Of a stretch of 64,000 nucleotides of DNA, positions 1-64,000 are shown piece after piece. A model generated the notes under the pieces. That model was not told the origin of the DNA, did no database searches, and worked only from the letters and a program-made list of their open reading frames with translations. The translations under genes and the position numbers were made by a program. The stretch is from assembly GCA_029432775.1 (NCBI GenBank), contig JAROAZ010000001.1:124001-188000 (forward strand). Direction: 5' to 3'. Position 1 is the first letter of the stretch; every line of letters starts with the position of its first letter. The stretch comes from Pontiellaceae bacterium B12227 (GTDB lineage Bacteria; Verrucomicrobiota; Kiritimatiellia; Kiritimatiellales; Pontiellaceae).

Positions 1-568
1 TGGTCTGAAGTCCGGTGGACGGCAGACCGATCATGACATCGTTTTCGCGGATCTTTTCACCGGTGATCACTTTGTCGCGCTCGACGGTTCCGACAATCGT
101 TCCAACGAGGTCGTATTCTCCATTGGGGTAAAGGCCGGGCATTTCAGCGGTTTCGCCACCCAGCAGAGCCGCACCGTTTTCACGGCAGGCTTTACAGAAT
201 CCGCTGACGACATCTTCAAATACCTTCGGAGACAGTGCAGCCGTGCCCAGATAATCGAGGAAGAAGAGCGGCTTTGCACCCTGAACGAGAATATCGTTTA
301 CACAGTGGTTCACCAGGTCCTGGCCCACGGTGTTGTGAATATCGGCCATATTAGCCACTTTCAGCTTTGTGCCGACGCCGTCGACGCTGCTGACGATCAG
401 ACTGTCGGCGCCCGGCGATTTGAATAATCCGCCGAACGAACCGATTTCGCTGACCACGCCGTCCGTATTGGTTGATTTGACGTCGGCTTTGATGTTCTGA
501 AGCGAACCCATCATTGCATCAATATCTACGCCGGCTTCCGCATAGGCTGATTTTTTCTTTTCACTCAT
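1..568 (-). CDS. purM: Phosphoribosylformylglycinamidine cyclo-ligase (AIR synthetase), 5' part
   Basis: PurM closes the imidazole ring in purine synthesis (FGAM + ATP to AIR). The gene runs off the left edge, leaving about 189 N-terminal residues of a family that is usually about 345 long. Translating the minus strand from the ATG at 568 gives the family signatures YAEAGVDI, VDGVGTKL, HNTVGQDLVNHCVNDIL and GGETAEMPGLY, in the order known for PurM. A GGATCTAGAT stretch precedes the ATG, so the ribosome site is weak. Assignment is firm; only the C-terminal half is unseen. Confidence 0.95.
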   Translation of the reverse strand, partial: MSEKKKSAYAEAGVDIDAMMGSLQNIKADVKSTNTDGVVSEIGSFGGLFKSPGADSLIVSSVDGVGTKLKVANMADIHNTVGQDLVNHCVNDILVQGAKPLFFLDYLGTAALSPKVFEDVVSGFCKACRENGAALLGGETAEMPGLYPNGEYDLVGTIVGTVERDKVITGEKIRENDVMIGLPSTGLQT

Positions 569-659
569 ATCTAGATCCTTTTCTGAAAATAATGGGCGCG
601 ATTAAACAGGCATACGCCGCGTCAGACAAGCCTGTTACCCCAAATAAATCACCAAAATT

Positions 660-732
660 CCTCGCAGAGGCGCAGAGCTCGCTGAGTATAAACTTCATCT
701 TGTTGCTCCGCGTGCTCTGCGCCTCTGCGAGG
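660..732. repeat. Inverted repeat, cgcagagg/cctctgcg family
   Basis: Perfect 18-bp arms at 660-677 and 715-732 flank a 37-bp loop between the Nif3-like gene and purM. Relatives with similar wording are at 25207-25278 and, more distantly, 22537-22610 and 50641-50700. Similar repeats are common in intergenic DNA of many environmental bacteria. It may fold in RNA, but there is no T-tract to make it a terminator. Confidence 0.8.
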
Positions 733-739
733 ATAAAAA

Positions 740-1522
740 TCAGTTGATCTGGATGGGGTCGGCATCCACGCTTGAAACAACGATCTCTACTCCGCTTCCC
801 AGCGCTTTGGCGAGAATCTTTCCAAAGCTTGGAAGATAGCCCCGTTCGGTGTTGGTGTGTTCGCAGAGAATCACGTGTGAGCCGCTCAGGGTGGACGCCA
901 GCACGTTATGATGACTCATTTCACCCGTAAGGTAACAATCGGCCTCTACGCCCTCAAAAGCGCTGGTTCCGGCCCCTGCGCAGAGTGCTACGGTTTGAAT
1001 AGGCTGATCTTTTGCCGGAGAGGCCACGCGAACGTTCTTCAGATCCAGATATTTTTTAATCCGGCCGGCCAGCGTTTTAAATTTCACCGGCTTCTTCAGC
1101 TCCACGAGCCGACCTTGCCCGGCATCGGAGTTTTCCAAAGGTTGGAGAACGGAAACCTCGCCTTCGCCGACCGCATCTGCCAGCCAGTCGTTCACGCCAC
1201 CGATTACGGCATCGAGCGCTGTATGAGGCGAATAGACCGCAATGTTCTTCTGAATCAGCTTCATTACGGTCCGGTCGTACGCATTGGATGCATTGAACCG
1301 ATTGGCCGGCCGGAAGAGAATGGGGTGGTAGGCCATAATCAGATCAAACTTTCCGGCAATGGCCTCATCCGCCACCGCTTCGGTCAGATCGATCGTCAGG
1401 AGGACACGTTTAATGTTTTTCGGCTTCAACGGATTGATCAGCAGGCCGACGTTGTCCCAATCCTCCGCAAGGTGGAGCGGGGCGATACTTTCCAAGGTCT
1501 GGATAACGGTTTCGAGTTTCAT
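740..1522 (-). CDS. Nif3-like dinuclear metal-binding protein (GTP cyclohydrolase 1 type 2 family)
   Basis: The protein is 260 aa starting MKLETVIQ. An upstream in-frame ATG at 1711 would add 63 residues that are Arg/Pro-rich and encoded by a repeat-like GC-rich stretch, so I reject it. Family features are the N-terminal EDWDNVGLL, AYHPILF, and near the C-terminus HTNTERG with its His and Glu metal ligands; these fit the Nif3/YqfO/DUF34 fold with a two-metal centre. The cellular role of this family is uncertain. One palindrome copy (820-834) encodes part of the C-terminal YLPSFGK stretch. It sits upstream of purM on the same strand, separated from it by an inverted repeat. Confidence 0.85.
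   Translation of the reverse strand: MKLETVIQTLESIAPLHLAEDWDNVGLLINPLKPKNIKRVLLTIDLTEAVADEAIAGKFDLIMAYHPILFRPANRFNASNAYDRTVMKLIQKNIAVYSPHTALDAVIGGVNDWLADAVGEGEVSVLQPLENSDAGQGRLVELKKPVKFKTLAGRIKKYLDLKNVRVASPAKDQPIQTVALCAGAGTSAFEGVEADCYLTGEMSHHNVLASTLSGSHVILCEHTNTERGYLPSFGKILAKALGSGVEIVVSSVDADPIQIN
820..834. repeat. TTCCARNNNYTGGAA palindrome, copy 1
   Basis: TTCCAAAGCTTGGAA inside the Nif3-like gene; read on the minus strand it encodes PSFGK (frame xPxxG). AAGCTT makes this copy nearly a perfect palindrome. Confidence 0.9.
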
Positions 1523-1907
1523 AACGACTATTATGCACAACGCGTGAAAAGGGCGGAAGTGAAATATGGTGTGCTGTGGGAAGCGAAGCGCCACACCGCT
1601 TTTCTGTCGACGGGCTCTGCGTGCGCAAACGCGGCGGCGAGGTCGGGGACCTCGGCTACATGCGTGTAGGGCGGGGGCCGTGACCCCGCCTCGTTCTGGA
1701 CAGGCGGACACGCGGGTCCGCCCCTAAATCGGTGTAGGGGGCGACCCATGTGTCGCTCCGCTCTGTTTTAGAGAGCGGTTAGCTCAATCAACTTGCCGAC
1801 ACAGCAGACCGCCTTCTTCTTCTTTATCTTCCGTTGAATGTATAAAGGCATGTCTTGCCATACGTGTTTTGCTGATTAAACTTATTTTCACCTAACCAGG
1901 AGGACCT
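1523..1907. other. Intergenic region without a recognisable gene
   Basis: This 385-bp divergent region between the Nif3-like gene and the rubredoxin-like gene must hold both promoters. Its middle, about 1663-1757, is GC-rich and made of short hairpins (listed separately). The right part, 1770-1890, is AT-richer and directly precedes the strong ribosome site of the rubredoxin-like gene. I see no tRNA or credible small ORF. Confidence 0.6.
1663..1757. repeat. GC-rich hairpin repeats (gtaggg type)
   Basis: Three short hairpins in a row: GGCGGGGGCCG with its partner CCCCGCC, then GGCGGAC with GTCCGCC, then GGCGACCCATGTGTCGC. Each starts with or follows a GTAGGG word. The same word in reverse (CCCTAC) ends each unit of the tandem array at 15486-15605, so the two are probably related elements. 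Confidence 0.55.
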
Positions 1908-2243
1908 ATGAAAAAATGGAAATGTGAAGTTTGTGGATATATCCACGATGGAGATGAGGTTTGTGAAACCTGTCCCAAGTGCGGGGCACCGGCTGAAAAG
2001 TTCCAGGCATTGGATGACCAGGCCGCTACGCTGATTGAACGTTCGCGTCACACCAACGCGCTGCATGCGCAGCTGATCGATCTGGCCCGACAGATTGAAC
2101 GGGTCTGCGAAGACGGCATCAAGGATGCACTGGACCCGGGATGCGTCAAAGTATTCGAAAGCAGCCTGAACGCCTCCTACATTCAAATGAAACTCTCCAT
2201 GGCCGAAATGCAGGGCCACATGAACAAAGGCAAGTGGGGGTAG
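1908..2243 (+). CDS. Small rubredoxin-domain protein with helical C-terminal domain
   Basis: 111 aa. Residues 1-32 form a rubrerythrin-type rubredoxin domain with Cys6, Cys9, Cys22 and Cys25 as the expected Fe ligands; Cys19 is extra. Residues 38-111 look helical and are charged, with no metal motif that I recognise. The start is fixed by a very good ribosome site (AGGAGG, seven bases before ATG). Rubredoxin centres carry single electrons, often to oxygen- or peroxide-reducing enzymes in anaerobes, so a stress role is plausible but not shown. The gene stands alone, with a hairpin after it at 2257-2310. Confidence 0.75.
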   Translation: MKKWKCEVCGYIHDGDEVCETCPKCGAPAEKFQALDDQAATLIERSRHTNALHAQLIDLARQIERVCEDGIKDALDPGCVKVFESSLNASYIQMKLSMAEMQGHMNKGKWG

Positions 2244-2256
2244 ATTAATAACGTTT

Positions 2257-2310
2257 GGAGTGCGCGGGCTTGACCGCGCTTTTTAAAGCGGCGTCAAGCC
2301 GCCGCACTCC
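2257..2310. repeat. Long imperfect palindrome (ggagtgcg...cgcactcc)
   Basis: 26-bp arms around a two-base loop (GGAGTGCG... with ...CGCACTCC), with two mismatches per arm. It lies between convergent genes, just before the V-ATPase terminator. It could end transcription of the rubredoxin-like gene or be a mobile palindromic element; the sequence does not decide. Confidence 0.75.
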
Positions 2311-2320
2311 AGAAGGATAC

Positions 2321-2355
2321 AAAAAACGCCCGGTCGCAGATGCGACGGGCGTTTT
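2321..2355 (-). terminator. Intrinsic terminator of the V-type ATPase operon
   Basis: On the minus strand, a stem ACGCCCG..CGGGCGT extended by TCGCA/TGCGA with one bulged base is followed by six T. It lies 24 bp after the atpK stop codon, with palindrome copy 2 in between. Confidence 0.85.
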
Positions 2356-2360
2356 GCAGT

Positions 2361-2375
2361 TTCCAATGGTTGGAA
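2361..2375. repeat. TTCCARNNNYTGGAA palindrome, copy 2 (intergenic)
   Basis: TTCCAATGGTTGGAA between the atpK stop codon (2379) and the operon terminator (2321-2355). One of four non-coding copies. Confidence 0.9.
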
Positions 2376-2378
2376 AAC

Positions 2379-2816
2379 TTAGAGGGCCTTCTGGATGAAG
2401 ATCATCACGAAGAGGGCCACGGTTTCCACGATACCGAGAACGGTGAGGTAGTTGCCGAATCCCTGTCCGGTTTCAGCCAGGGCGTCAGAACCGGCCGCGC
2501 CGGCTTTGCCCTGGTACCAGGCAGACATACCCATGGCGATACCGCCGATGATGCCGGCGCCGAGCTGAGCAATGCTGGGGTCAGCTTTCAGGATGAAGTT
2601 CATGAGCAGCATGCCGTAAATGGTCTGCGAGAGCGGAGCACCAATGAATACGAGCAGAATGAAAGGAGCGGCCTTACCCTGCAGGTAGCATTTTTTCCAT
2701 GCTCCGATACCGGCCATACCGGCGGTACCTGTTCCAAGCGCAGATCCGATTGCGCCAAATCCCAATGCCATTGCGGCACCCATTTTTGCCAGAGCTTCTA
2801 CTGTTGTTGCGTCCAT
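2379..2816 (-). CDS. atpK: V-type ATPase subunit K (membrane rotor proteolipid)
   Basis: Rotor ring subunit that carries the ion across the membrane. 145 aa, four membrane helices in two hairpins. The second helix has Pro61-x-Ser63-Gln64, the third has Gln102 before a Gly-Lys turn, and the fourth has the key Glu131 in GIVETVALF. In the sodium V-ATPase of Enterococcus hirae the Na+ is held by Thr64, Gln65, Gln110 and Glu139; the Ser-Gln...Gln...Glu set here resembles it, which suggests Na+ transport (inference). Last gene of the operon, 23 bp after atpI, and followed by a terminator. The usual length for this double-hairpin type is 140-160. Confidence 0.92.
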   Translation of the reverse strand: MDATTVEALAKMGAAMALGFGAIGSALGTGTAGMAGIGAWKKCYLQGKAAPFILLVFIGAPLSQTIYGMLLMNFILKADPSIAQLGAGIIGGIAMGMSAWYQGKAGAAGSDALAETGQGFGNYLTVLGIVETVALFVMIFIQKAL

Positions 2817-2839
2817 TTTTTTATCTCCTGTTGTCGATT

Positions 2840-4657
2840 CTAATTATTTAAAGTTTCGGTTTGTTTCTTGAAAGGATTGAAGTGGTGACCACCCCATTCC
2901 ACGCCCGCGTGACCCGAGAATTCGAGCGTGTTCAGGCGGATGCCGTGTACCAGAATACCCATTGCACAAAGAATAATGTTCAGTCCGTGGCCGAGGAAGA
3001 GGATGAAGGCCGCACCGATGGAACCGACGCCGCTGAATCCTACGCCGATCGCCATTTCATTAAACGCCGCTGCAATGGCAAGCGATGCTGCACCTACTGC
3101 ATAGAGACGTACATATGAAATGATATCCACGAAGTTGTTGATCAGGTCCAGAGCCAGCGTGACGATCCCGAAAAAATTCTTCTGAGCCAGAATACTGATC
3201 AGAATGAGGACGGCACCCGTTCCCACTAAACCGCCCAGAATATTTTTGGGCATCATCGGAACCGGGATGGCATCTATGCCGATTACCATTTCCAGAACCA
3301 GGAAAAACAGCGCCCATGTCGTCAGGATCCATCCCAGATCACCCAGGCAAGCCACACTGTTGATTTTCCGAATAAAATTCCAGACATGCGCAATCGTGAT
3401 ATGCACCGCTCCGATGACGAAACAGATAAACATCACGTTGTTTGCAGAGGTGGTTGCATCACGGAGTCCGGTTTCTGCCGAAAGCCCCGTCATGAAGTCG
3501 CTGGTTAATCCCTGCAATGCGTTGGGAAGGCTGTCGATCGGAATGCCGAAATAGTTTCCGGTGAGTACACCGAAGATCACACAGGCGGAACTCATGATCA
3601 GCAACAGGTTCAAACCCGGCTGAGCTGCTGCTTTGCCTTTGGATTTGACTTTACCGAACAGGGTGAGCCCAATAAAGAGCAGGCCATAGCCGGCATCACC
3701 AATCAAGAACGCAAAGAAGATGCTGAGGAAGATCAGGAACAAGGCGCTAACGTCCAGCTCCTTATAGCCCGGCACCACGCCGATTACATCCAGTACCGCT
3801 TTGATGGGAGAAACCCATTTCGGATTGCGAAGCAGGGTGGGCGGTTCTTCATCGGCTGCGACTTCGTCAAACTGAAAGCCCCATCCAAAATCCTTAGCGG
3901 CCGCTTCAATATTGCTTTCGCTTTCTGCAGGATAGAAACCTTTCAGATAAACGATGGCGGATTCTGCGCCCATGCCGTCCTGAACTTCCTGATACCGAAC
4001 GGTATCCGCAGCTGCATCAGCAATATCATCCACCAGCTTTTTGTCGCCGGCATATTTCTGGAATTCAGCTTCCGTTTTTTCGATCGCCGTTTTGGTTTTT
4101 TCAATATGACGCTGCATTTCGGAATGGGACTGATCCGGCACCCGTACTTCGTGCGCGGAGATGGAAAAATCTTCCCGGGCAACGGCCAGAACAAAACGGT
4201 TCGTTTTATCGCTGCCGATTTCTGAAATGGCTACGCCTTCCGGAACTTCGGGCTCTTCTTTGATCGGAAACTCGTAGAGTTTGGCAACAATGCCGTTTTC
4301 ACCGAGCTTGATCAGCGATCTAGGATCAAAGTCGCCAAAGGGGGCAATGCGCTCGCACTCGTGTTCCAGCGCCTGGAGGGAATCCTTCAGTTCTTTCTCT
4401 TTCTGGAGAAGCTCCCATACACTATCGACCAGCTGATCCGGATCCTTCCCGGTCGGATCGGCATCGGGGCGGGCCGTGAGGACCTCCTGGGCACGCTGAA
4501 CGTACTGCAGGTGGTTGCGGGCTTTTTCAAGCGCGGAGCTCTGGGGTGCCTGCACATGCTCAACATGGACCACTTCCAGTTCCTGGAGTTTACCAAGCGT
4601 CTGCTCCTGTTGTGCCTTGGTGCACAGGAGCGTCAGTTTTTTCATCTTAACGATCAT
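2840..4657 (-). CDS. atpI: V-type ATPase subunit I (stator membrane subunit)
   Basis: 605 aa. The first 310 residues or so are soluble and rich in Glu/Lys heptads (coiled-coil arm that contacts peripheral stalks); the rest has about seven to eight membrane helices. Arg517 in ISYVRLYAVG matches the conserved arginine that releases the ion from the subunit K carboxylate. Its ATG overlaps the stop of the subunit D gene by 4 bp, so the two are probably translated together. No mutation or truncation seen; the length is normal for bacterial subunit I. Confidence 0.95.
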   Translation of the reverse strand: MIVKMKKLTLLCTKAQQEQTLGKLQELEVVHVEHVQAPQSSALEKARNHLQYVQRAQEVLTARPDADPTGKDPDQLVDSVWELLQKEKELKDSLQALEHECERIAPFGDFDPRSLIKLGENGIVAKLYEFPIKEEPEVPEGVAISEIGSDKTNRFVLAVAREDFSISAHEVRVPDQSHSEMQRHIEKTKTAIEKTEAEFQKYAGDKKLVDDIADAAADTVRYQEVQDGMGAESAIVYLKGFYPAESESNIEAAAKDFGWGFQFDEVAADEEPPTLLRNPKWVSPIKAVLDVIGVVPGYKELDVSALFLIFLSIFFAFLIGDAGYGLLFIGLTLFGKVKSKGKAAAQPGLNLLLIMSSACVIFGVLTGNYFGIPIDSLPNALQGLTSDFMTGLSAETGLRDATTSANNVMFICFVIGAVHITIAHVWNFIRKINSVACLGDLGWILTTWALFFLVLEMVIGIDAIPVPMMPKNILGGLVGTGAVLILISILAQKNFFGIVTLALDLINNFVDIISYVRLYAVGAASLAIAAAFNEMAIGVGFSGVGSIGAAFILFLGHGLNIILCAMGILVHGIRLNTLEFSGHAGVEWGGHHFNPFKKQTETLNN

Positions 4658-5241
4658 GTGTTTTTTCCTTTGGCAATTTTTGAGCGGGCCACGGCCGCGG
4701 TCTGCTGGTCGCCCATAAAGATGCGGATCACTCGGATATTTTCTTTGGCTTCCGGAATCTTAACCTTTTCGAAAAGGTTCACGCGCTGCGTAGTGGTGCG
4801 AAGTTCGTCTCCGAGCAGACGGTGCTGCTCTTCGAGAATCTGGCGTTCAACACGCAGGCGGGTCAGCTGTTTCAGCGTGCTGATACCGTCGTCGGTCCAG
4901 GCGTCCGTTTCAAAGAGGTTCACGGGAACAACTTTGAATACCAGATCATCCAGAATCGGAATGCTCACCCCGGCAATGTTTCCATACGAGGTTTTCAGCG
5001 TTTCAAGCTCCGCGTACGGACCGAGGTCAATCGGCTCGGAGTAGAGCTGGATCCACGAGCTGAGTTTGGCGCGGGCTTCCTGCTCTTCATCGCGTTTAAC
5101 CAGAATTTCCTGGTCCAGGCGGCGCATCTCCATCTGAAGCTGTTGCTTCTTTAGCTGGAGCGTAGGCAGATAGCGCTGGAATCGCTTGAGCGAATCCCGC
5201 TGCGTCTTGAGCTCGTTTTTAGTTAACTTAATTTTTGCCAT
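4654..5241 (-). CDS. atpD: V-type ATPase subunit D (central rotor shaft)
   Basis: 195 aa, the usual length for subunit D, which forms the long coiled-coil rotor axle inside the A3B3 head. Starts MAKIKLTKNELKTQ, typical of the family, and both ends are predicted long helices with few prolines. It lies 37 bp after atpB and overlaps atpI by 4 bp. The symbol refers to V-type nomenclature, not to F-type beta. Confidence 0.92.
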   Translation of the reverse strand: MAKIKLTKNELKTQRDSLKRFQRYLPTLQLKKQQLQMEMRRLDQEILVKRDEEQEARAKLSSWIQLYSEPIDLGPYAELETLKTSYGNIAGVSIPILDDLVFKVVPVNLFETDAWTDDGISTLKQLTRLRVERQILEEQHRLLGDELRTTTQRVNLFEKVKIPEAKENIRVIRIFMGDQQTAAVARSKIAKGKNT

Positions 5242-5278
5242 CTAATCAGTCCTATCGGTCAGATTTGTCTGATTTTGA

Positions 5279-6577
5279 TTAAGCCTTCGGCCAGAACTTG
5301 TCTGTGTATTTGGACTGAATGCCGGTTTCCGCAGGTTCAAAGCAGTCGGCCAGAATCTTCCAACCATTATCGAGCGCTTCTTCGAGCGGGGTGTTTACCG
5401 AAATATCCATCATGCTGGCTTCGAACTTTTCACCATACTTGAGCAGTTTGCTGTCCCAATCCGACATGCGGAATCCCATCGACTGTTTCTCGAGGGTTTC
5501 TTTGTAGTTCGCGTATAGCTGAATCATGGTGTCCATGATCACGCGGTGGTCTTCACGGGTACGGTCATTTACCTGCTGTTTCAGACGCGAGAGAGAACCG
5601 AAAGGCTCAATACGTCCGTTTTTCAGGTAGAACTGACCTTCGGTGATGTATCCGGTGTTATCCGGAACCGGGTGCGTCACGTCGTCGCCCGGCATAGTGG
5701 TAACGGCCAGAAGGGTAATCGATCCGCTGCCTTCGAAGTCAACGGCTTTTTCATAACGGGCCGCCAGCTGCGAATAGAGGTCGCCGGGATAACCACGGTT
5801 GGAAGGAATCTGTTCCATGGTAATCGCCACTTCCTTCATGGAGTCGGCAAAGTTGGTCATGTCGGTCAACAGAACGAGTACCCGTTTATCCTGCTGAGCA
5901 TACTGTTCGGCAACCGCGAGGGAAACGTCCGGTACGAGCAGACACTCAACGGTCGGGTCGGATGCCGTGTGAACGAACATCACGGTACGGGAAAGGGCGC
6001 CGCTTTCATCGAGCATATCGCGGAAGAAGAGGTAGTCATCATGCTTGAGGCCCATGCCGCCAAGAATAATCACGTCCACTTCAGCCTGCAGGGCAATCTG
6101 TGCGAGCAGATCGTTGTAAGGCTCACCGGCAACCGAGAAAATCGGAAGCTTCTGGGATTCAACGAGGGTGTTGAATACGTCAATCATCGGGATACCGGTA
6201 CGAACCATGTTACGCGGAATGATACGCTTGGCAGGGTTTACTGAAGGTCCGCCGATTTCGATCATGTTTTCTTTGATCTCAGGCCCATTGTCGCGCGGTT
6301 CACCGGATCCGGTGAAAACGCGTCCGAGCAGGTTTTCGGAGAACGGAATCTGCATCGTACGGCCGAGGAATTTAACTTTGGCGTCGGTTCCGATACCGCG
6401 GCCGCCGGCAAATACCTGCAGGAAGACGTTTTCGTTTTCAAGACGAATAACCTGAGCCAGGGAAACGCCGACTGCAGAGTCAACCTGAGCCAGTTCGCCG
6501 GCGATGACATCGTCAGCTTTTACAACGATCACGTTACCGGTGATCTGTTCAATACGGTGATACACTTTATTCTGCAT
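5279..6577 (-). CDS. atpB: V-type ATPase subunit B (non-catalytic)
   Basis: 432 aa starting [16 protein letters not shown] longer reading from 6718 adds 47 Ser/Arg-rich residues that only mirror the subunit A reading frame, so I use 6577. Family signs: [55 protein letters not shown]. As expected for subunit B there is no intact Walker A. The start overlaps the end of atpA by 11 bp, which suggests translational coupling and equal A:B amounts. Confidence 0.95.
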
Positions 6578-8309
6578 AGTCGGAAACCTCCGCGAGCGCT
6601 TTAGTGATTTGCTCTTCAATCTTTTTAAATTCATCGGACTGGAATTCACTGTTGTTCCAGTCTCGGCAGGTCTGCGTGAGCTGCTGGAAGAACGAGCGAG
6701 CCTGTCCCTGGTCGCCAAATTTCATTTTGGTATCGATCAACTTCAACAAGCGGTCGAAAACATATTTCTGACGTTCAACCGTATTAGCTGCATCGGTTTC
6801 AACAAAGGCGTTCTGCTGAAGGTAGGTGGCATCGATGTATTCCGATTTCATGTACTGAATGAAGTCGTCGATCGATGTACCTTCTTCTCCGACTACCTTC
6901 ATCATCTGTCCAACTTCAGAACCGTCGCGCAGCATTTTCCGGGCTTTCGCTACTTTATCGAGTTCCACCACCGAAGGGTATTTACTCCAGGAATCAAGCG
7001 GGTCAATGGCCGGATAACGACGGGCATCGGAACGGGCACGGGAAAGACCGTGGAACGCACCTACCACTTTCAGGGTCGCCTGAGTAACCGGTTCTTCAAA
7101 GTTACCGCCGGCCGGGGATACGGTGCCGCCGATGGTCACGGATCCGGTTTCACCGTTGTTCAGTTTCACGACACCGCCACGTTCGTAGAAGGAAGCGATT
7201 ACTGATTCGAGGTAGGCCGGGAAGGCTTCCTCGCCGGGAATTTCTTCCAGACGACCGGACATTTCGCGCAGCGCCTGTGCCCAGCGGGATGTCGAGTCGG
7301 CCAGCAGGAGAACATCGAGGCCCATCTGACGGTAATACTCAGCCAGCGTTACGCCGGTGTAAACCGATGCTTCACGGGCCGCAACCGGCATAGAAGAGGT
7401 GTTACAAATGATCAGCGTCCGTTCCATGAGAGACTTGCCGGTACGCGGATCAGTCAGTTCCGGGAACTCGCGGAGTGTTTCCACCACCTCACCGGCACGT
7501 TCTCCGCAGGCCGCGATGATTACGATATCAACCTCGGCGTGACGGGACATGATCTGCTGTAGAACGGTTTTGCCGGCACCAAACGGGCCCGGTACGCAGA
7601 ACGTTCCGCCTTTAGCGACTGGGAAGAACGTATCGATGGTCCGCATGCCGGAGGCCATGGATTCCGTCGGGCGTAGACGTTCAGCATAACATTTGATCGG
7701 CATCTTCACCGGCCAGATCTGCATGATCTGGCATTCGCGGGTATTGCCCTTGTCGTCTTTGAGGACGGCAACGACTTCTTCCACGGTGTATTCGCCGGCG
7801 GGTTTCAGGCTTTCAACCGTCCATTTCCCACGGACGTTAAAGGGAACCATGACGCGATGATCGAACATACCTTCCGGAATGGTACCGATCGTATCGCCGG
7901 CAACAACCGTGTCGCCTACGTTCAGCTTCGGAGTGTAAGCCCATTTAGTATCGCGGGGGAGAGGATCGAGATATTTACCGCGTTGCAGGAAGAACCCGCA
8001 CTCTTCAGCCAGACGAGGCAGCGGGTTCTGCAGGCCGTCGAAAACCTGAGTCAGCAGACCCGGACCGAGTTCCACCGATAGCAGTTCGCCGGTGAATTCA
8101 ACCGGATCGCCTACTTTCAGTCCAACGGTGTCCTCAAACACCTGAAGTTCTGCGGAGTTTCCGCGGACACGAATAACTTCCGCTTTCAATTTAAGGTCGC
8201 CGGCGCCAACGCAGGCGTAGGCCACTTCGTTCTGGATCACGGGCTTTTCGAATTCAACCTTCAGCAGGTTGCCGTTCACCCCGATAATTTTACCGATGTT
8301 TTCACTCAT
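6567..8309 (-). CDS. atpA: V-type ATPase subunit A (catalytic)
   Basis: 580 aa. Walker A GPFGAGKT at residues 241-248 hydrolyses or makes ATP; the [11 protein letters not shown] region around 153-163 is in the bulge (non-homologous) insert typical of V/A-type A subunits and absent in F-type. [20 protein letters not shown] and EEAFPAYL are the standard catalytic segments. Follows the DUF2764 gene by 38 bp. In fermenting or anaerobic bacteria this enzyme often runs as an ion pump and not as a synthase; the sequence does not tell the direction. Confidence 0.97.
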
Positions 8310-8347
8310 AGTCTCTTTCCTCTATCCCAATAAAAGCAACGACCACG

Positions 8348-8899
8348 CTAAGCTTCAGCTTCCGTGGTCTCTTCTTTCTCTGTGTTCGCCGTGATAACGG
8401 CTTCAATATTTTCTTTGCCGACGCTGACATCCATACGGTTCCAACGCTCGACAATCTTCAGCTGAATACCATAGGCGAGCACCTTTTCGAAACCGAATGG
8501 ATTCTGCCCGACCAGTTCTTCCGCCAGGCTCCAGCGTCCGCGGTCGAGATGCTGTTCAAGCTCAACCGGATCGTTTTGCGCAAAAGCATTCTTCACGAAG
8601 GCTTCGATTTCACCGACAAACCCATCGTGCGGCTGCAGGTATTCCTTAAAGTCCACGCCCAGTTTCTGCCCGCGCTGGCGTGCCACTGCGTTGCGGATCT
8701 GCGATTCGAGATCGTAGATCTCTTTACACAGGGGGCAGGGGGCAATGTCCGGATCCTGGAGCAGGACCTTGCGGAGAATTTCTGTTTCGCGCTCGGTAAC
8801 CCATTGTGAAGCATTCTCCACATATTCCTCCGTGGTGAACGGTGGTTCGTCACCAATGGAAAGACTGGGCAGACTGGCTACGAGTGAATAGTAGGCCAT
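8348..8899 (-). CDS. DUF2764 protein of bacterial V-type ATPase operons
   Basis: 183 aa, starting MAYYSLVASLPSLSIGD, which is characteristic of the DUF2764 family found between the E and A genes in V-ATPase operons of Bacteroidetes, Chlamydiae and relatives. It has a Cys pair (CPLC at about 55) and a Glu-rich end. No subunit C or F gene is present in the operon, so this protein may stand in for the C-type socket that joins rotor and ring; that role is inference from position. It is 11 bp after atpE. Confidence 0.85.
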   Translation of the reverse strand: MAYYSLVASLPSLSIGDEPPFTTEEYVENASQWVTERETEILRKVLLQDPDIAPCPLCKEIYDLESQIRNAVARQRGQKLGVDFKEYLQPHDGFVGEIEAFVKNAFAQNDPVELEQHLDRGRWSLAEELVGQNPFGFEKVLAYGIQLKIVERWNRMDVSVGKENIEAVITANTEKEETTEAEA

Positions 8900-8910
8900 C
8901 GTTACTTCCG

Positions 8911-9519
8911 TTAGTTGGAAATCTGTTCGCGGGCAATGCCGCTCACGGTCTTAGCGAGTTCCGGACGAAGGAAAGCAGCCAGTGCTTCAGCAACCGCTTC
9001 TCCCGTATAGTCGAGGGAGGCGTTTTTGCCTTCGAAGACCACTTTGAATCCGCTCAGAATTTCAGAGTCGGAATCGAGCTCGACGGTTTTGCCGGATTTT
9101 TTGGCAATGTCGGCGCAGAGCGCAGTCAGACCCGCCTTGTCGGCTTCGCTCACCGAAACTTCCGCTCCGCCTTCGCCCTGGGTGACCACTTCGGTGATCA
9201 GCTTAGTGAGCGTTTCGCCGGTGAGGGCTCCGTCCACTTCTTTACCGAGGACTTCGGTAATCACCTTTTCACAGCCTTGTCCCACGGTGATCAGCAGATC
9301 ACGGGCAGCCTGTTCGAGGGTTTTAACTGAGCGTTCTGCAAATGCGGCAGATTCCGTTTCAGCTTTCTTAAGGGCGTCCTGTGCCTTGCCTTCGGCTTCG
9401 GCAACAATTTTGGCGGCTTTTTCTTTCGCCTGAGAGATAATCGAATCAGCCTCTGTATTGGCTTTTTCGACTCCTTCTTTTTGAATCTGTTCGATCAAAT
9501 GCTTCAGTTCTTCGGCCAT
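8911..9519 (-). CDS. atpE: V-type ATPase subunit E (peripheral stalk)
   Basis: 202 aa; first gene of the operon. Residues 1-90 are an Ala/Glu/Lys-rich long helix (coiled coil) and the rest is the globular end that binds the A3B3 head, as in family PF01991. No separate subunit G/H partner helix is encoded in the operon. Ribosome site GGAGAAG is well placed before ATG 9519. Confidence 0.88.
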   Translation of the reverse strand: MAEELKHLIEQIQKEGVEKANTEADSIISQAKEKAAKIVAEAEGKAQDALKKAETESAAFAERSVKTLEQAARDLLITVGQGCEKVITEVLGKEVDGALTGETLTKLITEVVTQGEGGAEVSVSEADKAGLTALCADIAKKSGKTVELDSDSEILSGFKVVFEGKNASLDYTGEAVAEALAAFLRPELAKTVSGIAREQISN

Positions 9520-9552
9520 AATCTTCTCCGGGTTTTTGCTAAAAGAGCTATC

Positions 9553-9581
9553 GATATATATAGATTGATTGAGGGTTGCAA
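9553..9581 (-). promoter_or_regulatory. Candidate promoter of the V-type ATPase operon
   Basis: Minus strand TTGCAA (9576-9581), 17-bp spacer, TATATC (9553-9558), about 34 bp before the atpE start codon. The spacing is ideal and the region is AT-rich, but no start site is known. Confidence 0.45.
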
Positions 9582-9616
9582 GCCCGTAACGCGATAATAT
9601 TTAAAACATGATTAAT

Positions 9617-10573
9617 TTAGTCTGCATTTTGATTGAATGCAATTTGCTTTAAAATTTGTAGGGTGACTTCACCCGTGATTTGCAGGCTTTCTTCGCTAAT
9701 GTTTTGAAGGTTATCGGCTTCCGTATGCCAATGGTCATTCAGACCGGGTTCAGATCCGAATTTGAAATCAATTAAATCGATGGCAGGGATGCCGATATCC
9801 AGAAAAGGAACATGGTCGTCGGTGATGATCACGCGGGACAGTGTAAAATGATCCCGATAGCCGACTGCGTGGGCCGCATTGAGGGTTTCCTGAACAAGAT
9901 CGCGCGAGCTGTTGTAGGGTATGGTGAATTTCAGATCTTTGTCGCCCACCATATCCAACAGGATCATGGCGCGGATTTTTTTGTGATCGCCTGTTTCAAG
10001 CAGTTGTTTCGCCATATGGCGGCTTCCATGGAGTCCATCGCCGGGAATGTATTCGGCAATGCCTTCTTCCCCGTCAAAAAAGGCGAAGAGGATTCCAATC
10101 TCCGGAACCATCTTCGAGTCGCTGATCATGCGGGCCAGTTCAAGCAGGATACCGGTACTGGATCCGGAATCATTCGCACCTTGAAAGCCATCGATGCCCG
10201 GCATGGTATCGAAGTGTGACCCTAGAATGATCCATTCCTTTGTTTTCCCCGGAATGGTGGCAACCACATTGATCATGGTTTTTTCGCCATCCGGCGTCAT
10301 ATCCGTGAACGTATCCATATCGACTTCAACACCGAACGTTTCCAGCCGTTGGAAAATGTGTTTGGCCGCTTTCCAGCCTTCGGAAGTTCCGGCATCGCGG
10401 GGAGAAAACTGAACCAGCGCCTCCACCTCGGCAAACGCCTGCTGTCCATCAAACGCGCCTAACTCGTGCGAATTTTCGGTGTTGCATCCGCTCATCACCG
10501 CCAGAACGCAAAGAATCGCCGGAAGAAGACCGGTTATTCTGAGCGTCTTTGGGGTTATGAATCGCCCGGGCAT
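9617..10573 (-). CDS. M28-family lipoprotein, glutaminyl-cyclase-like
   Basis: 318 aa secreted zinc enzyme. The signal peptide ends in a lipobox with Cys30 (VMSGC), so it is probably membrane-anchored. Metal-site segments: LGSHFDT (His120), GANDSGSS (Asp135), DGEE (169-170) and near the C-terminus DHWHTEADN. The DDHVPFLDIGIP...WHTEADN arrangement resembles glutaminyl-peptide cyclotransferases as much as aminopeptidases, so either activity is possible. It starts 3 bp after the recA stop and may be read through from it. Palindrome copy 3 encodes the FQRLE stretch at 75-79. Confidence 0.85.
   Translation of the reverse strand: MPGRFITPKTLRITGLLPAILCVLAVMSGCNTENSHELGAFDGQQAFAEVEALVQFSPRDAGTSEGWKAAKHIFQRLETFGVEVDMDTFTDMTPDGEKTMINVVATIPGKTKEWIILGSHFDTMPGIDGFQGANDSGSSTGILLELARMISDSKMVPEIGILFAFFDGEEGIAEYIPGDGLHGSRHMAKQLLETGDHKKIRAMILLDMVGDKDLKFTIPYNSSRDLVQETLNAAHAVGYRDHFTLSRVIITDDHVPFLDIGIPAIDLIDFKFGSEPGLNDHWHTEADNLQNISEESLQITGEVTLQILKQIAFNQNAD
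10340..10354. repeat. TTCCARNNNYTGGAA palindrome, copy 3
   Basis: TTCCAGCCGTTGGAA in the M28 gene; minus-strand codons give FQRLE. A one-mismatch copy (TTCCAGCCTTCGGAA) lies 31 bp away at 10371-10385. Confidence 0.9.
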
Positions 10574-10576
10574 GAA

Positions 10577-11602
10577 TTATTTAGCAGCGGCGGCTTCTTC
10601 TTTGGCCTTCAGGATGCGCTCAACGACGGAATCGCACAGCTCTTGATCCTCTTTCAGTGCCCGAACGGCGGCATCGCGACCCTGGCCCAGCTGCGTGCCG
10701 TCCATGGAGAGCCAGGAACCTTTTTTGTCGATAATGCCCACGTCGATCGCCGCATCAATAACGGAGCCGGTGTAGGAGATCCCTTCCGCATAAAGAATAT
10801 CAAACTCAGCCTGAGTGAATGGCGGAGCCACTTTATTTTTCACGACTTTAACGCGCGTGCGGTTTCCGTAGACCACGCCGGCGGAGTCTTTCAGCTGACC
10901 GATACGGCGGATGTCGAGACGGACGGAGGAGTAGAATTTCAGTGCACGGCCGCCGGGAGTGGTTTCCGGGCTGCCGAACATGACGCCCACTTTTTCGCGA
11001 ATCTGGTTGGTGAAGATGCAGATGCAACTCGATTGGTTAATGGCGGAAACGAGTTTGCGCAATGCCTGCGACATCAGACGGGCCTGCAGGCCTACATGGG
11101 ACTGACCCATTTCTCCGTCCAGTTCAGCGCGGGGGGCGAGGGCAGCCACAGAGTCAACCACCACCACATCCAGTGAATTACTCTTAACGAGTGCTTCGCA
11201 GATGTTCAGCGCTTCTTCACCGGAGTCCGGCTGAGAAACCAGCAGGTTGTCGATATCCACGCCGATTTTCTTGGCATAGCCCGGGTCGAGCGCGTGTTCG
11301 GTGTCGATGAAGGCCGCTGCTCCGCCGGCTTTCTGTGCATTGGCGATTACGTGAGAAACCAACGTGGTTTTTCCGGAAGATTCCGGGCCGTAGATTTCAA
11401 CAATACGACCGCGGGGAAGGCCGCCTATGCCGAGAGCAATATCAACAGTCAGGGAGCCGGTGGAGATCGACTCAACATGTCTATTGGCTGCGGCATCGCC
11501 GAGCTTAACAATGGCCCCTTCACCATACTGTTTCTGAATTTGTGCAACTACGGTGCTGAGTGCGGATGCGGGGTCTTTCGGGGCGTCTTTTTTTGCGGCC
11601 AT
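10577..11602 (-). CDS. recA: Recombinase A
   Basis: 341 aa, normal length. Strand exchange protein and SOS co-protease. Walker [10 protein letters not shown] at 72-80; the [21 protein letters not shown] segment and the loop L2 region [27 protein letters not shown] are diagnostic. The C-terminus is Lys/Glu/Ala-rich as in other RecA proteins. GGAG ribosome site 8 bp before ATG 11602. A near-consensus promoter and a palindrome copy lie just upstream. Confidence 0.98.
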
Positions 11603-11651
11603 GCTGTGTTTCTCCTTCGTGGGGTGCCTGAGGTGTTAAAATGAAGCCGAA

Positions 11652-11679
11652 AATCTATCAAACCCCCCGTGAGTGTCAA
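11652..11679 (-). promoter_or_regulatory. recA: Candidate recA promoter
   Basis: Minus strand perfect TTGACA (11674-11679), 16-bp spacer, TAGATT (11652-11657), about 50 bp before the recA start codon. Palindrome copy 4 ends only 10 bp upstream of the -35 box. I see no LexA box of the E. coli or Bacillus type here. Confidence 0.65.
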
Positions 11680-11689
11680 CGCCACCGGC

Positions 11690-11704
11690 TTCCAAACCTT
11701 GGAA
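11690..11704. repeat. TTCCARNNNYTGGAA palindrome, copy 4 (intergenic, upstream of recA)
   Basis: TTCCAAACCTTGGAA in the divergent recA/sulP region, 10 bp upstream of the recA -35 box, a position where a bound protein could affect transcription. Confidence 0.9.
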
Positions 11705-11827
11705 AAAATGAATCTGAAGCGCTGGGCTAAAAGTTCTTTAAAAAGGCTCGCTTTGGACAAGCATTCTGGGATAGTCGCGCGCTTTTAAACGAAGCCCGAT
11801 CACGCAACAGAATTAACGGAAGAGCCC

Positions 11828-13441
11828 ATGACGAAAACGAATAAGCTGTTTAAACTTAAAATTGAGCGCCCGCGTAATGTCAAAAACGACATTCTCTCCG
11901 GTCTCACGGTGGCACTGGCCTTGGTGCCCGAAGCCGTTGCCTTCTCGTTCGTAGCCAAAGTGGATCCTGTGATCGGCCTCTACGCCGCCTTCATGATGGG
12001 GTTGATAACCGCCATCTTCGGCGGGCGCCCCGGTATGATCTCCGGTGCCACCGGAGCAGTTGCCGTCATCTTTGCTCCGCTGATGATTGAACTCGCTCAA
12101 CCGGGAATACTGCCGGAAGGCGTGACGAAGGAAGGTTACCTTTTTGCCGCCGTCATTCTGATGGGCATCTTCCAGATCCTGTTCGGGGTCTTTAAGCTGG
12201 GTAAGTTTATCCGGTTGGTCCCGCACCCCGTGATGCTCGGCTTCGTGAACGGTCTGGCCATTATCATCTTTAAATCGCAGTTTGAAATGTTCTATGTCGG
12301 CCACGGGGAACACGCACACCTGCTGCCGTTTGCCGATCTGGCTATTATGGGCGGGATGATTGCGTTGACGATGGCCATCAGCTTTTTCCTGCCGAAACTC
12401 ACCAAAGCGGTTCCGGCAACGCTGGCCGGCATTGTTACCGTCACGATCATCGCGCTCGTTCTGCAGAAAATGGGCATTCACGAATCCCGCAACGTACTGG
12501 ATTTCGTTCAGGGTATGGATCCGACCAAAGAAACGATTGCCGCCGGGTTTCCAACCTTTGGAATTCCGAATGTGCCTTTCACCTGGGACGTAATTAAGCT
12601 GATTCTGCCGTTCTCTGCGCTCGCTGCGGCGGTCGGTCTCATTGAATCGCTGATGACCCTGACCCTGGTGGACGAAATCACTGAAACCCGCGGACGCGGC
12701 AACAAGGAATGTATCGGGCAGGGGGTGGCCAACTTCGTGAACGGTTTCTTTGGTGGAATGGGTGGTTGCGCCATGATCGGTCAGAGTATGATCAATATCC
12801 GTGGGGGCGGTCGCGGACGTCTGTCCGGTATTGCCGCCGCGTTGTTTCTACTGGCAATTCTGTTGATTGCCGCACCGCTGGTGGAAATCATCCCGCTCGC
12901 GGCACTGGTGGGTGTGATGTTCATGGTGGTAATCGGCACCTTCGAATGGTCCAGCCTGCGTCTGTTCGGCAGCATTCCGAAAATGGATATCTTTATCATC
13001 ATCCTGGTTTCGGTCGTTACCGTACTGCACGACCTGGCGATTGCTGTACTCGTCGGTATCATCGTTTCTGCGCTGGCCTTTGCCTGGGAGCACGGAAAAA
13101 AGATTCACGCGAAAGTTTCCACGGCAGACAACGGAGCAAAGATTTATCATCTGGAAAGCGCATTGTTTTTCGGTTCGGCTCAGTCGTTTAAAGATCTGTT
13201 TGATCCGTCGGGCGACCCGCAGGATGTGGTGATCGATTTTGAAGAAGCCCGGGTTTATGATCACTCCGGTATTGAAGCCATCAATAATATTACCGAGCGC
13301 TACGCGGACCAAGGCAAGTTTCTGCACTTACTCAACCTGAGTACCGAATGCAAAGAGCTGCTTGATAAAGCCGACAACATTGTTGAACTCAGTGTCATCG
13401 AAAACCTCGACTGGCATATCGCCGACGACCGGTTGGCTTAA
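11828..13441 (+). CDS. SulP-family anion transporter with STAS domain
   Basis: 537 aa inner-membrane protein. About 11-14 membrane helices up to residue 420 or so, then a cytoplasmic STAS domain (HLESALFFGSAQSFKDLF, VVIDFEEARVYDHSG). SulP proteins carry sulfate, bicarbonate or other anions, often with Na+ or H+; the substrate is not readable from sequence. It is 225 bp from the divergent recA gene and is followed by its own terminator. With sulfatases elsewhere in the window sulfate export or import is tempting, but they are not in the same operon. AAGAG before ATG is a modest ribosome site. Confidence 0.9.
   Translation: MTKTNKLFKLKIERPRNVKNDILSGLTVALALVPEAVAFSFVAKVDPVIGLYAAFMMGLITAIFGGRPGMISGATGAVAVIFAPLMIELAQPGILPEGVTKEGYLFAAVILMGIFQILFGVFKLGKFIRLVPHPVMLGFVNGLAIIIFKSQFEMFYVGHGEHAHLLPFADLAIMGGMIALTMAISFFLPKLTKAVPATLAGIVTVTIIALVLQKMGIHESRNVLDFVQGMDPTKETIAAGFPTFGIPNVPFTWDVIKLILPFSALAAAVGLIESLMTLTLVDEITETRGRGNKECIGQGVANFVNGFFGGMGGCAMIGQSMINIRGGGRGRLSGIAAALFLLAILLIAAPLVEIIPLAALVGVMFMVVIGTFEWSSLRLFGSIPKMDIFIIILVSVVTVLHDLAIAVLVGIIVSALAFAWEHGKKIHAKVSTADNGAKIYHLESALFFGSAQSFKDLFDPSGDPQDVVIDFEEARVYDHSGIEAINNITERYADQGKFLHLLNLSTECKELLDKADNIVELSVIENLDWHIADDRLA
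12549..12563. repeat. TTCCARNNNYTGGAA palindrome, copy 5
   Basis: TTCCAACCTTTGGAA in the SulP gene, encoding FPTFGI in a loop before a membrane segment (frame xPxxG). Confidence 0.9.
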
Positions 13442-13466
13442 CCACGCGGTCGAACGTCTGAAGGTC

Positions 13467-13561
13467 AAAAGTCGAAGGTCGGGAAAATCCGGCTTTCGAC
13501 TTTTTTTTAGTTCATCCTTAAAGGAGTTGGACTTGCGACCTTTGACCGGAAGACCTTCGAC
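13467..13561. terminator. Bidirectional terminator built from a nested repeat (gaaggtc type)
   Basis: AAAAGTCGAA (13467-13476) pairs with TTCGACTTTT (13495-13504) to end SulP transcription in a run of eight T. An overlapping larger hairpin pairs GTCGAAGGTC (13471-13480) with GACCTTCGAC (13552-13561) and gives a T-tract on the minus strand for the PPK2 gene. The two folds exclude each other. Confidence 0.75.
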
Positions 13562-13567
13562 CTTTTT

Positions 13568-14386
13568 TTAATAGTCGTGCGGAACAAAGTTCTGTTCCGA
13601 GTGCGGCGGGCGCACGTAATCCTCGCAGTCCTGACGCGGGGTCAGTTCAATTTTTTCCGGGGTAATATCCTGGTAGGGAACCTGAGTCAGGAAGTGGGAA
13701 ATACAGTTGAGACGGGCTTTCTTTTTGTCGTCTGCTTCCACCGTCCACCACCGGCACTCCGGGATATCGGTAAACTCGAACATTTCGTCTTTCGCCTTTG
13801 AATATTCCATCCACTTGGCCCGCGACTTCACATCGATCGGGCTGATCTTCCAGCGTTTGGTCGGGTCTTCAATGCGGTCTTTAAAGCGGCGCTCCTGCTC
13901 CTCGTCGCTGACAGAGAACCAGTATTTGATCAGGATTGTGCCGGAGCGGATCAGCATCTTTTCGAATTGCGGACAGGAGACAAAGAACTCCTTCACCTCC
14001 TCTTCGGTCACAAAGCCCATCACCCGGTCCACGACCGGGCAGTTGTACCAGGAACGGTCGAAGAGAACGATCTCGCCTTCAGCAGGCAGGTGCGGGACAT
14101 AGCGTTGGAAATACCATTGTTTCTCTTCGCGCTCAGTTGGCTTGCCTTTGGCGACCACGTTACAGACACGGGGATTCAGGCATTCGGTAATACGCTTAAT
14201 AGCTCCGCCTTTACCGGCCGCATCGCGCCCTTCGAACAGAACAACCACCTTCAGCCCCTTGTGCTTCACCCATTCCTGCATCTTAACCAGTTCAACCTGC
14301 AACCGGGCGAGCTCGGACTCGTAGTACTCTTTTTCGAGTTTACCGTTTTTCTTGTAGCCTTTTTTTCGCTTTTTCTGATCCGACAC
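13568..14386 (-). CDS. ppk2: Polyphosphate kinase 2
   Basis: 272 aa, the size of single-domain PPK2. Transfers phosphate between polyphosphate and nucleotides in the cytoplasm. Walker-A-like GRDAAGKG at 53-60 and the lid/Walker B segment ETVLFDRSWYN-type (here IVLFDRSWYNCPVVDR) are clear, and QVPYQDITPE near the end is typical. The class (ADP- or AMP-using) cannot be told safely. Alone between convergent sulP and a repeat-rich gap. Lys-rich N-terminus is normal for the family. Confidence 0.93.
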   Translation of the reverse strand: MSDQKKRKKGYKKNGKLEKEYYESELARLQVELVKMQEWVKHKGLKVVVLFEGRDAAGKGGAIKRITECLNPRVCNVVAKGKPTEREEKQWYFQRYVPHLPAEGEIVLFDRSWYNCPVVDRVMGFVTEEEVKEFFVSCPQFEKMLIRSGTILIKYWFSVSDEEQERRFKDRIEDPTKRWKISPIDVKSRAKWMEYSKAKDEMFEFTDIPECRWWTVEADDKKKARLNCISHFLTQVPYQDITPEKIELTPRQDCEDYVRPPHSEQNFVPHDY

Positions 14387-14537
14387 GATGCGCCTCCGTA
14401 AAATATTCGAAATTCATGAACCATTTTAGGAAGAGTTTGGCAAGAGGTCAAACCGTGAAGGCATGAAGATCATGCGCGAAATGCTTTGGAATAGGGAGAC
14501 TGCGTCTCCGCTCTTTGCGACGGGAAAGCGGCGCGCC
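14387..14537. other. Intergenic gap with gtctcc/ccctacc repeat words
   Basis: A 151-bp gap. AGGGAGACTGCGTCTCCGCT forms a short hairpin and GGCGCGCCCTACC resembles the unit end of the tandem array at 15486-15605. No gene seen. Confidence 0.4.
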
Positions 14538-15365
14538 CTACCGAATGCGGACGGCTTTCAGGCGATAGAAGGCGGGGGCGTTGGTGCCGAGGGGCAGGGC
14601 GGTGATGCTGCCCGTGCCGGGCAGGTTGTTGGTGACGGTGTTCCAATGGTTGGAACTGAGATTGCTGGATTGCTCAACCGCATATGCGCAGTTTTCCGAG
14701 GTTTGGAAAACAAGGTTCGACGGCGTGGCGGCGAGGGTCAGCACGCTCAGGCCGTTGGTCGGGTCGGTGTCAGCAATGTATTCCTGCCAGTTGGCGTGGC
14801 CGTCGAAATCGGCATCGAGTAGGTCGTCATCGGGATAACGAATGCCGAATCCGTGCGTCGTCAGCCATGCCGCAGGAGCGAAGTTCGTTCCTGGAGGAAC
14901 CGGCAACCAACCCTCCATATCAAGCTGACCCGCACCAAAGGAATCAACCGTGATCGTCCCCCATCCCAAACGGTTCCAGTTGGTGGGGGTGGTGTATTCG
15001 ATCATCATGTATTTCTTAAACGGAGGGCCGTATGCTAATTGGGGGAGGATGTATTTTAAAGGATCGTATGTGCCGACGATGAAGTTGTTGTCTCCAGAAT
15101 TGAAGTGTGCATTTTCATTGCCCCATAAATCCCAGCCTCTACTCGTTCCGATATTATTATCTGCTGTACGTGTATAGATGCAGACTTCATCAATATTATA
15201 ATCAAAGCTGATGTGCTGGGAGAGGTTGGTCACCGTCGTTACCCAGTTATGCGTTCCATCGGGATTGTCGCCGAGGTATTCCGTCCCGAATTCAACCTCC
15301 AGCGCGGCGCTGGCCGATCCCACCGCCAGCAGCGTTGCAGTCAATAAACTGTACGTTCGAAACAT
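14538..15365 (-). CDS. Secreted protein with Ca-binding-like repeat, unknown function
   Basis: 275 aa with a signal peptide (residues 1-20, ending ASA). No enzyme domain recognised. Around 175-200, DDDLLDADFDGHANWQEY..DTDPT is an Asp-rich calcium-binding-like segment common in surface and secreted proteins of Verrucomicrobia-type bacteria, and the final FYRLKAVRI block is also a recurring end in such proteins. It stands alone. Two palindrome sites, 53 bp apart (14641, and 14694 with one mismatch), encode SNHWN and FQTSE in the C-terminal part. Probably exported; further role unknown. Confidence 0.65.
   Translation of the reverse strand: MFRTYSLLTATLLAVGSASAALEVEFGTEYLGDNPDGTHNWVTTVTNLSQHISFDYNIDEVCIYTRTADNNIGTSRGWDLWGNENAHFNSGDNNFIVGTYDPLKYILPQLAYGPPFKKYMMIEYTTPTNWNRLGWGTITVDSFGAGQLDMEGWLPVPPGTNFAPAAWLTTHGFGIRYPDDDLLDADFDGHANWQEYIADTDPTNGLSVLTLAATPSNLVFQTSENCAYAVEQSSNLSSNHWNTVTNNLPGTGSITALPLGTNAPAFYRLKAVRIR
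14641..14655. repeat. TTCCARNNNYTGGAA palindrome, copy 6
   Basis: TTCCAATGGTTGGAA in the secreted-protein gene, minus-strand codons SNHWN. Same central bases as copy 2. Confidence 0.9.
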
Positions 15366-15485
15366 GGATGAAGTTTAGGGGGTTGCGATTGCGGGTACAA
15401 GCCAAAGGTAGGGACAGACCGCCGGGCTGTCCGCACGCACGGTTAACCAGCGGACTGGACGGACTTTGCGGACGGACGGCGCGCC

Positions 15486-15605
15486 CGGCGGTCGCGCCCT
15501 ACCCAACGTGCGGCGAGCTCGGCGGTCACGCCCTACCCAACGTGCGGCGCGCTCGGCGGTCGCGCCCTACCCAACGTGCGGCGCGCTCGGCGGTCACGCC
15601 CTACC
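15486..15605. repeat. 34-bp tandem repeat, about 3.5 copies
   Basis: Units start at 15486, 15520, 15554 and 15588 and begin CGGCGGTCRCGCCCTACCC, then AACGTGCGGCGMGCT. Adjacent units differ at one or two bases (G/A at base 9). It lies after the nqr terminator and before the secreted-protein gene. There are no unique spacers, so this is not a CRISPR array. Confidence 0.9.
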
Positions 15606-15611
15606 AAAGAA

Positions 15612-15635
15612 AAAGCCCGGCGGGGGCCGGGCTTT
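15612..15635 (-). terminator. Intrinsic terminator of the nqr operon
   Basis: Minus strand AAAGCCCGGC, four-base loop, GCCGGGCTTT followed by TTC; perfect 10-bp stem 17 bp after the nqrF stop, with palindrome copy 7 wedged between. Confidence 0.88.
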
Positions 15636-15648
15636 CCAAGGTTTGGAA
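15634..15648. repeat. TTCCARNNNYTGGAA palindrome, copy 7 (intergenic)
   Basis: TTCCAAGGTTTGGAA between the nqrF stop (15652) and the terminator hairpin, overlapping the hairpin by two bases. Same placement as copy 2. Confidence 0.9.
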
Positions 15649-15651
15649 GAG

Positions 15652-16884
15652 TTAGATGCCGAAGTCGTCGGCGAGGACCATTTCCGGCTCGACCCCGAGG
15701 TCGTGCGTCATGTCCTTCACGCATTTCAGCATAATGGGCGGTCCGCAGAGGTAGTACTCGATCTCGGTCGGATCTTCATGTTTGTCGAGGTACTCATTGA
15801 GTACGACGTTATGAATGAATCCGGTGAGGCCTTCCCAGTTATCTTCCGGCAACGGATCGCTGAGTGCGACGTGCAGACTGAAGTTCGGGAATTCTTTTTC
15901 CAGAGCACGGAATTCGTCCATGTAGAACAGCTCGGTCAGCGAACGTCCGCCATACCAGAAGGTAATCTTGCGGTCGGTGCCGATTCGTTTGAGCTGGTCG
16001 TAGATGTGCGAGCGCATCGGAGCCATACCGGCACCACCGCCAATGAAACACATTTCGCGTTCGGTTTCCTGAGCGAAGAATTCGCCGTACGGACCGGAGA
16101 TGGTGATCTTGTCGCCCGGCTTCAGGTTGAACACATAGCTTGAGCAGATGCCCGGCGGATAGCTGGTGCCCGGAGGCGGGGAACAGATACGAATGTTGAG
16201 CATGATGATGTCATCTTCCAGCGGGAAGTTGGCCATGGAGTAGGCGCGGTAGCAATCTTCATCGTTGTTCGCCTCGTAGTCCCAAACCTTGAACTTGTCC
16301 CAGTCGCCTTTGTATTCGTCGCCGATATCAAAGTTTTTGTAGGACAGCCCTTTATAGGAAGGAACATCGATCTGAATATAACCACCGGCACGGAAGTCGA
16401 GCTTTTCGCCGTCCGGCAACTCAACCACCAGTTCTTTAATGAACGTGGCGACGTTGTCGTTTGAGCGAACAGTGCATTCGTACTTTTTGATGTCGAGGAT
16501 TTCAGGCTCGATATCGAGCTTCATGTCTTCCTTGACCTTCAGCTGACAGGCCAGACGAACGCCTTCCTTGGCTTCGGCTTTGGTCACCTGACCGGCTTCG
16601 GTCGGGAGCAGCTCGCCGCCGCCTTCGAGCACTTTACATTTGCACATGGCACACGTGCCGCCTCCGCCGCAGGCAGAGGGAAGGAAGATCTTTTCAGTCG
16701 CGAGGGCGGAGAGCAGGGAAGATCCCGGCTTGACTTCGATTTCGCGGTTACCTTCGTTAATGTCGAGCTTGGCGAATCCCTGAGGAACCAGCTTCTTGGC
16801 CGCCAGCATCAGCATGGAGACCAAAAGCATGATCACGAAGCTGAAAACGACGACGCTTGAAACAATATAAGTTACGTTATCCAT
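15652..16884 (-). CDS. nqrF: Na+-translocating NADH:quinone reductase subunit F
   Basis: Entry point of electrons: oxidises NADH. 410 aa; one N-terminal membrane helix (5-29), a [2Fe-2S] ferredoxin domain with Cys72, Cys78, Cys81 and Cys113, then a FAD domain (RAYSMANFP) and an NADH domain ([18 protein letters not shown]). Ends with the DDFG motif usual for the family. Final gene of the operon, 23 bp after nqrE, followed by palindrome copy 7 and a terminator. Confidence 0.97.
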
Positions 16885-16907
16885 AATAGTTGTTTCTCAA
16901 TTGAGGG

Positions 16908-17519
16908 TTACAGGTTGATTCCCGAGAAGCACATGAATGCCATCGCCATCAGGCCGGTCATGATCATGGTGATGCCCAGACCTTTCAGGCCGTCCGGAAG
17001 ATGCGAGTAGCGCAGCTTCTTACGAATGGCCGCCATGGCCGCAATGGCCAGCAACCAGCCGATACCGGAAGCAAAGCCGAAGACGGCTGATTCAGCCGCA
17101 CCGTATTCGCGTTCCACCATGAACAGGGATCCACCGAGGATCGCGCAGTTCACAGTAATCAGCGGAAGGAAGATGCCGAGTGCGTGGTAGAGCGCCGGAA
17201 AGAATTTATCCAGGATCATCTCCACGAGCTGCACCATGGATGCAATCGTTGCAATGAAGCAGATAAAGTTCAGAAAGCTCAGGTCCAGCGAAGCAAACTT
17301 GGGATTCAACCATGCCAGAGCGCCTTCACGGAGCAGGAAGTGGTGAATGGCCCAGTTGGCCGGCAGGGTAATCGTCAATACGAAGATTACAGCGAATCCA
17401 AGGCCGATGGCCGTGTCGACCTTCTTGGAACAAGCCAGGAAGGAGCACATGCCCAGAAAGAAGGCCAGCAGGATGTTTTCGACGAAGATCGCCTTAATGG
17501 CTAAACTTAACAGATCCAT
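16908..17519 (-). CDS. nqrE: Na+-NQR subunit E
   Basis: 203 aa, six membrane helices; with NqrD it holds the intramembrane iron centre. The family Cys appears in [13 protein letters not shown] near the N-terminus and [12 protein letters not shown] in the second half. Three bases separate it from nqrD. Length and sequence normal; the close Rnf homologue RnfA is excluded by the nqr gene order. Confidence 0.95.
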
Positions 17520-17522
17520 GAT

Positions 17523-18125
<603 letters not shown>

Positions 18126-18127
18126 GA

Positions 18128-18754
18128 TCAGTTCCCCTTAATTGATTTAAAGTATTCAGCGTACGCAGCAGCATCTTTCTGGATCAGGATCTGTACCCCT
18201 TTACCAGTGAGTGTTGCTCCCGAGATTCCATCCACCGAAGTGTCGGTCAGCGGGGTGCCCGGCTTAACCACCAGGAAGTCCACCGCTGTTCCGGCTTCAT
18301 AAAGCTTCTTGCCGGTGAACTGGTTGAGGAACCAGGGTTTTTCAATTTCAGCACCCAAACCCGGAGTTTCTCCGTGCTTGTAGAAACTGATACCCGCAAT
18401 GGTTTCCAGATCCGCTTCAAGCGAGAGGTAGCCATAGAGCATACTCCAAAGACCTTTTCCAGAGATTGGAAATGCGTATTTGGAAGCTTTGTCGGCCCCT
18501 TCATCGGTCCAGGTAAAGATCGGCAGGTCGCCGGCTTTATCTTCAGCCACGTGTTTTTCGAACGTCGCTTCAATGCCCGGACGGTCCATCGAGCTGATGT
18601 CGATGCCGAAGGCTTTCACGATGTTCCGTTTTACGTCGAAGGCTTCGTTGGCCTGCTGAGCAGGTTTCAGCACCGATGCCGTAACGGAGAGCAGCAGACT
18701 GACCACGAGGCAGGTAACGCCTGCGAAAACAAATGTTCTAGTATCTTCACGCAT
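18128..18754 (-). CDS. nqrC: Na+-NQR subunit C
   Basis: 208 aa, one N-terminal membrane helix and a periplasmic domain carrying covalently bound FMN; the attachment threonine is Thr181 in SGAT. The protein is shorter than the proteobacterial form (about 255). ATG overlaps the end of nqrB by 8 bp. Palindrome copy 8 encodes FPISGK at 95-100 in a conserved region, so it fits without harming function. Confidence 0.95.
18457..18471. repeat. TTCCARNNNYTGGAA palindrome, copy 8
   Basis: TTCCAGAGATTGGAA, the only perfect copy inside the nqr genes (minus-strand codons PISGK in nqrC). Confidence 0.9.
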
Positions 18755-19979
18755 TGTTCAAAGCCCTCGCATAAGCTGTACGTTTCTTGATGTGTCCCTG
18801 AACCACGAAGTGGTCAATCAGCGGAGCCATCACGTTCATGAACAGGATTGCCAGCATGGCACCTTCCGGATAAGCCGGGTTGGCGACACGAATCAGTACG
18901 GTGAGCGCACCGATCAGGAAACCGTATATGTATTTACCCGTATTCGTGGCCGAGGCCGAAACCGGGTCGGTTGCCATAAACACGATGCCGAACAGGAAAC
19001 CGCCCATCACGATGTGATAAACAAAGGGCAGGGCCGCAAACGGATTATCGAGCGGAAGCACGTTGAACAGGGCTCCCATGGCTGCGCAGCCAATGATGCC
19101 GGAGAGCATCACACGCCAGGAGGCAATGCCCGTGGCAATCAGGAAGATCATTCCCAACACAATGGCAACGACGGAGGTGGACCCGATACAACCGGGAATG
19201 TTCCCCATCGTCATGTTAAACAAGGTGAACCCTTGATCGGCCATCGCCTTAATGGCGTCGCCGCCTTTTTCGACCGCAGCGGCAACCGCCAGCGGAGTGG
19301 CCATGGTTACGCCGTCCACGTTTTCAGCAACCGTTCCGAAGATCGGATTATTGTCGAACGCGGTCTTCGCGGTACCGACCCAGACCTTGTCGCCCGAAAT
19401 CTGCGCCGGATAGGCGAAGAAGAGGAACGCACGGGCTGTGAGCGCCGGGTTGAGAATGTTGTATCCAACCCCGCCGAAGATTTCCTTGCCGATCACGATA
19501 CCGAACGAAACACCGACCGCAACCTGCCAGAGCGGCAGTGTGGGGGGCAGAATCAACGGGAACAGCATACCGGTTACCAGGAAGCCTTCGTTAATTTCGT
19601 GTCGCCGGACAATGGCAAAGAGTACTTCCCAGATACCTCCCACCATGTAGGAGACCATGATGATCGGAAGCACCATGGACGCACCACGGAGAATGTCGGT
19701 CATCAGGGTGGCATCTTCCACACCGTTGTTCATGTTGAACTGGTTACCCGCATTCCAGATTCCGAACAGGATGCAGGGAATCAGCGCGTAGATCACGAAG
19801 ATCATCAGACGCTTCTGGTCGATGGAGTCGCGAACGTGCGGTGCACTCGGGGTGACATCACCCGGGGTGCGGTTAAAGGTGTCACCGGCTTCCCAGAGCG
19901 GATAGAGCCGCTCGAATTTTCCGCCTTTTTCAAAGAGCGGGCCGATGTTCTTATCCATAAAATCGAATAGAGCTTTCAT
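18747..19979 (-). CDS. nqrB: Na+-NQR subunit B
   Basis: 410 aa, about ten membrane helices; holds riboflavin and covalent FMN and forms the sodium path. The FMN threonine is probably Thr228 in DGVTMATPLA, at the place of Thr236 in Vibrio; the usual SGAT is TMAT here. DPVSASATNTGKY and the FNVLPLDNPFAALPF loop are family landmarks. Start overlaps the nqrA stop by one base. Confidence 0.95.
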   Translation of the reverse strand: MKALFDFMDKNIGPLFEKGGKFERLYPLWEAGDTFNRTPGDVTPSAPHVRDSIDQKRLMIFVIYALIPCILFGIWNAGNQFNMNNGVEDATLMTDILRGASMVLPIIMVSYMVGGIWEVLFAIVRRHEINEGFLVTGMLFPLILPPTLPLWQVAVGVSFGIVIGKEIFGGVGYNILNPALTARAFLFFAYPAQISGDKVWVGTAKTAFDNNPIFGTVAENVDGVTMATPLAVAAAVEKGGDAIKAMADQGFTLFNMTMGNIPGCIGSTSVVAIVLGMIFLIATGIASWRVMLSGIIGCAAMGALFNVLPLDNPFAALPFVYHIVMGGFLFGIVFMATDPVSASATNTGKYIYGFLIGALTVLIRVANPAYPEGAMLAILFMNVMAPLIDHFVVQGHIKKRTAYARALNNA

Positions 19980-21334
19980 TAAATTCCTTCCTCCTCGATC
20001 TCTTCCAGTCCGCGTTTAATGATACCGCAGACGTCGGTCTTATGCGGGTCAACAAACGAAGCCAGAGCAAAATCTTCCGGATCCGTTTCGAGGATGCCGA
20101 GCTGGATCATTTCGTCGGTGTCATGCGCAAGCGCGGCACGAACGAGGAAATCCGTCATAATGTTCAACGGCTGGAACTTGTCCATCCATCCGGTAACCAC
20201 CATCGCGCGGTGGCTTCCGTGCATACTCGTACCCAATTTCCACTCGTGGCCGAGGCCCATCACGGAGGAGAGGTTAACCCGGTGCGAGCTGTACTGGAAC
20301 AGGCCCGGCATCGTCCAGCCCATCAGGTGGCGCGAGCGATCTTCTTCCAGTGCGAAGATTTCTGAGCCGTAATAAGGAACGGCTGTGTCATTCGCCACTT
20401 TGCCGCCCCAGAGGATGTTTCCGTTAATTACGCGGACTTCATCACCTTCAAGCGACTTGCTGAGCAGGGGCTCCAGAGAAGCGCCGACCTCTACTTTATA
20501 GTACTGGCGGAACTCTTCTTTAACAGCCGGTCCGGCCAGCGCAATCACTTTGGTTCGCGGCAGCTCGCCGGTGGAGAGGAGTTTGCCGATCAGAACGACA
20601 TCCTGAGCGGTTACGGTATAAACCGTATCGTTCGGCAGGATGGGGCTGATGCGGTTAATGTGGACACTGGTTGTTCCGGAAGGGTGCTTGCCGGCAAACG
20701 TGTGGCTTTCGGTGTTTCCAAATTCCGGAATGTCCGAACCGGCCGTTTTACAGAGGTGAACTTTTCCTTCTGTCAGTTTGGCCAGGGCGTTGATGCCGGT
20801 TTGGAACGCATCTTCATCGCCTTTCAGTACCACGCTGAAATCCGCTTGAAAAGGAGCGGAGTTTGCGGCGTTGATAAAGATGGCCTTCGGAGCAGTTTCC
20901 GGATCGGCAATCTTATTGAAGGGGCGCTGCTTGATCAGCGGCCAAAGGCCGGTGTTCAATAGATGATCGGCTACCTGTTCTCTCGAGAGCTGGCCCACGC
21001 TGTCGCGGGTATAGGTCTCGAAGGTAACACTTTCTTCCTCTGCTGACTTCTCGATCAGGATTTCAACCGGAAAGCGGCGCGCGCCCAGATTGACTGCCTT
21101 AACCGTGCCGCAGCAGGGTGAACGGAAGAGCATCTTCTCGTTCTTCTTGTTTTCAAACAACACGTCGCCGCGCTTCACGGTTTCGCCCGCCTTAACCTTA
21201 AGGCGAGGCTTCAACCCTTCAAACTCGGAAGGGTAGACCGCGAAAAGCTGCTGGCTCGCATATTCTTCCACGTGGGTTTTCGGTTTCCCGATCACCTTGA
21301 CGTCGAAGCCTTTTTTTATTTTGAAGTTAGCCAC
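19979..21334 (-). CDS. nqrA: Na+-NQR subunit A
   Basis: 451 aa soluble subunit at the quinone side. I choose a GTG start at 21334 (MANFKIKKGFDVKV), because the ribosome site GAGGAG sits 10 bp before it and NqrA proteins begin at this point; an ATG at 21367 would add 11 unrelated residues. PCCGTV around residue 90 and GWMDKFQPLNIMTDFLVRAA near the C-terminus are typical. First gene of the operon; its promoter must lie in 21335-21609. Confidence 0.95.
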   Translation of the reverse strand: MANFKIKKGFDVKVIGKPKTHVEEYASQQLFAVYPSEFEGLKPRLKVKAGETVKRGDVLFENKKNEKMLFRSPCCGTVKAVNLGARRFPVEILIEKSAEEESVTFETYTRDSVGQLSREQVADHLLNTGLWPLIKQRPFNKIADPETAPKAIFINAANSAPFQADFSVVLKGDEDAFQTGINALAKLTEGKVHLCKTAGSDIPEFGNTESHTFAGKHPSGTTSVHINRISPILPNDTVYTVTAQDVVLIGKLLSTGELPRTKVIALAGPAVKEEFRQYYKVEVGASLEPLLSKSLEGDEVRVINGNILWGGKVANDTAVPYYGSEIFALEEDRSRHLMGWTMPGLFQYSSHRVNLSSVMGLGHEWKLGTSMHGSHRAMVVTGWMDKFQPLNIMTDFLVRAALAHDTDEMIQLGILETDPEDFALASFVDPHKTDVCGIIKRGLEEIEEEGI

Positions 21335-21609
21335 GCTATTTTCACTCCTCGGATTTCTTAGTACCAAAAAATCTCTCTAAAATGCTGAAAAGCCCTACAC
21401 GTTATTGCAATTCAGTGTTCCTGTCTTGTAGCAAATGGTCTCAAATTTGTACGATTTATTTACTCAGTTCGGCAGTTTACATAGTTCGGAAAAGAGCTGT
21501 GGACTGCTTAATGGGTATCTCTATACCGATTCATTTCCATCGTTAAAAGAATAAATCGTTATAAAGTTGCTCATAATTGATTCGGGTACCGTTATACAAA
21601 CATATAAAC
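21335..21609. other. Intergenic region, nqr promoter side
   Basis: 275 bp, markedly AT-rich, between nqrA and the 3' end of the polyprenyl synthase gene on the same strand. TTGCAA at 21403-21408 (minus strand) is a possible -35 box, but I find no convincing partner. No gene or hairpin terminator recognised. Confidence 0.4.
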
Positions 21610-22476
21610 TCAACCTGCGTTGAGATGTTTACTCAACACGGGTTTCATTGTCACGTTTAAAAAGGTAATCCATGCCCCGTGTATTTCCGGCCAGGCAGCA
21701 AGCTGTGCGGCGGAGGCGTCGAGCAGGGAATAAATATAGTCAATCGGGTCGGACGGCGCATTTTTGGTGACCGTGATGGCCGTGGTTTTTCCGCGTTTAT
21801 CATCCGTACCGAGCGTTTTTCCGGAAACATGTTCGTTTCCGGAGGCATCCAGCACATCGTCCGCCAGTTGATAGGCCGTGCCCAGAAGATAGCCGGCTTC
21901 ACGCAGCGCATCCGCCTGATCGCCGGACCGATCACCGGCCGCAACTGCGGCAAAAGCGAAGAGGGAGCCGGTTTTATAGCGGCCGACCATTTCGCATTCT
22001 TCCCAGGTTCCCGGGCTTCCGCGCAGGATGAGTTCCTGCTCCACTTCCGATGTACACACCTCTCCAGTGCGGTCGATCAGTTCCCGCAACAAATCTTCCC
22101 GGTTGACTGCGGTCAGAAGTGCAAGCGCCTTGAACATGAGCATGTCGCCAAAAAGAATCGTTCCGTTTATGCCGTACTTTTTCCAGAACGTCGGGGCGCC
22201 CCGACGGATCAGACCGCCGTCAATCACGTCATCATGCAACAGACTGGCGCCGTGGATCATGTCCACAGCCGCTCCGGCATTAATCAGCTCCTCTTCCGGA
22301 ATGCTATTGGCATTTCCGAGCGCAAGAGTCAGTCGGGAGCGGAGCATTTTACCGCTGCCCAGGAGGTTTTTATTGGCGGGAAGGAGTTTGCTGATGCTGG
22401 AGTCTTTAAGGCAGTCGCTCATAGCGGACTTGACCTTTTTTAATTGCGCATCAATCTGTTTTTCATCTCTAGACAT
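21610..22476 (-). CDS. Polyprenyl diphosphate synthase (trans-isoprenyl)
   Basis: 288 aa. Makes the isoprenoid side chain of quinones or a carrier lipid. First aspartate-rich motif LLHDDVIDGG and second YQLADDVLDASG bind Mg-diphosphate. Slightly short for the family (300-325). The chain length made cannot be read from sequence. It is upstream of nqr on the same strand, but 275 bp apart; a link to quinone supply for NQR is suggestive only. Confidence 0.9.
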   Translation of the reverse strand: MSRDEKQIDAQLKKVKSAMSDCLKDSSISKLLPANKNLLGSGKMLRSRLTLALGNANSIPEEELINAGAAVDMIHGASLLHDDVIDGGLIRRGAPTFWKKYGINGTILFGDMLMFKALALLTAVNREDLLRELIDRTGEVCTSEVEQELILRGSPGTWEECEMVGRYKTGSLFAFAAVAAGDRSGDQADALREAGYLLGTAYQLADDVLDASGNEHVSGKTLGTDDKRGKTTAITVTKNAPSDPIDYIYSLLDASAAQLAAWPEIHGAWITFLNVTMKPVLSKHLNAG

Positions 22477-22536
22477 CCGCGTATAATGCCGACCAATTTC
22501 CTCATGTCAATAATCCGCAACCAAAGAGTTAATATC

Positions 22537-22610
22537 GCCACGAAGAAGCACAAAATGCCAAAGACATCTTCCCCGAGTGGCTCTCAGAGCATCCTATGCT
22601 TCTTTTTGGC
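22537..22610. repeat. Inverted repeat, cacgaag/cttctt family
   Basis: GCCACGAAGAAGCA (22537-22550) pairs with TGCTTCTTTTTGGC (22597-22610), two mismatches. It fills the gap just before the KamA-like start codon, so it lies in that mRNA leader or in its promoter. Confidence 0.6.
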
Positions 22611-22621
22611 CGATAACTGTT

Positions 22622-23683
22622 ATGAACACTAAAGATTTTTCCAATGATTGGAAGTGGCAGATTGCCAATCGCATCCATACTCAAGAGCAACTTGCAGAGC
22701 ATATTACCCTTTCGGAAAAGGAACGGGCGGCGTTTGAAGGCGAAATTCCACTCTCCTTTGCCGTCACTCCGTATTACACCACGCTGCTGAATAGTTCAGC
22801 GTTGCGGAAAACCGTGATTCCGACCGATGCTGAAAATCACGTCGGTACCGGCGAGCTGGCCGACCCGTTGGGCGAAGAAGATCACCGGGCCACCCCGCAT
22901 CTGATCCACACATATCCCGACAAGGTACTTTTTCTCGCCACCACGTTCTGCTCCACCTACTGCCGCTACTGCACCCGCTCCCGCATCGTCGGGAAGCCAC
23001 TGACCTTTGATGTCTCCACCTTTGAGGAAACCTTTCAATACATTGAGCAACATACCGAAATACGCGATGTTCTGCTTTCCGGCGGCGATCCGCTCACGAT
23101 GACGGACAGCGTGCTCGACGAGCTGCTGTCCAGAATCCGGAGTATCCCGCATGTGAAAATGGTCCGCATCGGCTCCAAGGTTCCGGTGGTGCTCCCGATG
23201 CGGATAACCGATGAACTCTGTTCCCTGCTTCGGAAACATCGGGTCTGGCTCAGTCTGCACTTCATCCATGCGGATGAGCTGACCGAGGAAACGCAACAAG
23301 CCTGCCGCAAGCTGGCCGATCACGGTATCGGCATGGTCAGCCAAACTGTCCTGCTCAAAGGAATCAACGACAATACACCGGCACTTATCGATCTGTTTTA
23401 CGGCCTACTGGAAATCAATGTGAAACCCTATTACTTGCTTCAGTGCGATCCGGTCCATGGCTCTCGACATTTCCGGACATCGGTAGAGAAGGGGATCGAG
23501 CTGATCCAGTCTCTGCACGGCAGCATATGCGGGCTGGCCGTCCCTCAATATGTCATCGATGCTCCCGGCGGAGGCGGAAAAGTTCCAATCCTTGGAAAAG
23601 AGCAGATTCGACGGGATGGGGACGATGTTGTTTTTCTCAACTATCTGGGCAAAGAGTACCGTTATCCCGATCCGTTGATTTGA
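22622..23683 (+). CDS. KamA-family radical SAM protein (lysine 2,3-aminomutase-like)
   Basis: 353 aa, start MNTKDFSNDWKW at 22622 (an upstream ATG at 22577 lies in the repeat and adds unrelated residues). The radical SAM cluster is Cys110-x3-Cys114-x2-Cys117, followed by LSGGDPL. The C-terminal DAPGGGGK places the PLP lysine at Lys320, as in lysine 2,3-aminomutase, which makes beta-lysine (osmolyte N-acetyl-beta-lysine or lysine fermentation). An EpmB-type enzyme acting for EF-P is the main alternative; it lacks this C-terminal segment. No acetyltransferase partner (AblB) is adjacent. Two palindrome copies lie in it. Confidence 0.85.
   Translation: MNTKDFSNDWKWQIANRIHTQEQLAEHITLSEKERAAFEGEIPLSFAVTPYYTTLLNSSALRKTVIPTDAENHVGTGELADPLGEEDHRATPHLIHTYPDKVLFLATTFCSTYCRYCTRSRIVGKPLTFDVSTFEETFQYIEQHTEIRDVLLSGGDPLTMTDSVLDELLSRIRSIPHVKMVRIGSKVPVVLPMRITDELCSLLRKHRVWLSLHFIHADELTEETQQACRKLADHGIGMVSQTVLLKGINDNTPALIDLFYGLLEINVKPYYLLQCDPVHGSRHFRTSVEKGIELIQSLHGSICGLAVPQYVIDAPGGGGKVPILGKEQIRRDGDDVVFLNYLGKEYRYPDPLI
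22639..22653. repeat. TTCCARNNNYTGGAA palindrome, copy 9
   Basis: TTCCAATGATTGGAA 17 bp after the KamA-like start codon, encoding SNDWK. Confidence 0.9.
23583..23597. repeat. TTCCARNNNYTGGAA palindrome, copy 10
   Basis: TTCCAATCCTTGGAA directly after the PLP-lysine codon of the KamA-like gene, encoding PILGK. Confidence 0.9.
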
Positions 23684-23692
23684 GTCTGATCA

Positions 23693-24073
23693 TCAGGCAT
23701 GTTTGTGATGATGTATTTTGACCCGAGCGGTGAAGCTCCCGCCGAGCAGTATCATTCCGGCCAGAATTAGACCGATGCAGATCCACGGCGGTTCGGCCGA
23801 AGCGGCATCAAAAAACAGGGGACATGCACCAAGGCACGCACCTCCCGCCGGTGTAGAGATCAGCCTCACGAATCCAAGCGGCGGACGCAGTGATCTGAGA
23901 AATAAGGCTCCGCCGGCTGCAACCAGCATATATCCTTCTAAAGGATGGTAGAGGAACTGTTTCAGGTAGAGTTGCTGTGTCAGCCCGGCCAGGACCAGAA
24001 GCAACCCCAACAGTAATGCCGCAACAGAGACTTTATGATGATTCTGGTGATGATGTTCGTGTAGCGTGTGCAT
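23693..24073 (-). CDS. His-rich small membrane protein, unknown
   Basis: 126 aa with four probable membrane helices. Both ends are His-rich: MHTLHEHHHQNHH at the start and KIHHHKHA at the end, so both termini could bind a metal such as Cu, Ni or Zn on the same side of the membrane. A GGACLGACPLFF loop holds two Cys. No family recognised. Convergent to the KamA-like gene and divergent from the YHYH gene. Confidence 0.6.
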   Translation of the reverse strand: MHTLHEHHHQNHHKVSVAALLLGLLLVLAGLTQQLYLKQFLYHPLEGYMLVAAGGALFLRSLRPPLGFVRLISTPAGGACLGACPLFFDAASAEPPWICIGLILAGMILLGGSFTARVKIHHHKHA

Positions 24074-24249
24074 CTTTACCCCCTTCGCTTAAGCCTGTTG
24101 TAAGAGGTATACCCCTTGCTTATGAATGCTACAAGATCAAAACCCATAAGGCTTTACAGTATTTTCAAACTTCTTAAATGAACAAAATGTCATGCAATGT
24201 TTTCCCGGCCTCCGGCGTTTACTGATCAATTAAGCAACAGGAGATCATC

Positions 24250-25155
24250 ATGAAAGCAAGTGTACTGATTATTACAATGGCATGTGCAGCATCGACTTTG
24301 GCGCAGCGCCAGATGCGTAAACATACGGCAAACGAAGCCCGGCCGGTTCGAATTGTTGAGGCAACGGAAGAACCGCCGGCCGAAAGTCACCACCATTTTG
24401 AGGTTCAGGACAAAAACCTCGTCATAACGGCCAACGGAATCCCCGAACACAACACCGGGCCCTTTCCAAACCATGGAAACCCGCATGCGATCGAAGAGCA
24501 GAAGTACAGCTTTAAAATTCCCGCAAACCCTCAGCCCGCAAAGAAAATGACTTCGGTTTATGGAATGCCGTTCGGTGTCGGACTGAATGGGGTCGTGTTT
24601 GATCCGGGCACAGCTGAATATTGGAATGGGGATCGTTCCAGTGGTTGGAACTATGAAGCGCTGGGCGGCGCCGTTCAGCTGGGCATCGATGAAAATCATG
24701 CACACGTACAACCTTCCGGAGCCTATCATTACCACGGTCTGCCCACCGGACTGATGGATAAACAGGACTTTACCGATGGTGAGCATTCCCCCTTAATCGG
24801 CTGGGCCGCCGACGGCTATCCCATCTATGCCCTCTATGGACATGATGGAAAAGATGCCTCGAAAGTCATCAGGCACACCTCCAGCTATCGTTTAAAAGAC
24901 GGAGACCGCCCCGATCAGCCCGAAGCCCCGGGCGGAGCGTACGACGGTGCCTTTGTACAGGACTTTGAATATGTTCCAGGCTTTGGAACCCTCGATGAAT
25001 GCAACGGCACCTGGACCGTAACCCCCGAATTTCCCGACGGCACCTATGCCTACTTTCTGACCGAAGAATGGCCTGTGATTCCCCGCGCCTTCAGGGGAAC
25101 GCCTGTAAACTTCAAGGGCAATCGTGGTCACTCTCACCGCCGGCCCCGGCGGTAA
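24250..25155 (+). CDS. YHYH-domain secreted protein
   Basis: 301 aa; signal peptide 1-18 (cut near TLA). The YHYH family takes its name from the motif seen here at about 164 in GAYHYHGLP; other segments are HAHVQPSG, GWAADGYPIYALYG and GTLDECNGTW. The biochemical role of the family is unknown; the His cluster suggests metal or ligand binding. The C-terminus GHSHRRPRR is basic. CAGGAG ribosome site 6 bp before ATG. It holds three perfect palindromes, more than any gene but the NuoG-like one. Confidence 0.82.
   Translation: MKASVLIITMACAASTLAQRQMRKHTANEARPVRIVEATEEPPAESHHHFEVQDKNLVITANGIPEHNTGPFPNHGNPHAIEEQKYSFKIPANPQPAKKMTSVYGMPFGVGLNGVVFDPGTAEYWNGDRSSGWNYEALGGAVQLGIDENHAHVQPSGAYHYHGLPTGLMDKQDFTDGEHSPLIGWAADGYPIYALYGHDGKDASKVIRHTSSYRLKDGDRPDQPEAPGGAYDGAFVQDFEYVPGFGTLDECNGTWTVTPEFPDGTYAYFLTEEWPVIPRAFRGTPVNFKGNRGHSHRRPRR
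24464..24478. repeat. TTCCARNNNYTGGAA palindrome, copy 11
   Basis: TTCCAAACCATGGAA, encoding PNHGN. The only perfect-arm copy whose tenth base is not a pyrimidine. Confidence 0.85.
24636..24650. repeat. TTCCARNNNYTGGAA palindrome, copy 12
   Basis: TTCCAGTGGTTGGAA in the YHYH gene, encoding SSGWN. Confidence 0.9.
24974..24988. repeat. TTCCARNNNYTGGAA palindrome, copy 13
   Basis: TTCCAGGCTTTGGAA in the YHYH gene, encoding PGFGT. Confidence 0.9.
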
Positions 25156-25206
25156 AAACATCTACACCGTCACTGTTTAGCTGGTAAGCAGATCAGGGAA
25201 TTATTT

Positions 25207-25278
25207 CACGCAAAGGCGCCAAGTTCGCAAAGCTAATCCAGTATTGGGCTCTCTGCGCTCTCCGCGCCTCTGCGAGGG
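25207..25278. repeat. Dispersed repeat, cgcaaagg/cctctgcg family
   Basis: Starts CACGCAAAGGCGCCAAG and ends CGCGCCTCTGCGAGG between the convergent YHYH and selO genes. The right end shares GCGCCTCTGCGAGG with the repeat at 660-732. Pairing between its own arms is imperfect. Confidence 0.65.
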
Positions 25279-25299
25279 TTGCTACGTTATTTAGAGGCT

Positions 25300-26742
25300 C
25301 TACGTCCCGCAGAAGGTTTGATGAACGATCTCGTGCGCTTGCGGGGCCTGCTCATAGGATGCATATTCCGCCCGGTCCTCATAAGGCTTCGCCAGCGCAT
25401 CCACCAGCTGATGGAAGGGCGCATAGTCATTCCGGTACGCCGCCTGGATGGCTTGTTCAACGCGATGATTGCGGGGAATCAGAACGGGGTTGGCTTGCTG
25501 CATGGCCGCCGTGTCCGGCGCGGATTGGGTGGCGCCTTCCCAGTTCGCATACCACGTATCCAGTGGAGCGGAGTCCTGGAACAGCGCGCTGAGTTCGCTA
25601 CGGTTCCCATAGGTGAGGTGACGGAAAAACAGCGTAAAATCCACTTCGTGTTTCGTCAGCAGCGACAGCCCGCTCTTCACCAGGTCCAGCGGCGCATCGG
25701 CAGCCAGACCGAACTTTGCGCGGAACCGGTTATCATATTCGGAGCGGAACAGCCGGTTGAATGTGCCGAGCGTTTGTTTTGCCTTTTCCAGGGCCGCATC
25801 AGGCTCCCCGGAGATCAGCGAAAGCAAGGTCTCCGCAAAGCGGCTCAGGTTCCAGCTGGCCATATTCGCCTGATTGCCCCAGGCATACCGCCCATTGCGA
25901 TCAATCGAGCTGAATACGCAGTTGGGGTGAAAATCATCCATAAAGGCGCACGGACCGAAGTCGATCGTTTCCCCGGAGATGGCCGTATTGTCGGTGTTCA
26001 TCACACCATGGATAAAGCCGAGCGCCATCCACTGCGGAATGAGTTTCGCCTGTGCTTCGACCACCCGCTCCAGCAGGGCAATATATGGATCTTCGGCATT
26101 CGCTGCATCCGGGTAGTGGCGGGCAATCGTATAGTCCGCCAGTTCGCGCAGGGCATCTTCATCGTTCTGGTTATAAAAATATTGGAACGTGCCGACGCGG
26201 ATATGACTGGAGGCCACCCGTGTGAAAACACCACCCGCCAAATGACCCTCCTGTCGGAGAACCGTTTCTCCGGTCGTCACGGCCGCCAGCGCACGTGTGG
26301 TCGGCACGCCGAGTGCGTGCATCGCCTCGCTGACGATGTATTCGCGCAGCACCGGGCCCAGGGCCGATTTTCCATCGCCGCCACGGGAGAACGGGGTGCG
26401 CCCGGACCCTTTCAGCTGAATGTCGCGCCGGATTCCGGTTTGATCCACCACTTCACCCAGTAACAGTGCCCTGCCATCGCCCAGCTGCGGTGAAAAACCG
26501 CCGAACTGATGCCCGGCATAGGCCTGCGCCAACGGCTCCGATCCTTCTGCCGTATCATTGCCTGAAAATACATTCAGCGCTTCCGGCGAATCCAGCCAGG
26601 CCGGGTCAATGCCCAACTCCGCAGCCAATTCTGTATTTGCCCGGAGGAGTTGAGGCGCCGGCACTGTGGCGGCAGGTTGTTTCGAGAAAAAGCGTTCCGG
26701 CAAACGGGCGTAGGTATTATCAAAAGGGATAGGGTTCGACAT
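25300..26742 (-). CDS. selO: Protein adenylyltransferase SelO (YdiU/UPF0061)
   Basis: 480 aa pseudokinase-fold enzyme that transfers AMP to Ser/Thr/Tyr of proteins in redox control. Start at MSNPIPFDNTYARLPERFF; a start at 26838 would add 32 unlike residues. Landmarks: YAGHQFGGFSPQLGDGRA, LKGSGRTPFSRGGDGKSALG, LGVPTTRALA, GVMNTDN and DFGPCAF with the metal Asp. No selenocysteine near the C-terminus. Alone, with a repeat after it. Confidence 0.93.
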   Translation of the reverse strand: MSNPIPFDNTYARLPERFFSKQPAATVPAPQLLRANTELAAELGIDPAWLDSPEALNVFSGNDTAEGSEPLAQAYAGHQFGGFSPQLGDGRALLLGEVVDQTGIRRDIQLKGSGRTPFSRGGDGKSALGPVLREYIVSEAMHALGVPTTRALAAVTTGETVLRQEGHLAGGVFTRVASSHIRVGTFQYFYNQNDEDALRELADYTIARHYPDAANAEDPYIALLERVVEAQAKLIPQWMALGFIHGVMNTDNTAISGETIDFGPCAFMDDFHPNCVFSSIDRNGRYAWGNQANMASWNLSRFAETLLSLISGEPDAALEKAKQTLGTFNRLFRSEYDNRFRAKFGLAADAPLDLVKSGLSLLTKHEVDFTLFFRHLTYGNRSELSALFQDSAPLDTWYANWEGATQSAPDTAAMQQANPVLIPRNHRVEQAIQAAYRNDYAPFHQLVDALAKPYEDRAEYASYEQAPQAHEIVHQTFCGT

Positions 26743-27126
26743 GCTGTTCCTTGACTGTTTTTTTGTTCCTGAAATTATGTGTGCAGATTCCCGGCTTTTT
26801 TTTGCACAGAGCCGCAAAACGATGTTTAGTTGCCGCATCGATATTAAATCTGGTCAGAAACTACTATGAATCTCATTCATCAGATATAGAAGATTACAAA
26901 TAATAAGCTTCTTTTTCCGAGATGCATGAATCGGGACTGATCGGGTGGAGACATCAACTTGTAGTCTGTTTTTTTTACAGAAGAACCTTTGCGAAACGAA
27001 TATCGCTGAACGAAGACTGTCGGGAAGTGATATCCACCCATTGGAAAGACTCATCGAGTTGGGGTTATCGGTTTCATTGCCTCCAACCTGATTTTTTTTC
27101 AGTCGCCTTGTTCCATGGAATAACAA
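26743..27126. other. Intergenic region, nothing clear
   Basis: 384 bp, AT-rich with several runs of seven to eight T. It must contain the selO promoter at its left end. ATCCACCCATTGGAA (27033-27047) is a one-mismatch copy of the genome-wide palindrome. A 90-codon minus-strand frame (26854-27126) has no ribosome site and unlikely composition, so I do not call it. Confidence 0.5.
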
Positions 27127-27348
27127 CTAATTTGCAGCAACCAGAGATAGCGTCATAAAGCTTCCGTAGATCAAGACTCCGATTATTCCAAGCAACAGAG
27201 TTGCACGACAGTATGTTACGCGGTTTCTGTTACCAGCTCCAAACGTCCAGATAATGAAGCAGATGATATTCACCAGAGGAATAGACAAGGCTACCAACGT
27301 CCAAAACCAGTCCCCGGTAGTCATTGGTTCTTCGTTATAGTTGTTCAT
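27127..27348 (-). CDS. Small two-helix membrane protein
   Basis: 73 aa, start MNNYNEEPMTTGDWFWTL preceded by a good AGGAG ribosome site. Two membrane helices (about 14-36 and 48-70) around a Gly/Asn/Arg loop. Similar short proteins with a PMTxGDW start are widespread, with no known role. Probably real given the ribosome site and hydrophobic pattern. Confidence 0.7.
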   Translation of the reverse strand: MNNYNEEPMTTGDWFWTLVALSIPLVNIICFIIWTFGAGNRNRVTYCRATLLLGIIGVLIYGSFMTLSLVAAN

Positions 27349-27487
27349 AGGTTCTCCTGTTGTGTGAATAAGCTATTCCCATCACCGGCGGTTCGCCATT
27401 ATAAACGGGATTGGCTTTTGCAATTCAGTTCCTATTAGGCGAAATCCAACCTTCCAACTACAGGAAGTTTACTTTACCTTTTTCTTA

Positions 27488-28261
27488 ATGGACTTGATTA
27501 CAAAACTAGAAAAGCGTTTCGGTTCGTGGGCCATCCCGAATCTGGCCCTCTATATTATTGCCATTCAACTGATTGGCGTTGTGTTGCTCTTTACCCACCG
27601 GGCCGAATTTTCGGACCTGATTCTGCATGGGAACTCGGTATTGGACCGAGGCCAGTGGTGGCGGCTACTTTCTTTTATGATGCTTCCGAAAACAATGAGC
27701 CCGATCTGGTTGTTTTTTGCTTTTTATATTTTTTATATGATCGGAAGCATGCTGGAACAACAGTGGGGTTCCTTTCGCTTTAATCTGTTTATAATGATCG
27801 GATATCTGCTGACGGTGGCCATGGCTTTTCTGAATCAGGGGGTCATCATCACCAACACCTACTTCCTTGGATGTGTTTTTCTCGCTTTTGCCACACTGTT
27901 TCCAAATATCGAGTTCAGATTGTTTTTTATTCTGCCGGTAAAAGTTAAGTGGTTGGCCTGGATTACGGCGGCGTTCTATATGCTCACCCTTTTTTCTGCA
28001 GATGTGGGAGGCCGTCTTGGCGTAGCGGCTGCTTTTACTAACTATCTCCTCTTTTTCGGAAAAGATTTTTTGAATGGTTTTAAAGCAGGGCAGCGCCGAA
28101 AAGCATTTGTGGCTGAGCAGAGTGTCGCAGCAGCGGTCCCGCGCCATGTGTGCAAAACCTGCGGGAGTTCGGATAAAAGCGATGAGCGTATGCATTTTCG
28201 CTATTGCTCCACTTGCGGGGAATGTTTCTGCGAGGAGCACATCAGCAATCACGAGCATTAA
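27488..28261 (+). CDS. Rhomboid-fold membrane protein with C-terminal zinc ribbon, probably inactive as protease
   Basis: 257 aa. About six membrane helices with the rhomboid/derlin layout (WRLLSFMMLP after the first loop). The catalytic GxSG is not seen: the corresponding helix reads YFLGCVFL, so it may be a pseudoprotease. Residues 218-250 hold a Cys/His ribbon: CKTCG, CSTCGECFCEEH. It is one base from the STAS-MlaE gene, so it is probably the first gene of the lipid-transport operon; a quality-control role there is speculation. No ribosome site better than weak. Confidence 0.7.
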   Translation: MDLITKLEKRFGSWAIPNLALYIIAIQLIGVVLLFTHRAEFSDLILHGNSVLDRGQWWRLLSFMMLPKTMSPIWLFFAFYIFYMIGSMLEQQWGSFRFNLFIMIGYLLTVAMAFLNQGVIITNTYFLGCVFLAFATLFPNIEFRLFFILPVKVKWLAWITAAFYMLTLFSADVGGRLGVAAAFTNYLLFFGKDFLNGFKAGQRRKAFVAEQSVAAAVPRHVCKTCGSSDKSDERMHFRYCSTCGECFCEEHISNHEH

Positions 28262-28262
28262 T

Positions 28263-29405
28263 ATGAAACTGCGCGCTCCCCAGACCAACGCAAGCTGCGA
28301 AGAATCTGTTCAGGGCGGAGCGCTCATTTTAAAGCTGTCCGGGCGGTTGGATGCCCGCTCGGTTCCGGAACTCTGGCCTTCAATTAACCATGCCTTTAAA
28401 AAGAAACAGATTGAATCTGTTACCATTCATGGAGCCGGAATTTCTTATTGTGATGGAACCGGCGCGGCTTTGTTAGTTCATGTCCGGAAATCGGCGCGGC
28501 TCCTGGGGATCGATGCTGTATTTCAGGATCTGAATTCCGATGTTGCGGATTTGATGGCTCTCTTTCCGGTGAAAACCATTGCTCGTGTTCCGGAAGAAAA
28601 GGGGCACCAATGGGGCGATCTGGTGGAGCGCATTGGAGAAGCGTTCTACGTGGGGCTCGTCGGTCTCGGAGAGCATGTTTCTTTTCTGGGCGAGCTGGTT
28701 TCCGGTTTATTCAAAACGCTGATCCAGCCTGGCCGCCTTCGAGTGCGCGATCTGATGGTAATCATCGAGGCGGCGGGCCCGCGCGCACTTCCAATCGTTG
28801 GAATGCTGGGCTTTCTGATCGGTTTGATTATTGCCTTCCAGGGTGCCATTCTAATGAAACAGTTCGGTGCTGAAATCTATGTGGCCGATTCGGCGGGGCT
28901 GCTAATGGCGCGTGAGCTGGGGCCGCTGATTACGGCCATCATTGTGGCCGGGCGAACCGGCTCAGCCTTTGCGGCTGAGATTGGAACCATGAAGGTGAAT
29001 GAGGAGATCGACGCATTTTCGACCATGGGACTGGATCCGGTCCGTTTTCTGGTGATTCCGCGAGTGCTGGCCGCCTCCGTGATGACTCCTTTGCTGTCGG
29101 TCTTCGCCATTCTGTTTGGGCTGGCCGGTGGTGCGGTGGTGATGCTGAGCATGGGCTATCCGTTGGTGACCTACGTAAACCGGGTAATTGAAGCTCTGAG
29201 TCCTGCAGATTATCTGGGCGGCCTGTTTAAAGCACTTGTTTTCGGTTTTCTGGTCGCTGCTTCCGGTTGTCTGTGCGGGCTGCGGACGGGCGACGGGGCC
29301 AGTGCTGTGGGCACATCAGCAACGCGGGCCGTGGTCAGTTCTATCATGCTGATTGTATTAGCCGACGGCATATTTGCCGTACTTTTTTTCTATCTGGGAA
29401 TTTAG
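28263..29405 (+). CDS. mlaE: MlaE-family ABC transporter permease with N-terminal STAS domain
   Basis: 380 aa. Residues 1-95 are a STAS domain (LILKLSGRLDARSVPELWPS), the role of the separate MlaB in E. coli; the rest is the permease: MLGFLIGLIIAFQGAILMKQFGAEIYVAD, AGRTGSAFAAEIGTMKVNEEIDA. Together with MlaF and MlaD it moves phospholipids between the two membranes. I start it at 28263, right after the rhomboid stop, not at 28074 inside that gene. STAS fusion is common outside Proteobacteria. Confidence 0.92.
   Translation: MKLRAPQTNASCEESVQGGALILKLSGRLDARSVPELWPSINHAFKKKQIESVTIHGAGISYCDGTGAALLVHVRKSARLLGIDAVFQDLNSDVADLMALFPVKTIARVPEEKGHQWGDLVERIGEAFYVGLVGLGEHVSFLGELVSGLFKTLIQPGRLRVRDLMVIIEAAGPRALPIVGMLGFLIGLIIAFQGAILMKQFGAEIYVADSAGLLMARELGPLITAIIVAGRTGSAFAAEIGTMKVNEEIDAFSTMGLDPVRFLVIPRVLAASVMTPLLSVFAILFGLAGGAVVMLSMGYPLVTYVNRVIEALSPADYLGGLFKALVFGFLVAASGCLCGLRTGDGASAVGTSATRAVVSSIMLIVLADGIFAVLFFYLGI
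28789..28803. repeat. TTCCARNNNYTGGAA palindrome, copy 14
   Basis: TTCCAATCGTTGGAA in mlaE, encoding PIVGM at the start of the first permease helix. Confidence 0.9.
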
Positions 29406-29408
29406 GAC

Positions 29409-29534
29409 ATGGATTGTTGGATGAAGGGATCTATGAATTGTTGGAAACCAATTATGGGAGAGGTGGGGGATGCGTGTTCACGCTTTACCGGTTTACCCAT
29501 CTTTTCATTCATCTATCCAGAACTTGAGCGATGA
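29409..29534 (+). CDS. Possible 41-aa peptide between mlaE and mlaF
   Basis: An ATG at 29409 opens a frame that spans the whole gap and overlaps the mlaF ATG by 4 bp (ATGA). The peptide has a short internal duplication, DCWMKG and NCWKPI, encoded by near-identical DNA (GATTGTTGG, AATTGTTGG). The AGGA ahead of the ATG is too close for good initiation. Could be a coupling leader or chance. Confidence 0.3.
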   Translation: MDCWMKGSMNCWKPIMGEVGDACSRFTGLPIFSFIYPELER

Positions 29535-30313
29535 GCGAACGGGAATCCATAATTACAGTCAACAACATGACCGCGCGTTACGGCGAACGGTTGGTGCTGG
29601 ATTCCATTTCTTTCGGAGTCAACCGTGGGGAAATCTTTGCGATCCTGGGTGGCTCCGGCTGCGGTAAATCCACGTTGCTGAAGCATATGATCGGTCTCTA
29701 TAAACCGGCCGGCGGCGATATCCGGATCGGGGATGCCAGCATAGTCAATGCAGAAGGAACCGACCGGGATGAGTTGATTAGAACGTTCGGCGTCATGTAT
29801 CAAAGCGGCGCCCTTTTCGGGTCAATGACCCTGCTGGAAAACATCTGTCTGCCGCTGGAAGAATTTACAGACCTTGGAAAAGAGGCCCGCGAACTGGCCG
29901 CCTGTATGAAACTCAGTCTGGTGGGATTGGCAGAATTTGCGCACCATATGCCGTCGGAAATCAGCGGTGGAATGAAAAAAAGAGCGGCTATTGCCCGTGC
30001 GATGGCGCTGGATCCGGAAATCCTGTTTCTGGATGAGCCGTCGGCCGGGCTGGACCCGGTTACGGCGGACGAGCTTGATGATTTAATCATTCAGCTCTCC
30101 CGTTCATTGGGCATCACCTTTGTCATTGTGACCCATGAGCTTCCGAGTATTTATAAGGTTGCGGATCGTGTGATCATGCTGGACGCTCAAACAAAAAAGA
30201 TTATCGCCGAGGGAAATCCCGAGGAACTGAAAAAAACTTCAGATAACGAATGGGTCCGGGACTTCTTTAACCGAAAAGGAAGTGCCGGAGCGAAGGGAGT
30301 TGAAGATGGGTAG
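29531..30313 (+). CDS. mlaF: MlaF-family ABC transporter ATP-binding protein
   Basis: 260 aa ATPase. Walker A GGSGCGKSTLLKHM at about 37-50, signature SGGMKKRAAIARA, Walker B ILFLDEPSAGLD, then VTHE for the switch His. FGVMYQSGALFGSMTLLENI is typical of the Mkl/MlaF clade. Its end overlaps mlaD by 8 bp. A one-mismatch palindrome is at 29865-29879. Confidence 0.95.
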   Translation: MSERESIITVNNMTARYGERLVLDSISFGVNRGEIFAILGGSGCGKSTLLKHMIGLYKPAGGDIRIGDASIVNAEGTDRDELIRTFGVMYQSGALFGSMTLLENICLPLEEFTDLGKEARELAACMKLSLVGLAEFAHHMPSEISGGMKKRAAIARAMALDPEILFLDEPSAGLDPVTADELDDLIIQLSRSLGITFVIVTHELPSIYKVADRVIMLDAQTKKIIAEGNPEELKKTSDNEWVRDFFNRKGSAGAKGVEDG

Positions 30314-31178
30314 TACTAAACCGCATTATTTTGCGATCGGCATTTTTGTTCTTGTTGCAACCGCACTCGGATTGGTTGGGATTGTGATGCTCAGTTCTGA
30401 TGCACTCAGAGCCCCCGAACGGTTTATTGAAACCTATGTGGATGAGTCCGTTCAGGGTATTGACGTAGGAACGCCGTTTAAGCTGCGCGGGGTTAAAGTC
30501 GGTAGTGTGAGCCAAATCTCGATGGTATCGTCGGTGTATGACACCGCGAAAATGTATGTAATGATTCGTATTGCGCTTGATAAATCAGCCCTTCAGGTTG
30601 AAGACAACGAATTTGAAGACCGGGTCCGGGAGCAGGTTGAAAAAGGGCTTCGGTTAAAACTGATTCCTCAGGGCATTACCGGCCTGTCGTTTGTGGAGGC
30701 GGATCTGTTTCCCGACTCCGATGCCGATCCACTTGAAATCGACTGGAAACCTTCTTTTATCTATATTCCGGCAACCCCCGCAACGATGACCTTGATCAGC
30801 CGATCACTGGAGCGGCTGTCGGCCCAGCTTGATACGCTGGATCTGGAAACGATCGGCGGAAACATTGAAAGCATCACTGAAAATCTGAATGTATCGATGA
30901 TGCATATCGAAGAGCTTATGGAGAATGCGGCGAATGCTTCCGGGGAGGTCGCGGATAATCTTGTGACGGCCTCCCGTGACCTGCCGGTCATTACTGCAAA
31001 TCTCACCGATACCACTGAGCAGCTTGAGGAACTGATCTCCTCGTCTGACCAGGATGTTGATCTGGTCCTGCGAAATCTCCGCTATATAACGGATGATGCC
31101 CGCGAGCTGATCCGTATGCTCAAGCGTTACCCGGGCATGTTGCTGTCTGAGCCGCCGGAACAAACTTTAAGTCGATAA
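30306..31178 (+). CDS. mlaD: MlaD-family MCE protein
   Basis: 290 aa. One N-terminal membrane helix (9-27), then an MCE domain (VQGIDVGTPFKLRGVKVGSV, IPQGITGLSFVEAD) that forms the lipid-conducting ring in the periplasm, and from about 165 on a long helical stretch with a coiled-coil pattern (MEELMENAA-like). I start at MGSTKPHYF, as the upstream ATG at 30282 only adds eight residues inside mlaF. Confidence 0.92.
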   Translation: MGSTKPHYFAIGIFVLVATALGLVGIVMLSSDALRAPERFIETYVDESVQGIDVGTPFKLRGVKVGSVSQISMVSSVYDTAKMYVMIRIALDKSALQVEDNEFEDRVREQVEKGLRLKLIPQGITGLSFVEADLFPDSDADPLEIDWKPSFIYIPATPATMTLISRSLERLSAQLDTLDLETIGGNIESITENLNVSMMHIEELMENAANASGEVADNLVTASRDLPVITANLTDTTEQLEELISSSDQDVDLVLRNLRYITDDARELIRMLKRYPGMLLSEPPEQTLSR

Positions 31179-31188
31179 GGATGAACCT

Positions 31189-31791
31189 ATGAAACGGATA
31201 ATACTCTCAATGGCATTGCTGATTTCCGCATTTATGCTGAATGGATGTGTGAAACTCTGGCAGAAAACGATCGATATACAAACCTACATGATCCGGGTGG
31301 AGCGGACGGCCGCACCGCTTGAAACCTCGTCAGGAAAAAAACTATGGATTGATGAAGTGTATGTGCAACCTCCGTTTAACGTACGCAGCCTGGTTACGCG
31401 TGAAAATGAGGTGAAATTCACGACGAGCTACTATTCCGAGTTGCTTATGTCTCCGTCCGAAAACTTTCAGAACGGATTCTTCAACTGGCTTTCTGCCAGC
31501 GGCATGTTTGATTGGGTTACCATTACCGACCGGAAGGATATGAGCCATCGGCTGGTTATTACGGTGACGGATTTTTATGGAGATGTTCCCGGCAAGCAGG
31601 TTGTGCTGCGGATAAAGCTATCGTTACTGGATGAAATAAGCAGCGAAAACAAAGTGCTTCTGCATAAAGATTACGAACGGAAGGTTTCTGTTGCTCAAGG
31701 TGATGCTGACGGTTATATACTCGCCTACAACGAGGCGTTTGCTGAAATTCTCAGGGAGTTTGAAAAGGATGCGGTGTCTGCTCTCCAGTGA
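31189..31791 (+). CDS. PqiC/ABC-type transport auxiliary lipoprotein
   Basis: 200 aa lipoprotein: signal peptide with lipobox MLNGC, Cys at 20. The rest resembles the ABC-transport auxiliary family (PqiC, DUF330) with LWIDEVYVQPPFNVRSLVTR and ELLMSPSENF. In E. coli PqiC links the MCE system to the outer membrane; the same is likely here. Last gene of the operon. Ribosome site AAGGATG close to the ATG. Confidence 0.8.
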   Translation: MKRIILSMALLISAFMLNGCVKLWQKTIDIQTYMIRVERTAAPLETSSGKKLWIDEVYVQPPFNVRSLVTRENEVKFTTSYYSELLMSPSENFQNGFFNWLSASGMFDWVTITDRKDMSHRLVITVTDFYGDVPGKQVVLRIKLSLLDEISSENKVLLHKDYERKVSVAQGDADGYILAYNEAFAEILREFEKDAVSALQ

Positions 31792-31875
31792 AAGTCCAGC
31801 TAATGATAGAAAATGGTTTACTTGCATTTCCAATGGAGAGTAACCTGATCAGCAATTAATGTTTTGGAGGTAATG

Positions 31876-32775
31876 ATGGCAGTTAATCAGGCAGTAATTT
31901 TTACAAAACCGGTTCATCATCTGGAGCTGGATCTGACTCCCGAAAAGCTGGACGAGCTTGCTCGGGCCTTTTTTGAACAGCACGGTTTCTCGTTTGTTCT
32001 CAGCAGAGAGGTGTCAGGGAAAGAGCTTGCTGAACGGGCCGTTATCAAACAGCACTATCTGATTTACAGCACCGCCGCCTGTGCAGAGCAATTTAATATT
32101 TCCGACGAAGCGAAAGCTCGTTTTGAATCTGCTTTTAGCAAAACCTGGGAGGATGAACTGAACTCCGGAAAAATTCTTTCAACGGCGGCTCTGCTGGAGG
32201 AGAAAAGAATCAGCGTGCATCAACTCTTCAACCGATGGAACGGATTGTTTGGTGCCGGGAAAGCCGCGAAACTTCAGGACGGATTTATCATGGGGTATCT
32301 TGAGGATCTGGAAGCCTACTGTGTGAATGCTTTTTATCCCTCCATGGAAGCCAACTTCAACAACCCTGCAACACGTATTAACTATTACGTGGTCGAGTTT
32401 GATTCGGAACAGGTATCCTGGAAGCAGTTCCGGAAAAAAGTTCTGGGAGCCACCAATGCCAGCAACGCAGTACCGGAAAGCTTCCGGGGGCAGCTCTATT
32501 CCGAATACCCGGTCCCTTTTCCCGGTCGCGATAATTTTGTGCACGGCAGCGCCGGCCCCTTTGAAGGCTTTGTGGAGCGCGCCATTCATGAGACGGACTT
32601 TGAGATATCTTCCAACCCGGTAGGAGTTTTCCTCGAAGGAAAGGGCGTCACACTCGAATCCTTTGCTGCATGGAAAGCCGCGCAGTCTATTACGACGCTT
32701 GGGGACGTTTTTGATGCAACAGAAGAAAAAAACACAGCAGATGTTTTCCAGACATTGGAAAAAATAAACTGGTAA
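31876..32775 (+). CDS. Nucleoside-diphosphate-kinase-like protein, long form
   Basis: 299 aa, about twice the usual NDK length (140). N-terminal AVIFTKP matches the NDK strand and Lys of ALIKPD; LGATNASNAVPESFRGQL matches the LGxTxPxxxxPGTIRGDF segment, and NFVHGSAGPF matches NxxHGSDS with the catalytic His kept but Asp-Ser changed. An all-helical block of about 120 residues is inserted between them (70-165). Activity is therefore uncertain. ATG 31876 is preferred over 31873 because GGAGG lies 5 bp before it. Stands alone. Confidence 0.65.
   Translation: MAVNQAVIFTKPVHHLELDLTPEKLDELARAFFEQHGFSFVLSREVSGKELAERAVIKQHYLIYSTAACAEQFNISDEAKARFESAFSKTWEDELNSGKILSTAALLEEKRISVHQLFNRWNGLFGAGKAAKLQDGFIMGYLEDLEAYCVNAFYPSMEANFNNPATRINYYVVEFDSEQVSWKQFRKKVLGATNASNAVPESFRGQLYSEYPVPFPGRDNFVHGSAGPFEGFVERAIHETDFEISSNPVGVFLEGKGVTLESFAAWKAAQSITTLGDVFDATEEKNTADVFQTLEKINW
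32746..32760. repeat. TTCCARNNNYTGGAA palindrome, copy 15
   Basis: TTCCAGACATTGGAA in the last codons of the NDK-like gene, encoding FQTLE six residues from the end. Confidence 0.9.
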
Positions 32776-32861
32776 GCATTCATTATTAGAATGTTGCCTT
32801 CAACACGAAGACGGTAATTGTTTTTATTTCCCGGAATTCGGTTCATCTGCAGGCGAATGCA

Positions 32862-33956
32862 TCAGAAGGCCTCTCCGACACTTACATAGAATCCCTCGTC
32901 ATCGCCTTTTCCCCAGGCGTAATCGAAACGGAAATTCATCTTATTTTCTGCATTGAGTAAGTACCGAAATCCAAGCCCGCCGCTGGGATACAGGTCGTCG
33001 GAATCCGTATTTTTAAAACTTCCGTTGTAGAGCTGGGAAATTCCGGCGAAAGCGACTCCCCCGATTTTATCGGTGAATCGGATGCGGTATTCTCCCTGGA
33101 GTGCAACCAGGTTTTCTGCAACATTCTCTCCTCCGGTATAGCCGCGCAAGTCTGAAAAACGGCCGAGTGTGGAAAGGCCGGAATAAGGTGTTCCGGATGG
33201 GGTAAAGCGGCCAAAAGCACGTAGGGCAAGGACCTGCTTATCGATAAATGAGATATACTGATTCGCAAAACCTTCGGTGATGTAATAACTCGAGGACGCC
33301 CCCCAGCTTTCCGGAACAGTCGTCAGGCTCAGTTCACTCTGATTTCCAGCCGTTGGGTAGCGCACATGGTCACGAGAGTCGTGCGAGGCAATCGCTCCCA
33401 ATTGCCCGGAGGTGGCATCTTCCACTTCCGCCAAAAGAAAATATGCTTTGGCGATCGTGTTTGGATTCGAATATTTAACGTCGACAAGTTCTCCCTTTAA
33501 TCCCAGAAACCAGTTGCCGTAGACCCGTCGGTCAACGCGACCGAAAAGCACCGTTGCGGTGGTATCGAATTTCACGTTCTGCAGACCCTCAATAATGGAA
33601 AAGTCATTTTTAATTTTGGGATTCACCAATCCGGCCGTGACTCGCCAGGTATCCTGTTTCCAGAAGGTCTGAGCAAAAATCCCCATGAAATAACTGTCGG
33701 TATCGGAATAAAGTCCCATCGCGCCAATGGCGGATGCAGGATTGTTGGTGGAACTCTTTTCCGTATTGAAAAAATACATACCCATCACTCCGCCTCCATT
33801 TCCAAAGGCCGGATTGGCAACGACCATGGGGGCGACCAACCAGGATTTTTCCTCTTTATCTGTCGAGGAATGAAGGGTGTTGGTGTCTGCTGTGGTCAGG
33901 ATCGGAATAAATGCGGTCAGTAGCGCAAACTTATGAAGTGCGGGGTATGATTTCAT
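32862..33956 (-). CDS. Outer-membrane beta-barrel protein, BamA/TamA-like (surface antigen) family
   Basis: 364 aa, signal peptide 1-22. It looks like a free barrel domain without POTRA repeats: alternating strands, DLRGYTGGENVAENLVALQGEYRIRF matching the conserved strand-and-lid region of the D15 family, and a final residue Phe, the usual barrel-insertion signal. It probably sits in the outer membrane as a channel or anchor; cargo unknown. Divergent from the Cys-rich lipoprotein. Confidence 0.78.
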   Translation of the reverse strand: MKSYPALHKFALLTAFIPILTTADTNTLHSSTDKEEKSWLVAPMVVANPAFGNGGGVMGMYFFNTEKSSTNNPASAIGAMGLYSDTDSYFMGIFAQTFWKQDTWRVTAGLVNPKIKNDFSIIEGLQNVKFDTTATVLFGRVDRRVYGNWFLGLKGELVDVKYSNPNTIAKAYFLLAEVEDATSGQLGAIASHDSRDHVRYPTAGNQSELSLTTVPESWGASSSYYITEGFANQYISFIDKQVLALRAFGRFTPSGTPYSGLSTLGRFSDLRGYTGGENVAENLVALQGEYRIRFTDKIGGVAFAGISQLYNGSFKNTDSDDLYPSGGLGFRYLLNAENKMNFRFDYAWGKGDDEGFYVSVGEAF

Positions 33957-34143
33957 TCTTATAAACTAACGGATTAGTGAAATAAATCGACAGGAATGTT
34001 GGTTGTTAATTCGGCGAACGAAGATGGTCCTGAGTTTGAATCGATTTGAATAACTCCCTCCATGGTAATTTGATAAATAAATTGCATGGATTGGTAACTG
34101 AAACTATAATCTTTATTACAAATAAACCAACAGGAGGTTAGTA

Positions 34144-34305
34144 ATGAAGCAATTCATGAGTATTACTGCAGTTGCATTGATGGTAATCGGCATCACCGGT
34201 TGTAACAGCATGAAGAAAGATGCATGTTGCGGCGAAGCGGCCTGTTGCGCCAAAGAGTGTCCGGCTGACTGCACAAAGCCTTGTTGCGCAAAGCCTGCGG
34301 AGTAA
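34144..34305 (+). CDS. Cys-rich mini-lipoprotein (53 aa)
   Basis: Short gene with a very strong ribosome site (AGGAGG, seven bases before ATG). Signal peptide with lipobox ITGC (Cys20), then a mature part of 34 residues with eight more Cys, three of the four clusters as Cys-Cys pairs (DACCGEAACCAKEC, KPCCAK). Followed at once by a terminator, so it is a complete one-gene unit. Cys pairs suggest metal binding or disulfide crosslinking at the membrane surface. No family recognised. Confidence 0.8.
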   Translation: MKQFMSITAVALMVIGITGCNSMKKDACCGEAACCAKECPADCTKPCCAKPAE

Positions 34306-34329
34306 GCTGCCGCTCGCTCTGAATAGTAA

Positions 34330-34355
34330 AAAAGCCCGCCTCACAGCGGGCTTTT
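34330..34355. terminator. Bidirectional terminator between the mini-lipoprotein and glyS
   Basis: AAAAGCCCGC, six-base loop, GCGGGCTTTT: T-tracts on both strands. On the glyS side it is followed by a one-mismatch palindrome (34354-34368), the same order seen at 2321-2375 and 15612-15648. Confidence 0.9.
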
Positions 34356-34374
34356 CCGATATCTGGAACAGGAC

Positions 34375-35913
34375 CTAGAAGTCGACGATGTTGGAAATGT
34401 AGGCTTCCAGTTCGGCGATCGGCAGGCGGATCTGTTTCATCGTGTCGCGGTCACGGATCGTGACGGCGTTATCTTCTTCGATGGTTTCGAAGTCGACGGT
34501 GACACAAAGCGGAGTTCCGATTTCGTCCTGACGGCGGTAGCGACGTCCAACAGCGCCGGTCTGGTCGTAGAAACATTTCCAGCGTTTGGAAAGCTGCTCA
34601 TAAACCTCTCGGGCTTTTGCCACTAGGGGCTCTTTGTTTTTAACGAGCGGCAGCACGGCAACTTTGTACGGAGCGATACAGGGCGAGAAGGCAAGCACGG
34701 TACGCGCTTCATGACCTTCCGGAGCACGTTTGGCACCGACTTCGGCGGTCGAGATTTCACCCGTTTCTTTATTAATCCATTCTTCGCGATAAGCCTCGCA
34801 AAGCAGGGCCAGGGCAATACGGTCCACACCGGCCGACGGTTCGATCACATGCGGGATATAGCGCTCTTTGGTTTCCTCGTCGTGGTATTCCAGCTTCTTG
34901 CCGCTGGTTTCCTGATGCTGTGTGAGGTCGAAGTTACCGCGGGCAGCAATACCTTCGAGTTCCTGCGTACCAAACGGGAAGTCATACATAATATCGGTGC
35001 AGGCGCTGGCATAGTGAGCCAGGGCGTCGCCTTCGTGGATGTCGCGGTGCATGCGGCCTTCCGGCAGCCCGACCTTTTCATACCACTTCAGACGTTCTGT
35101 CACCCAGTATTCATGCTGTTCCGCATCGGTGCCGGGTTTGATAAAGAATTCGAGTTCCATCTGTTCAAACTCACGCGAACGGAAGGTGTAGTTACGCGGG
35201 TTGATTTCGTTTCGGAAGGCTTTACCGATCTGGGCGATGCCGAAGGGCACCTTATTGCGGACGGTGGAGCAGACATTGCCGAACTGGGCGAAGATGCCCT
35301 GTGCGGTTTCCGGACGAAGGTAAGCAACGTTGGAGCTTTCTTCAACAGGGCCGACGTAGGTTTTGAACATCAGATTAAACGCGCGCGGCTCGGTGAGCGT
35401 GCCCGGTTCATTGGTGTCGGGGCCGACGAGCTTGTCGTAGGCATCGAGCGGAATATCGAGCAGGGCGACTTCGGCATAATCAGCGGCATCGCCTTTGGCG
35501 ACCTTTTTGATTTTCTTTTCAGCCGGGGCCGGAGCGTTTTCGTGGTAGGCGAACATCAGCGCGGAATCATCGGTCTTGTGCTTCAGCACGAAGATCTGGT
35601 CGGCTCTGTATCGGCCCTTGGTTTCGCGGCAGTCGAGCATCGGGTCCTTGAAGTTGCCGACGTGGCCCGAGGCTTCCCAAACGCGGGGATGCATGATGAT
35701 GGAGGAGTCGAGGCCGACAATATCTTCCCGCAGCTGGGTCATGGATTTCCACCAGCAGGCTTTGATGTTGCGCTTCATTTCAACACCGAGGGGACCATAG
35801 TCCCAAAAGCCGTTGATTCCACCGTAAATTTCCGAGGTCTGGAAAATAAAACCACGCCGCTTGCAGAGGCTGACAAGGGCGTCCATTGTTACTTCGTAGT
35901 CGTTTGCTTTCAT
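34375..35913 (-). CDS. glyS: Glycyl-tRNA synthetase (alpha2, single chain)
   Basis: 512 aa class II synthetase charging tRNA-Gly. Starts with LCKRRGFIFQTSEIYGGINGFWDYGPLG, the archaeal/eukaryal-like single-chain type, then YLRPETAQGIFAQFGNV, FRNEINPRNYTFRSREFEQMELEFF (motif 2) and GVDRIALALL-type motif 3. The C-terminal anticodon domain begins near 400. Palindrome copy 16 encodes SKRWK at its C-terminal third; 35830 has a one-mismatch copy. Confidence 0.97.
   Translation of the reverse strand: MKANDYEVTMDALVSLCKRRGFIFQTSEIYGGINGFWDYGPLGVEMKRNIKACWWKSMTQLREDIVGLDSSIIMHPRVWEASGHVGNFKDPMLDCRETKGRYRADQIFVLKHKTDDSALMFAYHENAPAPAEKKIKKVAKGDAADYAEVALLDIPLDAYDKLVGPDTNEPGTLTEPRAFNLMFKTYVGPVEESSNVAYLRPETAQGIFAQFGNVCSTVRNKVPFGIAQIGKAFRNEINPRNYTFRSREFEQMELEFFIKPGTDAEQHEYWVTERLKWYEKVGLPEGRMHRDIHEGDALAHYASACTDIMYDFPFGTQELEGIAARGNFDLTQHQETSGKKLEYHDEETKERYIPHVIEPSAGVDRIALALLCEAYREEWINKETGEISTAEVGAKRAPEGHEARTVLAFSPCIAPYKVAVLPLVKNKEPLVAKAREVYEQLSKRWKCFYDQTGAVGRRYRRQDEIGTPLCVTVDFETIEEDNAVTIRDRDTMKQIRLPIAELEAYISNIVDF
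34577..34591. repeat. TTCCARNNNYTGGAA palindrome, copy 16
   Basis: TTCCAGCGTTTGGAA in glyS, minus-strand codons SKRWK. Confidence 0.9.
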
Positions 35914-36011
35914 AAGACGGGCGAGAATGCCGAAGCGCCCTTAGAGGGTCAAGAAGAACAACTGGAAGAAAAGCGTGTACAATCTACGGAAACTCTATTA
36001 ATCCAATAGAT

Positions 36012-36419
36012 ATGAAGGATGTAGAAACACGCAGAGTGGTGCCGATCTCAACAATTACCCTGGTTTGTATCGGTGTTTTGGCTCTTTTCCAGGTTTTCAT
36101 GCTGACCGGTGCCTATCAAATCAAGACGGCCGCCGTGAAAAAAATTGCGCCCGGGCTCTACGAACCCTTCCGCAAAATGGTGGGGGAGCATCCGACGTCC
36201 CGCCCGGTTCCGGCGACCGAAAAGGACGATGACTCTTCGGTCTCGGATGTGGCAACTGTTGCAGGGATCAACCCGGAAGACCTTTCCGTAACCATTGAAA
36301 ATGTGGAAAGGCCGATACTGGACCCAACCACTCCGACTGAAGAAGGCACCACCTTGATTCCGGTCAGCCAGCCCGAAAAAGAACCGGAACCGGTGGATGA
36401 AGATATTCCGGTCGGCTAG
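36012..36419 (+). CDS. Hypothetical membrane-anchored acidic protein
   Basis: 135 aa: one membrane helix at 13-33, then a disordered Pro/Glu/Asp/Thr-rich tail to the end (PEKEPEPVDEDIPVG). No family recognised. Its start is 98 bp from the divergent glyS start, and its stop overlaps the convergent MFS gene stop by 4 bp. Its own ribosome site is weak (AAGGATG). Confidence 0.6.
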   Translation: MKDVETRRVVPISTITLVCIGVLALFQVFMLTGAYQIKTAAVKKIAPGLYEPFRKMVGEHPTSRPVPATEKDDDSSVSDVATVAGINPEDLSVTIENVERPILDPTTPTEEGTTLIPVSQPEKEPEPVDEDIPVG

Positions 36420-38020
36420 TCTGTCCGGTCGTTTTTCTTTTCGCCGCGTTTACGTTTTTCCTTTTCAACCGACTCTTTGCCGGCTCGGCTGGCCGCTTCG
36501 ACCGTCTCTTTTACAGCGCGCAGCGCAATGGTTCCGGTTTCTCTGGCGGCCTTCGCCGCAATTTTTCCTGCAGCGCTGGCCGTTTCCTTAACCGTGTTAA
36601 CCGTAACCGAGCTGGCGGCCAGATTGAAGCTGTAGGCATTACGGACCGAACGCAGCGGGGTCAGCACAAAGATGTCCGCAACGGCTCGCTGTACCGGCCA
36701 TTCGCCATCGGTCTTCCGAATCTTCATCAGCAGGGGCAGAACGAGAAGCCAGATCATCAGGTTGTGTGCAATGATCATGATCTGAAAATAAGAAAACTCG
36801 GTTCCGGCATAGAGCTGAATGCCCGTTGGATGAGCCGTATACCAGTCTTTCACCCAGCCGCCGACTATGGGGCCGAGCGCGGAAAGCGTACCGATCAGCG
36901 TCCAGTGCACCGCCATGGCCATGGTCGTTCCTTCTTTGGGGGAAAGGGTGGCGAGCAGGTTCAGCTGAAGCAGGCCCACAGCCGCAAAAACGCCGCCGGC
37001 CAATAGTGAGCTGATGCAAAGCAGCATCACCGGTTGGGGCACTCTTCCAAGGATTGGAAGTAAGCCTGTGGAGTTTCCATCCAGAAAAAACCAGACCACG
37101 GAAAACAGTGGAATCATCACCACCATTGCAAGTCCGAATGTGCGCAGGCCGACCCGCTTAATTATCCGCCCTCCCAAAAAGCTGGAGACCACGCTGCTGA
37201 TCATGCCGGCCAGTTGGATCGAGGAAAGGTGGGTGTAGGAAATGCCGAAGGTGGTTTTCAGATAAACGTTCATGAACGGCGCAAAAAATCCGAGGCCGAA
37301 AAACCAGACGCACATGGCCAGCGTGAAATAGAGAAAATTACGGTTTTCCAAGGGTTGGAAAATCCGTTTGCGGATGGAGAGCGCCCGGTTGGGCTGGGAG
37401 ATCGGGGGTTCAATGACGAACCAGTGGACCACAATATCCAGCACACCGGTAACTGCCGCAAGGATCAGCAACCAGCCGAATCCTGCAAAAGAGTGGGCCG
37501 GAAACAGGTCCAGGAACCAGCCGATCATCGCCACGCTGAACAGGGAGGCGATCATCACGACGCCTTGCCGTTTGGACCAGAAATCGGCCCGCATATCATC
37601 CGGAACCAGTTCGGCCATCCAGCTGAACCAGGCGGGAGCGCTCATCTGGGCCAGAAAACTGAAAACACCGATGGCGCCCAGCGTCAGCCAGATCGCAACG
37701 GAACCTTGATCCGGACTGATTAAAAGGAAAATGCCGGGCACGGCCATCGAGGCACGGGCGAGGGAGGTGGTAATGGCCCAGAAAGGTTTGCGGGTTGAGA
37801 GTCGTTCTGTATAAAAGGCCGACGGAATCTGCACCAGCATACCCAGCTGAAAAAGGGCAGCCGTCATCCCGATGGCAATGCCTCCGGCACCCAGTTTTTC
37901 CAGCATCAGCGGAAGGGGGCCGTTCTGCACAAAGATGAAGAAGAACATGCCGAGGGCTCCGGCAATCATGCTGTTATGAAGTGAAGTGCGCAGGGCACGG
38001 TCTGGATAAATTGGCGGCAT
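36416..38020 (-). CDS. MFS transporter with Lys/Ala-rich C-terminal tail
   Basis: 534 aa, 12 membrane helices. The first hairpin (FVQNGPLPLMLEKLGAGGIAIGMTAALFQLG) and WFSWMAELVPDDMRADFWSKR loop are of the MFS type seen in Verrucomicrobia-type genomes. After residue 460 there is an unusual cytoplasmic tail of about 70 residues rich in Ala, Lys and Glu with an 11-residue-like helical pattern, ending in KRKRGEKK. Substrate unknown. Two perfect palindromes lie 301 bp apart in it. Confidence 0.82.
   Translation of the reverse strand: MPPIYPDRALRTSLHNSMIAGALGMFFFIFVQNGPLPLMLEKLGAGGIAIGMTAALFQLGMLVQIPSAFYTERLSTRKPFWAITTSLARASMAVPGIFLLISPDQGSVAIWLTLGAIGVFSFLAQMSAPAWFSWMAELVPDDMRADFWSKRQGVVMIASLFSVAMIGWFLDLFPAHSFAGFGWLLILAAVTGVLDIVVHWFVIEPPISQPNRALSIRKRIFQPLENRNFLYFTLAMCVWFFGLGFFAPFMNVYLKTTFGISYTHLSSIQLAGMISSVVSSFLGGRIIKRVGLRTFGLAMVVMIPLFSVVWFFLDGNSTGLLPILGRVPQPVMLLCISSLLAGGVFAAVGLLQLNLLATLSPKEGTTMAMAVHWTLIGTLSALGPIVGGWVKDWYTAHPTGIQLYAGTEFSYFQIMIIAHNLMIWLLVLPLLMKIRKTDGEWPVQRAVADIFVLTPLRSVRNAYSFNLAASSVTVNTVKETASAAGKIAAKAARETGTIALRAVKETVEAASRAGKESVEKEKRKRGEKKNDRTD
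37045..37059. repeat. TTCCARNNNYTGGAA palindrome, copy 17
   Basis: TTCCAAGGATTGGAA in the MFS gene, minus-strand codons PILGR. Confidence 0.9.
37346..37360. repeat. TTCCARNNNYTGGAA palindrome, copy 18
   Basis: TTCCAAGGGTTGGAA in the MFS gene, minus-strand codons FQPLE in the central cytoplasmic loop. Confidence 0.9.
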
Positions 38021-38116
38021 GGCAAAAGGGTCCTGAAGAAACGGAATGTTTCAGTTCGCGGAGGTGATTAATACAACCCGATTGGTATGGCAACCTGAAA
38101 TGTCAGGGAAATACAA

Positions 38117-38848
38117 TCAGGTTTCCCAGTAGGCCAGAAACTCGATATTTCCCGCCGGACCTTTAATGGGCGAAGTACAGAGTTCCAACCATTGGAAACC
38201 AAGCTCCTCGGTGCCGAATTTGCGGACCTTTTCAATAACCTCTTCATGAATGGCCGGATCGCGCACCACGCCGCCTTTTCCCACCTGATTTTTACCGGCT
38301 TCAAACTGCGGCTTGATCAGCGAGACAATGTGGCCGCCCGGTTTAAGCAGATTTTTCAGTGGCGGAAGAATCTTGGTGAGCGAAATGAACGAGGTATCGA
38401 TGCTGCAGAAATCGGCCGGATCGGGAATGTCTTCCGGAGTGATGTAGCGCGCATTGGTATTTTCCATCACGACAACGCGGGGATCTTCGCGGAGCTTGTA
38501 GTGCAGCTGATTCGTTCCGCAGTCGACGGCATAGACTTTTGAAGCGCCGTGCTGGAGCATAAAATCGGTAAAGCCGCCGGTGGAGGAGCCGATGTCGAGG
38601 CAGACGGCTCCGGTCAGATCAAAACCGAACTGTTTGTGGGCCCCCTCAATTTTAAGGCCGCCGCGGCTGACATATTTTTCCTTTTCTTTAAGGAAGAGCT
38701 GCACATCGTCTTTAAACTGATGTCCGGGTTTCGTGGCAAGCTGTTCGCCCACGGAAACCATACCGGCGCGGATCAGGCGTTGGGCCTGTTCGCGGCTGTC
38801 GGCGAGTTCGCGCTGCACAAGAAGTTGATCTAGTCTGATTTTCGGCAT
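38117..38848 (-). CDS. tlyA: TlyA-family RNA methyltransferase
   Basis: 243 aa. Residues 3-60 form an S4 RNA-binding domain (RLDQLLVQRELADSREQAQRLI), the rest an FtsJ-like SAM methyltransferase with CLDIGSSTGGFTDFMLQHGA. Known members methylate 2'-O of rRNA; some act as haemolysins in older literature. Length is normal. Alone on the minus strand. Confidence 0.92.
   Translation of the reverse strand: MPKIRLDQLLVQRELADSREQAQRLIRAGMVSVGEQLATKPGHQFKDDVQLFLKEKEKYVSRGGLKIEGAHKQFGFDLTGAVCLDIGSSTGGFTDFMLQHGASKVYAVDCGTNQLHYKLREDPRVVVMENTNARYITPEDIPDPADFCSIDTSFISLTKILPPLKNLLKPGGHIVSLIKPQFEAGKNQVGKGGVVRDPAIHEEVIEKVRKFGTEELGFQWLELCTSPIKGPAGNIEFLAYWET
38183..38197. repeat. TTCCARNNNYTGGAA palindrome, copy 19
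   Basis: TTCCAACCATTGGAA in tlyA, minus-strand codons FQWLE. Confidence 0.9.
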
Positions 38849-38895
38849 AGGCGCTATTAACGAACGAGCGGGCGGTCGGATTCAACCTTAAATGT

Positions 38896-38910
38896 TTCCA
38901 ATCATTGGAA
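38896..38910. repeat. TTCCARNNNYTGGAA palindrome, copy 20 (intergenic)
   Basis: TTCCAATCATTGGAA between the divergent tlyA and first sulfatase genes, 48 bp from the tlyA start codon. Confidence 0.9.
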
Positions 38911-39077
38911 AGTTCGGAAGCCTATTTGACGGGGTTCGATCCTGAGTCTATCTTTTGTGAGACTATTTCGGGTCAGATTTCGATATGTTGCAGCAAATGT
39001 CCTTAATAGGTCAATGGACGCGTTTATAGGGGGTAAGTAGAACCATGTTACGAGGCAGAACTTTGGAGATGAATCAT

Positions 39078-40601
39078 ATGAATGCATTTAAACTGATGCT
39101 GGCAACGGCGGCACTTTCGTTAACTGTTTTTGGAGCGGACCGCCCGAACGTCATCATTATCTACGGCGATGATGTTGGCTATGGTGATGTCGGCGCCTAC
39201 GGCTCAAAAATGATCCCTACACCGAACATCGACCGGCTGGCGGCTGAGGGAATTCGTTTTACGGACGGACATTGTGCGGCTGCCACCTGTTCGCCTTCGC
39301 GCTATTCTATGCTGACCGGCATTCATGGTTTCCGTGACGGCGTATCCATTCTGCCGCCAAACGCCCCGTTGAGTATTTCAACGGAAATTCTGACGTTGCC
39401 CAAATTGTTCCAGCAGGCCGGTTACACCACCGGCGTGGTTGGTAAGTGGCATCTCGGAATCGGTGCCAAGGATGTGCCGACCGACTGGAACGGCGATGTG
39501 AAACCCGGCCCGCTGGAAATCGGCTTCAATAAATCCTTCCTGCTGCCTTCCACCAACGATCGGGTTCCCTGTGTTTATCTCGATGGTCACCGCGTGGTGA
39601 ACCTGGACCCGAACGACCCGCTCTTTGTGGAACGGAAGCTGCCGGCCATCCGCAAGCATAAAGGCAGCACGCAGTACCCGGATGCAAAGAAAAATCCCGA
39701 GGCCATGACCTACTACAAAAGCACACACGGACACAACAACAGTGTCATCGGCGGTATTGGACGCATCGGTTTCATGGCCGGTGGTAAATCCGCGCTCTGG
39801 AATGACGAGACCATGGCCGACAAGTTCGTGGAACAGGCAAAGAAATTTATCGCGGAAAGTAAAGATGAGCCGTTCTTCCTCTATTTTGCCTCGCAGGACA
39901 TTCATGTCCCGCGCGCGCCGCACCCGCGTTTTCAGGGGAAAACCGAACTCGGATACCGCGGCGATGCCATGGTGCAGTTCGACTGGTCGACCGGTGAAAT
40001 CATGAAAACTCTGGAAGAAAACGGACTGACCGATAATACAATCGTAATTTTCTCCAGCGACAACGGCCCGGTCTATGACGACGGGTATGATGACGGCACC
40101 ACCGTTAAAACGTCTGAAAAAGATGTGGACCGCGGTCACGATGGTTCCGGCATTTATCGAGGTGGGAAATATCAGATCTATGAAGGTGGAACCCGCGTAC
40201 CGTTTATTATCCGCTGGCCCGCCCGCATCAAGCCGGGGGTTTCCGATGCGCTGGTCAACCAGATCGATTTCATCTCCTCTTTTGCGGCGCTTCTTAAACT
40301 GGACGTGCCGGCGGACGAAGCCAAAGACAGCCGCAACACACTGGATGCATTTCTTGGCAGTGATCAGGTCGGTCTGCCTTTCATGCTCGAAGAAGCCCTT
40401 CGTAATGGTCGCGCCCTGCGTATCGGGGATTGGAAATATCTGGGAGAGGGCACGGCCAGAAACAAGCCGAAGGGAGCCGAACTCTACAATCTGGAAAACG
40501 ATCCTTCCGAGCAGAAAAATATCATCAAGGATCATCCGGAAAAAGCGGAAGCCATGGCGAAACAAATGGCTGAATTGATCAACGCTCCGGGGGTACGTTA
40601 A
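39078..40601 (+). CDS. Secreted S1-family sulfatase 1
   Basis: 507 aa, signal peptide 1-20 (VFGA). Hydrolyses sulfate esters on sugars or similar substrates. The formylglycine site is Cys71 in CSPSR, to be oxidised by a maturase not encoded here; metal residues are in the IIYGDDVGYGD strand. GVVGKWHLGIG and SSDNGP are further active-site segments. ATG 39078 chosen because GGAG is 9 bp before it. First of three sulfatases joined by one-base stop/start overlaps. Substrate not predictable in detail. Confidence 0.93.
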   Translation: MNAFKLMLATAALSLTVFGADRPNVIIIYGDDVGYGDVGAYGSKMIPTPNIDRLAAEGIRFTDGHCAAATCSPSRYSMLTGIHGFRDGVSILPPNAPLSISTEILTLPKLFQQAGYTTGVVGKWHLGIGAKDVPTDWNGDVKPGPLEIGFNKSFLLPSTNDRVPCVYLDGHRVVNLDPNDPLFVERKLPAIRKHKGSTQYPDAKKNPEAMTYYKSTHGHNNSVIGGIGRIGFMAGGKSALWNDETMADKFVEQAKKFIAESKDEPFFLYFASQDIHVPRAPHPRFQGKTELGYRGDAMVQFDWSTGEIMKTLEENGLTDNTIVIFSSDNGPVYDDGYDDGTTVKTSEKDVDRGHDGSGIYRGGKYQIYEGGTRVPFIIRWPARIKPGVSDALVNQIDFISSFAALLKLDVPADEAKDSRNTLDAFLGSDQVGLPFMLEEALRNGRALRIGDWKYLGEGTARNKPKGAELYNLENDPSEQKNIIKDHPEKAEAMAKQMAELINAPGVR

Positions 40602-41992
40602 TGTTCCGGTATCTCATCGCCTGTTTCCTGCTGGCCGGCTCGGTGCTGGCCAAACCCAATATTATCTACATCAACGCCGACGATCTCGGCGTGATGGATG
40701 TGAATTATAACAGCGACCGCTATCTTACGCCCAACATCAACCGGCTTTGTGCCGAGGGCATGGTGTTCAGCGAAGCCTATGCCGCTGCCGCCAACTGCGC
40801 GCCCAGCCGGGCGTGTGCCATGAGCGGGCAATATGCTCCGCGGCACGGCGTCTATACGGTCGGAAATTCAGATCGCGGCGCTGCCAAGCATCGGAAGCTG
40901 ATTCCGATTATGAATACGGAAAAACTGGCACTGGATAATCTGACCATTGCAGGCGCGTTACAGCAGGCCGGCTATAAGACGATTCATCTCGGCAAGTGGC
41001 ATCTGGGGGATGATCCAACACAGCAGGGTTTTGATATCAACATTGGTGGCGACATGTCCGGAGGCCCTTCCGGTGGCGGATACTTTTCTCCGTTCAGCAG
41101 AGGACCCATGACGGCCTACAACGACAAATATCCGGAAGGAACCCACCGGGTCGATATCTTTGCGGATCAGGCCGTGAAGTTCATGCAGGTTTACCGCGAA
41201 CAGCCGTTTTTTATGTATATGTCATTTTATTCGGTGCATACCAAACTGGAACCGGTTCCCGGGCTGGTTGAAAAATACGATCCATCCAGGGTCCGGCCGG
41301 ACTATGCGTCTATGATTGAAAAGATGGACCAGGGCATCGGCCGTATTCTGAATGCCCTGGAGCAACTCAATCTCAAAAGAAACACGTTGGTGGTGTTCAC
41401 TTCCGACAATGGCGGCATCAAAAAAACGTCCAGTCAGGCACCGTTCCGCTCCGGAAAAGGCTCTTATTTCGATGGCGGCATCCGTGTGCCGTTGGTCATC
41501 CGCTGGCCCGGCCATGTTTCACAGGCGCTGTGTGAAGTTCCAGTGTCTGGAATCGACTTCTATCCCACCTTCCTGGAAGCGGCCGAACTCCCCGTGCCGG
41601 AGGGTAAAGTGCTGGATGGCGTGAGCCTGACCCCGTTGTTTAAAAAACGCGGTACGATTCCGGAACGCCCGCTGTTCTGGCATTTTCCAGTTTATCTGCA
41701 GAAATATGCCGGCAAGGGCGATGATTCGCACGACGAATATTTCCGCACGCGCCCCGGTTCTGTGATTCGACTGGGCCGTTGGAAGCTGCACGAATATTTT
41801 GAAGACGGTCGCATTGAACTCTACGATCTCGCCGCCGATCCCGCTGAGCGCATGAACTTCGCGCATATTCATCCGGAAAAGGCATCTGCAATGCATCAGA
41901 TGCTGAAGGATTGGCGCAAAGAAACGAACGCGCCGGTGCCGACCGAGCTGAATCCGAAGTACAAAGCCGAGACAGCATCGAGCAGCAAATAA
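40601..41992 (+). CDS. Secreted S1-family sulfatase 2
   Basis: 463 aa, signal peptide 1-17. Formylglycine site Cys66 in CAPSR, the Ala variant of the CxPSR motif. Active-site parts ADDLG, HLGKWHLG, FTSDNGG. Start overlaps the previous stop (TAATG), which implies coupled translation and a joint pathway on one polymer. Palindrome copy 21 encodes PVSGI near residue 315. Confidence 0.93.
   Translation: MFRYLIACFLLAGSVLAKPNIIYINADDLGVMDVNYNSDRYLTPNINRLCAEGMVFSEAYAAAANCAPSRACAMSGQYAPRHGVYTVGNSDRGAAKHRKLIPIMNTEKLALDNLTIAGALQQAGYKTIHLGKWHLGDDPTQQGFDINIGGDMSGGPSGGGYFSPFSRGPMTAYNDKYPEGTHRVDIFADQAVKFMQVYREQPFFMYMSFYSVHTKLEPVPGLVEKYDPSRVRPDYASMIEKMDQGIGRILNALEQLNLKRNTLVVFTSDNGGIKKTSSQAPFRSGKGSYFDGGIRVPLVIRWPGHVSQALCEVPVSGIDFYPTFLEAAELPVPEGKVLDGVSLTPLFKKRGTIPERPLFWHFPVYLQKYAGKGDDSHDEYFRTRPGSVIRLGRWKLHEYFEDGRIELYDLAADPAERMNFAHIHPEKASAMHQMLKDWRKETNAPVPTELNPKYKAETASSSK
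41538..41552. repeat. TTCCARNNNYTGGAA palindrome, copy 21
   Basis: TTCCAGTGTCTGGAA in sulfatase 2, encoding PVSGI. Confidence 0.85.
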
Positions 41993-43383
41993 TGAAAACG
42001 TGGTTAGCGCTTCTATTCGCAATGTGCACCGTCTTTGCCGGCGCCCGACCCAACGTTTTGTTTCTGTTGGTCGACGATCTGGGGTGGGCGGACCTGGCCT
42101 GCTATGGAAACGACTTTCATGAAACCCCGAACGTCGATCGACTGGCGGCTGAAGGGGTTCGCTTCACCGATGCGTATGCGGCCTGTGCAGTTTGCTCGCC
42201 GACGCGTGCGAGTATTCAGACGGGGCAGTATCCGGTTCGTTTCGGCATCACCGACTGGATTGCTGGTGCCCGTAAATCCAATACTCCGCTAAAGGAAAAG
42301 TTTACGGAACGCATGCTTCCTTTGGAAGCGGTCACGGTGGCCGAGGCTTTTAAGGATGAGGGCTATCATACGGCCTTTGTCGGCAAGTGGCATCTGAATG
42401 ACGTTGGTCATGATACCGGATTCCCGGAAGATCAAGGCTATGATGTCAATGTGGGCGGGCATCATAAGGGCTCTCCGCCGGGAGGCTATTTTGCGCCTTT
42501 CAAAAATCCTAAGCTGAAAAACCGCCCGGACGACGAATACCTGACCGACCGAATGGGGGACGAAGCATCCCGGTTGATTCAAGCCTATGCCGGTGATTCC
42601 AAACCGTTTTTCCTGATGCTTGCTTTTTACACGGTACACACACCCATTCAGCCGAAGCCTGATCTCCTGAAGCACTATCAGGAAAAGCTGAAAACCAATA
42701 CGTCCAACCATTGGAAAAATCCGAAGTATGCGGCCATGGTTCACAGTATGGATGAAAACGTCGGGCGGGTTCTACAGACCCTGGAAGAGACCGGGTTGAC
42801 GGATGAAACGATTGTGGTTTTCTTTTCGGATAACGGCGGACTGCATTATCAGACCTCGTGTTATCCCTTGAGTAAGGGGAAGGGATTCTATCATGAAGGA
42901 GGCATCCGCGTGCCCTTCATTATCCGCTATCCTGGAACCATTCTGAAAGGGAAGGAAGTCGACGCTCCCGTTATTTCAAATGATCTGTTTCCCACGCTGT
43001 TGAACTTTGCAGGGTTGAAGTCGCGGCCGGAAGCGCATCGCGATGGTATCACACTTAAGCCGGTTATTAATGGCGAACCCTCCGGCGAACGGGCACTCTG
43101 CTGGCACTATCCGCACTATCACGGGGCCGGCGAAACGCCGACCAGCGCGGTTCGAATCGGGGACTATAAATTGATTCGGCACTACGAAAACGGAGAGCTG
43201 GAGCTCTATAATTTGAAAAAAGATATTGGAGAGTCTGATAACCTTGTCGGCCGGATGCCGGAAAAGGCCGATGAACTGGAACGCACGCTGGATGCGTGGC
43301 TTGCGAAAAATGACGCCTATATTCCCGGCCCGGATCCAGACTTCGATCCATCTAAGCCGATCGGCAAAAAGCGTAAAAAATAG
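41992..43383 (+). CDS. Secreted S1-family sulfatase 3
   Basis: 463 aa, signal peptide 1-17 (VFAG). Formylglycine site Cys68 in CSPTR. LVDDLGWADLACYGN, FVGKWHLND and FSDNGG are active-site segments. The C-terminus is Lys-rich (IGKKRKK). The start at 41992 overlaps the previous stop by one base; reading from 41911 would begin inside sulfatase 2 and lose the signal peptide. Last of the coupled trio. Confidence 0.93.
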   Translation: MKTWLALLFAMCTVFAGARPNVLFLLVDDLGWADLACYGNDFHETPNVDRLAAEGVRFTDAYAACAVCSPTRASIQTGQYPVRFGITDWIAGARKSNTPLKEKFTERMLPLEAVTVAEAFKDEGYHTAFVGKWHLNDVGHDTGFPEDQGYDVNVGGHHKGSPPGGYFAPFKNPKLKNRPDDEYLTDRMGDEASRLIQAYAGDSKPFFLMLAFYTVHTPIQPKPDLLKHYQEKLKTNTSNHWKNPKYAAMVHSMDENVGRVLQTLEETGLTDETIVVFFSDNGGLHYQTSCYPLSKGKGFYHEGGIRVPFIIRYPGTILKGKEVDAPVISNDLFPTLLNFAGLKSRPEAHRDGITLKPVINGEPSGERALCWHYPHYHGAGETPTSAVRIGDYKLIRHYENGELELYNLKKDIGESDNLVGRMPEKADELERTLDAWLAKNDAYIPGPDPDFDPSKPIGKKRKK

Positions 43384-43508
43384 CGAAATATGATCACGTT
43401 CTAAGGGAACGATGGGCAGGTCATGCCGCTCGACGATGCATCAGAATGTGTCTATTGTTTTAAGTTCTGATTGTTCCGCGTGGTGCGGGCAACTCACAGG
43501 GGTGTGGG

Positions 43509-44948
43509 GTGAAACAACGTACGGCCAGTTTGTGGGTAGTGGTTCCTGTAATTATCATTTGCGGGGCCGTTGCTGTTGTGTCGTTTTCAAATTGGATCGG
43601 AAACGATTCTTCCTATCAACTTTCCCGCAGTCTGCCCGGCATGGACGGCGGGCCTCCGCAATCCGAACGCGATCAATCCGGCGAGCTGGATGTGGAACTG
43701 ACCGGAACGCTGGAAACGTTCGATGGAACCCCGTCTGCACTGCCCGGCAGCTGGCCGCGGTTCCGCGGCGAGGATTTTGATAACATTTATAAGGGCGATG
43801 CAAAGCTGGCCGACTCCTGGCCCGTTGAAGGCCCCGAGATCCTCTGGTCGGTCGGGCTGGGCGAGGGGCACGCTGCTCCCGCCGTGCTCAATGGCCGGGT
43901 TTATCTGTTCGATTATGACGAAGAGCAGCGAGCCGATGCACTACGTTGTTTTTCGCTGGATGACGGCAAAGAGATCTGGCGCCGCTCCTATGCGCTCCCG
44001 GCCAAGCGAAACCACGGTCTTTCCCGGACCATTCCAGCGGTCACCGAAGACTGCGTGGTAACCATCGGCCCGCGCTGCCATGTTTCCTGTGTCGACACCG
44101 AAACCGGTTCATTCCGTTGGGGCATTGATTTGCAGAAAGACTTTGGAACCACCGAGCCGCTTTGGTTTACCGGACAGTGCCCGCTGATTGATGAGGGCAA
44201 AGCCATTATCGCTCCCGGCGGCCCCGACACCTTGCTGATGGCTGTGGATTGTGCAACGGGCGAAGTGCTCTGGCAGACCCCGAATTCCAAAGGTTGGAAA
44301 ATGTCGCACTCGTCGGTGATGCCGCTCACGCTGTATGGTGAAGAGATGTATGTCTACGCGGCAGTCGGCGGCATGGTCGGTGTTTCCAAAACCGGCAACC
44401 TCCTGTGGGAGATTCCGTGGAATGCTTCCGTAATTGCGCCGTCGCCGGTTCCTATCATTGGAAACCGGATCTTCCTCACGGCCGGCTACGGCTCCGGCAG
44501 TCTGTTGGTGCAGATTGAAAAGGACGACGTTGCATACACTGCCAGGGAACTTGCGAAGCACGGTCCTAAAGACTGGATGGCCAGCGAGCAGCAGACACCG
44601 ATTCTGCTCGACGGCCTGCTCTACGGCATTATGCCGAAAGACGCCGGCGCGCTGAAACAACAGTTTGTCTGCTATAATCCCGACAGCGGCGAGTTGGTCT
44701 GGTCCAGTGGAAAAACGCACCGGTTCGGGCTCGGCCCGTTCCTGCTGGCCGGCGATAAATTCTACGTGCTCGACGACGACGGAACGCTCACCATGATCGC
44801 GCTCAGCCGAACCGGCTATGAGCAGTTGGCGCAGTTCCGCATTCTCGACGGTCATGATGCCTGGGGGCCGATTGCACTCGTCGGCACCCGTATGCTCCTG
44901 CGCGACTCCACCCGCATGGTTTGCGTTGAGATGGGAGAGGGTAAATGA
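43509..44948 (+). CDS. Membrane-anchored PQQ-like beta-propeller protein 1
   Basis: 479 aa with GTG start (43509). One membrane helix at 8-27, then a propeller of PQQ-like repeats (VLWQTPNSKGWK, LLWEIPWNASVIAPSPVPI, LVWSSGKTHRFGLGPFL) facing the periplasm. Such propellers can bind a quinone cofactor or only act as scaffolds (BamB-like); no dehydrogenase catalytic set is recognisable. It overlaps the NHL gene by 4 bp. First gene of the redox cluster, so I infer an electron-transfer or sensing role. Confidence 0.82.
   Translation: MKQRTASLWVVVPVIIICGAVAVVSFSNWIGNDSSYQLSRSLPGMDGGPPQSERDQSGELDVELTGTLETFDGTPSALPGSWPRFRGEDFDNIYKGDAKLADSWPVEGPEILWSVGLGEGHAAPAVLNGRVYLFDYDEEQRADALRCFSLDDGKEIWRRSYALPAKRNHGLSRTIPAVTEDCVVTIGPRCHVSCVDTETGSFRWGIDLQKDFGTTEPLWFTGQCPLIDEGKAIIAPGGPDTLLMAVDCATGEVLWQTPNSKGWKMSHSSVMPLTLYGEEMYVYAAVGGMVGVSKTGNLLWEIPWNASVIAPSPVPIIGNRIFLTAGYGSGSLLVQIEKDDVAYTARELAKHGPKDWMASEQQTPILLDGLLYGIMPKDAGALKQQFVCYNPDSGELVWSSGKTHRFGLGPFLLAGDKFYVLDDDGTLTMIALSRTGYEQLAQFRILDGHDAWGPIALVGTRMLLRDSTRMVCVEMGEGK
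44285..44299. repeat. TTCCARNNNYTGGAA palindrome, copy 22
   Basis: TTCCAAAGGTTGGAA in propeller gene 1, encoding SKGWK. A one-mismatch site follows at 44449. Confidence 0.9.
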
Positions 44949-45892
44949 AATCATCTGCTAAAAACTGGATATGGTTCCTCGCGCTGATCGGGTTGATCGT
45001 CGGCGGTGGATTATTTGTGGGCAGGAACCGCCGCGCCGATTTAGGCAAAAGTTTCACCTACTCGCTGGATGAATACCGGCAGGTGGATCCGCTGTTAATT
45101 CAATATGCAGAGGTCGAACCGGTTGTTCCAGCCATTGGAAACCCGACCGCGCTTGCACTGGCACGAGGCTTCGTCTGTGTAGGCGGCTCAAATGGGATTG
45201 AAGTGATCGGCGATAAAACCATTCCGGTTGTTGGAACAGTCACCTGCCTAGCCTTTGATGATGAAGGAACTCTGTTTGCTGGCGTACAGGATCATATCAT
45301 AAAAATTCCCAAAGATGGCGAAATCCAGATTTGGCCGTCGCCGTCAGAAAAAGCCTATCTGACTTCCATTGATGTCGACGACTGGTATGTCTATGTTGCC
45401 GATGCTGGGAGCCGCCGGATCTGGCGCTACAAAAAAGAGGGCGGCGCGCCGTTTGAGATCGGGAAGAAGGACTGGGCCAACGGGGTGCGCGGATTTTATA
45501 TTCCAAGTCCTTACTTTGATCTGGCCATCAGTCCGGCCGATGGCTCGGTGTGGGCCGTAAACTCCGGTCACCATGCGGTCGAAAACTATCGCCCCGACGG
45601 CATGCCGCTTTCCAGCTGGGAGGCAACCGGAATGCACATTGAAGGGTTCAGTGGTTGTTGCAATCCGTCGCACTTTGCGCTGCTGCCCGACGGTGGGTTT
45701 GTGACGGCCGAAAAAGGGCTGCCGCGCGTGAAAATTCATAATGTCGACGGTTCGCTACGCTGCGTGGTTGCCGCTCCCGATCAGTTTGAGGATGACGTAA
45801 CGGGGCTGGACGTTGCCGTGGGGCCGAATGGGAAAATTTATGTGCTGGATCCGGCCCGGAACCGGGTGCGGGTATTTGAGGAAAAGAAATGA
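44945..45892 (+). CDS. Membrane-anchored NHL-repeat protein
   Basis: 315 aa. Membrane helix at 7-26 and a periplasmic propeller of NHL type (NPTALALARGFVCVGGSNGIEV, GLDVAVGPNGKIYVLDPARNRVRVF). CCNPSHFALLPDGGF contains a Cys pair at about 239. Overlaps propeller 1 and the 58-aa gene by 4 bp each, so the three are surely one operon. Function unknown; NHL domains usually bind partner proteins or peptides. Confidence 0.82.
   Translation: MKSSAKNWIWFLALIGLIVGGGLFVGRNRRADLGKSFTYSLDEYRQVDPLLIQYAEVEPVVPAIGNPTALALARGFVCVGGSNGIEVIGDKTIPVVGTVTCLAFDDEGTLFAGVQDHIIKIPKDGEIQIWPSPSEKAYLTSIDVDDWYVYVADAGSRRIWRYKKEGGAPFEIGKKDWANGVRGFYIPSPYFDLAISPADGSVWAVNSGHHAVENYRPDGMPLSSWEATGMHIEGFSGCCNPSHFALLPDGGFVTAEKGLPRVKIHNVDGSLRCVVAAPDQFEDDVTGLDVAVGPNGKIYVLDPARNRVRVFEEKK
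45126..45140. repeat. TTCCARNNNYTGGAA palindrome, copy 23
   Basis: TTCCAGCCATTGGAA in the NHL gene, encoding PAIGN. A one-mismatch site follows at 45222. Confidence 0.9.
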
Positions 45893-46065
45893 AAAAGCTG
45901 AGTCGAGGTGATCTGCTGAAAGGTTGTGCGCGCGGTGGAGTGCTGGCCGGTATTCTCGGTCTGTGCGCGGTGCTCAACAACCGGGAAGAAAAGTTTGAAT
46001 GCGATAACCGATGTGGCCGCTGCTCGAAAAACAACAATGGAATCTGTGCGCTGGGCTTGAAATGA
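45889..46065 (+). CDS. 58-aa Cys-containing membrane peptide of the redox cluster
   Basis: Very short gene with 4-bp overlaps on both sides (NHL gene before, NapG-like gene after), which strongly supports that it is translated. The N-terminus KLSRGDLLKGCARGG plus a membrane helix resembles a Tat signal in which the second Arg is Gly. The end reads CDNRCGRCSKNNNGICALGL: Cys-x3-Cys-x2-Cys-x7-Cys, fit for a metal or Fe-S centre. No family recognised. Confidence 0.75.
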   Translation: MKKLSRGDLLKGCARGGVLAGILGLCAVLNNREEKFECDNRCGRCSKNNNGICALGLK

Positions 46066-46619
46066 AACCGGACGAAAAAAATCATAGACGCGATTTTATT
46101 CGCGGGGCCATCGCGGTTCTGATCGGCGGGGCCACCTTGACGGCGGCACGCAGCCGTTCACCCCGACTGGTTTGGCAGATCGATCCTGAAAAATGCACGC
46201 GGTGCGGTCGCTGCGCCACGCACTGTGTTCTCGCGCCCTCTGCAGTAAAATGTTTTCACTCCTATTCCATCTGCGGCTATTGCGACCTGTGCGGTGGCTA
46301 TCTGCGGCCCGATGCCAAAGGACGCGATACGGGCGCGGAAAATCAGCTATGCCCGACGGCGGCCATTAAGCGGACCTATATCGAAGATCCGTATTATCAA
46401 TATAAGATCGATGAGGATCTCTGCATCGGGTGCGGGATCTGCGTGGAAGGCTGCGATGTCTTTGGCAATGGTTCCATGTATCTGCAGGTCAAACACGACC
46501 TTTGCGTGAACTGCAACGAATGCGCCATCGCCCGCGCCTGTCCATCCGATGCCTTCAGGCGCATCCCCGCTTCCGAGGCCTACCTGCTCAAATCCGATCA
46601 GGAGAAACGCATCTCATGA
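46062..46619 (+). CDS. NapG-like ferredoxin-type protein (four [4Fe-4S] motifs)
   Basis: 185 aa. The N-terminus RRDFIRGAIAVLIGGA is a likely Tat signal, as in NapG, so it is probably periplasmic. Cys clusters in order: CTRCGRCATHC, CGYCDLCGG, CIGCGICVEGC and CVNCNECAIARAC, enough for up to four [4Fe-4S] centres, with a lone Cys before each Pro. Next to a NapH-like membrane protein, it most likely passes electrons from or to the membrane. No nitrate reductase (NapA) is nearby, so the terminal partner differs. ATG 46062 overlaps the 58-aa gene stop. Confidence 0.88.
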   Translation: MKPDEKNHRRDFIRGAIAVLIGGATLTAARSRSPRLVWQIDPEKCTRCGRCATHCVLAPSAVKCFHSYSICGYCDLCGGYLRPDAKGRDTGAENQLCPTAAIKRTYIEDPYYQYKIDEDLCIGCGICVEGCDVFGNGSMYLQVKHDLCVNCNECAIARACPSDAFRRIPASEAYLLKSDQEKRIS

Positions 46620-47914
46620 GGAAAAAAATATATCGGCCAAAAGAGGTCCGGAATCCTTTTCTACTATTGTCGTTGTGTTTCTTGTGCCTCTTCGTGGCTA
46701 TTAATTCCTACGCTGAGTTTCGTTTTCCCATGCCCGAATTTTCGACCGGCTATGAGCATCCGGCGGTGCATACGCCCATGCCTGCGAATTCCATGGTGGC
46801 GTGGGATGCGGTTGTATTGATTGTTACGCTGGCGTTAGCTTCATTTCTTGTCTTGAAACGGCGGAAGCGCAGAGAGATTTTCTGGCTGACCATTTTTTCA
46901 GTCATCTATTTCGGCTTTGTCCGCAATGGCTGCGTCTGCTCAGTCGGATCGGTTCAGAACATCATGGCAGGCATCAGTAATTCGTCGTACGGCATACCGA
47001 TTACGGTGCTGATCTTTTTTGCGGCCCCGCTGATCTTTGCGCTGCTGTTCGGCCGCGTATTCTGCTCGGCCGTCTGCCCGCTGGGGGCCATCCAGGAAGC
47101 CGTTGCGGTGAAACCCGTGAAGGTCCCGCCGGCGGTGGATAAAGTGCTCTCTGTTTTCCCGTTCATCTATCTGGGCTTGGCAGCACTTTCGGTGACGATG
47201 GACGCCGGGTTTATCATCTGCCAATACGATCCATTTGTCGGCTTCTTCAGAATGGGGGCCAGTTTCAGTATGCTGATCTTCGGTGCCGTGATGCTGATTG
47301 TCGGCGTATTCGTTGCTCGGCCCTATTGCCGCTATCTGTGCCCCTACGGTGTGCTTTTAAACTGGTGTTCCAAACTTTCATGGAAACATGCCGTCATAAC
47401 GCCCTCAGAATGTATCCAATGCAATCTCTGCGCCGGTTCGTGTCCGTACAATGCGATCAATGAACCATCGGCGGACGAAGAACCGGAAAGCCGGACGCGC
47501 GGTGCCCGGCGGTTGGGGTTCCTGATGCTGTTGCTGCCCGTGCTGACGGCTGCCGGATTTGGAGTGGGCGGATTTTTGAAGGAACCGCTCTCCAGAATGC
47601 ATCCGACAGTGCGGCTCGCTGAACGGGTTGCCGGCGAAGAGCTGGGACGTTATGAAACCACCAATATTGAATCCGAAGCGTTCCGCGGTTCGGATCAGCC
47701 AATCGAAGAACTCTATGCGGAAGCCGTCGAAATTAAAGACGACTTTCAAAAAGGAAGCCGTTGGTTTGGCGCGTTTATCGGACTGGTGATCGGTTCGAAA
47801 CTGATCAGCGTTTCCATACTTCGGAAGCGCGATGGTTATGAACCCGACAAAGGAACCTGCTACAGCTGCGGCCGTTGCTTTAAATATTGTCCGGTGAAAG
47901 CAACCGAGGATTGA
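46616..47914 (+). CDS. NapH/NosR-like membrane Fe-S protein
   Basis: 432 aa. About six membrane helices with the family's inner-face motifs CSAVCPLGA and CRYLCPYGV, then ferredoxin CIQCNLCAGSCPYNAIN at about 275, another membrane helix, and a final CYSCGRCFKYCPVKA. Members of this family move electrons between quinols and Fe-S proteins. Overlaps the NapG-like gene by 4 bp (ATGA). The first helix is encoded by DNA that resembles the cttcgtg/cacgaag repeat family (46669-46699). Confidence 0.88.
   Translation: MRKKIYRPKEVRNPFLLLSLCFLCLFVAINSYAEFRFPMPEFSTGYEHPAVHTPMPANSMVAWDAVVLIVTLALASFLVLKRRKRREIFWLTIFSVIYFGFVRNGCVCSVGSVQNIMAGISNSSYGIPITVLIFFAAPLIFALLFGRVFCSAVCPLGAIQEAVAVKPVKVPPAVDKVLSVFPFIYLGLAALSVTMDAGFIICQYDPFVGFFRMGASFSMLIFGAVMLIVGVFVARPYCRYLCPYGVLLNWCSKLSWKHAVITPSECIQCNLCAGSCPYNAINEPSADEEPESRTRGARRLGFLMLLLPVLTAAGFGVGGFLKEPLSRMHPTVRLAERVAGEELGRYETTNIESEAFRGSDQPIEELYAEAVEIKDDFQKGSRWFGAFIGLVIGSKLISVSILRKRDGYEPDKGTCYSCGRCFKYCPVKATED
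46669..46699. repeat. Repeat-like stretch inside the NapH-like gene
   Basis: Reverse complement AGCCACGAAGAGGCACAAG and beyond resembles the arms of the repeats at 22537-22610 and 50641-50700. Here it encodes LSLCFLCLFVA of the first membrane helix. Resemblance judged by eye. Confidence 0.35.
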
Positions 47915-47921
47915 TTTGTTT

Positions 47922-48899
47922 ATGACTCAACCTTCCTCAACTTCAAAACGTGTAGGAGGCGATACTATTCGCCTCAACGGAAAGATTTACACAATAGAAA
48001 AATTAATAAAGAAAGTTGGGGAAGTGTCGGTTTCCAGCACAAGGAATCACAAATTTTTCGCTCTTGTGCTATTTGTTCTTTTATACAGCTCCATGGAGTG
48101 TATGGACTTTTCTGGAGCAGGTTGGGGGGCATTGTTTTTTGCGGTATTGATTCATGAACTCGGTCACTTTCTTGGAATGATGCTAGTAGGAAGAAAGGAT
48201 GCGGCATTTCAATTCTCTTTCTTTGTAATTCCTGATGCCTTCGGGGATGGGGGAACTTCTGCAAGTAGAAAAGCAGTGGTTGCATTGGGCGGTCCCGCTA
48301 TGAGTCTCATGGTTGGACTATCGATGTGGTCTTTAGCAAATGACGCGTCGGGAGGTATCTTTGTTAAGCAACTGACCTATAGTTTGCTGTTTATAGGTAC
48401 TTTGAACCTTGTACCCATTCTTCCGTTTGATGGGGGAGAAGTAATCGAGCATCTGCTTCTCATTCGTTTCCCGAAATTTGAATTAGGCTATCTTATTATT
48501 TCAGGAATCACACTATTCATCTTTTTCTATGGGTACTATTGCGCCCAGGATCGAGTTTTAATGATTCTTATTTCGTATGCTGTGACGGCAGCTCAGTTTC
48601 ACAACGTGAAGAAAGTCGATAATATGTCCAGTATGATTTACCTTCTACGTAAAAACGGCCACGACAAGCAGGAACAATATTCGCCGAAATCAGTGAAACA
48701 GATGGAATTTTCATTGGCTTGCTTTGATGTTCAGGATGAACTGAGTGTAGCTTCGATTCTTCGTGAAGCTTGGGATCGAGCGCGAGAAGTTCCGGCGACG
48801 TATTATGAGGTTATCTTTGTCATGGCTATCTATATAATTTTAGTTGTAACGGGTGTGACTAATGGCGGAGTAGTAGAAATGTTCGGTCTGTTGAAATGA
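47922..48899 (+). CDS. M50-like membrane metalloprotease
   Basis: 325 aa; ATG 47922. HELGH at 78-82 and the distal Asp170 in NLVPILPFDGG form the site-2-protease zinc centre; about six membrane helices. Proteins of this family cut membrane segments or process peptides. The DNA is clearly AT-richer than its neighbours with many A/T-ending codons, and there is no palindrome site, so it looks like a later insertion in the redox operon. It begins 7 bp after the NapH-like stop. Substrate unknown. Confidence 0.82.
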   Translation: MTQPSSTSKRVGGDTIRLNGKIYTIEKLIKKVGEVSVSSTRNHKFFALVLFVLLYSSMECMDFSGAGWGALFFAVLIHELGHFLGMMLVGRKDAAFQFSFFVIPDAFGDGGTSASRKAVVALGGPAMSLMVGLSMWSLANDASGGIFVKQLTYSLLFIGTLNLVPILPFDGGEVIEHLLLIRFPKFELGYLIISGITLFIFFYGYYCAQDRVLMILISYAVTAAQFHNVKKVDNMSSMIYLLRKNGHDKQEQYSPKSVKQMEFSLACFDVQDELSVASILREAWDRAREVPATYYEVIFVMAIYIILVVTGVTNGGVVEMFGLLK

Positions 48900-48908
48900 G
48901 GCGCTTAA

Positions 48909-50648
48909 ATGGCACAAAACTTTAATTTTAAACAAAAACCTATGCTGAGCCTCATGGCCAAAAGTGCGGCGATGGTGGCCGGTCTGTTTGCGCTGGTTAT
49001 AGCGGTGCTGCTGATCGGGGATCACCTGCGGTTGCTTAAAATGGATCCGCTGAACGATCCGACGTTGCTGGAGCTGCGGGATCAGCTGGCAGAGTCGAAC
49101 GAAAACACGGACGCGGTTGTTGAACAGATCCGGACGTATGACCTCTATGCGCGTCGGGCCTTTTTCAGTAATCAGGAAGAGCGCCGAGCGGGCGGAGGTT
49201 TATTGCTGGCCGGCACGGTGGTCTGTTTTCTTGCGCTGAAACTTTCCAATCATTGGAACCCGAAACTTCCGGACATTGGAAAATCCGATACACCGGATCA
49301 CTGGGAACTGAACAGCCTGTTTCGTCAACTGATGGTCGGGGCCGGAATCTTTTTGGTTGCCGTTTCGCTCTTTTTCGCTTTTGTGGTTCAAAGTGATTTA
49401 TCGGTGGTGTTAGCGCATGCTGAACTGGCTGAGCAAGGCCGGCAGGATGCCGTCGATACCGAAGTCGTACCGCAGGCTTCCAGTGAGCTTGCTGAAGAGA
49501 TGAAATCCAACTGGCCGTCACTACGCGGACCGGGCGGGATCGGGCATGCGCATATGGATGACGCACCGATCAGCTGGGATGTAGAGTCGGGCGAGGGCGT
49601 GCTGTGGAAGGCGGAGGTATATGTTCCCGGATTTAATTCGCCGATCGTCTGGGATGACCGAATCTTTATGTCGGGTGCGGATGAAGAGGGGCAGGAAGTG
49701 TTCTGTCATGATGCTAACAGTGGAGAGGAACTTTGGTCGGTTACGATTGCGTCGGAGGTTGAGCCGCCGGAGGTTTCGGAGGATACGGGCTATGCCGCCC
49801 CGACGATGGCATCGGACGGTCAGCGAGTGTTTGCCATCTTTGCATCCGGCGATCTGGTTGCCCTGGATCTGGATGGAAAAGTCATCTGGCAGAAAAACCT
49901 GGGTGTACCGGACAATCCGTATGGCATGGGCTCTTCGTTGATGGCGGATGCGCAGCGGGTTTATGTGCAGTACGATCATTCTGATGCCCAGAAGGTGATG
50001 GCATTTGACGGGGCTTCGGGCAACGAGTTGTGGCGCACGGCCCGCGAGCATATTTCCTGGTCCACCCCGGTCCTGATCGAATCTCCGATTGGAACGCGAC
50101 TCGTGCTGAACGATGAAGAGCATGTGACGGCGTATGATCCAACCAATGGGAAGTCGCTTTGGCAGGTGAAATGTCTCGGTGGCGAAGTGGCACCTTCCGC
50201 TGCTTTCAATGGTTCGAACATCGTTTTTGTGGCGAATGAATACGCGCAGGCCACGGCATTGAAGCTGAATGGTGCAACGCCGGAGATTATCTGGCAGTAC
50301 GATGAATACCTGCCGGAAATTGCCAGTCCGGTGGCTACCGAGAAATATGCCTTTATCGCAACAACGGCGGGCGACATCATCTGTCTGGACATTCAGACGG
50401 GCGCAGTGAAGTGGGAGCAGGAATTTGATGAAGGGTTTAATTCCTCGCCCATCCTGGTCGACAATAAGATTTATGCCATCGATCTCGAGGGCATGGTGCA
50501 TATCATTGATGCAGAAGCTGAAACGTTCCACGAAATCGCCGTCATCGAAATGGGCCAACCCGTTTACACCACGCCTGCCTTCGTGAACAACCGCATCTAT
50601 ATTCGCGGAGAGGAAACCCTCTTTTGTATTGGGACTAATAAACACTAA
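48909..50648 (+). CDS. Membrane PQQ-like beta-propeller protein 2
   Basis: 579 aa. Two membrane helices (about 16-38 and 133-158) enclose a roughly 95-residue loop, followed by a BamB/PQQ-like propeller from about 200 to the end: GEELWSVTIAS, GKVIWQKNLGV, GNELWRTAREH, GKSLWQVKCLG, GAVKWEQEFDEG. These tryptophan-dock repeats are the family signature. Paralogue of propeller 1 at the other end of the membrane block. Two palindrome sites 23 bp apart (49244 and 49267) lie between its two helices. Confidence 0.82.
   Translation: MAQNFNFKQKPMLSLMAKSAAMVAGLFALVIAVLLIGDHLRLLKMDPLNDPTLLELRDQLAESNENTDAVVEQIRTYDLYARRAFFSNQEERRAGGGLLLAGTVVCFLALKLSNHWNPKLPDIGKSDTPDHWELNSLFRQLMVGAGIFLVAVSLFFAFVVQSDLSVVLAHAELAEQGRQDAVDTEVVPQASSELAEEMKSNWPSLRGPGGIGHAHMDDAPISWDVESGEGVLWKAEVYVPGFNSPIVWDDRIFMSGADEEGQEVFCHDANSGEELWSVTIASEVEPPEVSEDTGYAAPTMASDGQRVFAIFASGDLVALDLDGKVIWQKNLGVPDNPYGMGSSLMADAQRVYVQYDHSDAQKVMAFDGASGNELWRTAREHISWSTPVLIESPIGTRLVLNDEEHVTAYDPTNGKSLWQVKCLGGEVAPSAAFNGSNIVFVANEYAQATALKLNGATPEIIWQYDEYLPEIASPVATEKYAFIATTAGDIICLDIQTGAVKWEQEFDEGFNSSPILVDNKIYAIDLEGMVHIIDAEAETFHEIAVIEMGQPVYTTPAFVNNRIYIRGEETLFCIGTNKH
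49244..49258. repeat. TTCCARNNNYTGGAA palindrome, copy 24
   Basis: TTCCAATCATTGGAA in propeller gene 2, encoding SNHWN; a one-mismatch partner begins 23 bp later (TTCCGGACATTGGAA). Confidence 0.9.
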
Positions 50649-50700
50649 GGCACAAAGGACACGAAGAACCGGCTTAGTGCACTTCGCGTCTTTGCGGTCG
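50641..50700. repeat. Dispersed repeat, cacgaag/cttcgcg family
   Basis: AACACTAAGGCACAAAGGACACGAAG, then 15 bases, then CTTCGCGTCTTTGCG. It fills the entire gap between propeller gene 2 and the NuoEF gene and displaces a normal ribosome site there. Confidence 0.7.
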
Positions 50701-50707
50701 GAAAAAT

Positions 50708-53053
50708 ATGAACAGTGAAATAGACATTTTAGCAGTGGACCGGATTGTGGCCGAGGTGGGGCGCGATGCGGCTTCGGTGATCCCGGTGCTGCAAGCCGTG
50801 CAGAAGGTTTTTAAGTATCTTCCTCAGGAGGCGCTCGAACGGATCTGTGAGATTTCCGATATCACACCAGCGCAGATTGAAGGCGTCAGCTCTTTCTTTT
50901 CCCAGTTCCGCCGTACCCCGGTCGGGAAGCATATGATCAGCGTGTGCGATGGTACGGCCTGCCACGTGAAAGGTTCGGAGGCGGTGTATCATTCCGTGCT
51001 GCATGATCTGGGCATTTCAGACGGGGACACCGATTCCGAAGGTTTGTTTACCGTGCAGAAAGTGGCGTGTTTAGGTTGCTGCACATTGGCTCCGGCCGTT
51101 CAGATTGATGAAACAACCTACGGCCATGTCCGGACCGATACAGTTTCCAATATGATCACCGACTTTTTGGAAAACGAGGCCAACCGGGTTCCAAAGAAGT
51201 TCCAGGGATTGAAAAACGGCTCAAGCATTGGTGAGGTCCGGGTTGGATTGGGCTCCTGTTGTGTGGCGGGCGGCAGTGCAAAGATTAAGGATGCGCTGGA
51301 AGAGGAACTGGAGTCGCTGAAGTGCAATGTGGATATCAAACCAGTGGGTTGCGTGGGCATGTGCCATCGGACGCCGCTGTTGGAAGTAGTAATTCCCGGT
51401 GAAGAGCCTGTGCTTTATGCCAAAGTGGTGCCGGAAGATGTTCCCGAAATTGTGGAGCGGCATTTTAAATCGGGCCACCCGTTTATTAAAGTGCGGCATG
51501 CTGCGGAAAGCCTGCTGAAAAAACTGTATACGGATGTCGGACGAAATGTGCCGGAACGGCATGAACTGAATGTGCGGGATGAGCCGGTTGCGGATTTTCT
51601 CGGGCGGCAGACGCATATTGCAACGGAGCACTGCGGGGTGCTGAATCCTTCCGATATGGACGAGTATAAGCAACTCGATGGGTTTAAGGCACTCAAGGAT
51701 GTTTTCTTTAAAAACGATCCGGACAGCCTGATTGCTTCCATTGAAAAGAGCGGTTTGCGCGGCCGGGGCGGCGGCGGTTTTCCTGCCGCCCGTAAATGGA
51801 AAACGGTGCGCGATGAACCGGCGGAAAAGAAATACATTATATTGAACGGCGATGAAGGCGATCCCGGGGCATTTATGGACCGGATGATCATGGAGTCTTA
51901 TCCTCACCGTGTGATTGAAGGAATGATCATCGCGTCATTTGCAGTCGGGGCAACCGAGGGCGTACTTTATGTCCGGGCCGAATATCCGTTGGCCGTGAAG
52001 CGGGTTCGGTCAGCATTGATTGAGTTTGAAGAGGCCGGGTTTCTTGGCGACAACATTCTTGGAACGGGGCACTCGCTGCAACTACGGGTTTTTGAAGGGG
52101 CCGGAGCTTTTGTCTGCGGTGAGGAGTCGGCGCTGATTGCTTCGCTGGAAGGACGGCGCGGCATGCCGAATATCCGCCCGCCATTTCCGGCGCAGAAGGG
52201 GCTGAACGGATGCCCGACGCTGGTGAACAACGCAGAAACCTATTCACTGGTTCCCTGGATTGTCCGCAACGGGGCTGAACGTTTTGCTGAATTGGGAACC
52301 GAGCACAGCAAGGGCACCAAGGTGTTTTCGCTGGCCGGAAAAATTGAGCGCGGCGGCCTGATTGAAGTACCGATGGGGATTACCATAAAAGAGGTTGTCG
52401 AAGAAATTGGCGGCGGGGTTGCCAATGGTCGGACCTTTAAGGCCGTGCAGGTGGGCGGGCCTTCCGGCGGCTGCATTCCGGCTTCGCTCGGCGATACCAA
52501 GGTTGATTTTGAAGCACTGACGGAAGTCGGTGCGATGATGGGGTCCGGCGGGTTTGTGGTGCTCGACGATGAGGACTGCATGGTGGAGATGGCGCGCTAT
52601 TTCCTTTCGTTCACGCAAAGCGAGTCCTGCGGCAAATGCACGCCATGCCGCGTGGGGACCAAGCGGATGCTCGAAATTCTGGAGCGGCTTTGCCGGGGTA
52701 AAGGCCGGCAAGGCGATATTGAAAAACTGGAGCAGCTGGCGAAGACGGTCAAAGGCCAGAGTCTGTGCGGATTAGGTAAGACCGCGCCGAACCCGGTGCT
52801 GACGACGATTCAATATTTCCGCGAAGAATTTGAGGCGCACATTGAAGGCCGCTGTCCGGTGGGCAAATGCGGAAAACTGATTACCTTTTCGATTAACGAT
52901 GAATGCATCGGCTGCACCAAATGCGCGGTCGACTGTCCGGTCGAGGCCATCAGCGGTGAGCCGTATTCTGTTTTTGAAATTGATGCAGAAGCCTGCGTGC
53001 GCTGCGGGGCCTGTAAACAAATCTGTCCGGTCGATGCGGTGGTGGTGAACTGA
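50708..53053 (+). CDS. NuoE-NuoF fusion: NADH-oxidising flavo-Fe-S subunit (HydB-like)
   Basis: 781 aa. Domains in order: NuoE-like [2Fe-2S] thioredoxin fold (Cys80, 85, 121, 125); a second [2Fe-2S] thioredoxin-like domain (Cys185, 215, 219); NuoF core with GLRGRGGGGFPAARKWK, NGDEGDPGAFMDR and the N3-cluster SCGKCTPCR; then two [4Fe-4S] motifs, CIGCTKCAVDCP and CVRCGACKQICP. This is the plan of HydB/HndC-type NADH modules of bifurcating hydrogenases and formate dehydrogenases, with NuoE fused on. The next gene, overlapping by 1 bp, is its partner. No catalytic hydrogenase or FDH subunit is present. Confidence 0.9.
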   Translation: MNSEIDILAVDRIVAEVGRDAASVIPVLQAVQKVFKYLPQEALERICEISDITPAQIEGVSSFFSQFRRTPVGKHMISVCDGTACHVKGSEAVYHSVLHDLGISDGDTDSEGLFTVQKVACLGCCTLAPAVQIDETTYGHVRTDTVSNMITDFLENEANRVPKKFQGLKNGSSIGEVRVGLGSCCVAGGSAKIKDALEEELESLKCNVDIKPVGCVGMCHRTPLLEVVIPGEEPVLYAKVVPEDVPEIVERHFKSGHPFIKVRHAAESLLKKLYTDVGRNVPERHELNVRDEPVADFLGRQTHIATEHCGVLNPSDMDEYKQLDGFKALKDVFFKNDPDSLIASIEKSGLRGRGGGGFPAARKWKTVRDEPAEKKYIILNGDEGDPGAFMDRMIMESYPHRVIEGMIIASFAVGATEGVLYVRAEYPLAVKRVRSALIEFEEAGFLGDNILGTGHSLQLRVFEGAGAFVCGEESALIASLEGRRGMPNIRPPFPAQKGLNGCPTLVNNAETYSLVPWIVRNGAERFAELGTEHSKGTKVFSLAGKIERGGLIEVPMGITIKEVVEEIGGGVANGRTFKAVQVGGPSGGCIPASLGDTKVDFEALTEVGAMMGSGGFVVLDDEDCMVEMARYFLSFTQSESCGKCTPCRVGTKRMLEILERLCRGKGRQGDIEKLEQLAKTVKGQSLCGLGKTAPNPVLTTIQYFREEFEAHIEGRCPVGKCGKLITFSINDECIGCTKCAVDCPVEAISGEPYSVFEIDAEACVRCGACKQICPVDAVVVN

Positions 53054-54474
53054 TGAGTGTGGAACTGAGTGTTAATGGAAAGTCCGTGTCGGTGGAGTCC
53101 GGGGCCACCGTGCTGGATGCGGCGGAAAAGATCGGGATAGAAATCCCGACCCTCTGCCACCTAAAGGGCCGCGAGCCGGAAACCTCGTGTATGCTCTGTG
53201 TGGTGAGCCATCAGGGCCGGTTGATTCCTTCGTGCTCTGCCAAAGCGGCCGACGGAATGGAGATCGATACCGAGTGCGAAGCTGTGCAGGCAGCACGAAA
53301 GGATATTCTGAATCTGCTGCTGAGTGAACACGTGGGCGACTGCGAGGCTCCGTGTGTGCGGATCTGTCCGGCCGGACTGGATATCCCGCTCATGTTGCGG
53401 GAAATTGAGCGGGGAAATCTGGAAGCTTCGGCCCGGATTGCGAAGCGGGATCTGGCGATTCCTGCGACGCTGGGCTATGTGTGTCCGGCTCCTTGCGAAA
53501 AGGGATGCCGACGTGGACAGATGGATGCCGCGCTGGAAATCCGCACCTCACACCGACAGGTTGCTGAACAGTTCCAGACCTTGGAAACTGATTTTCCAGA
53601 CCTTGGAAAAAGCATTGCGGTCGTCGGCGCCGGAGCCGCTGGACTTTCCGCTGCCTGGAAGCTGCGACAGCTCGGTTATGGCTCTACGGTTTTTGATAAG
53701 GCGGAGCAGGCCGGCGGTGATTTGAGGAACCATGAAACACTTCCACTGGAGGTGCTGGATGCCGAGGTTGAATCGTTGCGGCAGGCGGGCATTGATTTTA
53801 AATTGGGGAAGGCGCCATCCATCCATGATATTGCTGATGGATTTGCCGGGGTTGTTTTTGCATCGGAAGAATATTCAAACACGGAGTTCGCCGATGCCTT
53901 CTATGCGGAAGAACATAAGCTGGCGGTTAAAGCGGTGACCAATGGGAAAGCCGCCGCGGTTGCGCTGGATCAATTTCTGAGGGGCGAAGTTCCAATCCCT
54001 GGAAAACCATTTGATTCAAAAATCGGAAAACTGCGGGATGCGGAACTGGAGGAGCTGAAGAAAAACTGTTCTGAGTCCGTTCCGGTGGAAGACCTCGCAG
54101 CGGAGGCGGCGCGTTGCCTTCATTGCGACTGCCGGAAACCGGCTAGCTGTAAACTGCGGAAATATGCAGAGCAATACGGAGCGGATCAAAAGGAATTTCC
54201 TGCGGATGAACGCGGGCATGTACAGTTGATCGGCCATGATGAAGCCGTCCTGTTTGAACCGGGCAAATGTATTAAGTGCGGGCTGTGTGTGAAAATAACC
54301 AAAGAAGCCGGCGAAGAGCTGGGACTGACCTTTGTGGGGCGCGGATTCAATACGCGTATTGCGGTTCCGCTGGGCCGCAAGCTGGAAGAAGGATTACGAT
54401 CGGCCGCCAAAGCCTGCGTTGAACATTGCCCGACGGGTGCGTTGGCATTTTCTGATTCGGAAGAGCGCGGCTGA
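53053..54474 (+). CDS. NuoG/GltD chimera: ferredoxin plus FAD-Rossmann Fe-S protein
   Basis: 473 aa. Residues 1-80: [2Fe-2S] domain (Cys35, 46, 49, 61). Residues 93-160: HVGDCEAPC and CPAPCEKGCRR, the GltD-type [4Fe-4S] domain. Residues 186-300: FAD-binding start VVGAGAAGLSAAWKL, but the second (NADPH) Rossmann domain of GltD is missing, so the flavin part is short. The C-terminus has CLHCDC and CIKCGLC..C..HCPTG clusters. No H-cluster or molybdopterin domain. It probably takes electrons from the NuoEF fusion. Three perfect palindromes lie in it, two in the linker before the Rossmann fold. Confidence 0.8.
   Translation: MSVELSVNGKSVSVESGATVLDAAEKIGIEIPTLCHLKGREPETSCMLCVVSHQGRLIPSCSAKAADGMEIDTECEAVQAARKDILNLLLSEHVGDCEAPCVRICPAGLDIPLMLREIERGNLEASARIAKRDLAIPATLGYVCPAPCEKGCRRGQMDAALEIRTSHRQVAEQFQTLETDFPDLGKSIAVVGAGAAGLSAAWKLRQLGYGSTVFDKAEQAGGDLRNHETLPLEVLDAEVESLRQAGIDFKLGKAPSIHDIADGFAGVVFASEEYSNTEFADAFYAEEHKLAVKAVTNGKAAAVALDQFLRGEVPIPGKPFDSKIGKLRDAELEELKKNCSESVPVEDLAAEAARCLHCDCRKPASCKLRKYAEQYGADQKEFPADERGHVQLIGHDEAVLFEPGKCIKCGLCVKITKEAGEELGLTFVGRGFNTRIAVPLGRKLEEGLRSAAKACVEHCPTGALAFSDSEERG
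53572..53586. repeat. TTCCARNNNYTGGAA palindrome, copy 25
   Basis: TTCCAGACCTTGGAA, encoding FQTLE in the interdomain linker; identical in sequence to copy 26, which starts 22 bp later. Confidence 0.9.
53594..53608. repeat. TTCCARNNNYTGGAA palindrome, copy 26
   Basis: Same 15 bases as copy 25 but in another reading frame, encoding PDLGK. The pair shows that the DNA word is kept while the peptide differs. Confidence 0.92.
53990..54004. repeat. TTCCARNNNYTGGAA palindrome, copy 27
   Basis: TTCCAATCCCTGGAA, encoding PIPGK in the NuoG/GltD-like gene. Confidence 0.88.
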
Positions 54475-54475
54475 T

Positions 54476-54587
54476 CGGCGACGATGACAAAGCATCGCCC
54501 TCCGGATCGGTTTATGTGGAGGGCGGCACTTTGTTGCCGCCGAAGAAGAGCAGGGTGTGGCGGCGATGACGAAGCATCGCCCTCCGG
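54476..54587. repeat. Pair of ggcgatgacgaagcatcgccctcc repeats
   Basis: Two copies of CGGCGAYGA..AAGCATCGCCCTCCGG (54476-54505, 54561-54587) flank GGAGGGCGGCACTTTGTTGCCGCC. GGCGATG/CATCGCC and GGCGGC/GCCGCC give several hairpins between the convergent NuoG-like and hydrolase genes; they may end transcription. Confidence 0.75.
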
Positions 54588-54658
54588 GTCCGGAGGGACC
54601 CTCAAACTCGGATAGTTTTTGTTCTGCGTTAATCCGTGAGTTTCCCCATTGATTGGTT

Positions 54659-55657
54659 TTAACCGATTTTCAGGACCGCACCGGATGAGGTGTTGTATTT
54701 GCCGCCGCGGAAGGCGACATAAAGATAGTCCGGTTTGCCGTCTTTCATGAGCAGTTGCGGTCGCTCGAAACGACCTTCCCGATCGAGCCCGTTCGGGGCT
54801 TCGTCGAAATAGCGGTGTGAATTCCAGAAAGAAATCTGCGGTTCGTTCCAGTCTACGCCGTCGTCGGATTCAAAGTAGAGGCCATATTCGTGATTCCAGA
54901 ATCCCATGTCGCGCATGATCATTTTGAACTTTCCGTCTTCCATCCAGATGTAGGCATCTTCGCTTTGAGCTGTTTCCTGCATCTGGCGCAGATCAATCAT
55001 CGGGCCTTCGCCCTGTTTGACCCAGGGGCCATCAAGCGTTTTTGCAATCGCCAGCCCATATTGCCGGTTGGCGGCAGTCCAGTCGTTTTCTTTAATTCCG
55101 CGTTCCCAGTCGGCAATGGACCAGGATTTGTAGTACATCCAAAGTTCTCCGTTCGGATGTGGTAGAAAGGCCGGATTGCTGGTGCACATGGAGTTCCAGG
55201 CGTTGGGATCGGGGTCGGGCATCACGATCGGCGCGTCGGAGCGTGTCCACGGACCGTCCAGCGAATCAGCGGTCGCCATACCCAGGCGCTTGGTGTAAAC
55301 GGTGCCGTCGTTGGTTCCCATGTAGAAGAGGACATATTTTTCGCCGATTTGATGAATGGTCGGATTATGACAGGTCATGGCATCCCACCAGTCGCCACCG
55401 CGTCCCTTCACGGCTACATCGACCGTTTCATAGGGGCCGGCGGGATCATCGGCCACGGCGTGCGCAATTTCGCACACCGTCAACCAGCCTTCGTGATCGG
55501 CTTCATTTTTCCACCGCGAATAAAAAACATGGACCTTTCCATCCGGACCGTAAATAGGCGAACAGCCCCATACATTGTAGTTCGGATCTTCCAGAATTCG
55601 GCCTACACCGCTTAGTTGTTTACAAAAATCTGATACTTTTTCTTCTCTTTTACTCAT
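54659..55657 (-). CDS. Five-bladed beta-propeller glycoside hydrolase (GH43/GH117-like)
   Basis: 332 aa without a signal peptide, so cytoplasmic. Repeated blade patterns (GCSPIYGPDGKVHVFYSRW, NPTIHQIGEKYVLFYMG, NPAFLPHPNGELWMYYKSW, IWMEDGKFKMIMRD) are those of the GH32/43/117 fold. GH117 cleaves 3,6-anhydro-L-galactose from agar oligomers, which would fit the GH50 gene nearby, but the family cannot be fixed by eye. Divergent from sulfatase 4 across a 516-bp gap. Confidence 0.75.
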   Translation of the reverse strand: MSKREEKVSDFCKQLSGVGRILEDPNYNVWGCSPIYGPDGKVHVFYSRWKNEADHEGWLTVCEIAHAVADDPAGPYETVDVAVKGRGGDWWDAMTCHNPTIHQIGEKYVLFYMGTNDGTVYTKRLGMATADSLDGPWTRSDAPIVMPDPDPNAWNSMCTSNPAFLPHPNGELWMYYKSWSIADWERGIKENDWTAANRQYGLAIAKTLDGPWVKQGEGPMIDLRQMQETAQSEDAYIWMEDGKFKMIMRDMGFWNHEYGLYFESDDGVDWNEPQISFWNSHRYFDEAPNGLDREGRFERPQLLMKDGKPDYLYVAFRGGKYNTSSGAVLKIG

Positions 55658-56173
55658 GGTTTAACCCGTTAATTGACTGTTGCATTGCCTGTTTTAGCGA
55701 AGTTGCGTGAGAACGAAAACACTAAAGTGCGTCGCCGAGCCGGTTTTTGTATTCTTTTAATTTTGCCAAAACATGATTTCAGAGCGCCTGTACCTACTGA
55801 TTAATCTCTTAAACAGTACGCAGTATATATCAGCCAAGGATGGATCTGTCATAAATCATACGGTTCTTTAGGCCAGGTTGCCTGAGTACGGTCATATGAT
55901 ATTCGTAAAACATCATATTATAGACGCAAATATGTTGATATTCGGTGTCCTTAAAATCCAGTATGAAACGATTTTAGTTGTGAACATTAACAGGTCGGGC
56001 TGTGGGTATATGTGGTTCGACACTGACCAAAAGTCCAATAGAGGCGGTAACGATGAATCTGGTATCACATCCTGAACATCAGGCAGGAAGTAGAAAAGCG
56101 GCGGGCTATGCGTCCGCCAAAAATCAGACAAATGGACGTAGTTCGCCTGAAACGGGCGTTGGAGAAAAGTAGT
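55658..56173. other. Divergent regulatory region of the galactan locus
   Basis: 516 bp between the divergent hydrolase and sulfatase genes; the middle is AT-rich. GATATTCG occurs twice (55905-55970 area) along with CATATGATAT and CATCATATT, which look like pieces of operators, and CAGTATATATCAG near 55822 could serve as a -10 region. No regulator gene lies nearby. A short ORF at 56053 ends directly before the sulfatase start. Confidence 0.45.
56053..56172 (+). CDS. Possible 39-aa leader peptide before sulfatase 4
   Basis: ATG 56053 follows GAGG by eight bases; the frame runs 39 codons and stops one base before the sulfatase ATG (TAGTATG), an arrangement suited to coupled translation. The peptide is polar and has no signal or known motif. 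It may be a true leader or the remnant of a longer gene. Confidence 0.35.
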
Positions 56174-57844
56174 ATGAAGAATTTATTTAGCGCCGCGTTA
56201 GCCGTTTTCTCGGCGTCGGCTGTTCTGGGAGCAGCGCGTCCCAATATAGTCGTGATTATGTCGGATGATTCCGGTTATTCCGACCTGGGTTGTTTCGGCG
56301 GAGAAATTGAAACACCGAATCTGGACCGGTTGGCCGGACAGGGGATACGCCTGAGTAATTTCTACACCAATGGTCGCTGCAGCCCGACCCGGGCTTCGCT
56401 TTTGAGCGGGCTCGATTGTGCCAAGGTCGGTTTCGGCGGCGGCGTTGTTGGGGACTGGGTCCGGGAAATGCCCTACCCGGCGCACCGGGCCCGTTTGCCT
56501 TACGATACGCCGTTGCTGCCCGAGCTGATGAAAGAGGCCGGTTACCGGACGCTGATGTCCGGGAAATGGCATATGGGCGGCAGCACGATGAAGTTTAACC
56601 AAAGCCAGCAGAACCAGTGGAAGCAGTATCACAAAGGCTGGGAGCTGACTGAAGAGGAAATGGAGCAGGACTGGCTGGGATTACCGATCCAGCGGGGGTT
56701 CGATGAATATTTCGGGCTATACGGTGCCCAGAACAGCCTCTTCTTTGTGCCGGGCCAGCCCCACCCGATGATGGAAGGCAACGAACCGGCTAAGCTGAAC
56801 CATGATCGTGACTACCATATTCACTGTTTCTCGAAGCGGAAGGATATGGGCTATAACGTGAACCACGGCAAAACCGGAAAAGCGTTTTATGCCACCGACG
56901 GGGTAACGGACCGGGCGGTTGAAATGATTGATAATGCCTCTAAAGCAGAGGAGCCGTTCATGCTATATGTCGCGTACCGCGCTCCGCACAAACCATTGCA
57001 GGCCCCCGAAGAGCTGGTACAGAAATATCTGAAAATATATGAGGACCTCGATGCCATCGGGCCAGCCCGCACAGAACGCCTTAAGATGGAGGGGCTGTAC
57101 CCGGAAGATGCGAAACATTTCAAGGCTTGGCTGCCCAAAGAGCGAGAAGAGCTTCGGCTGCAGTATGCCATACATGCGGCGATGATTGAAAAGATTGATG
57201 AAAATGTCGGCGAACTGATGAAGGCGCTGAAGGAGACGGGAGAACTGGATAATACGCTGGTGCTCTATTTTTCTGACAACGGTTCTGCTGCGCATACTAA
57301 AGGTGTTCAGAATGCGCCTTATAATGGGGTGAAAGCCCTGATGTGGGAGGGCGGAACAAAGACCCATTTCATTGCTTCCTGGCCCGGAAAAATTAAGCAG
57401 GGAACCATTTCGCACGAACAGGCCTGGGTGGGGGATCTGCTTCCGACCTTCCTCGAACTGGCCGGCACGGAATATCCAAAAACCTTCCGAAACAAAACGA
57501 CCGGCGGTCTGGACGGTCGGAGTATGTTGCAGGTTTTAAAGGGGGAAGGGCGCGAGCCGGCTGAAACCCTTTTCTTTAATGACAAAGGACAGCAGACCGT
57601 AATTTATCAGGGACGCTGGAAGCTGCTGATTGAGCCGGGCTGGTATCTGCAGACCCGCGATGCCCCGGGCATTGCCTACGAACTGTACGATCTGAAAAAC
57701 GATCCGTCGGAATTGAATAACCTGGCGAAGGACAAACCGGAGATGGTGCAGATGCTGGAGAGGAAGTGCGAAGCCTGGATTGCGGATGTCGGAATCGTCG
57801 ATTACGCCGAGCTCATCAAGTTGCGCCCGAATGACCCTTATTAA
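56174..57844 (+). CDS. Secreted S1-family sulfatase 4
   Basis: 556 aa, signal peptide 1-20 (VLGA). Formylglycine site Cys69 in [30 protein letters not shown] and YFSDNGS are active-site segments. About 90 residues longer than the sulfatases at 40-43 kb, with an insert around 140-210, so it probably acts on another sulfate position. GGAG 9 bp before ATG 56174. First main gene of a run that continues with GH2, GH50 and a transporter. Confidence 0.93.
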
Positions 57845-57916
57845 TCGACAGTTGGATTAACACCGCGCAGTAAAAAAAAAAGCCGAGCTACTCGGGCCTC
57901 CAAAGGATTTAATCGC

Positions 57917-60274
57917 ATGAGAAAAAACATCAGTCTGAAGGACGACTGGAAATTTATTAAGGACGACATCGAAGGCGCACAGGCCGTTGCGTTTAACGAT
58001 GCGGCATGGCGTACTGTGCAGGTTCCGCACGACTGGAGTGTGGAAGAGTCGTTCGATGAAAAATGGGAAGGCGCCACCGGCTATCTTCCCGGCGGCATCG
58101 GCTGGTATCGTAAAAGTTTCCAATCATTGGAAACCGAAAAAACCTATCTGCACTTCGACGGTGTTTATAACCGGGCAACGATCTGGCTGAACGGGGAAAA
58201 ACTAGGCGATCATCCGTATGGGTACTCACCGTTTTTCTATGAAATTTCCGATCAGGTTAAAGCCGGTGAAAACGTGATCGCGGTGCGTGTGGATCATTCC
58301 CGCTATTGTGACAGCCGCTGGTATACCGGCTCCGGAATCTACCGCAGTGTGGAACTGGTCGGGACCTCTGAAACGCATATCCCGGTCTGGGGAACCTTCG
58401 TCACCACGCCGGACATCAGTGAGGAGAAAGCGTCTGTTCGGTTGCAGGTTGAAATCCGGAATCCGGGCGATGCCGAGGTAACGACCGTTATAACGGATCC
58501 CGACGGGAGAGCAGTGGCTGAACAGTCCATGCCGGCCAGTAAGGAAATTATCCAGACCCTGGAAGTTTCCAGACCCAGTATGTGGAACCTCGACGCACCG
58601 AACCTCTACAAGGCGGTAACTACCGTTTCCAAAGAGGGGAAGCCGGTCGATGAATATACGACCACCTTCGGAATCCGCACGATCCGGTTCGATGCCAACG
58701 AGGGATTCTTCCTCAACGGACAAAATATGAAGATCAAAGGCGTCTGTCTGCATCATGATGGTGGATGCGTCGGGGCGGCTGTACCGAAGGATGTCTGGCG
58801 GCGTCGTTTTGAAACACTGAAGGCGGGCGGGGTGAATGCCGTCCGTATTGCCCACAACCCCGGTTCCGATGAGTTTATTACGCTGTGCGATGAAATGGGG
58901 TTGCTGGTACAGGATGAATTCTACGATGAGTGGGACAGTCCCAAAGATAAACGCATGAATATGAACGAGCAGCATGACGATTATATCTCGCGCGGCCATG
59001 CTGAATATTTTCAGGAATGGGCTGAATGCGATCTGAAAGACGTCATGCGTTCGCATCGCAACCATCCTTCCATTTTCCAGTGGAGCATCGGTAATGAAAT
59101 CGAATGGACCTATCCGCGCAATGCCGAAGCCACCGGTTTCTTTGATGCCTCGTGGGACGGAAACTATTTCTGGGAACAGCCGCCGCATGCGCTCGATGAA
59201 ATCAAGCGGCTGATGAAAGAGCTTCCGCGCGGTGAATACGATATTGGTAAAACCGCGCAGAAGCTGGCGAAATGGACAAAAGAACTCGATACTTCCCGAC
59301 CGGTGATTGCCAACTGCATCCTGCCCTCATCCAGCTATGAATCCGGCTATGCCGACGCGCTCGATGTTATCGGCTACAGTTATCGGCGGGTGATGTATGA
59401 CTACGGTCACGAACGCCGTCCTGACCTTCCGGTGATGGGCACCGAAAATCTGGCTCAGTGGCACGAGTGGAAAGCCATTGAAGAGCGACCGTTTGTTGCG
59501 GGAACCTTCCTTTGGACGGGCATTGATTATATGGGTGAGGTAAACGGCCAATGGCCGAAGCGGGCGACGGATTCCGGTCTGCTTGACACCGCCGGTTTTG
59601 AAAAAGGCTCATTCCATATGATGAAGACGTTGTGGAGTGACGAACCGCATGTGCACCTGACGACGCAGACCCTGGAAAAATCACCGTACATTTTTGATGC
59701 GTCGACGGGCTTTATCGGCGAAGAAGATTCCAATGCCTGGAAACAAAAGCTTTGGGTCTGGCACGACGTCAATACGCATTGGAATTATGCCGCCGGCGAA
59801 ATGATTGCGGTGGAGGTTTATTCCAATTGCGCCGCGGTTGAGCTGTTTCTCGATGGCGAATCGCTCGGCGTAAAACAGTTGGCCGACTTTGAAGATCGTA
59901 TTTACAAATGGGCGGTTCCGTTCAGGGCGGGCAGGCTGGAGGCCCGGGCAGCGGATGCTTCGGATCAAATGATCACGGCCGGAAAGGCTGCGGCCATTCA
60001 GCTGGAAGCCGATGGCTGCCATGTGATTGCTCAGTTGGTTGACGCTGAAGGGACTCCCGTTAAAACTGAAGAACACGAAATGGTGTTCAAGGTGTCGGGC
60101 GCAAGCATTCTCGGAGTCGATAACGGGGCACCGGATAATATTCAGGATTTCCTGGCGGGTCGCATTGTCACCTCACAGGGCCGCTGCCTGCTGGTGGTGG
60201 ATGGAGCCTGCGACGTGCAGGCATCCGCTGCCGGACTGAGCGACTGTTCGATTCAGGTTGAGGGGGCGAAATGA
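57917..60274 (+). CDS. Glycoside hydrolase family 2 (beta-galactosidase-like)
   Basis: 785 aa, no signal peptide. N-terminal jelly-roll sugar-binding domain ([11 protein letters not shown]), immunoglobulin-like domain from about 165, TIM barrel from about 265. Acid/base Glu394 in IGNEIEW and nucleophile Glu510 in MGTENLAQ match GH2. Extra C-terminal domains resemble those of bacterial beta-galactosidases acting on algal galactan oligomers. Overlaps GH50 by 4 bp. Two perfect palindromes inside. Confidence 0.92.
58118..58132. repeat. TTCCARNNNYTGGAA palindrome, copy 28
   Basis: TTCCAATCATTGGAA in the GH2 gene, encoding FQSLE. One-mismatch site at 58550. Confidence 0.9.
59728..59742. repeat. 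TTCCARNNNYTGGAA palindrome, copy 29
   Basis: TTCCAATGCCTGGAA in the GH2 gene, encoding SNAWK. Confidence 0.88.
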
Positions 60275-62394
60275 TCCGCCTTTGCAATAGGACCTGCTGG
60301 AAGCAGGCGCTACAGAAGCCGCTTGCCGGCGTTGTATTCTGTCTCTTTTCGGTCGGAGCAACGGCACAACCACTCGAACTGGTCTCGCTGAAGGATGGCG
60401 AGCGGCATGCACGCATCGAATATCTGGACACGGAAATTATCCAAACATTGGAAAACGGGATCATGGTTCAGACGGGCGGCGTGGAGGAGTGGCCGAATAT
60501 TACGTTCCGGGCATTGGAAAAGCCGTGGGACCTTCGCGGCCGTTTTACCGTTCAGGTGGATCTGACAAATGCCGGAAGCTCGCCGGTGAATATCGGCATA
60601 AGGCTGGATAATCCCTACGAAAATAAAGAGGACGCGCCGCAGCATGCACAGGGGTTTGAAATTCTTGACCCGGCGGAGACGCGAACGGTCAGCATCCGCC
60701 TCTCTTCCGAAGATTGGATTTTTGAAAAGCCGTTGGAGCTGGTCGGTATGCGCCGTGCGCCGGGCATTGAACTGATGAACCTGGCTGAGATCGACCGTAT
60801 ATCTGTTTTTGTGGGCAATGCCTCGGGGCCGCAGACGTTCATCGTAAGCAATATTCGTGCTGAAGGTTCCGTGAAAAAAGTCGACGGCTCCGGTTTTCTC
60901 CCTTTTGTTGATCAGTACGGTCAGTACAAACATGCCGACTGGAAAGGGAAAATTCATTCGGATGCCGACTTAGCGGCAGCCCGGAAGGCGGAGGCGGCCG
61001 ATTTTATAAAAGTTCCAGGCATTGGAAACCTGGGCAAATTCGGTGGATGGAAAGACGGGCCCAAGCGTGATGCGACCGGTTTCTTCCGCGTTGAGAAAGT
61101 GGATGGCAAATGGTGGTTTATTGATCCGGAAGGGTTGCTTTTCTGGTCTAACGGCCCGACCTGCATGGATTCGAACTTCGGCTACACCGGGATTCAGGAT
61201 CGGGAACACTATTTCGAAAACCTCCCGGCTGATGATTCCCCGCTGGGACAGTTTTATGGTCGCAGCACCTGGGCACCGCACGGTTTTTATGCCGACAAGA
61301 TTCCGTTTAAAATGCAGAAAACCTACAAGGCCAACCTTTATCGAAAATATGGTAAAAACTGGAACGAGGCCTTTATTGATGTGGCCCACAAACGCCTTAA
61401 GAGCTGGGGCATGAACACCGTGGCCAACTGGGCCGAGCCGGACCTGTATAAAAAGCAGCGCACGCCGTATGTGGCTAACTTTTTCATTCGGGACAACCGC
61501 ACCCTGGAAGGATCCAATGGATATTGGAGCAAGTTTCACGATGTGTTTGATCCGTCCTTCCGCGGATCGATCCGGAAAAACCTGGCTGACCGGAAACAGG
61601 AGTGCAGCGATCCGTGGTGTATCGGGTTTTATGTTGATAACGAAATGTCGTGGGGTGGCGATGGAATGTCGCTGGCGCTGGAGACACTGGCCTGTCCGGC
61701 AGATCAACCGGCCAAGATTGAGTTTCTGCGCGACCTGAAGGCCAAATACAAAAGCATTACTCAACTCAATGCCGCCTGGGGGGCTGAACATGCTTCGTGG
61801 ACGGCGCTCGGGGAATCGACGGACGCGCCGGACATCGCACGTGCGGGAGAAGACCTGAAACAGTTTTACATGAAAACGGCGGATACCTATTTCAGTATCG
61901 TAAAAAACGAATTGAAAACCGCAGCACCGAATCACCTCTATCTGGGATGCCGTTTTGCCTGGGTCAACGATGCGGTCGCCATCTCCGCATCCCGATACTG
62001 CGATGTCGTCAGCTATAATAAATATAATCACAGTATTCGCAGCCTGCGACTGCCGTATTTTATCGACCGTCCCATGATCATCGGTGAATACCATTTCGGC
62101 GCAACCGATCGAGGCCACTTTCATCCGGGCCTGCGTGAAGCCGATACGCAGGAAGAACGGGCGGATAAATTTAAGCGGTATATCACCAGCGCACTGGATA
62201 ATCCGCAAATGGTCGGTGTTCACTGGTTCCAATATGTAGATGAACACATCGCAGGACGCGCCGACGAAGAAAACTATAATGTCGGGCTGGTTGATATATG
62301 CGACACACCGTATCCGGAAATGGTCGAGGCCATGCGATCAACGGGCGAAAAACTCTATGAATACCGGGGTGAAATGCCGGGGGAAAGGCAATGA
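60271..62394 (+). CDS. Secreted GH50-type beta-agarase-like enzyme
   Basis: 707 aa with an N-terminal hydrophobic export segment (about 17-33, ending ATAQ). Residues 35-200 form a CBM-like beta domain; the barrel follows with [15 protein letters not shown] and [12 protein letters not shown]. Catalytic Glu458 in YVDNEMSWG and Glu606 in IIGEYHFGA fit GH50, whose known members release neoagarobiose from agar chains. Related galactans (porphyran) are possible targets. ATG 60271 overlaps the GH2 stop by 4 bp. One perfect and two one-mismatch palindromes inside. Confidence 0.88.
61013..61027. repeat. TTCCARNNNYTGGAA palindrome, copy 30
   Basis: TTCCAGGCATTGGAA in the GH50 gene, encoding PGIGN between the beta domain and barrel. 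One-mismatch sites at 60439 and 60505. Confidence 0.9.
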
Positions 62395-62418
62395 TTAAAC
62401 ATCTGTTGCCGAAACATG

Positions 62419-62447
62419 TTGGAAGGCTGCGCCGCTTCCTCTATATA
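62419..62447 (+). promoter_or_regulatory. Candidate promoter of the GPH transporter
   Basis: TTGGAA (62419-62424), 17-bp spacer, TATATA (62442-62447), 31 bp before the ATG. It would allow separate control of the transporter within the locus. Confidence 0.4.
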
Positions 62448-62478
62448 TATCCTGTTAACGTAAACAAAGGGATGGCTT

Positions 62479-64000
62479 ATGTCTGAAGGATTACAACACG
62501 AAATCGAATTAAACAGGGAAGCAACCAAAGAAGAGGACAAGGTTCCGCTACCGCAGAAGCTGGCCTACTCTATGGGCGTGGTTTCCGACCATTATGCCAA
62601 CGTCTGTTTGTCGATCTTCCTGACCGCTTTCTTCGTTGATTTTCTGAAACTGGGCGCCGCCATGGTAGGTTATGCCATGGGAACAGCCCGTTGCTGGGAT
62701 GCATTTACCGATCCGATGGTGGGAACACTGTCCGACCGCAGCAAGAGCAAAAAAGGACGGCGTAAACCGTTCATCCTTGTTGGTGCGGTACTGACCGGCC
62801 TCTTCTTTCCCATCATCTGGATGGTTCCTGAAGCGTGGTCGACCACCGCCATCACGATCTATCTGTTTGTGGCGCTGCTGATCTATTATACGTTCTACTC
62901 CGTCTTTTCGGTGCCCTACGAGGCTCTCGGAGCCGAGTTGACACCGGACTATAAAGAGCGCAACTCCATCTTTGCCGTGCGTTCCGTCGTGCAGCAAATC
63001 TTCAACCTGGGCATCATCTGGATTTTCCCGTTCGCCATGTGGCTGGCCAATCACTATTGGAATGGAAATTCGATTCAGGGGGTTCGTGCCGTCAGTTGGC
63101 TGATTGCCGCGATGGTTATCGTGGCAGGGGTTATTCCGGCTCTTGGATGTGTGGAACGTTATCGTGATATTGCCAACAAGGAAGGCCGTTCGGATTTTTG
63201 GCAGGGGGTCGGAGCGCTTCTTAGAAACAAACCTTATCTCATTCTAATCGGTACGATCTGCACCTATCTCTTCTCCATCATCGCCACCATGAACCTGGCC
63301 TACTTCGTCAACGTATACTATGTCTATGGCGGTGAGATTTTAGCCGGTGCAAAACTCGGTGGTATCGACGGCACGCTGCGCTTTTTCTTCTCGGTGGCGG
63401 CCGCATGGGGCATCAAGAAGCTGACCGATAAATACGACAAACATCACATGCTGATCGCCTGTGTTGCTATGCTGATGTTCACCTTTATCGGTATCTATTT
63501 TACCACGCTGCCGGGGCGTCCGTGGCTCACTCTGGTCATGAAACCATTCCTCGCCATTGGCGAAGTCGGGTTCTGGGTGCTGGTACTGTCGATGCGGGCC
63601 GATGTATGCGACTGGGACGAGCATAAAACCGGCCATCGTAACGAAGGATTGATTGCCGCTTCTATGAACTGGGTCAATAAGATGGCGATTACCCTGGCCG
63701 TGGTCATTTCCGGAATCCTGTTGCAGAACGTGGTTAAGTTCGACAGCAAGCTCGAAGATCCGGTGAAGGAACGCATTGCCATCGAAGCGAAGGCTGAATA
63801 TGAGGCCATGCCGGCCGCAGAAAAAGAGGGCGAAGATGCCGTCACGCTGGAACTCCTGACCAAGGAAATGGAGCAGAAGGAAGTCATGAAAAAGCAGGAG
63901 CCGGGGACCATGCAGCGCTTGCGCATCTGCTACACGCTTCCTCCCGCCGTTGCGTTGGCAATCTGTCTGGTTCTTCTCCTGAAGTATCCATTGACCCACG
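62479..64000 (+). CDS. GPH-family sugar:cation symporter (MelB-like), 5' part
   Basis: About 507 residues are visible before the right edge cuts it. MelB-type membrane protein: [43 protein letters not shown] (the Asp-rich Na+ site region of helix 2 and the loop after it) and [20 protein letters not shown] are family marks. It has a long Glu/Lys-rich cytoplasmic loop near 425-480, longer than in MelB. It likely brings galactan oligosaccharides into the cell with Na+, feeding the cytoplasmic GH2 and propeller hydrolase. Confidence 0.9.

Follow-up and report, generated by a model that had tools for sequence, protein, structure and literature searches.

TTCCAN5TGGAA, a highly iterated palindrome of Kiritimatiellia genomes and candidate docking site of a dimeric DNA-binding protein

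The 15-bp palindrome TTCCAN5TGGAA occurs as 30 perfect sites in the 64-kb stretch of DNA analysed here (the window), and in 2297 copies in the whole genome to which the window belongs (G000), compared with six copies of a reversed-word control. This DNA belongs to the order Kiritimatiellales. We think it probable, though well short of assured, that the word marks genome-wide docking sites of a candidate dimeric DNA-binding protein whose dimers would lie side by side on the DNA.

Abundance and form of the word

The first-pass annotation had listed 30 perfect copies, and every one was recovered at the same position (Table 1). Dinucleotide shuffles of the window gave a mean of 0.14 perfect sites and a maximum of one (100 shuffles), of the same order as the 0.06 copies that had been expected by chance. 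When up to one arm mismatch is allowed there are 60 window sites (30 perfect and 30 near-sites) against 2.88 expected; the excess of near-sites in the annotation was thus real, but its figure of about 22 was an undercount. The purine at position 6 (30/30 sites) and the pyrimidine at position 10 (29/30, the exception being marked in Table 1) were found in the same numbers as before. The genome-wide count, which the annotation had proposed as a check, gives a large excess over composition by the reversed control, as the shuffles do for the window, and this is the behaviour of a highly iterated palindrome. Of 192 sites in 664 kb sampled from G000, 186 have C or G at the centre, and the base outside the arm is T in 57% of half-sites (72 sites compared), the fuller consensus being tTTCCARNSNYTGGAAa. 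Six spellings of the word gave no occurrence in the literature searched and no paper title on it was among the matches listed; a spaced-motif survey (PMC5217627, accessible portion) does not contain TTCCA, and a term search of Pontiella literature, within the text available, found no 'palindrom'.

Table 1. Perfect sites and selected near-sites in the window, with their state in orthologous genes where compared.
Feature	Sequence	Positions	Strand	Remarks
Perfect site	TTCCAAAGCTTGGAA	820..834	.	
Perfect site	TTCCAATGGTTGGAA	2361..2375	.	
Perfect site	TTCCAGCCGTTGGAA	10340..10354	.	Missing from G005 orthologue, HQRME replacing FQRLE
Perfect site		11690..11704	.	Intergenic (ORF calls)
Perfect site		12549..12563	.	
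Perfect site		14641..14655	.	
Perfect site		15634..15648	.	Probably intergenic; ORF there short, doubtful
Perfect site		18457..18471	.	
Perfect site		22639..22653	.	
Perfect site		23583..23597	.	
Perfect site		24464..24478	.	Sole site without pyrimidine before right arm
Perfect site		24636..24650	.	
Perfect site		24974..24988	.	
Perfect site		28789..28803	.	MlaE permease gene; in G009; G027 and G024 two synonymous arm changes off
Perfect site		32746..32760	.	In G027; not in G009, G005, G024
Perfect site		34577..34591	.	Aminoacyl-tRNA synthetase gene; in 9/19 rows compared (8/18 genomes)
Perfect site		37045..37059	.	MFS gene; G001 retains with one inner base changed
Perfect site		37346..37360	.	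MFS gene; G001, G024, G027 retain
Perfect site		38183..38197	.	G001 retains; five others 1-3 arm bases off
Perfect site		38896..38910	.	Intergenic (ORF calls)
Perfect site		41538..41552	.	ORF 40601-41992; G001 two bases off
Perfect site		44285..44299	.	G001 retains
Perfect site		45126..45140	.	G001 retains with two inner bases changed
Perfect site		49244..49258	.	G001 retains
Near-site	TTCCGGACATTGGAA	49267..49281		23 bp from 49244; perfect in G001
Perfect site		53572..53586	.	First of pair 22 bp apart; variable linker, indels among orthologues
Perfect site		53594..53608	.	Second of pair with 53572; G001 retains
Perfect site		53990..54004	.	G001 retains
Perfect site		58118..58132	.	GH2 gene; G027 retains
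Perfect site		59728..59742	.	GH2 gene; G027 retains
Perfect site		61013..61027	.	Missing in G027
Near-site	TTCCGAGGTTTGGAA	14694..14708	.	Last arm base A to G, the commonest single change
Near-site	TTCCGATATCTGGAA	34354..34368	.	
Near-site	TTCCGGGCATTGGAA	60505..60519	.	

Conservation within genes

Crude longest-ORF calling combined with orthologue alignment places about 27 of the 30 window sites within genes, where 26 had been reported, and all three frames occur. ORF calling alone also gives 27/30, counting the doubtful site 15634 and omitting site 41538, which was later placed in an ORF. In the G000 sample 160 of the 192 sites lie in ORFs, compared with a mean of 16.6 after synonymous-codon shuffling, so that the excess persists under the codon-preserving control that had been suggested. 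These ORF sites are divided 57/54/49 between the three frames, and the density between genes is 7.24 per 10 kb, as against 2.58 within ORFs. Position within genes is uniform in G001 (p=0.89) and skewed towards the 3' end in G000 (quartiles 25/33/38/55). A site-free 20-kb stretch (L014) had hinted at depletion from sulfatase islands; this found no confirmation, sulfatase/GH2-like genes carrying 2.49 sites per 10 kb and other genes 2.60.

The sites are also kept between genomes. Of 14 sites of G000, 12 are retained in orthologues of G001, at 73% DNA identity (1.1 expected). Retention is 8 of 10 from G001 to G009 (0.7 expected) and 4 of 10 from G000 to G027 (0.5 expected); retention is low to G005 (0/8) and G021 (1/4). 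The comparison for site 34577, in what is presumably the glycyl-tRNA synthetase gene, holds 19 rows for 18 genomes, since OB10 and G025 are apparently a single record. Identity at third codon positions is 0.85 in the arms, 0.61 at the inner bases and 0.50 in the remaining gene; at first and second positions the corresponding values are 0.93, 0.73 and 0.81. The orthologue alignment proposed earlier thus shows arms that resist change and inner bases that drift, and the word stays within genes even where the surrounding protein changes. Codon shuffles, orthologue retention and the difference between arms and inner bases all bear out the earlier view that it is the DNA word that is preserved, and coding sites in all frames combined with conservation as DNA are features of a HIP-like element.

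None of the window sites was seen as a 15-bp insertion in codon alignments, and 55 of 57 sites align without gaps across the site, the other two coming from G001 pairs. In-frame insertion of 15 bp was ruled out by these alignments, which show substitutions; the linker holding 53572 and 53594 does have indels. As judged from the aligned codons, sites come about through point substitution and then persist.

Half-sites, spacing and the proposed docking protein

Inner letters match across the dyad at about the rate expected (0.60 observed and 0.59 expected at position 5, 0.24 and 0.29 at position 6, n=192). Longer stems, with at least four outward pairs, are found at 3/192 sites in G000 and 8/255 in G001. 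Since the halves vary independently, the word is better described as the two half-sites of a dimer than as a hairpin. Departures from the word are graded: in the G000 sample the last A is replaced by G in 52 near-forms (6.6 expected) and the first T by A, C or G in 63 (9.5 expected), while changes in the TCC core number 13 or fewer each, the highest being 13 for T to C (2.4 expected), and decaying sites could contribute to all of these counts.

Spacing was scored with one gap per cluster, for which the chance of lying no more than 1.5 bp from a multiple of the helical turn (10.5 bp) is 0.33. All 31 close clusters of three relatives combined fell within this limit, with 9/9 in G028 and 15/15 in G037, on contigs taken blind, and 7/7 in G048; the stretches of G048 and G057 are not blind samples because sites were already known on those contigs. 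The best period was 10.4-10.6 in five genomes. In G000 the phasing of perfect sites is weak (R=0.36, p=0.09, 9 of 18 clusters) and that including near-sites has R=0.42 and p=0.005; perfect sites in G001 show no phasing (15/37 clusters, p=0.47). Rows of at least three sites are present in 23/58 genomes, as against none in all 58 for the reversed-word control. G000 has a row of six at 30-32 bp spacing, and the rows of G015 carry TTCCAY where others have TTCCAR. Rows also occur on viral contigs (12 stretches from 11 contigs), and a reading of the ORFs marks at least two as Mu-like.

Of the candidates listed in the first-pass annotation, a protein-binding site fits best, given the independent half-sites, the graded tolerance and the phasing in relatives. 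A dimeric DNA-binding protein would occupy the whole chromosome, with one half-site TTCCARNS per subunit, the dyad on the central C/G pair, and dimers sitting side by side on one helix face two or three turns apart; rows of such sites would then be expected to bend or wrap the DNA. An architectural role is likeliest, that of a putative nucleoid protein or chromosome organiser with sequence specificity, since the majority of G000 sites fall within genes of diverse types and persist in them. Nucleoid proteins as usually described are weakly sequence-specific. Should a protein bind here, it would stand apart from these as an architectural protein of strong sequence specificity with thousands of sites, and its DNA-binding preference would be reshaping proteins across a whole genome. 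Against a docking protein stand the weak phasing in G000, its absence for perfect sites in G001, the low retention to G005 and G021, and the same-genus genomes without excess; a range from single digits to 2297 copies within one genus is wide for an essential site.

A further-reaching proposal, which we offer tentatively and regard as possible rather than probable, is that Kiritimatiellia have an unrecognised kind of sequence-specific chromosome-coating protein, with dimers stacked at intervals of two or three turns. Point mutation would have brought its preferred word into genes at thousands of places, with amino-acid changes as the price, and the word would drift between lineages, as the TTCCAY of G015 suggests, so that genome and protein would evolve together.

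Alternative explanations

It is conceivable, if unlikely, that the word is the site of one global transcription regulator, with functional intergenic rows and coding copies that are by-products or fine-tune transcription. Density is about threefold higher between genes, and the whole-turn rows resemble Lrp-type operators: as described in the available part of PMC2995911, Lrp-family proteins bind inverted repeats of 13-17 bp, read by dimers and two to three turns apart, and wrap DNA. Spacing of this kind is present in the relatives and weak in the genome of the window. However, the preponderance of ORF sites and their retention in orthologous genes argue against a regulator, as does the lack of a visible target class, sulfatase/GH2-like genes having the same density as others and the genes adjoining rows differing by locus, with no recurring regulator in the loci examined. 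Divergent intergenic regions, in which promoters would face one another, show no preference in G000, with 0.63 sites per kb (0.69 tandem, 0.63 convergent), and hold none in G028, G037 and G048, with 1.6 in G001 (1.05 and 1.52) and 3.08 in G057 (1.08 and 3.76), all values being from small numbers and crude ORFs. Unlike Lrp/AsnC operators, the word has a C/G rather than an AT-rich centre and thousands of copies, mostly in genes, and the Lrp of the class does not track it.

The earlier suggestion of an uptake tag is retained as improbable; here the preference of a competence receptor, together with recombination, would drive the word into genes. The spread of the word is uptake-like (thousands of copies, mostly in ORFs, denser between genes, with near-forms and bound to a lineage). 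Uptake sequences are likewise dispersed, with near-forms, are in ORFs for 65% of copies in Haemophilus and 35% in the gonococcus, and are more frequent than expected outside coding regions (PMC1939737, in the portion available). ComEC is present in 54/58 relatives; among genomes of at least 90% completeness it is found in 35/35, whether or not they carry the word, and so does not discriminate between carriers and non-carriers. By the same portion of PMC1939737, from which the term 'helical' is absent, uptake sequences are not palindromes, whereas the word is palindromic and its halves are equal, and uptake leaves whole-turn spacing and rows unexplained.

HIP1 sits mostly in genes, and we know of no settled purpose for HIP-like words. 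The earlier comparison with HIP1 holds for a dispersed, coding-tolerant palindrome; both are frequent in their groups, some genomes being exceptions in which the word is scarce (cyanobacteria in the case of HIP1; PMC4390886, in the part available). The word differs from HIP1 in its 15-bp length with a 5-bp gap, its non-GATC core, its graded half-sites, its whole-turn spacing and rows in relatives, its limitation to one Verrucomicrobiota class in our sample, and the apparent lack of a linked PF01555 methyltransferase. The core CCAN5TGG equals the type II specificity of PflMI. An orphan methyltransferase acting on the word, as on GATC/CGATCG within HIP1, which accompanies methyltransferases in cyanobacteria (PMC4390886, same part), nevertheless seems very unlikely. 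The enriched near-forms are not those of the strict recognition of restriction-modification, and TT/AA flanks matter, 192 of the 481 CCAN5TGG in the G000 sample having TT on both sides. The N6/N4 family PF01555 was not found in carriers G005, G031, G037 and G057; it is patchy and does not discriminate carriers, in a search confined to the PF01555 profile. The annotation's methylase candidate is thus disfavoured and kept at this low level.

A mobile or inserted palindrome (REP/RAYT, BIME or an in-frame mini-element) is more doubtful still. The rows of G048 and G057 look similar to REP/BIME elements, those of G057 resemble copies of one another, the eight Y1 transposase-like matches in G000 lie in loci whose 26 kb contain 18 sites, roughly double the background, and two window sites share an indel-bearing linker; against this, the alignments described above contain no insertion, and the Y1 loci lack a constant flanking pattern. 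Copying or insertion with palindromes flanking a Y1 transposase, as in REP/RAYT, was not seen, and unlike REP/BIME the word, in the genus of the window, is formed by substitution within genes with no transposase link seen. An RNA or DNA hairpin such as a terminator or cruciform is scarcely credible and was ruled out, for although the word is palindromic and a few copies extend to longer stems, its inner positions do not co-vary as the stem of an intrinsic terminator would and outward pairing is rare.

Distribution among genomes and the search for a binder

At least 50 copies are present in 33 of 97 sampled Kiritimatiellia genomes and in 0/191 outside the class; four genomes hold 1146, 670, 829 and 951 copies. 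The annotation had asked whether the word is absent from all close relatives: same-genus G004, G018, G011 and G016 show no excess, but many other relatives carry it. Same-genus genomes without an excess offer a natural comparison in the search for a binder. In the samples G+C is 29-68% in non-carriers and 50-65% in carriers, and so does not account for the word. Samples of 40 kb from word-poor G004, G018, G011, G016, G046 and G055 held no other palindrome of comparable strength. Other words did come up in samples of G051 and G053 (best p 5e-10 and 3e-8), and a stop-codon check of G053 saw no recoding.

No binder was identified in the Lrp family, among genes adjoining rows or in row-bearing viral contigs, two of which were read ORF by ORF, and the role of the word is therefore one that we infer. 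Lrp was rejected, as a match is found in 52/58 genomes, nearly always one, whatever the word count, rather than being present with the word and changed or absent without it. In the Lrp recognition stretch carriers differ among themselves about as much as from non-carriers, non-carrier G018 being 4/19 residues from carrier G009, and in G000 the stretch that we match to the recognition helix lacks arginine. Within the 2.5-3.5 kb examined around the Lrp gene, 27 of 30 loci have no site. The exceptions are G027, with a site 1 kb upstream, and G037 and G032, each with one site where the open frame begins or close by, which may reflect autoregulation in a second Lrp family.

Abundance and distribution of the palindrome

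All 30 perfect copies of TTCCAN5TGGAA placed in the window (G000:C111:124001-188000) by the first-pass annotation were recovered at their positions, whereas dinucleotide shuffles of the window gave a mean of 0.14 copies and a maximum of 1 among 100 shuffles. When up to one arm mismatch was allowed, 60 sites were found against 2.88 expected. The annotation had also called for a count across the full genome and its relatives; the window's genome, G000 (6.29 Mb, 206 contigs), carries 2297 copies and only six of the reversed control word AAGGTN5ACCTT, and many relatives show an excess. An aminoacyl-tRNA synthetase in the window, which we take to be glycyl-tRNA synthetase, has its closest named matches in Kiritimatiellales bacterium OB10 (93%) and Kiritimatiellaeota NIOZ-UU71 (83%).

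A 664-kb sample of G000, comprising the window, an adjoining 400 kb of its contig and 200 kb from a different contig, contains 192 sites, of which 160 lie in ORFs (crude longest-open-frame calls, used for shuffles and densities alike) and are spread over the three reading frames as 57/54/49. Synonymous-codon shuffling within genes, the codon-preserving control that the annotation had proposed, left a mean of 16.6 ORF sites (maximum 25, 20 shuffles), a figure that is inflated because the amino acids dictated by the word stay in place, and shuffling of codon order left 1.3 (10 shuffles). In the relative G001, 197 ORF sites compared with 22.2 (maximum 34) and 1.4, respectively. The excess of the word is beyond what codon use gives. 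Site density in G000 was 7.24 per 10 kb in intergenic DNA against 2.58 within ORFs, and counts per 10-kb bin were mildly overdispersed (variance/mean 1.39; 10 of 66 bins empty, 3.7 expected), indicating that spacing is uneven along the genome. One 20-kb locus of sulfatase, beta-galactosidase and transporter genes (L014, G000:C11:180001-200000) has no site where about six are expected; sulfatase/GH2-like genes generally showed no depletion.

Counts ranged from 3 to 2297 across 58 relatives including G000, and all 14 sampled genomes of the order's second family carry 181-1091 copies. Phylum-wide, by hand tally from the table, at least 50 copies were present in 33 of 97 sampled genomes of the class Kiritimatiellia and in none of 191 from other classes (highest 30). 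The G+C content is 50-65% in carriers and 29-68% in non-carriers. In a search for spaced palindromes, for which the G005, G015 and G024 samples included loci fetched otherwise (for G005 and for G015, two pieces had been fetched for the word itself) and the G037 sample was spoiled by N runs, this word ranked first in nine carrier samples and an overlapping form did so in G048, G057 and G006; samples of G004, G018, G011, G016, G046 and G055 gave nothing comparable. Other spaced palindromes were mildly enriched in 40-kb samples of G051 and G053 (L351-L354), for example GGCCCN3GGGCC (7 against 0.16) and TTCAAN4TTGAA (6 against 0.17). G137, from another class of the phylum, has no TTCCAN5TGGAA and 55 copies of AAGGTN5ACCTT, possibly another iterated palindrome; other genomes in the table have 0-15.

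Conservation of the arms among relatives

The window is partially collinear with six genomes of the same genus over approximately 28-62 kb. In codon alignments, sites differed by point changes, frequently synonymous, and there was no 15-bp insertion, which as far as tested rules against an inserted mini-element; the loci of Y1 transposases (the family of REP/RAYT elements) in G000 had no visible tie to the word.

Retention of sites between reciprocal best pairs, with the expectation taken from background identity (two further sites fell in gaps)
Genome pair	Sites retained	Expected
G000 to G001	12/14	1.1
G000 to G027	4/10	0.5
G000 to G009	2/5	0.4
G000 to G005	0/8	0.4
G000 to G021	1/4	0.4
G001 to G027	2/4	0.4
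G001 to G009	8/10	0.7

At third codon positions, pooled over five genome pairs, identity was 247/290 in the arms, 76/125 in the inner bases, 349/666 in the flanks and 20032/39970 in the rest. At first and second positions the arms were identical at 500/540 and the inner bases at 211/290, the latter below the 0.81 of the remaining gene sequence; these identities pool sites in both directions, and one orthologous site may count repeatedly. The arms are therefore held while the coding between them drifts, and this, together with the retention in orthologues, supports the annotation's statement that it is the DNA word that is kept. By a separate alignment, two window sites fall in a protein linker with indels. 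Aligned to window 53560-53610, the linkers of the G006, G005 and G013 orthologues (L026, L028, L030) carry GGACTGACCCCT, followed in G005 by a second CTGACCCCT; G000 has two copies of the word in the same linker.

Rows of sites and helical phase

Rows of at least three sites occur in 23 of 58 genomes, and none was found with the reversed control. Pairs at most 220 bp apart number 21 in G000 (11.1 expected) and 59 in G001 (25.3 expected). In rows of G048 and G057, spacings of 31 and 32 bp are equally or near-equally common, the mean of about 31.5 bp being three turns. Adjacent gaps (in bp) were 21 (six times), 31, 31, 32, 64, 96 and 116 in G028, and 22, 30, 31 (eight times), 32, 42, 42, 51, 74, 83, 94 and 115 in G037. 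With one gap taken per cluster, 9/9 clusters in G028 and 15/15 in G037 deviated by no more than 1.5 bp from a multiple of 10.5 (0.33 expected by chance), as did 7/7 in G048 and 5/5 in G057; only G028 and G037, sampled as contigs C1-C10, were blind, since the G048 and G057 stretches were on contigs with sites already listed and the G057 rows are mutually alike. The best-fitting period was 10.4 to 10.6 in these four genomes and in G015. Phasing is weak or lost in G000 (9/18 clusters, p=0.09) and G001 (15/37, p=0.47); G000 nevertheless has a six-site row, 30-32 bp apart, directly after a gene.

Homology to reference ORFs ran across 17/26 single and 4/8 multiple clusters in G028, and across 7/39 and 2/12 in G037, so some close pairs there are intragenic. 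It spanned 0/15 clusters in G048 and 0/6 in G057, where few reference proteins matched nearby; plain ORF calls, possibly spurious, placed 21/28 and 10/22 of their sites in ORFs.

G015, with 41 copies of TTCCAN5TGGAA, has rows of TTCCAY...RTGGAA near the starts of contigs C98, C99 and C250 (L313, L334) at 31/30/22-bp spacing, and the form of the word that is recognised may vary among lineages. Two phage contigs, Mu-like by our reading of their ORFs, carry a four-site row (L265, ~3034-3164) and a six-site row (L266, ~2786-2946) plus degenerate sites, in each case ahead of a terminase-like gene. G000:C206:43200 and G009:C262:24508 (L316) share a similar cluster of three sites, one of them enclosed in a terminator-like stem; in G009 the cluster lies between genes read as argG and lysA; a row in G031 (L321) adjoins a lysA-like gene.

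Half-sites and candidate readers

The centre base is C or G at 186/192 sites in G000 and 237/255 in G001. The commonest single arm change in G000 was the last A to G (52, 6.6 expected); the first T was replaced by A at 32 sites, by C at 21 and by G at 10 (4.2, 3.0 and 2.3 expected), and within the TCC core the highest was T to C (13, 2.4 expected), with most others near expectation. The G001 profile is similar, and part of the near-form excess may come from decaying sites. This pattern suits a dimeric DNA-binding protein, for which we infer the half-site TTCCARNS. The best-supported reading, judged from sequence, is that the sites would be a genome-wide docking set for such a putative protein, whose dimers would sit next to one another along the same face of the helix. 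In several relatives the docking sites would be the pairs and rows spaced by two or three turns, and in the window's genus mainly single sites written into genes. The role of the protein is probably architectural, because most of the sites lie in coding sequence and no target class is visible. TTCCAN5TGGAA would work like a HIP-type word, but it is not HIP1.

The arrangement also resembles Lrp-type operators. A review covering Lrp (PMC2995911) describes two- or three-turn spacing with DNA wrapping, and recognition-helix arginines that are important, one of them required. Lrp is nevertheless a poor candidate for the binder, being found in 52/58 genomes irrespective of the word and, in G000, having no arginine in the stretch that we align with the recognition helix; in two second-family carriers one site lies at or near the start of the Lrp gene. 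The word is not obviously a methylase target, given that near-forms are enriched and the N6/N4 methyltransferase family PF01555, the one methylase family searched, was not found in several carriers. Inner letters in G000 matched across the dyad at 0.60 and 0.24, compared with 0.59 and 0.29 under independent halves, unlike a base-paired hairpin, in which an excess of matching is expected; with outward pairing also scarce, a hairpin is ruled against as far as tested.

Six spellings of the word found no match in the open-access literature searched, and none of the titles listed by broader searches concerned it; prior description elsewhere, as in subscription papers or preprints, is possible. Presence of ComEC did not discriminate carriers from non-carriers. 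General TAG recoding left no sign in a 43-kb sample of G053, whose ComEC match (G053:C1:1409676-1410500) contains three in-frame TAG codons.
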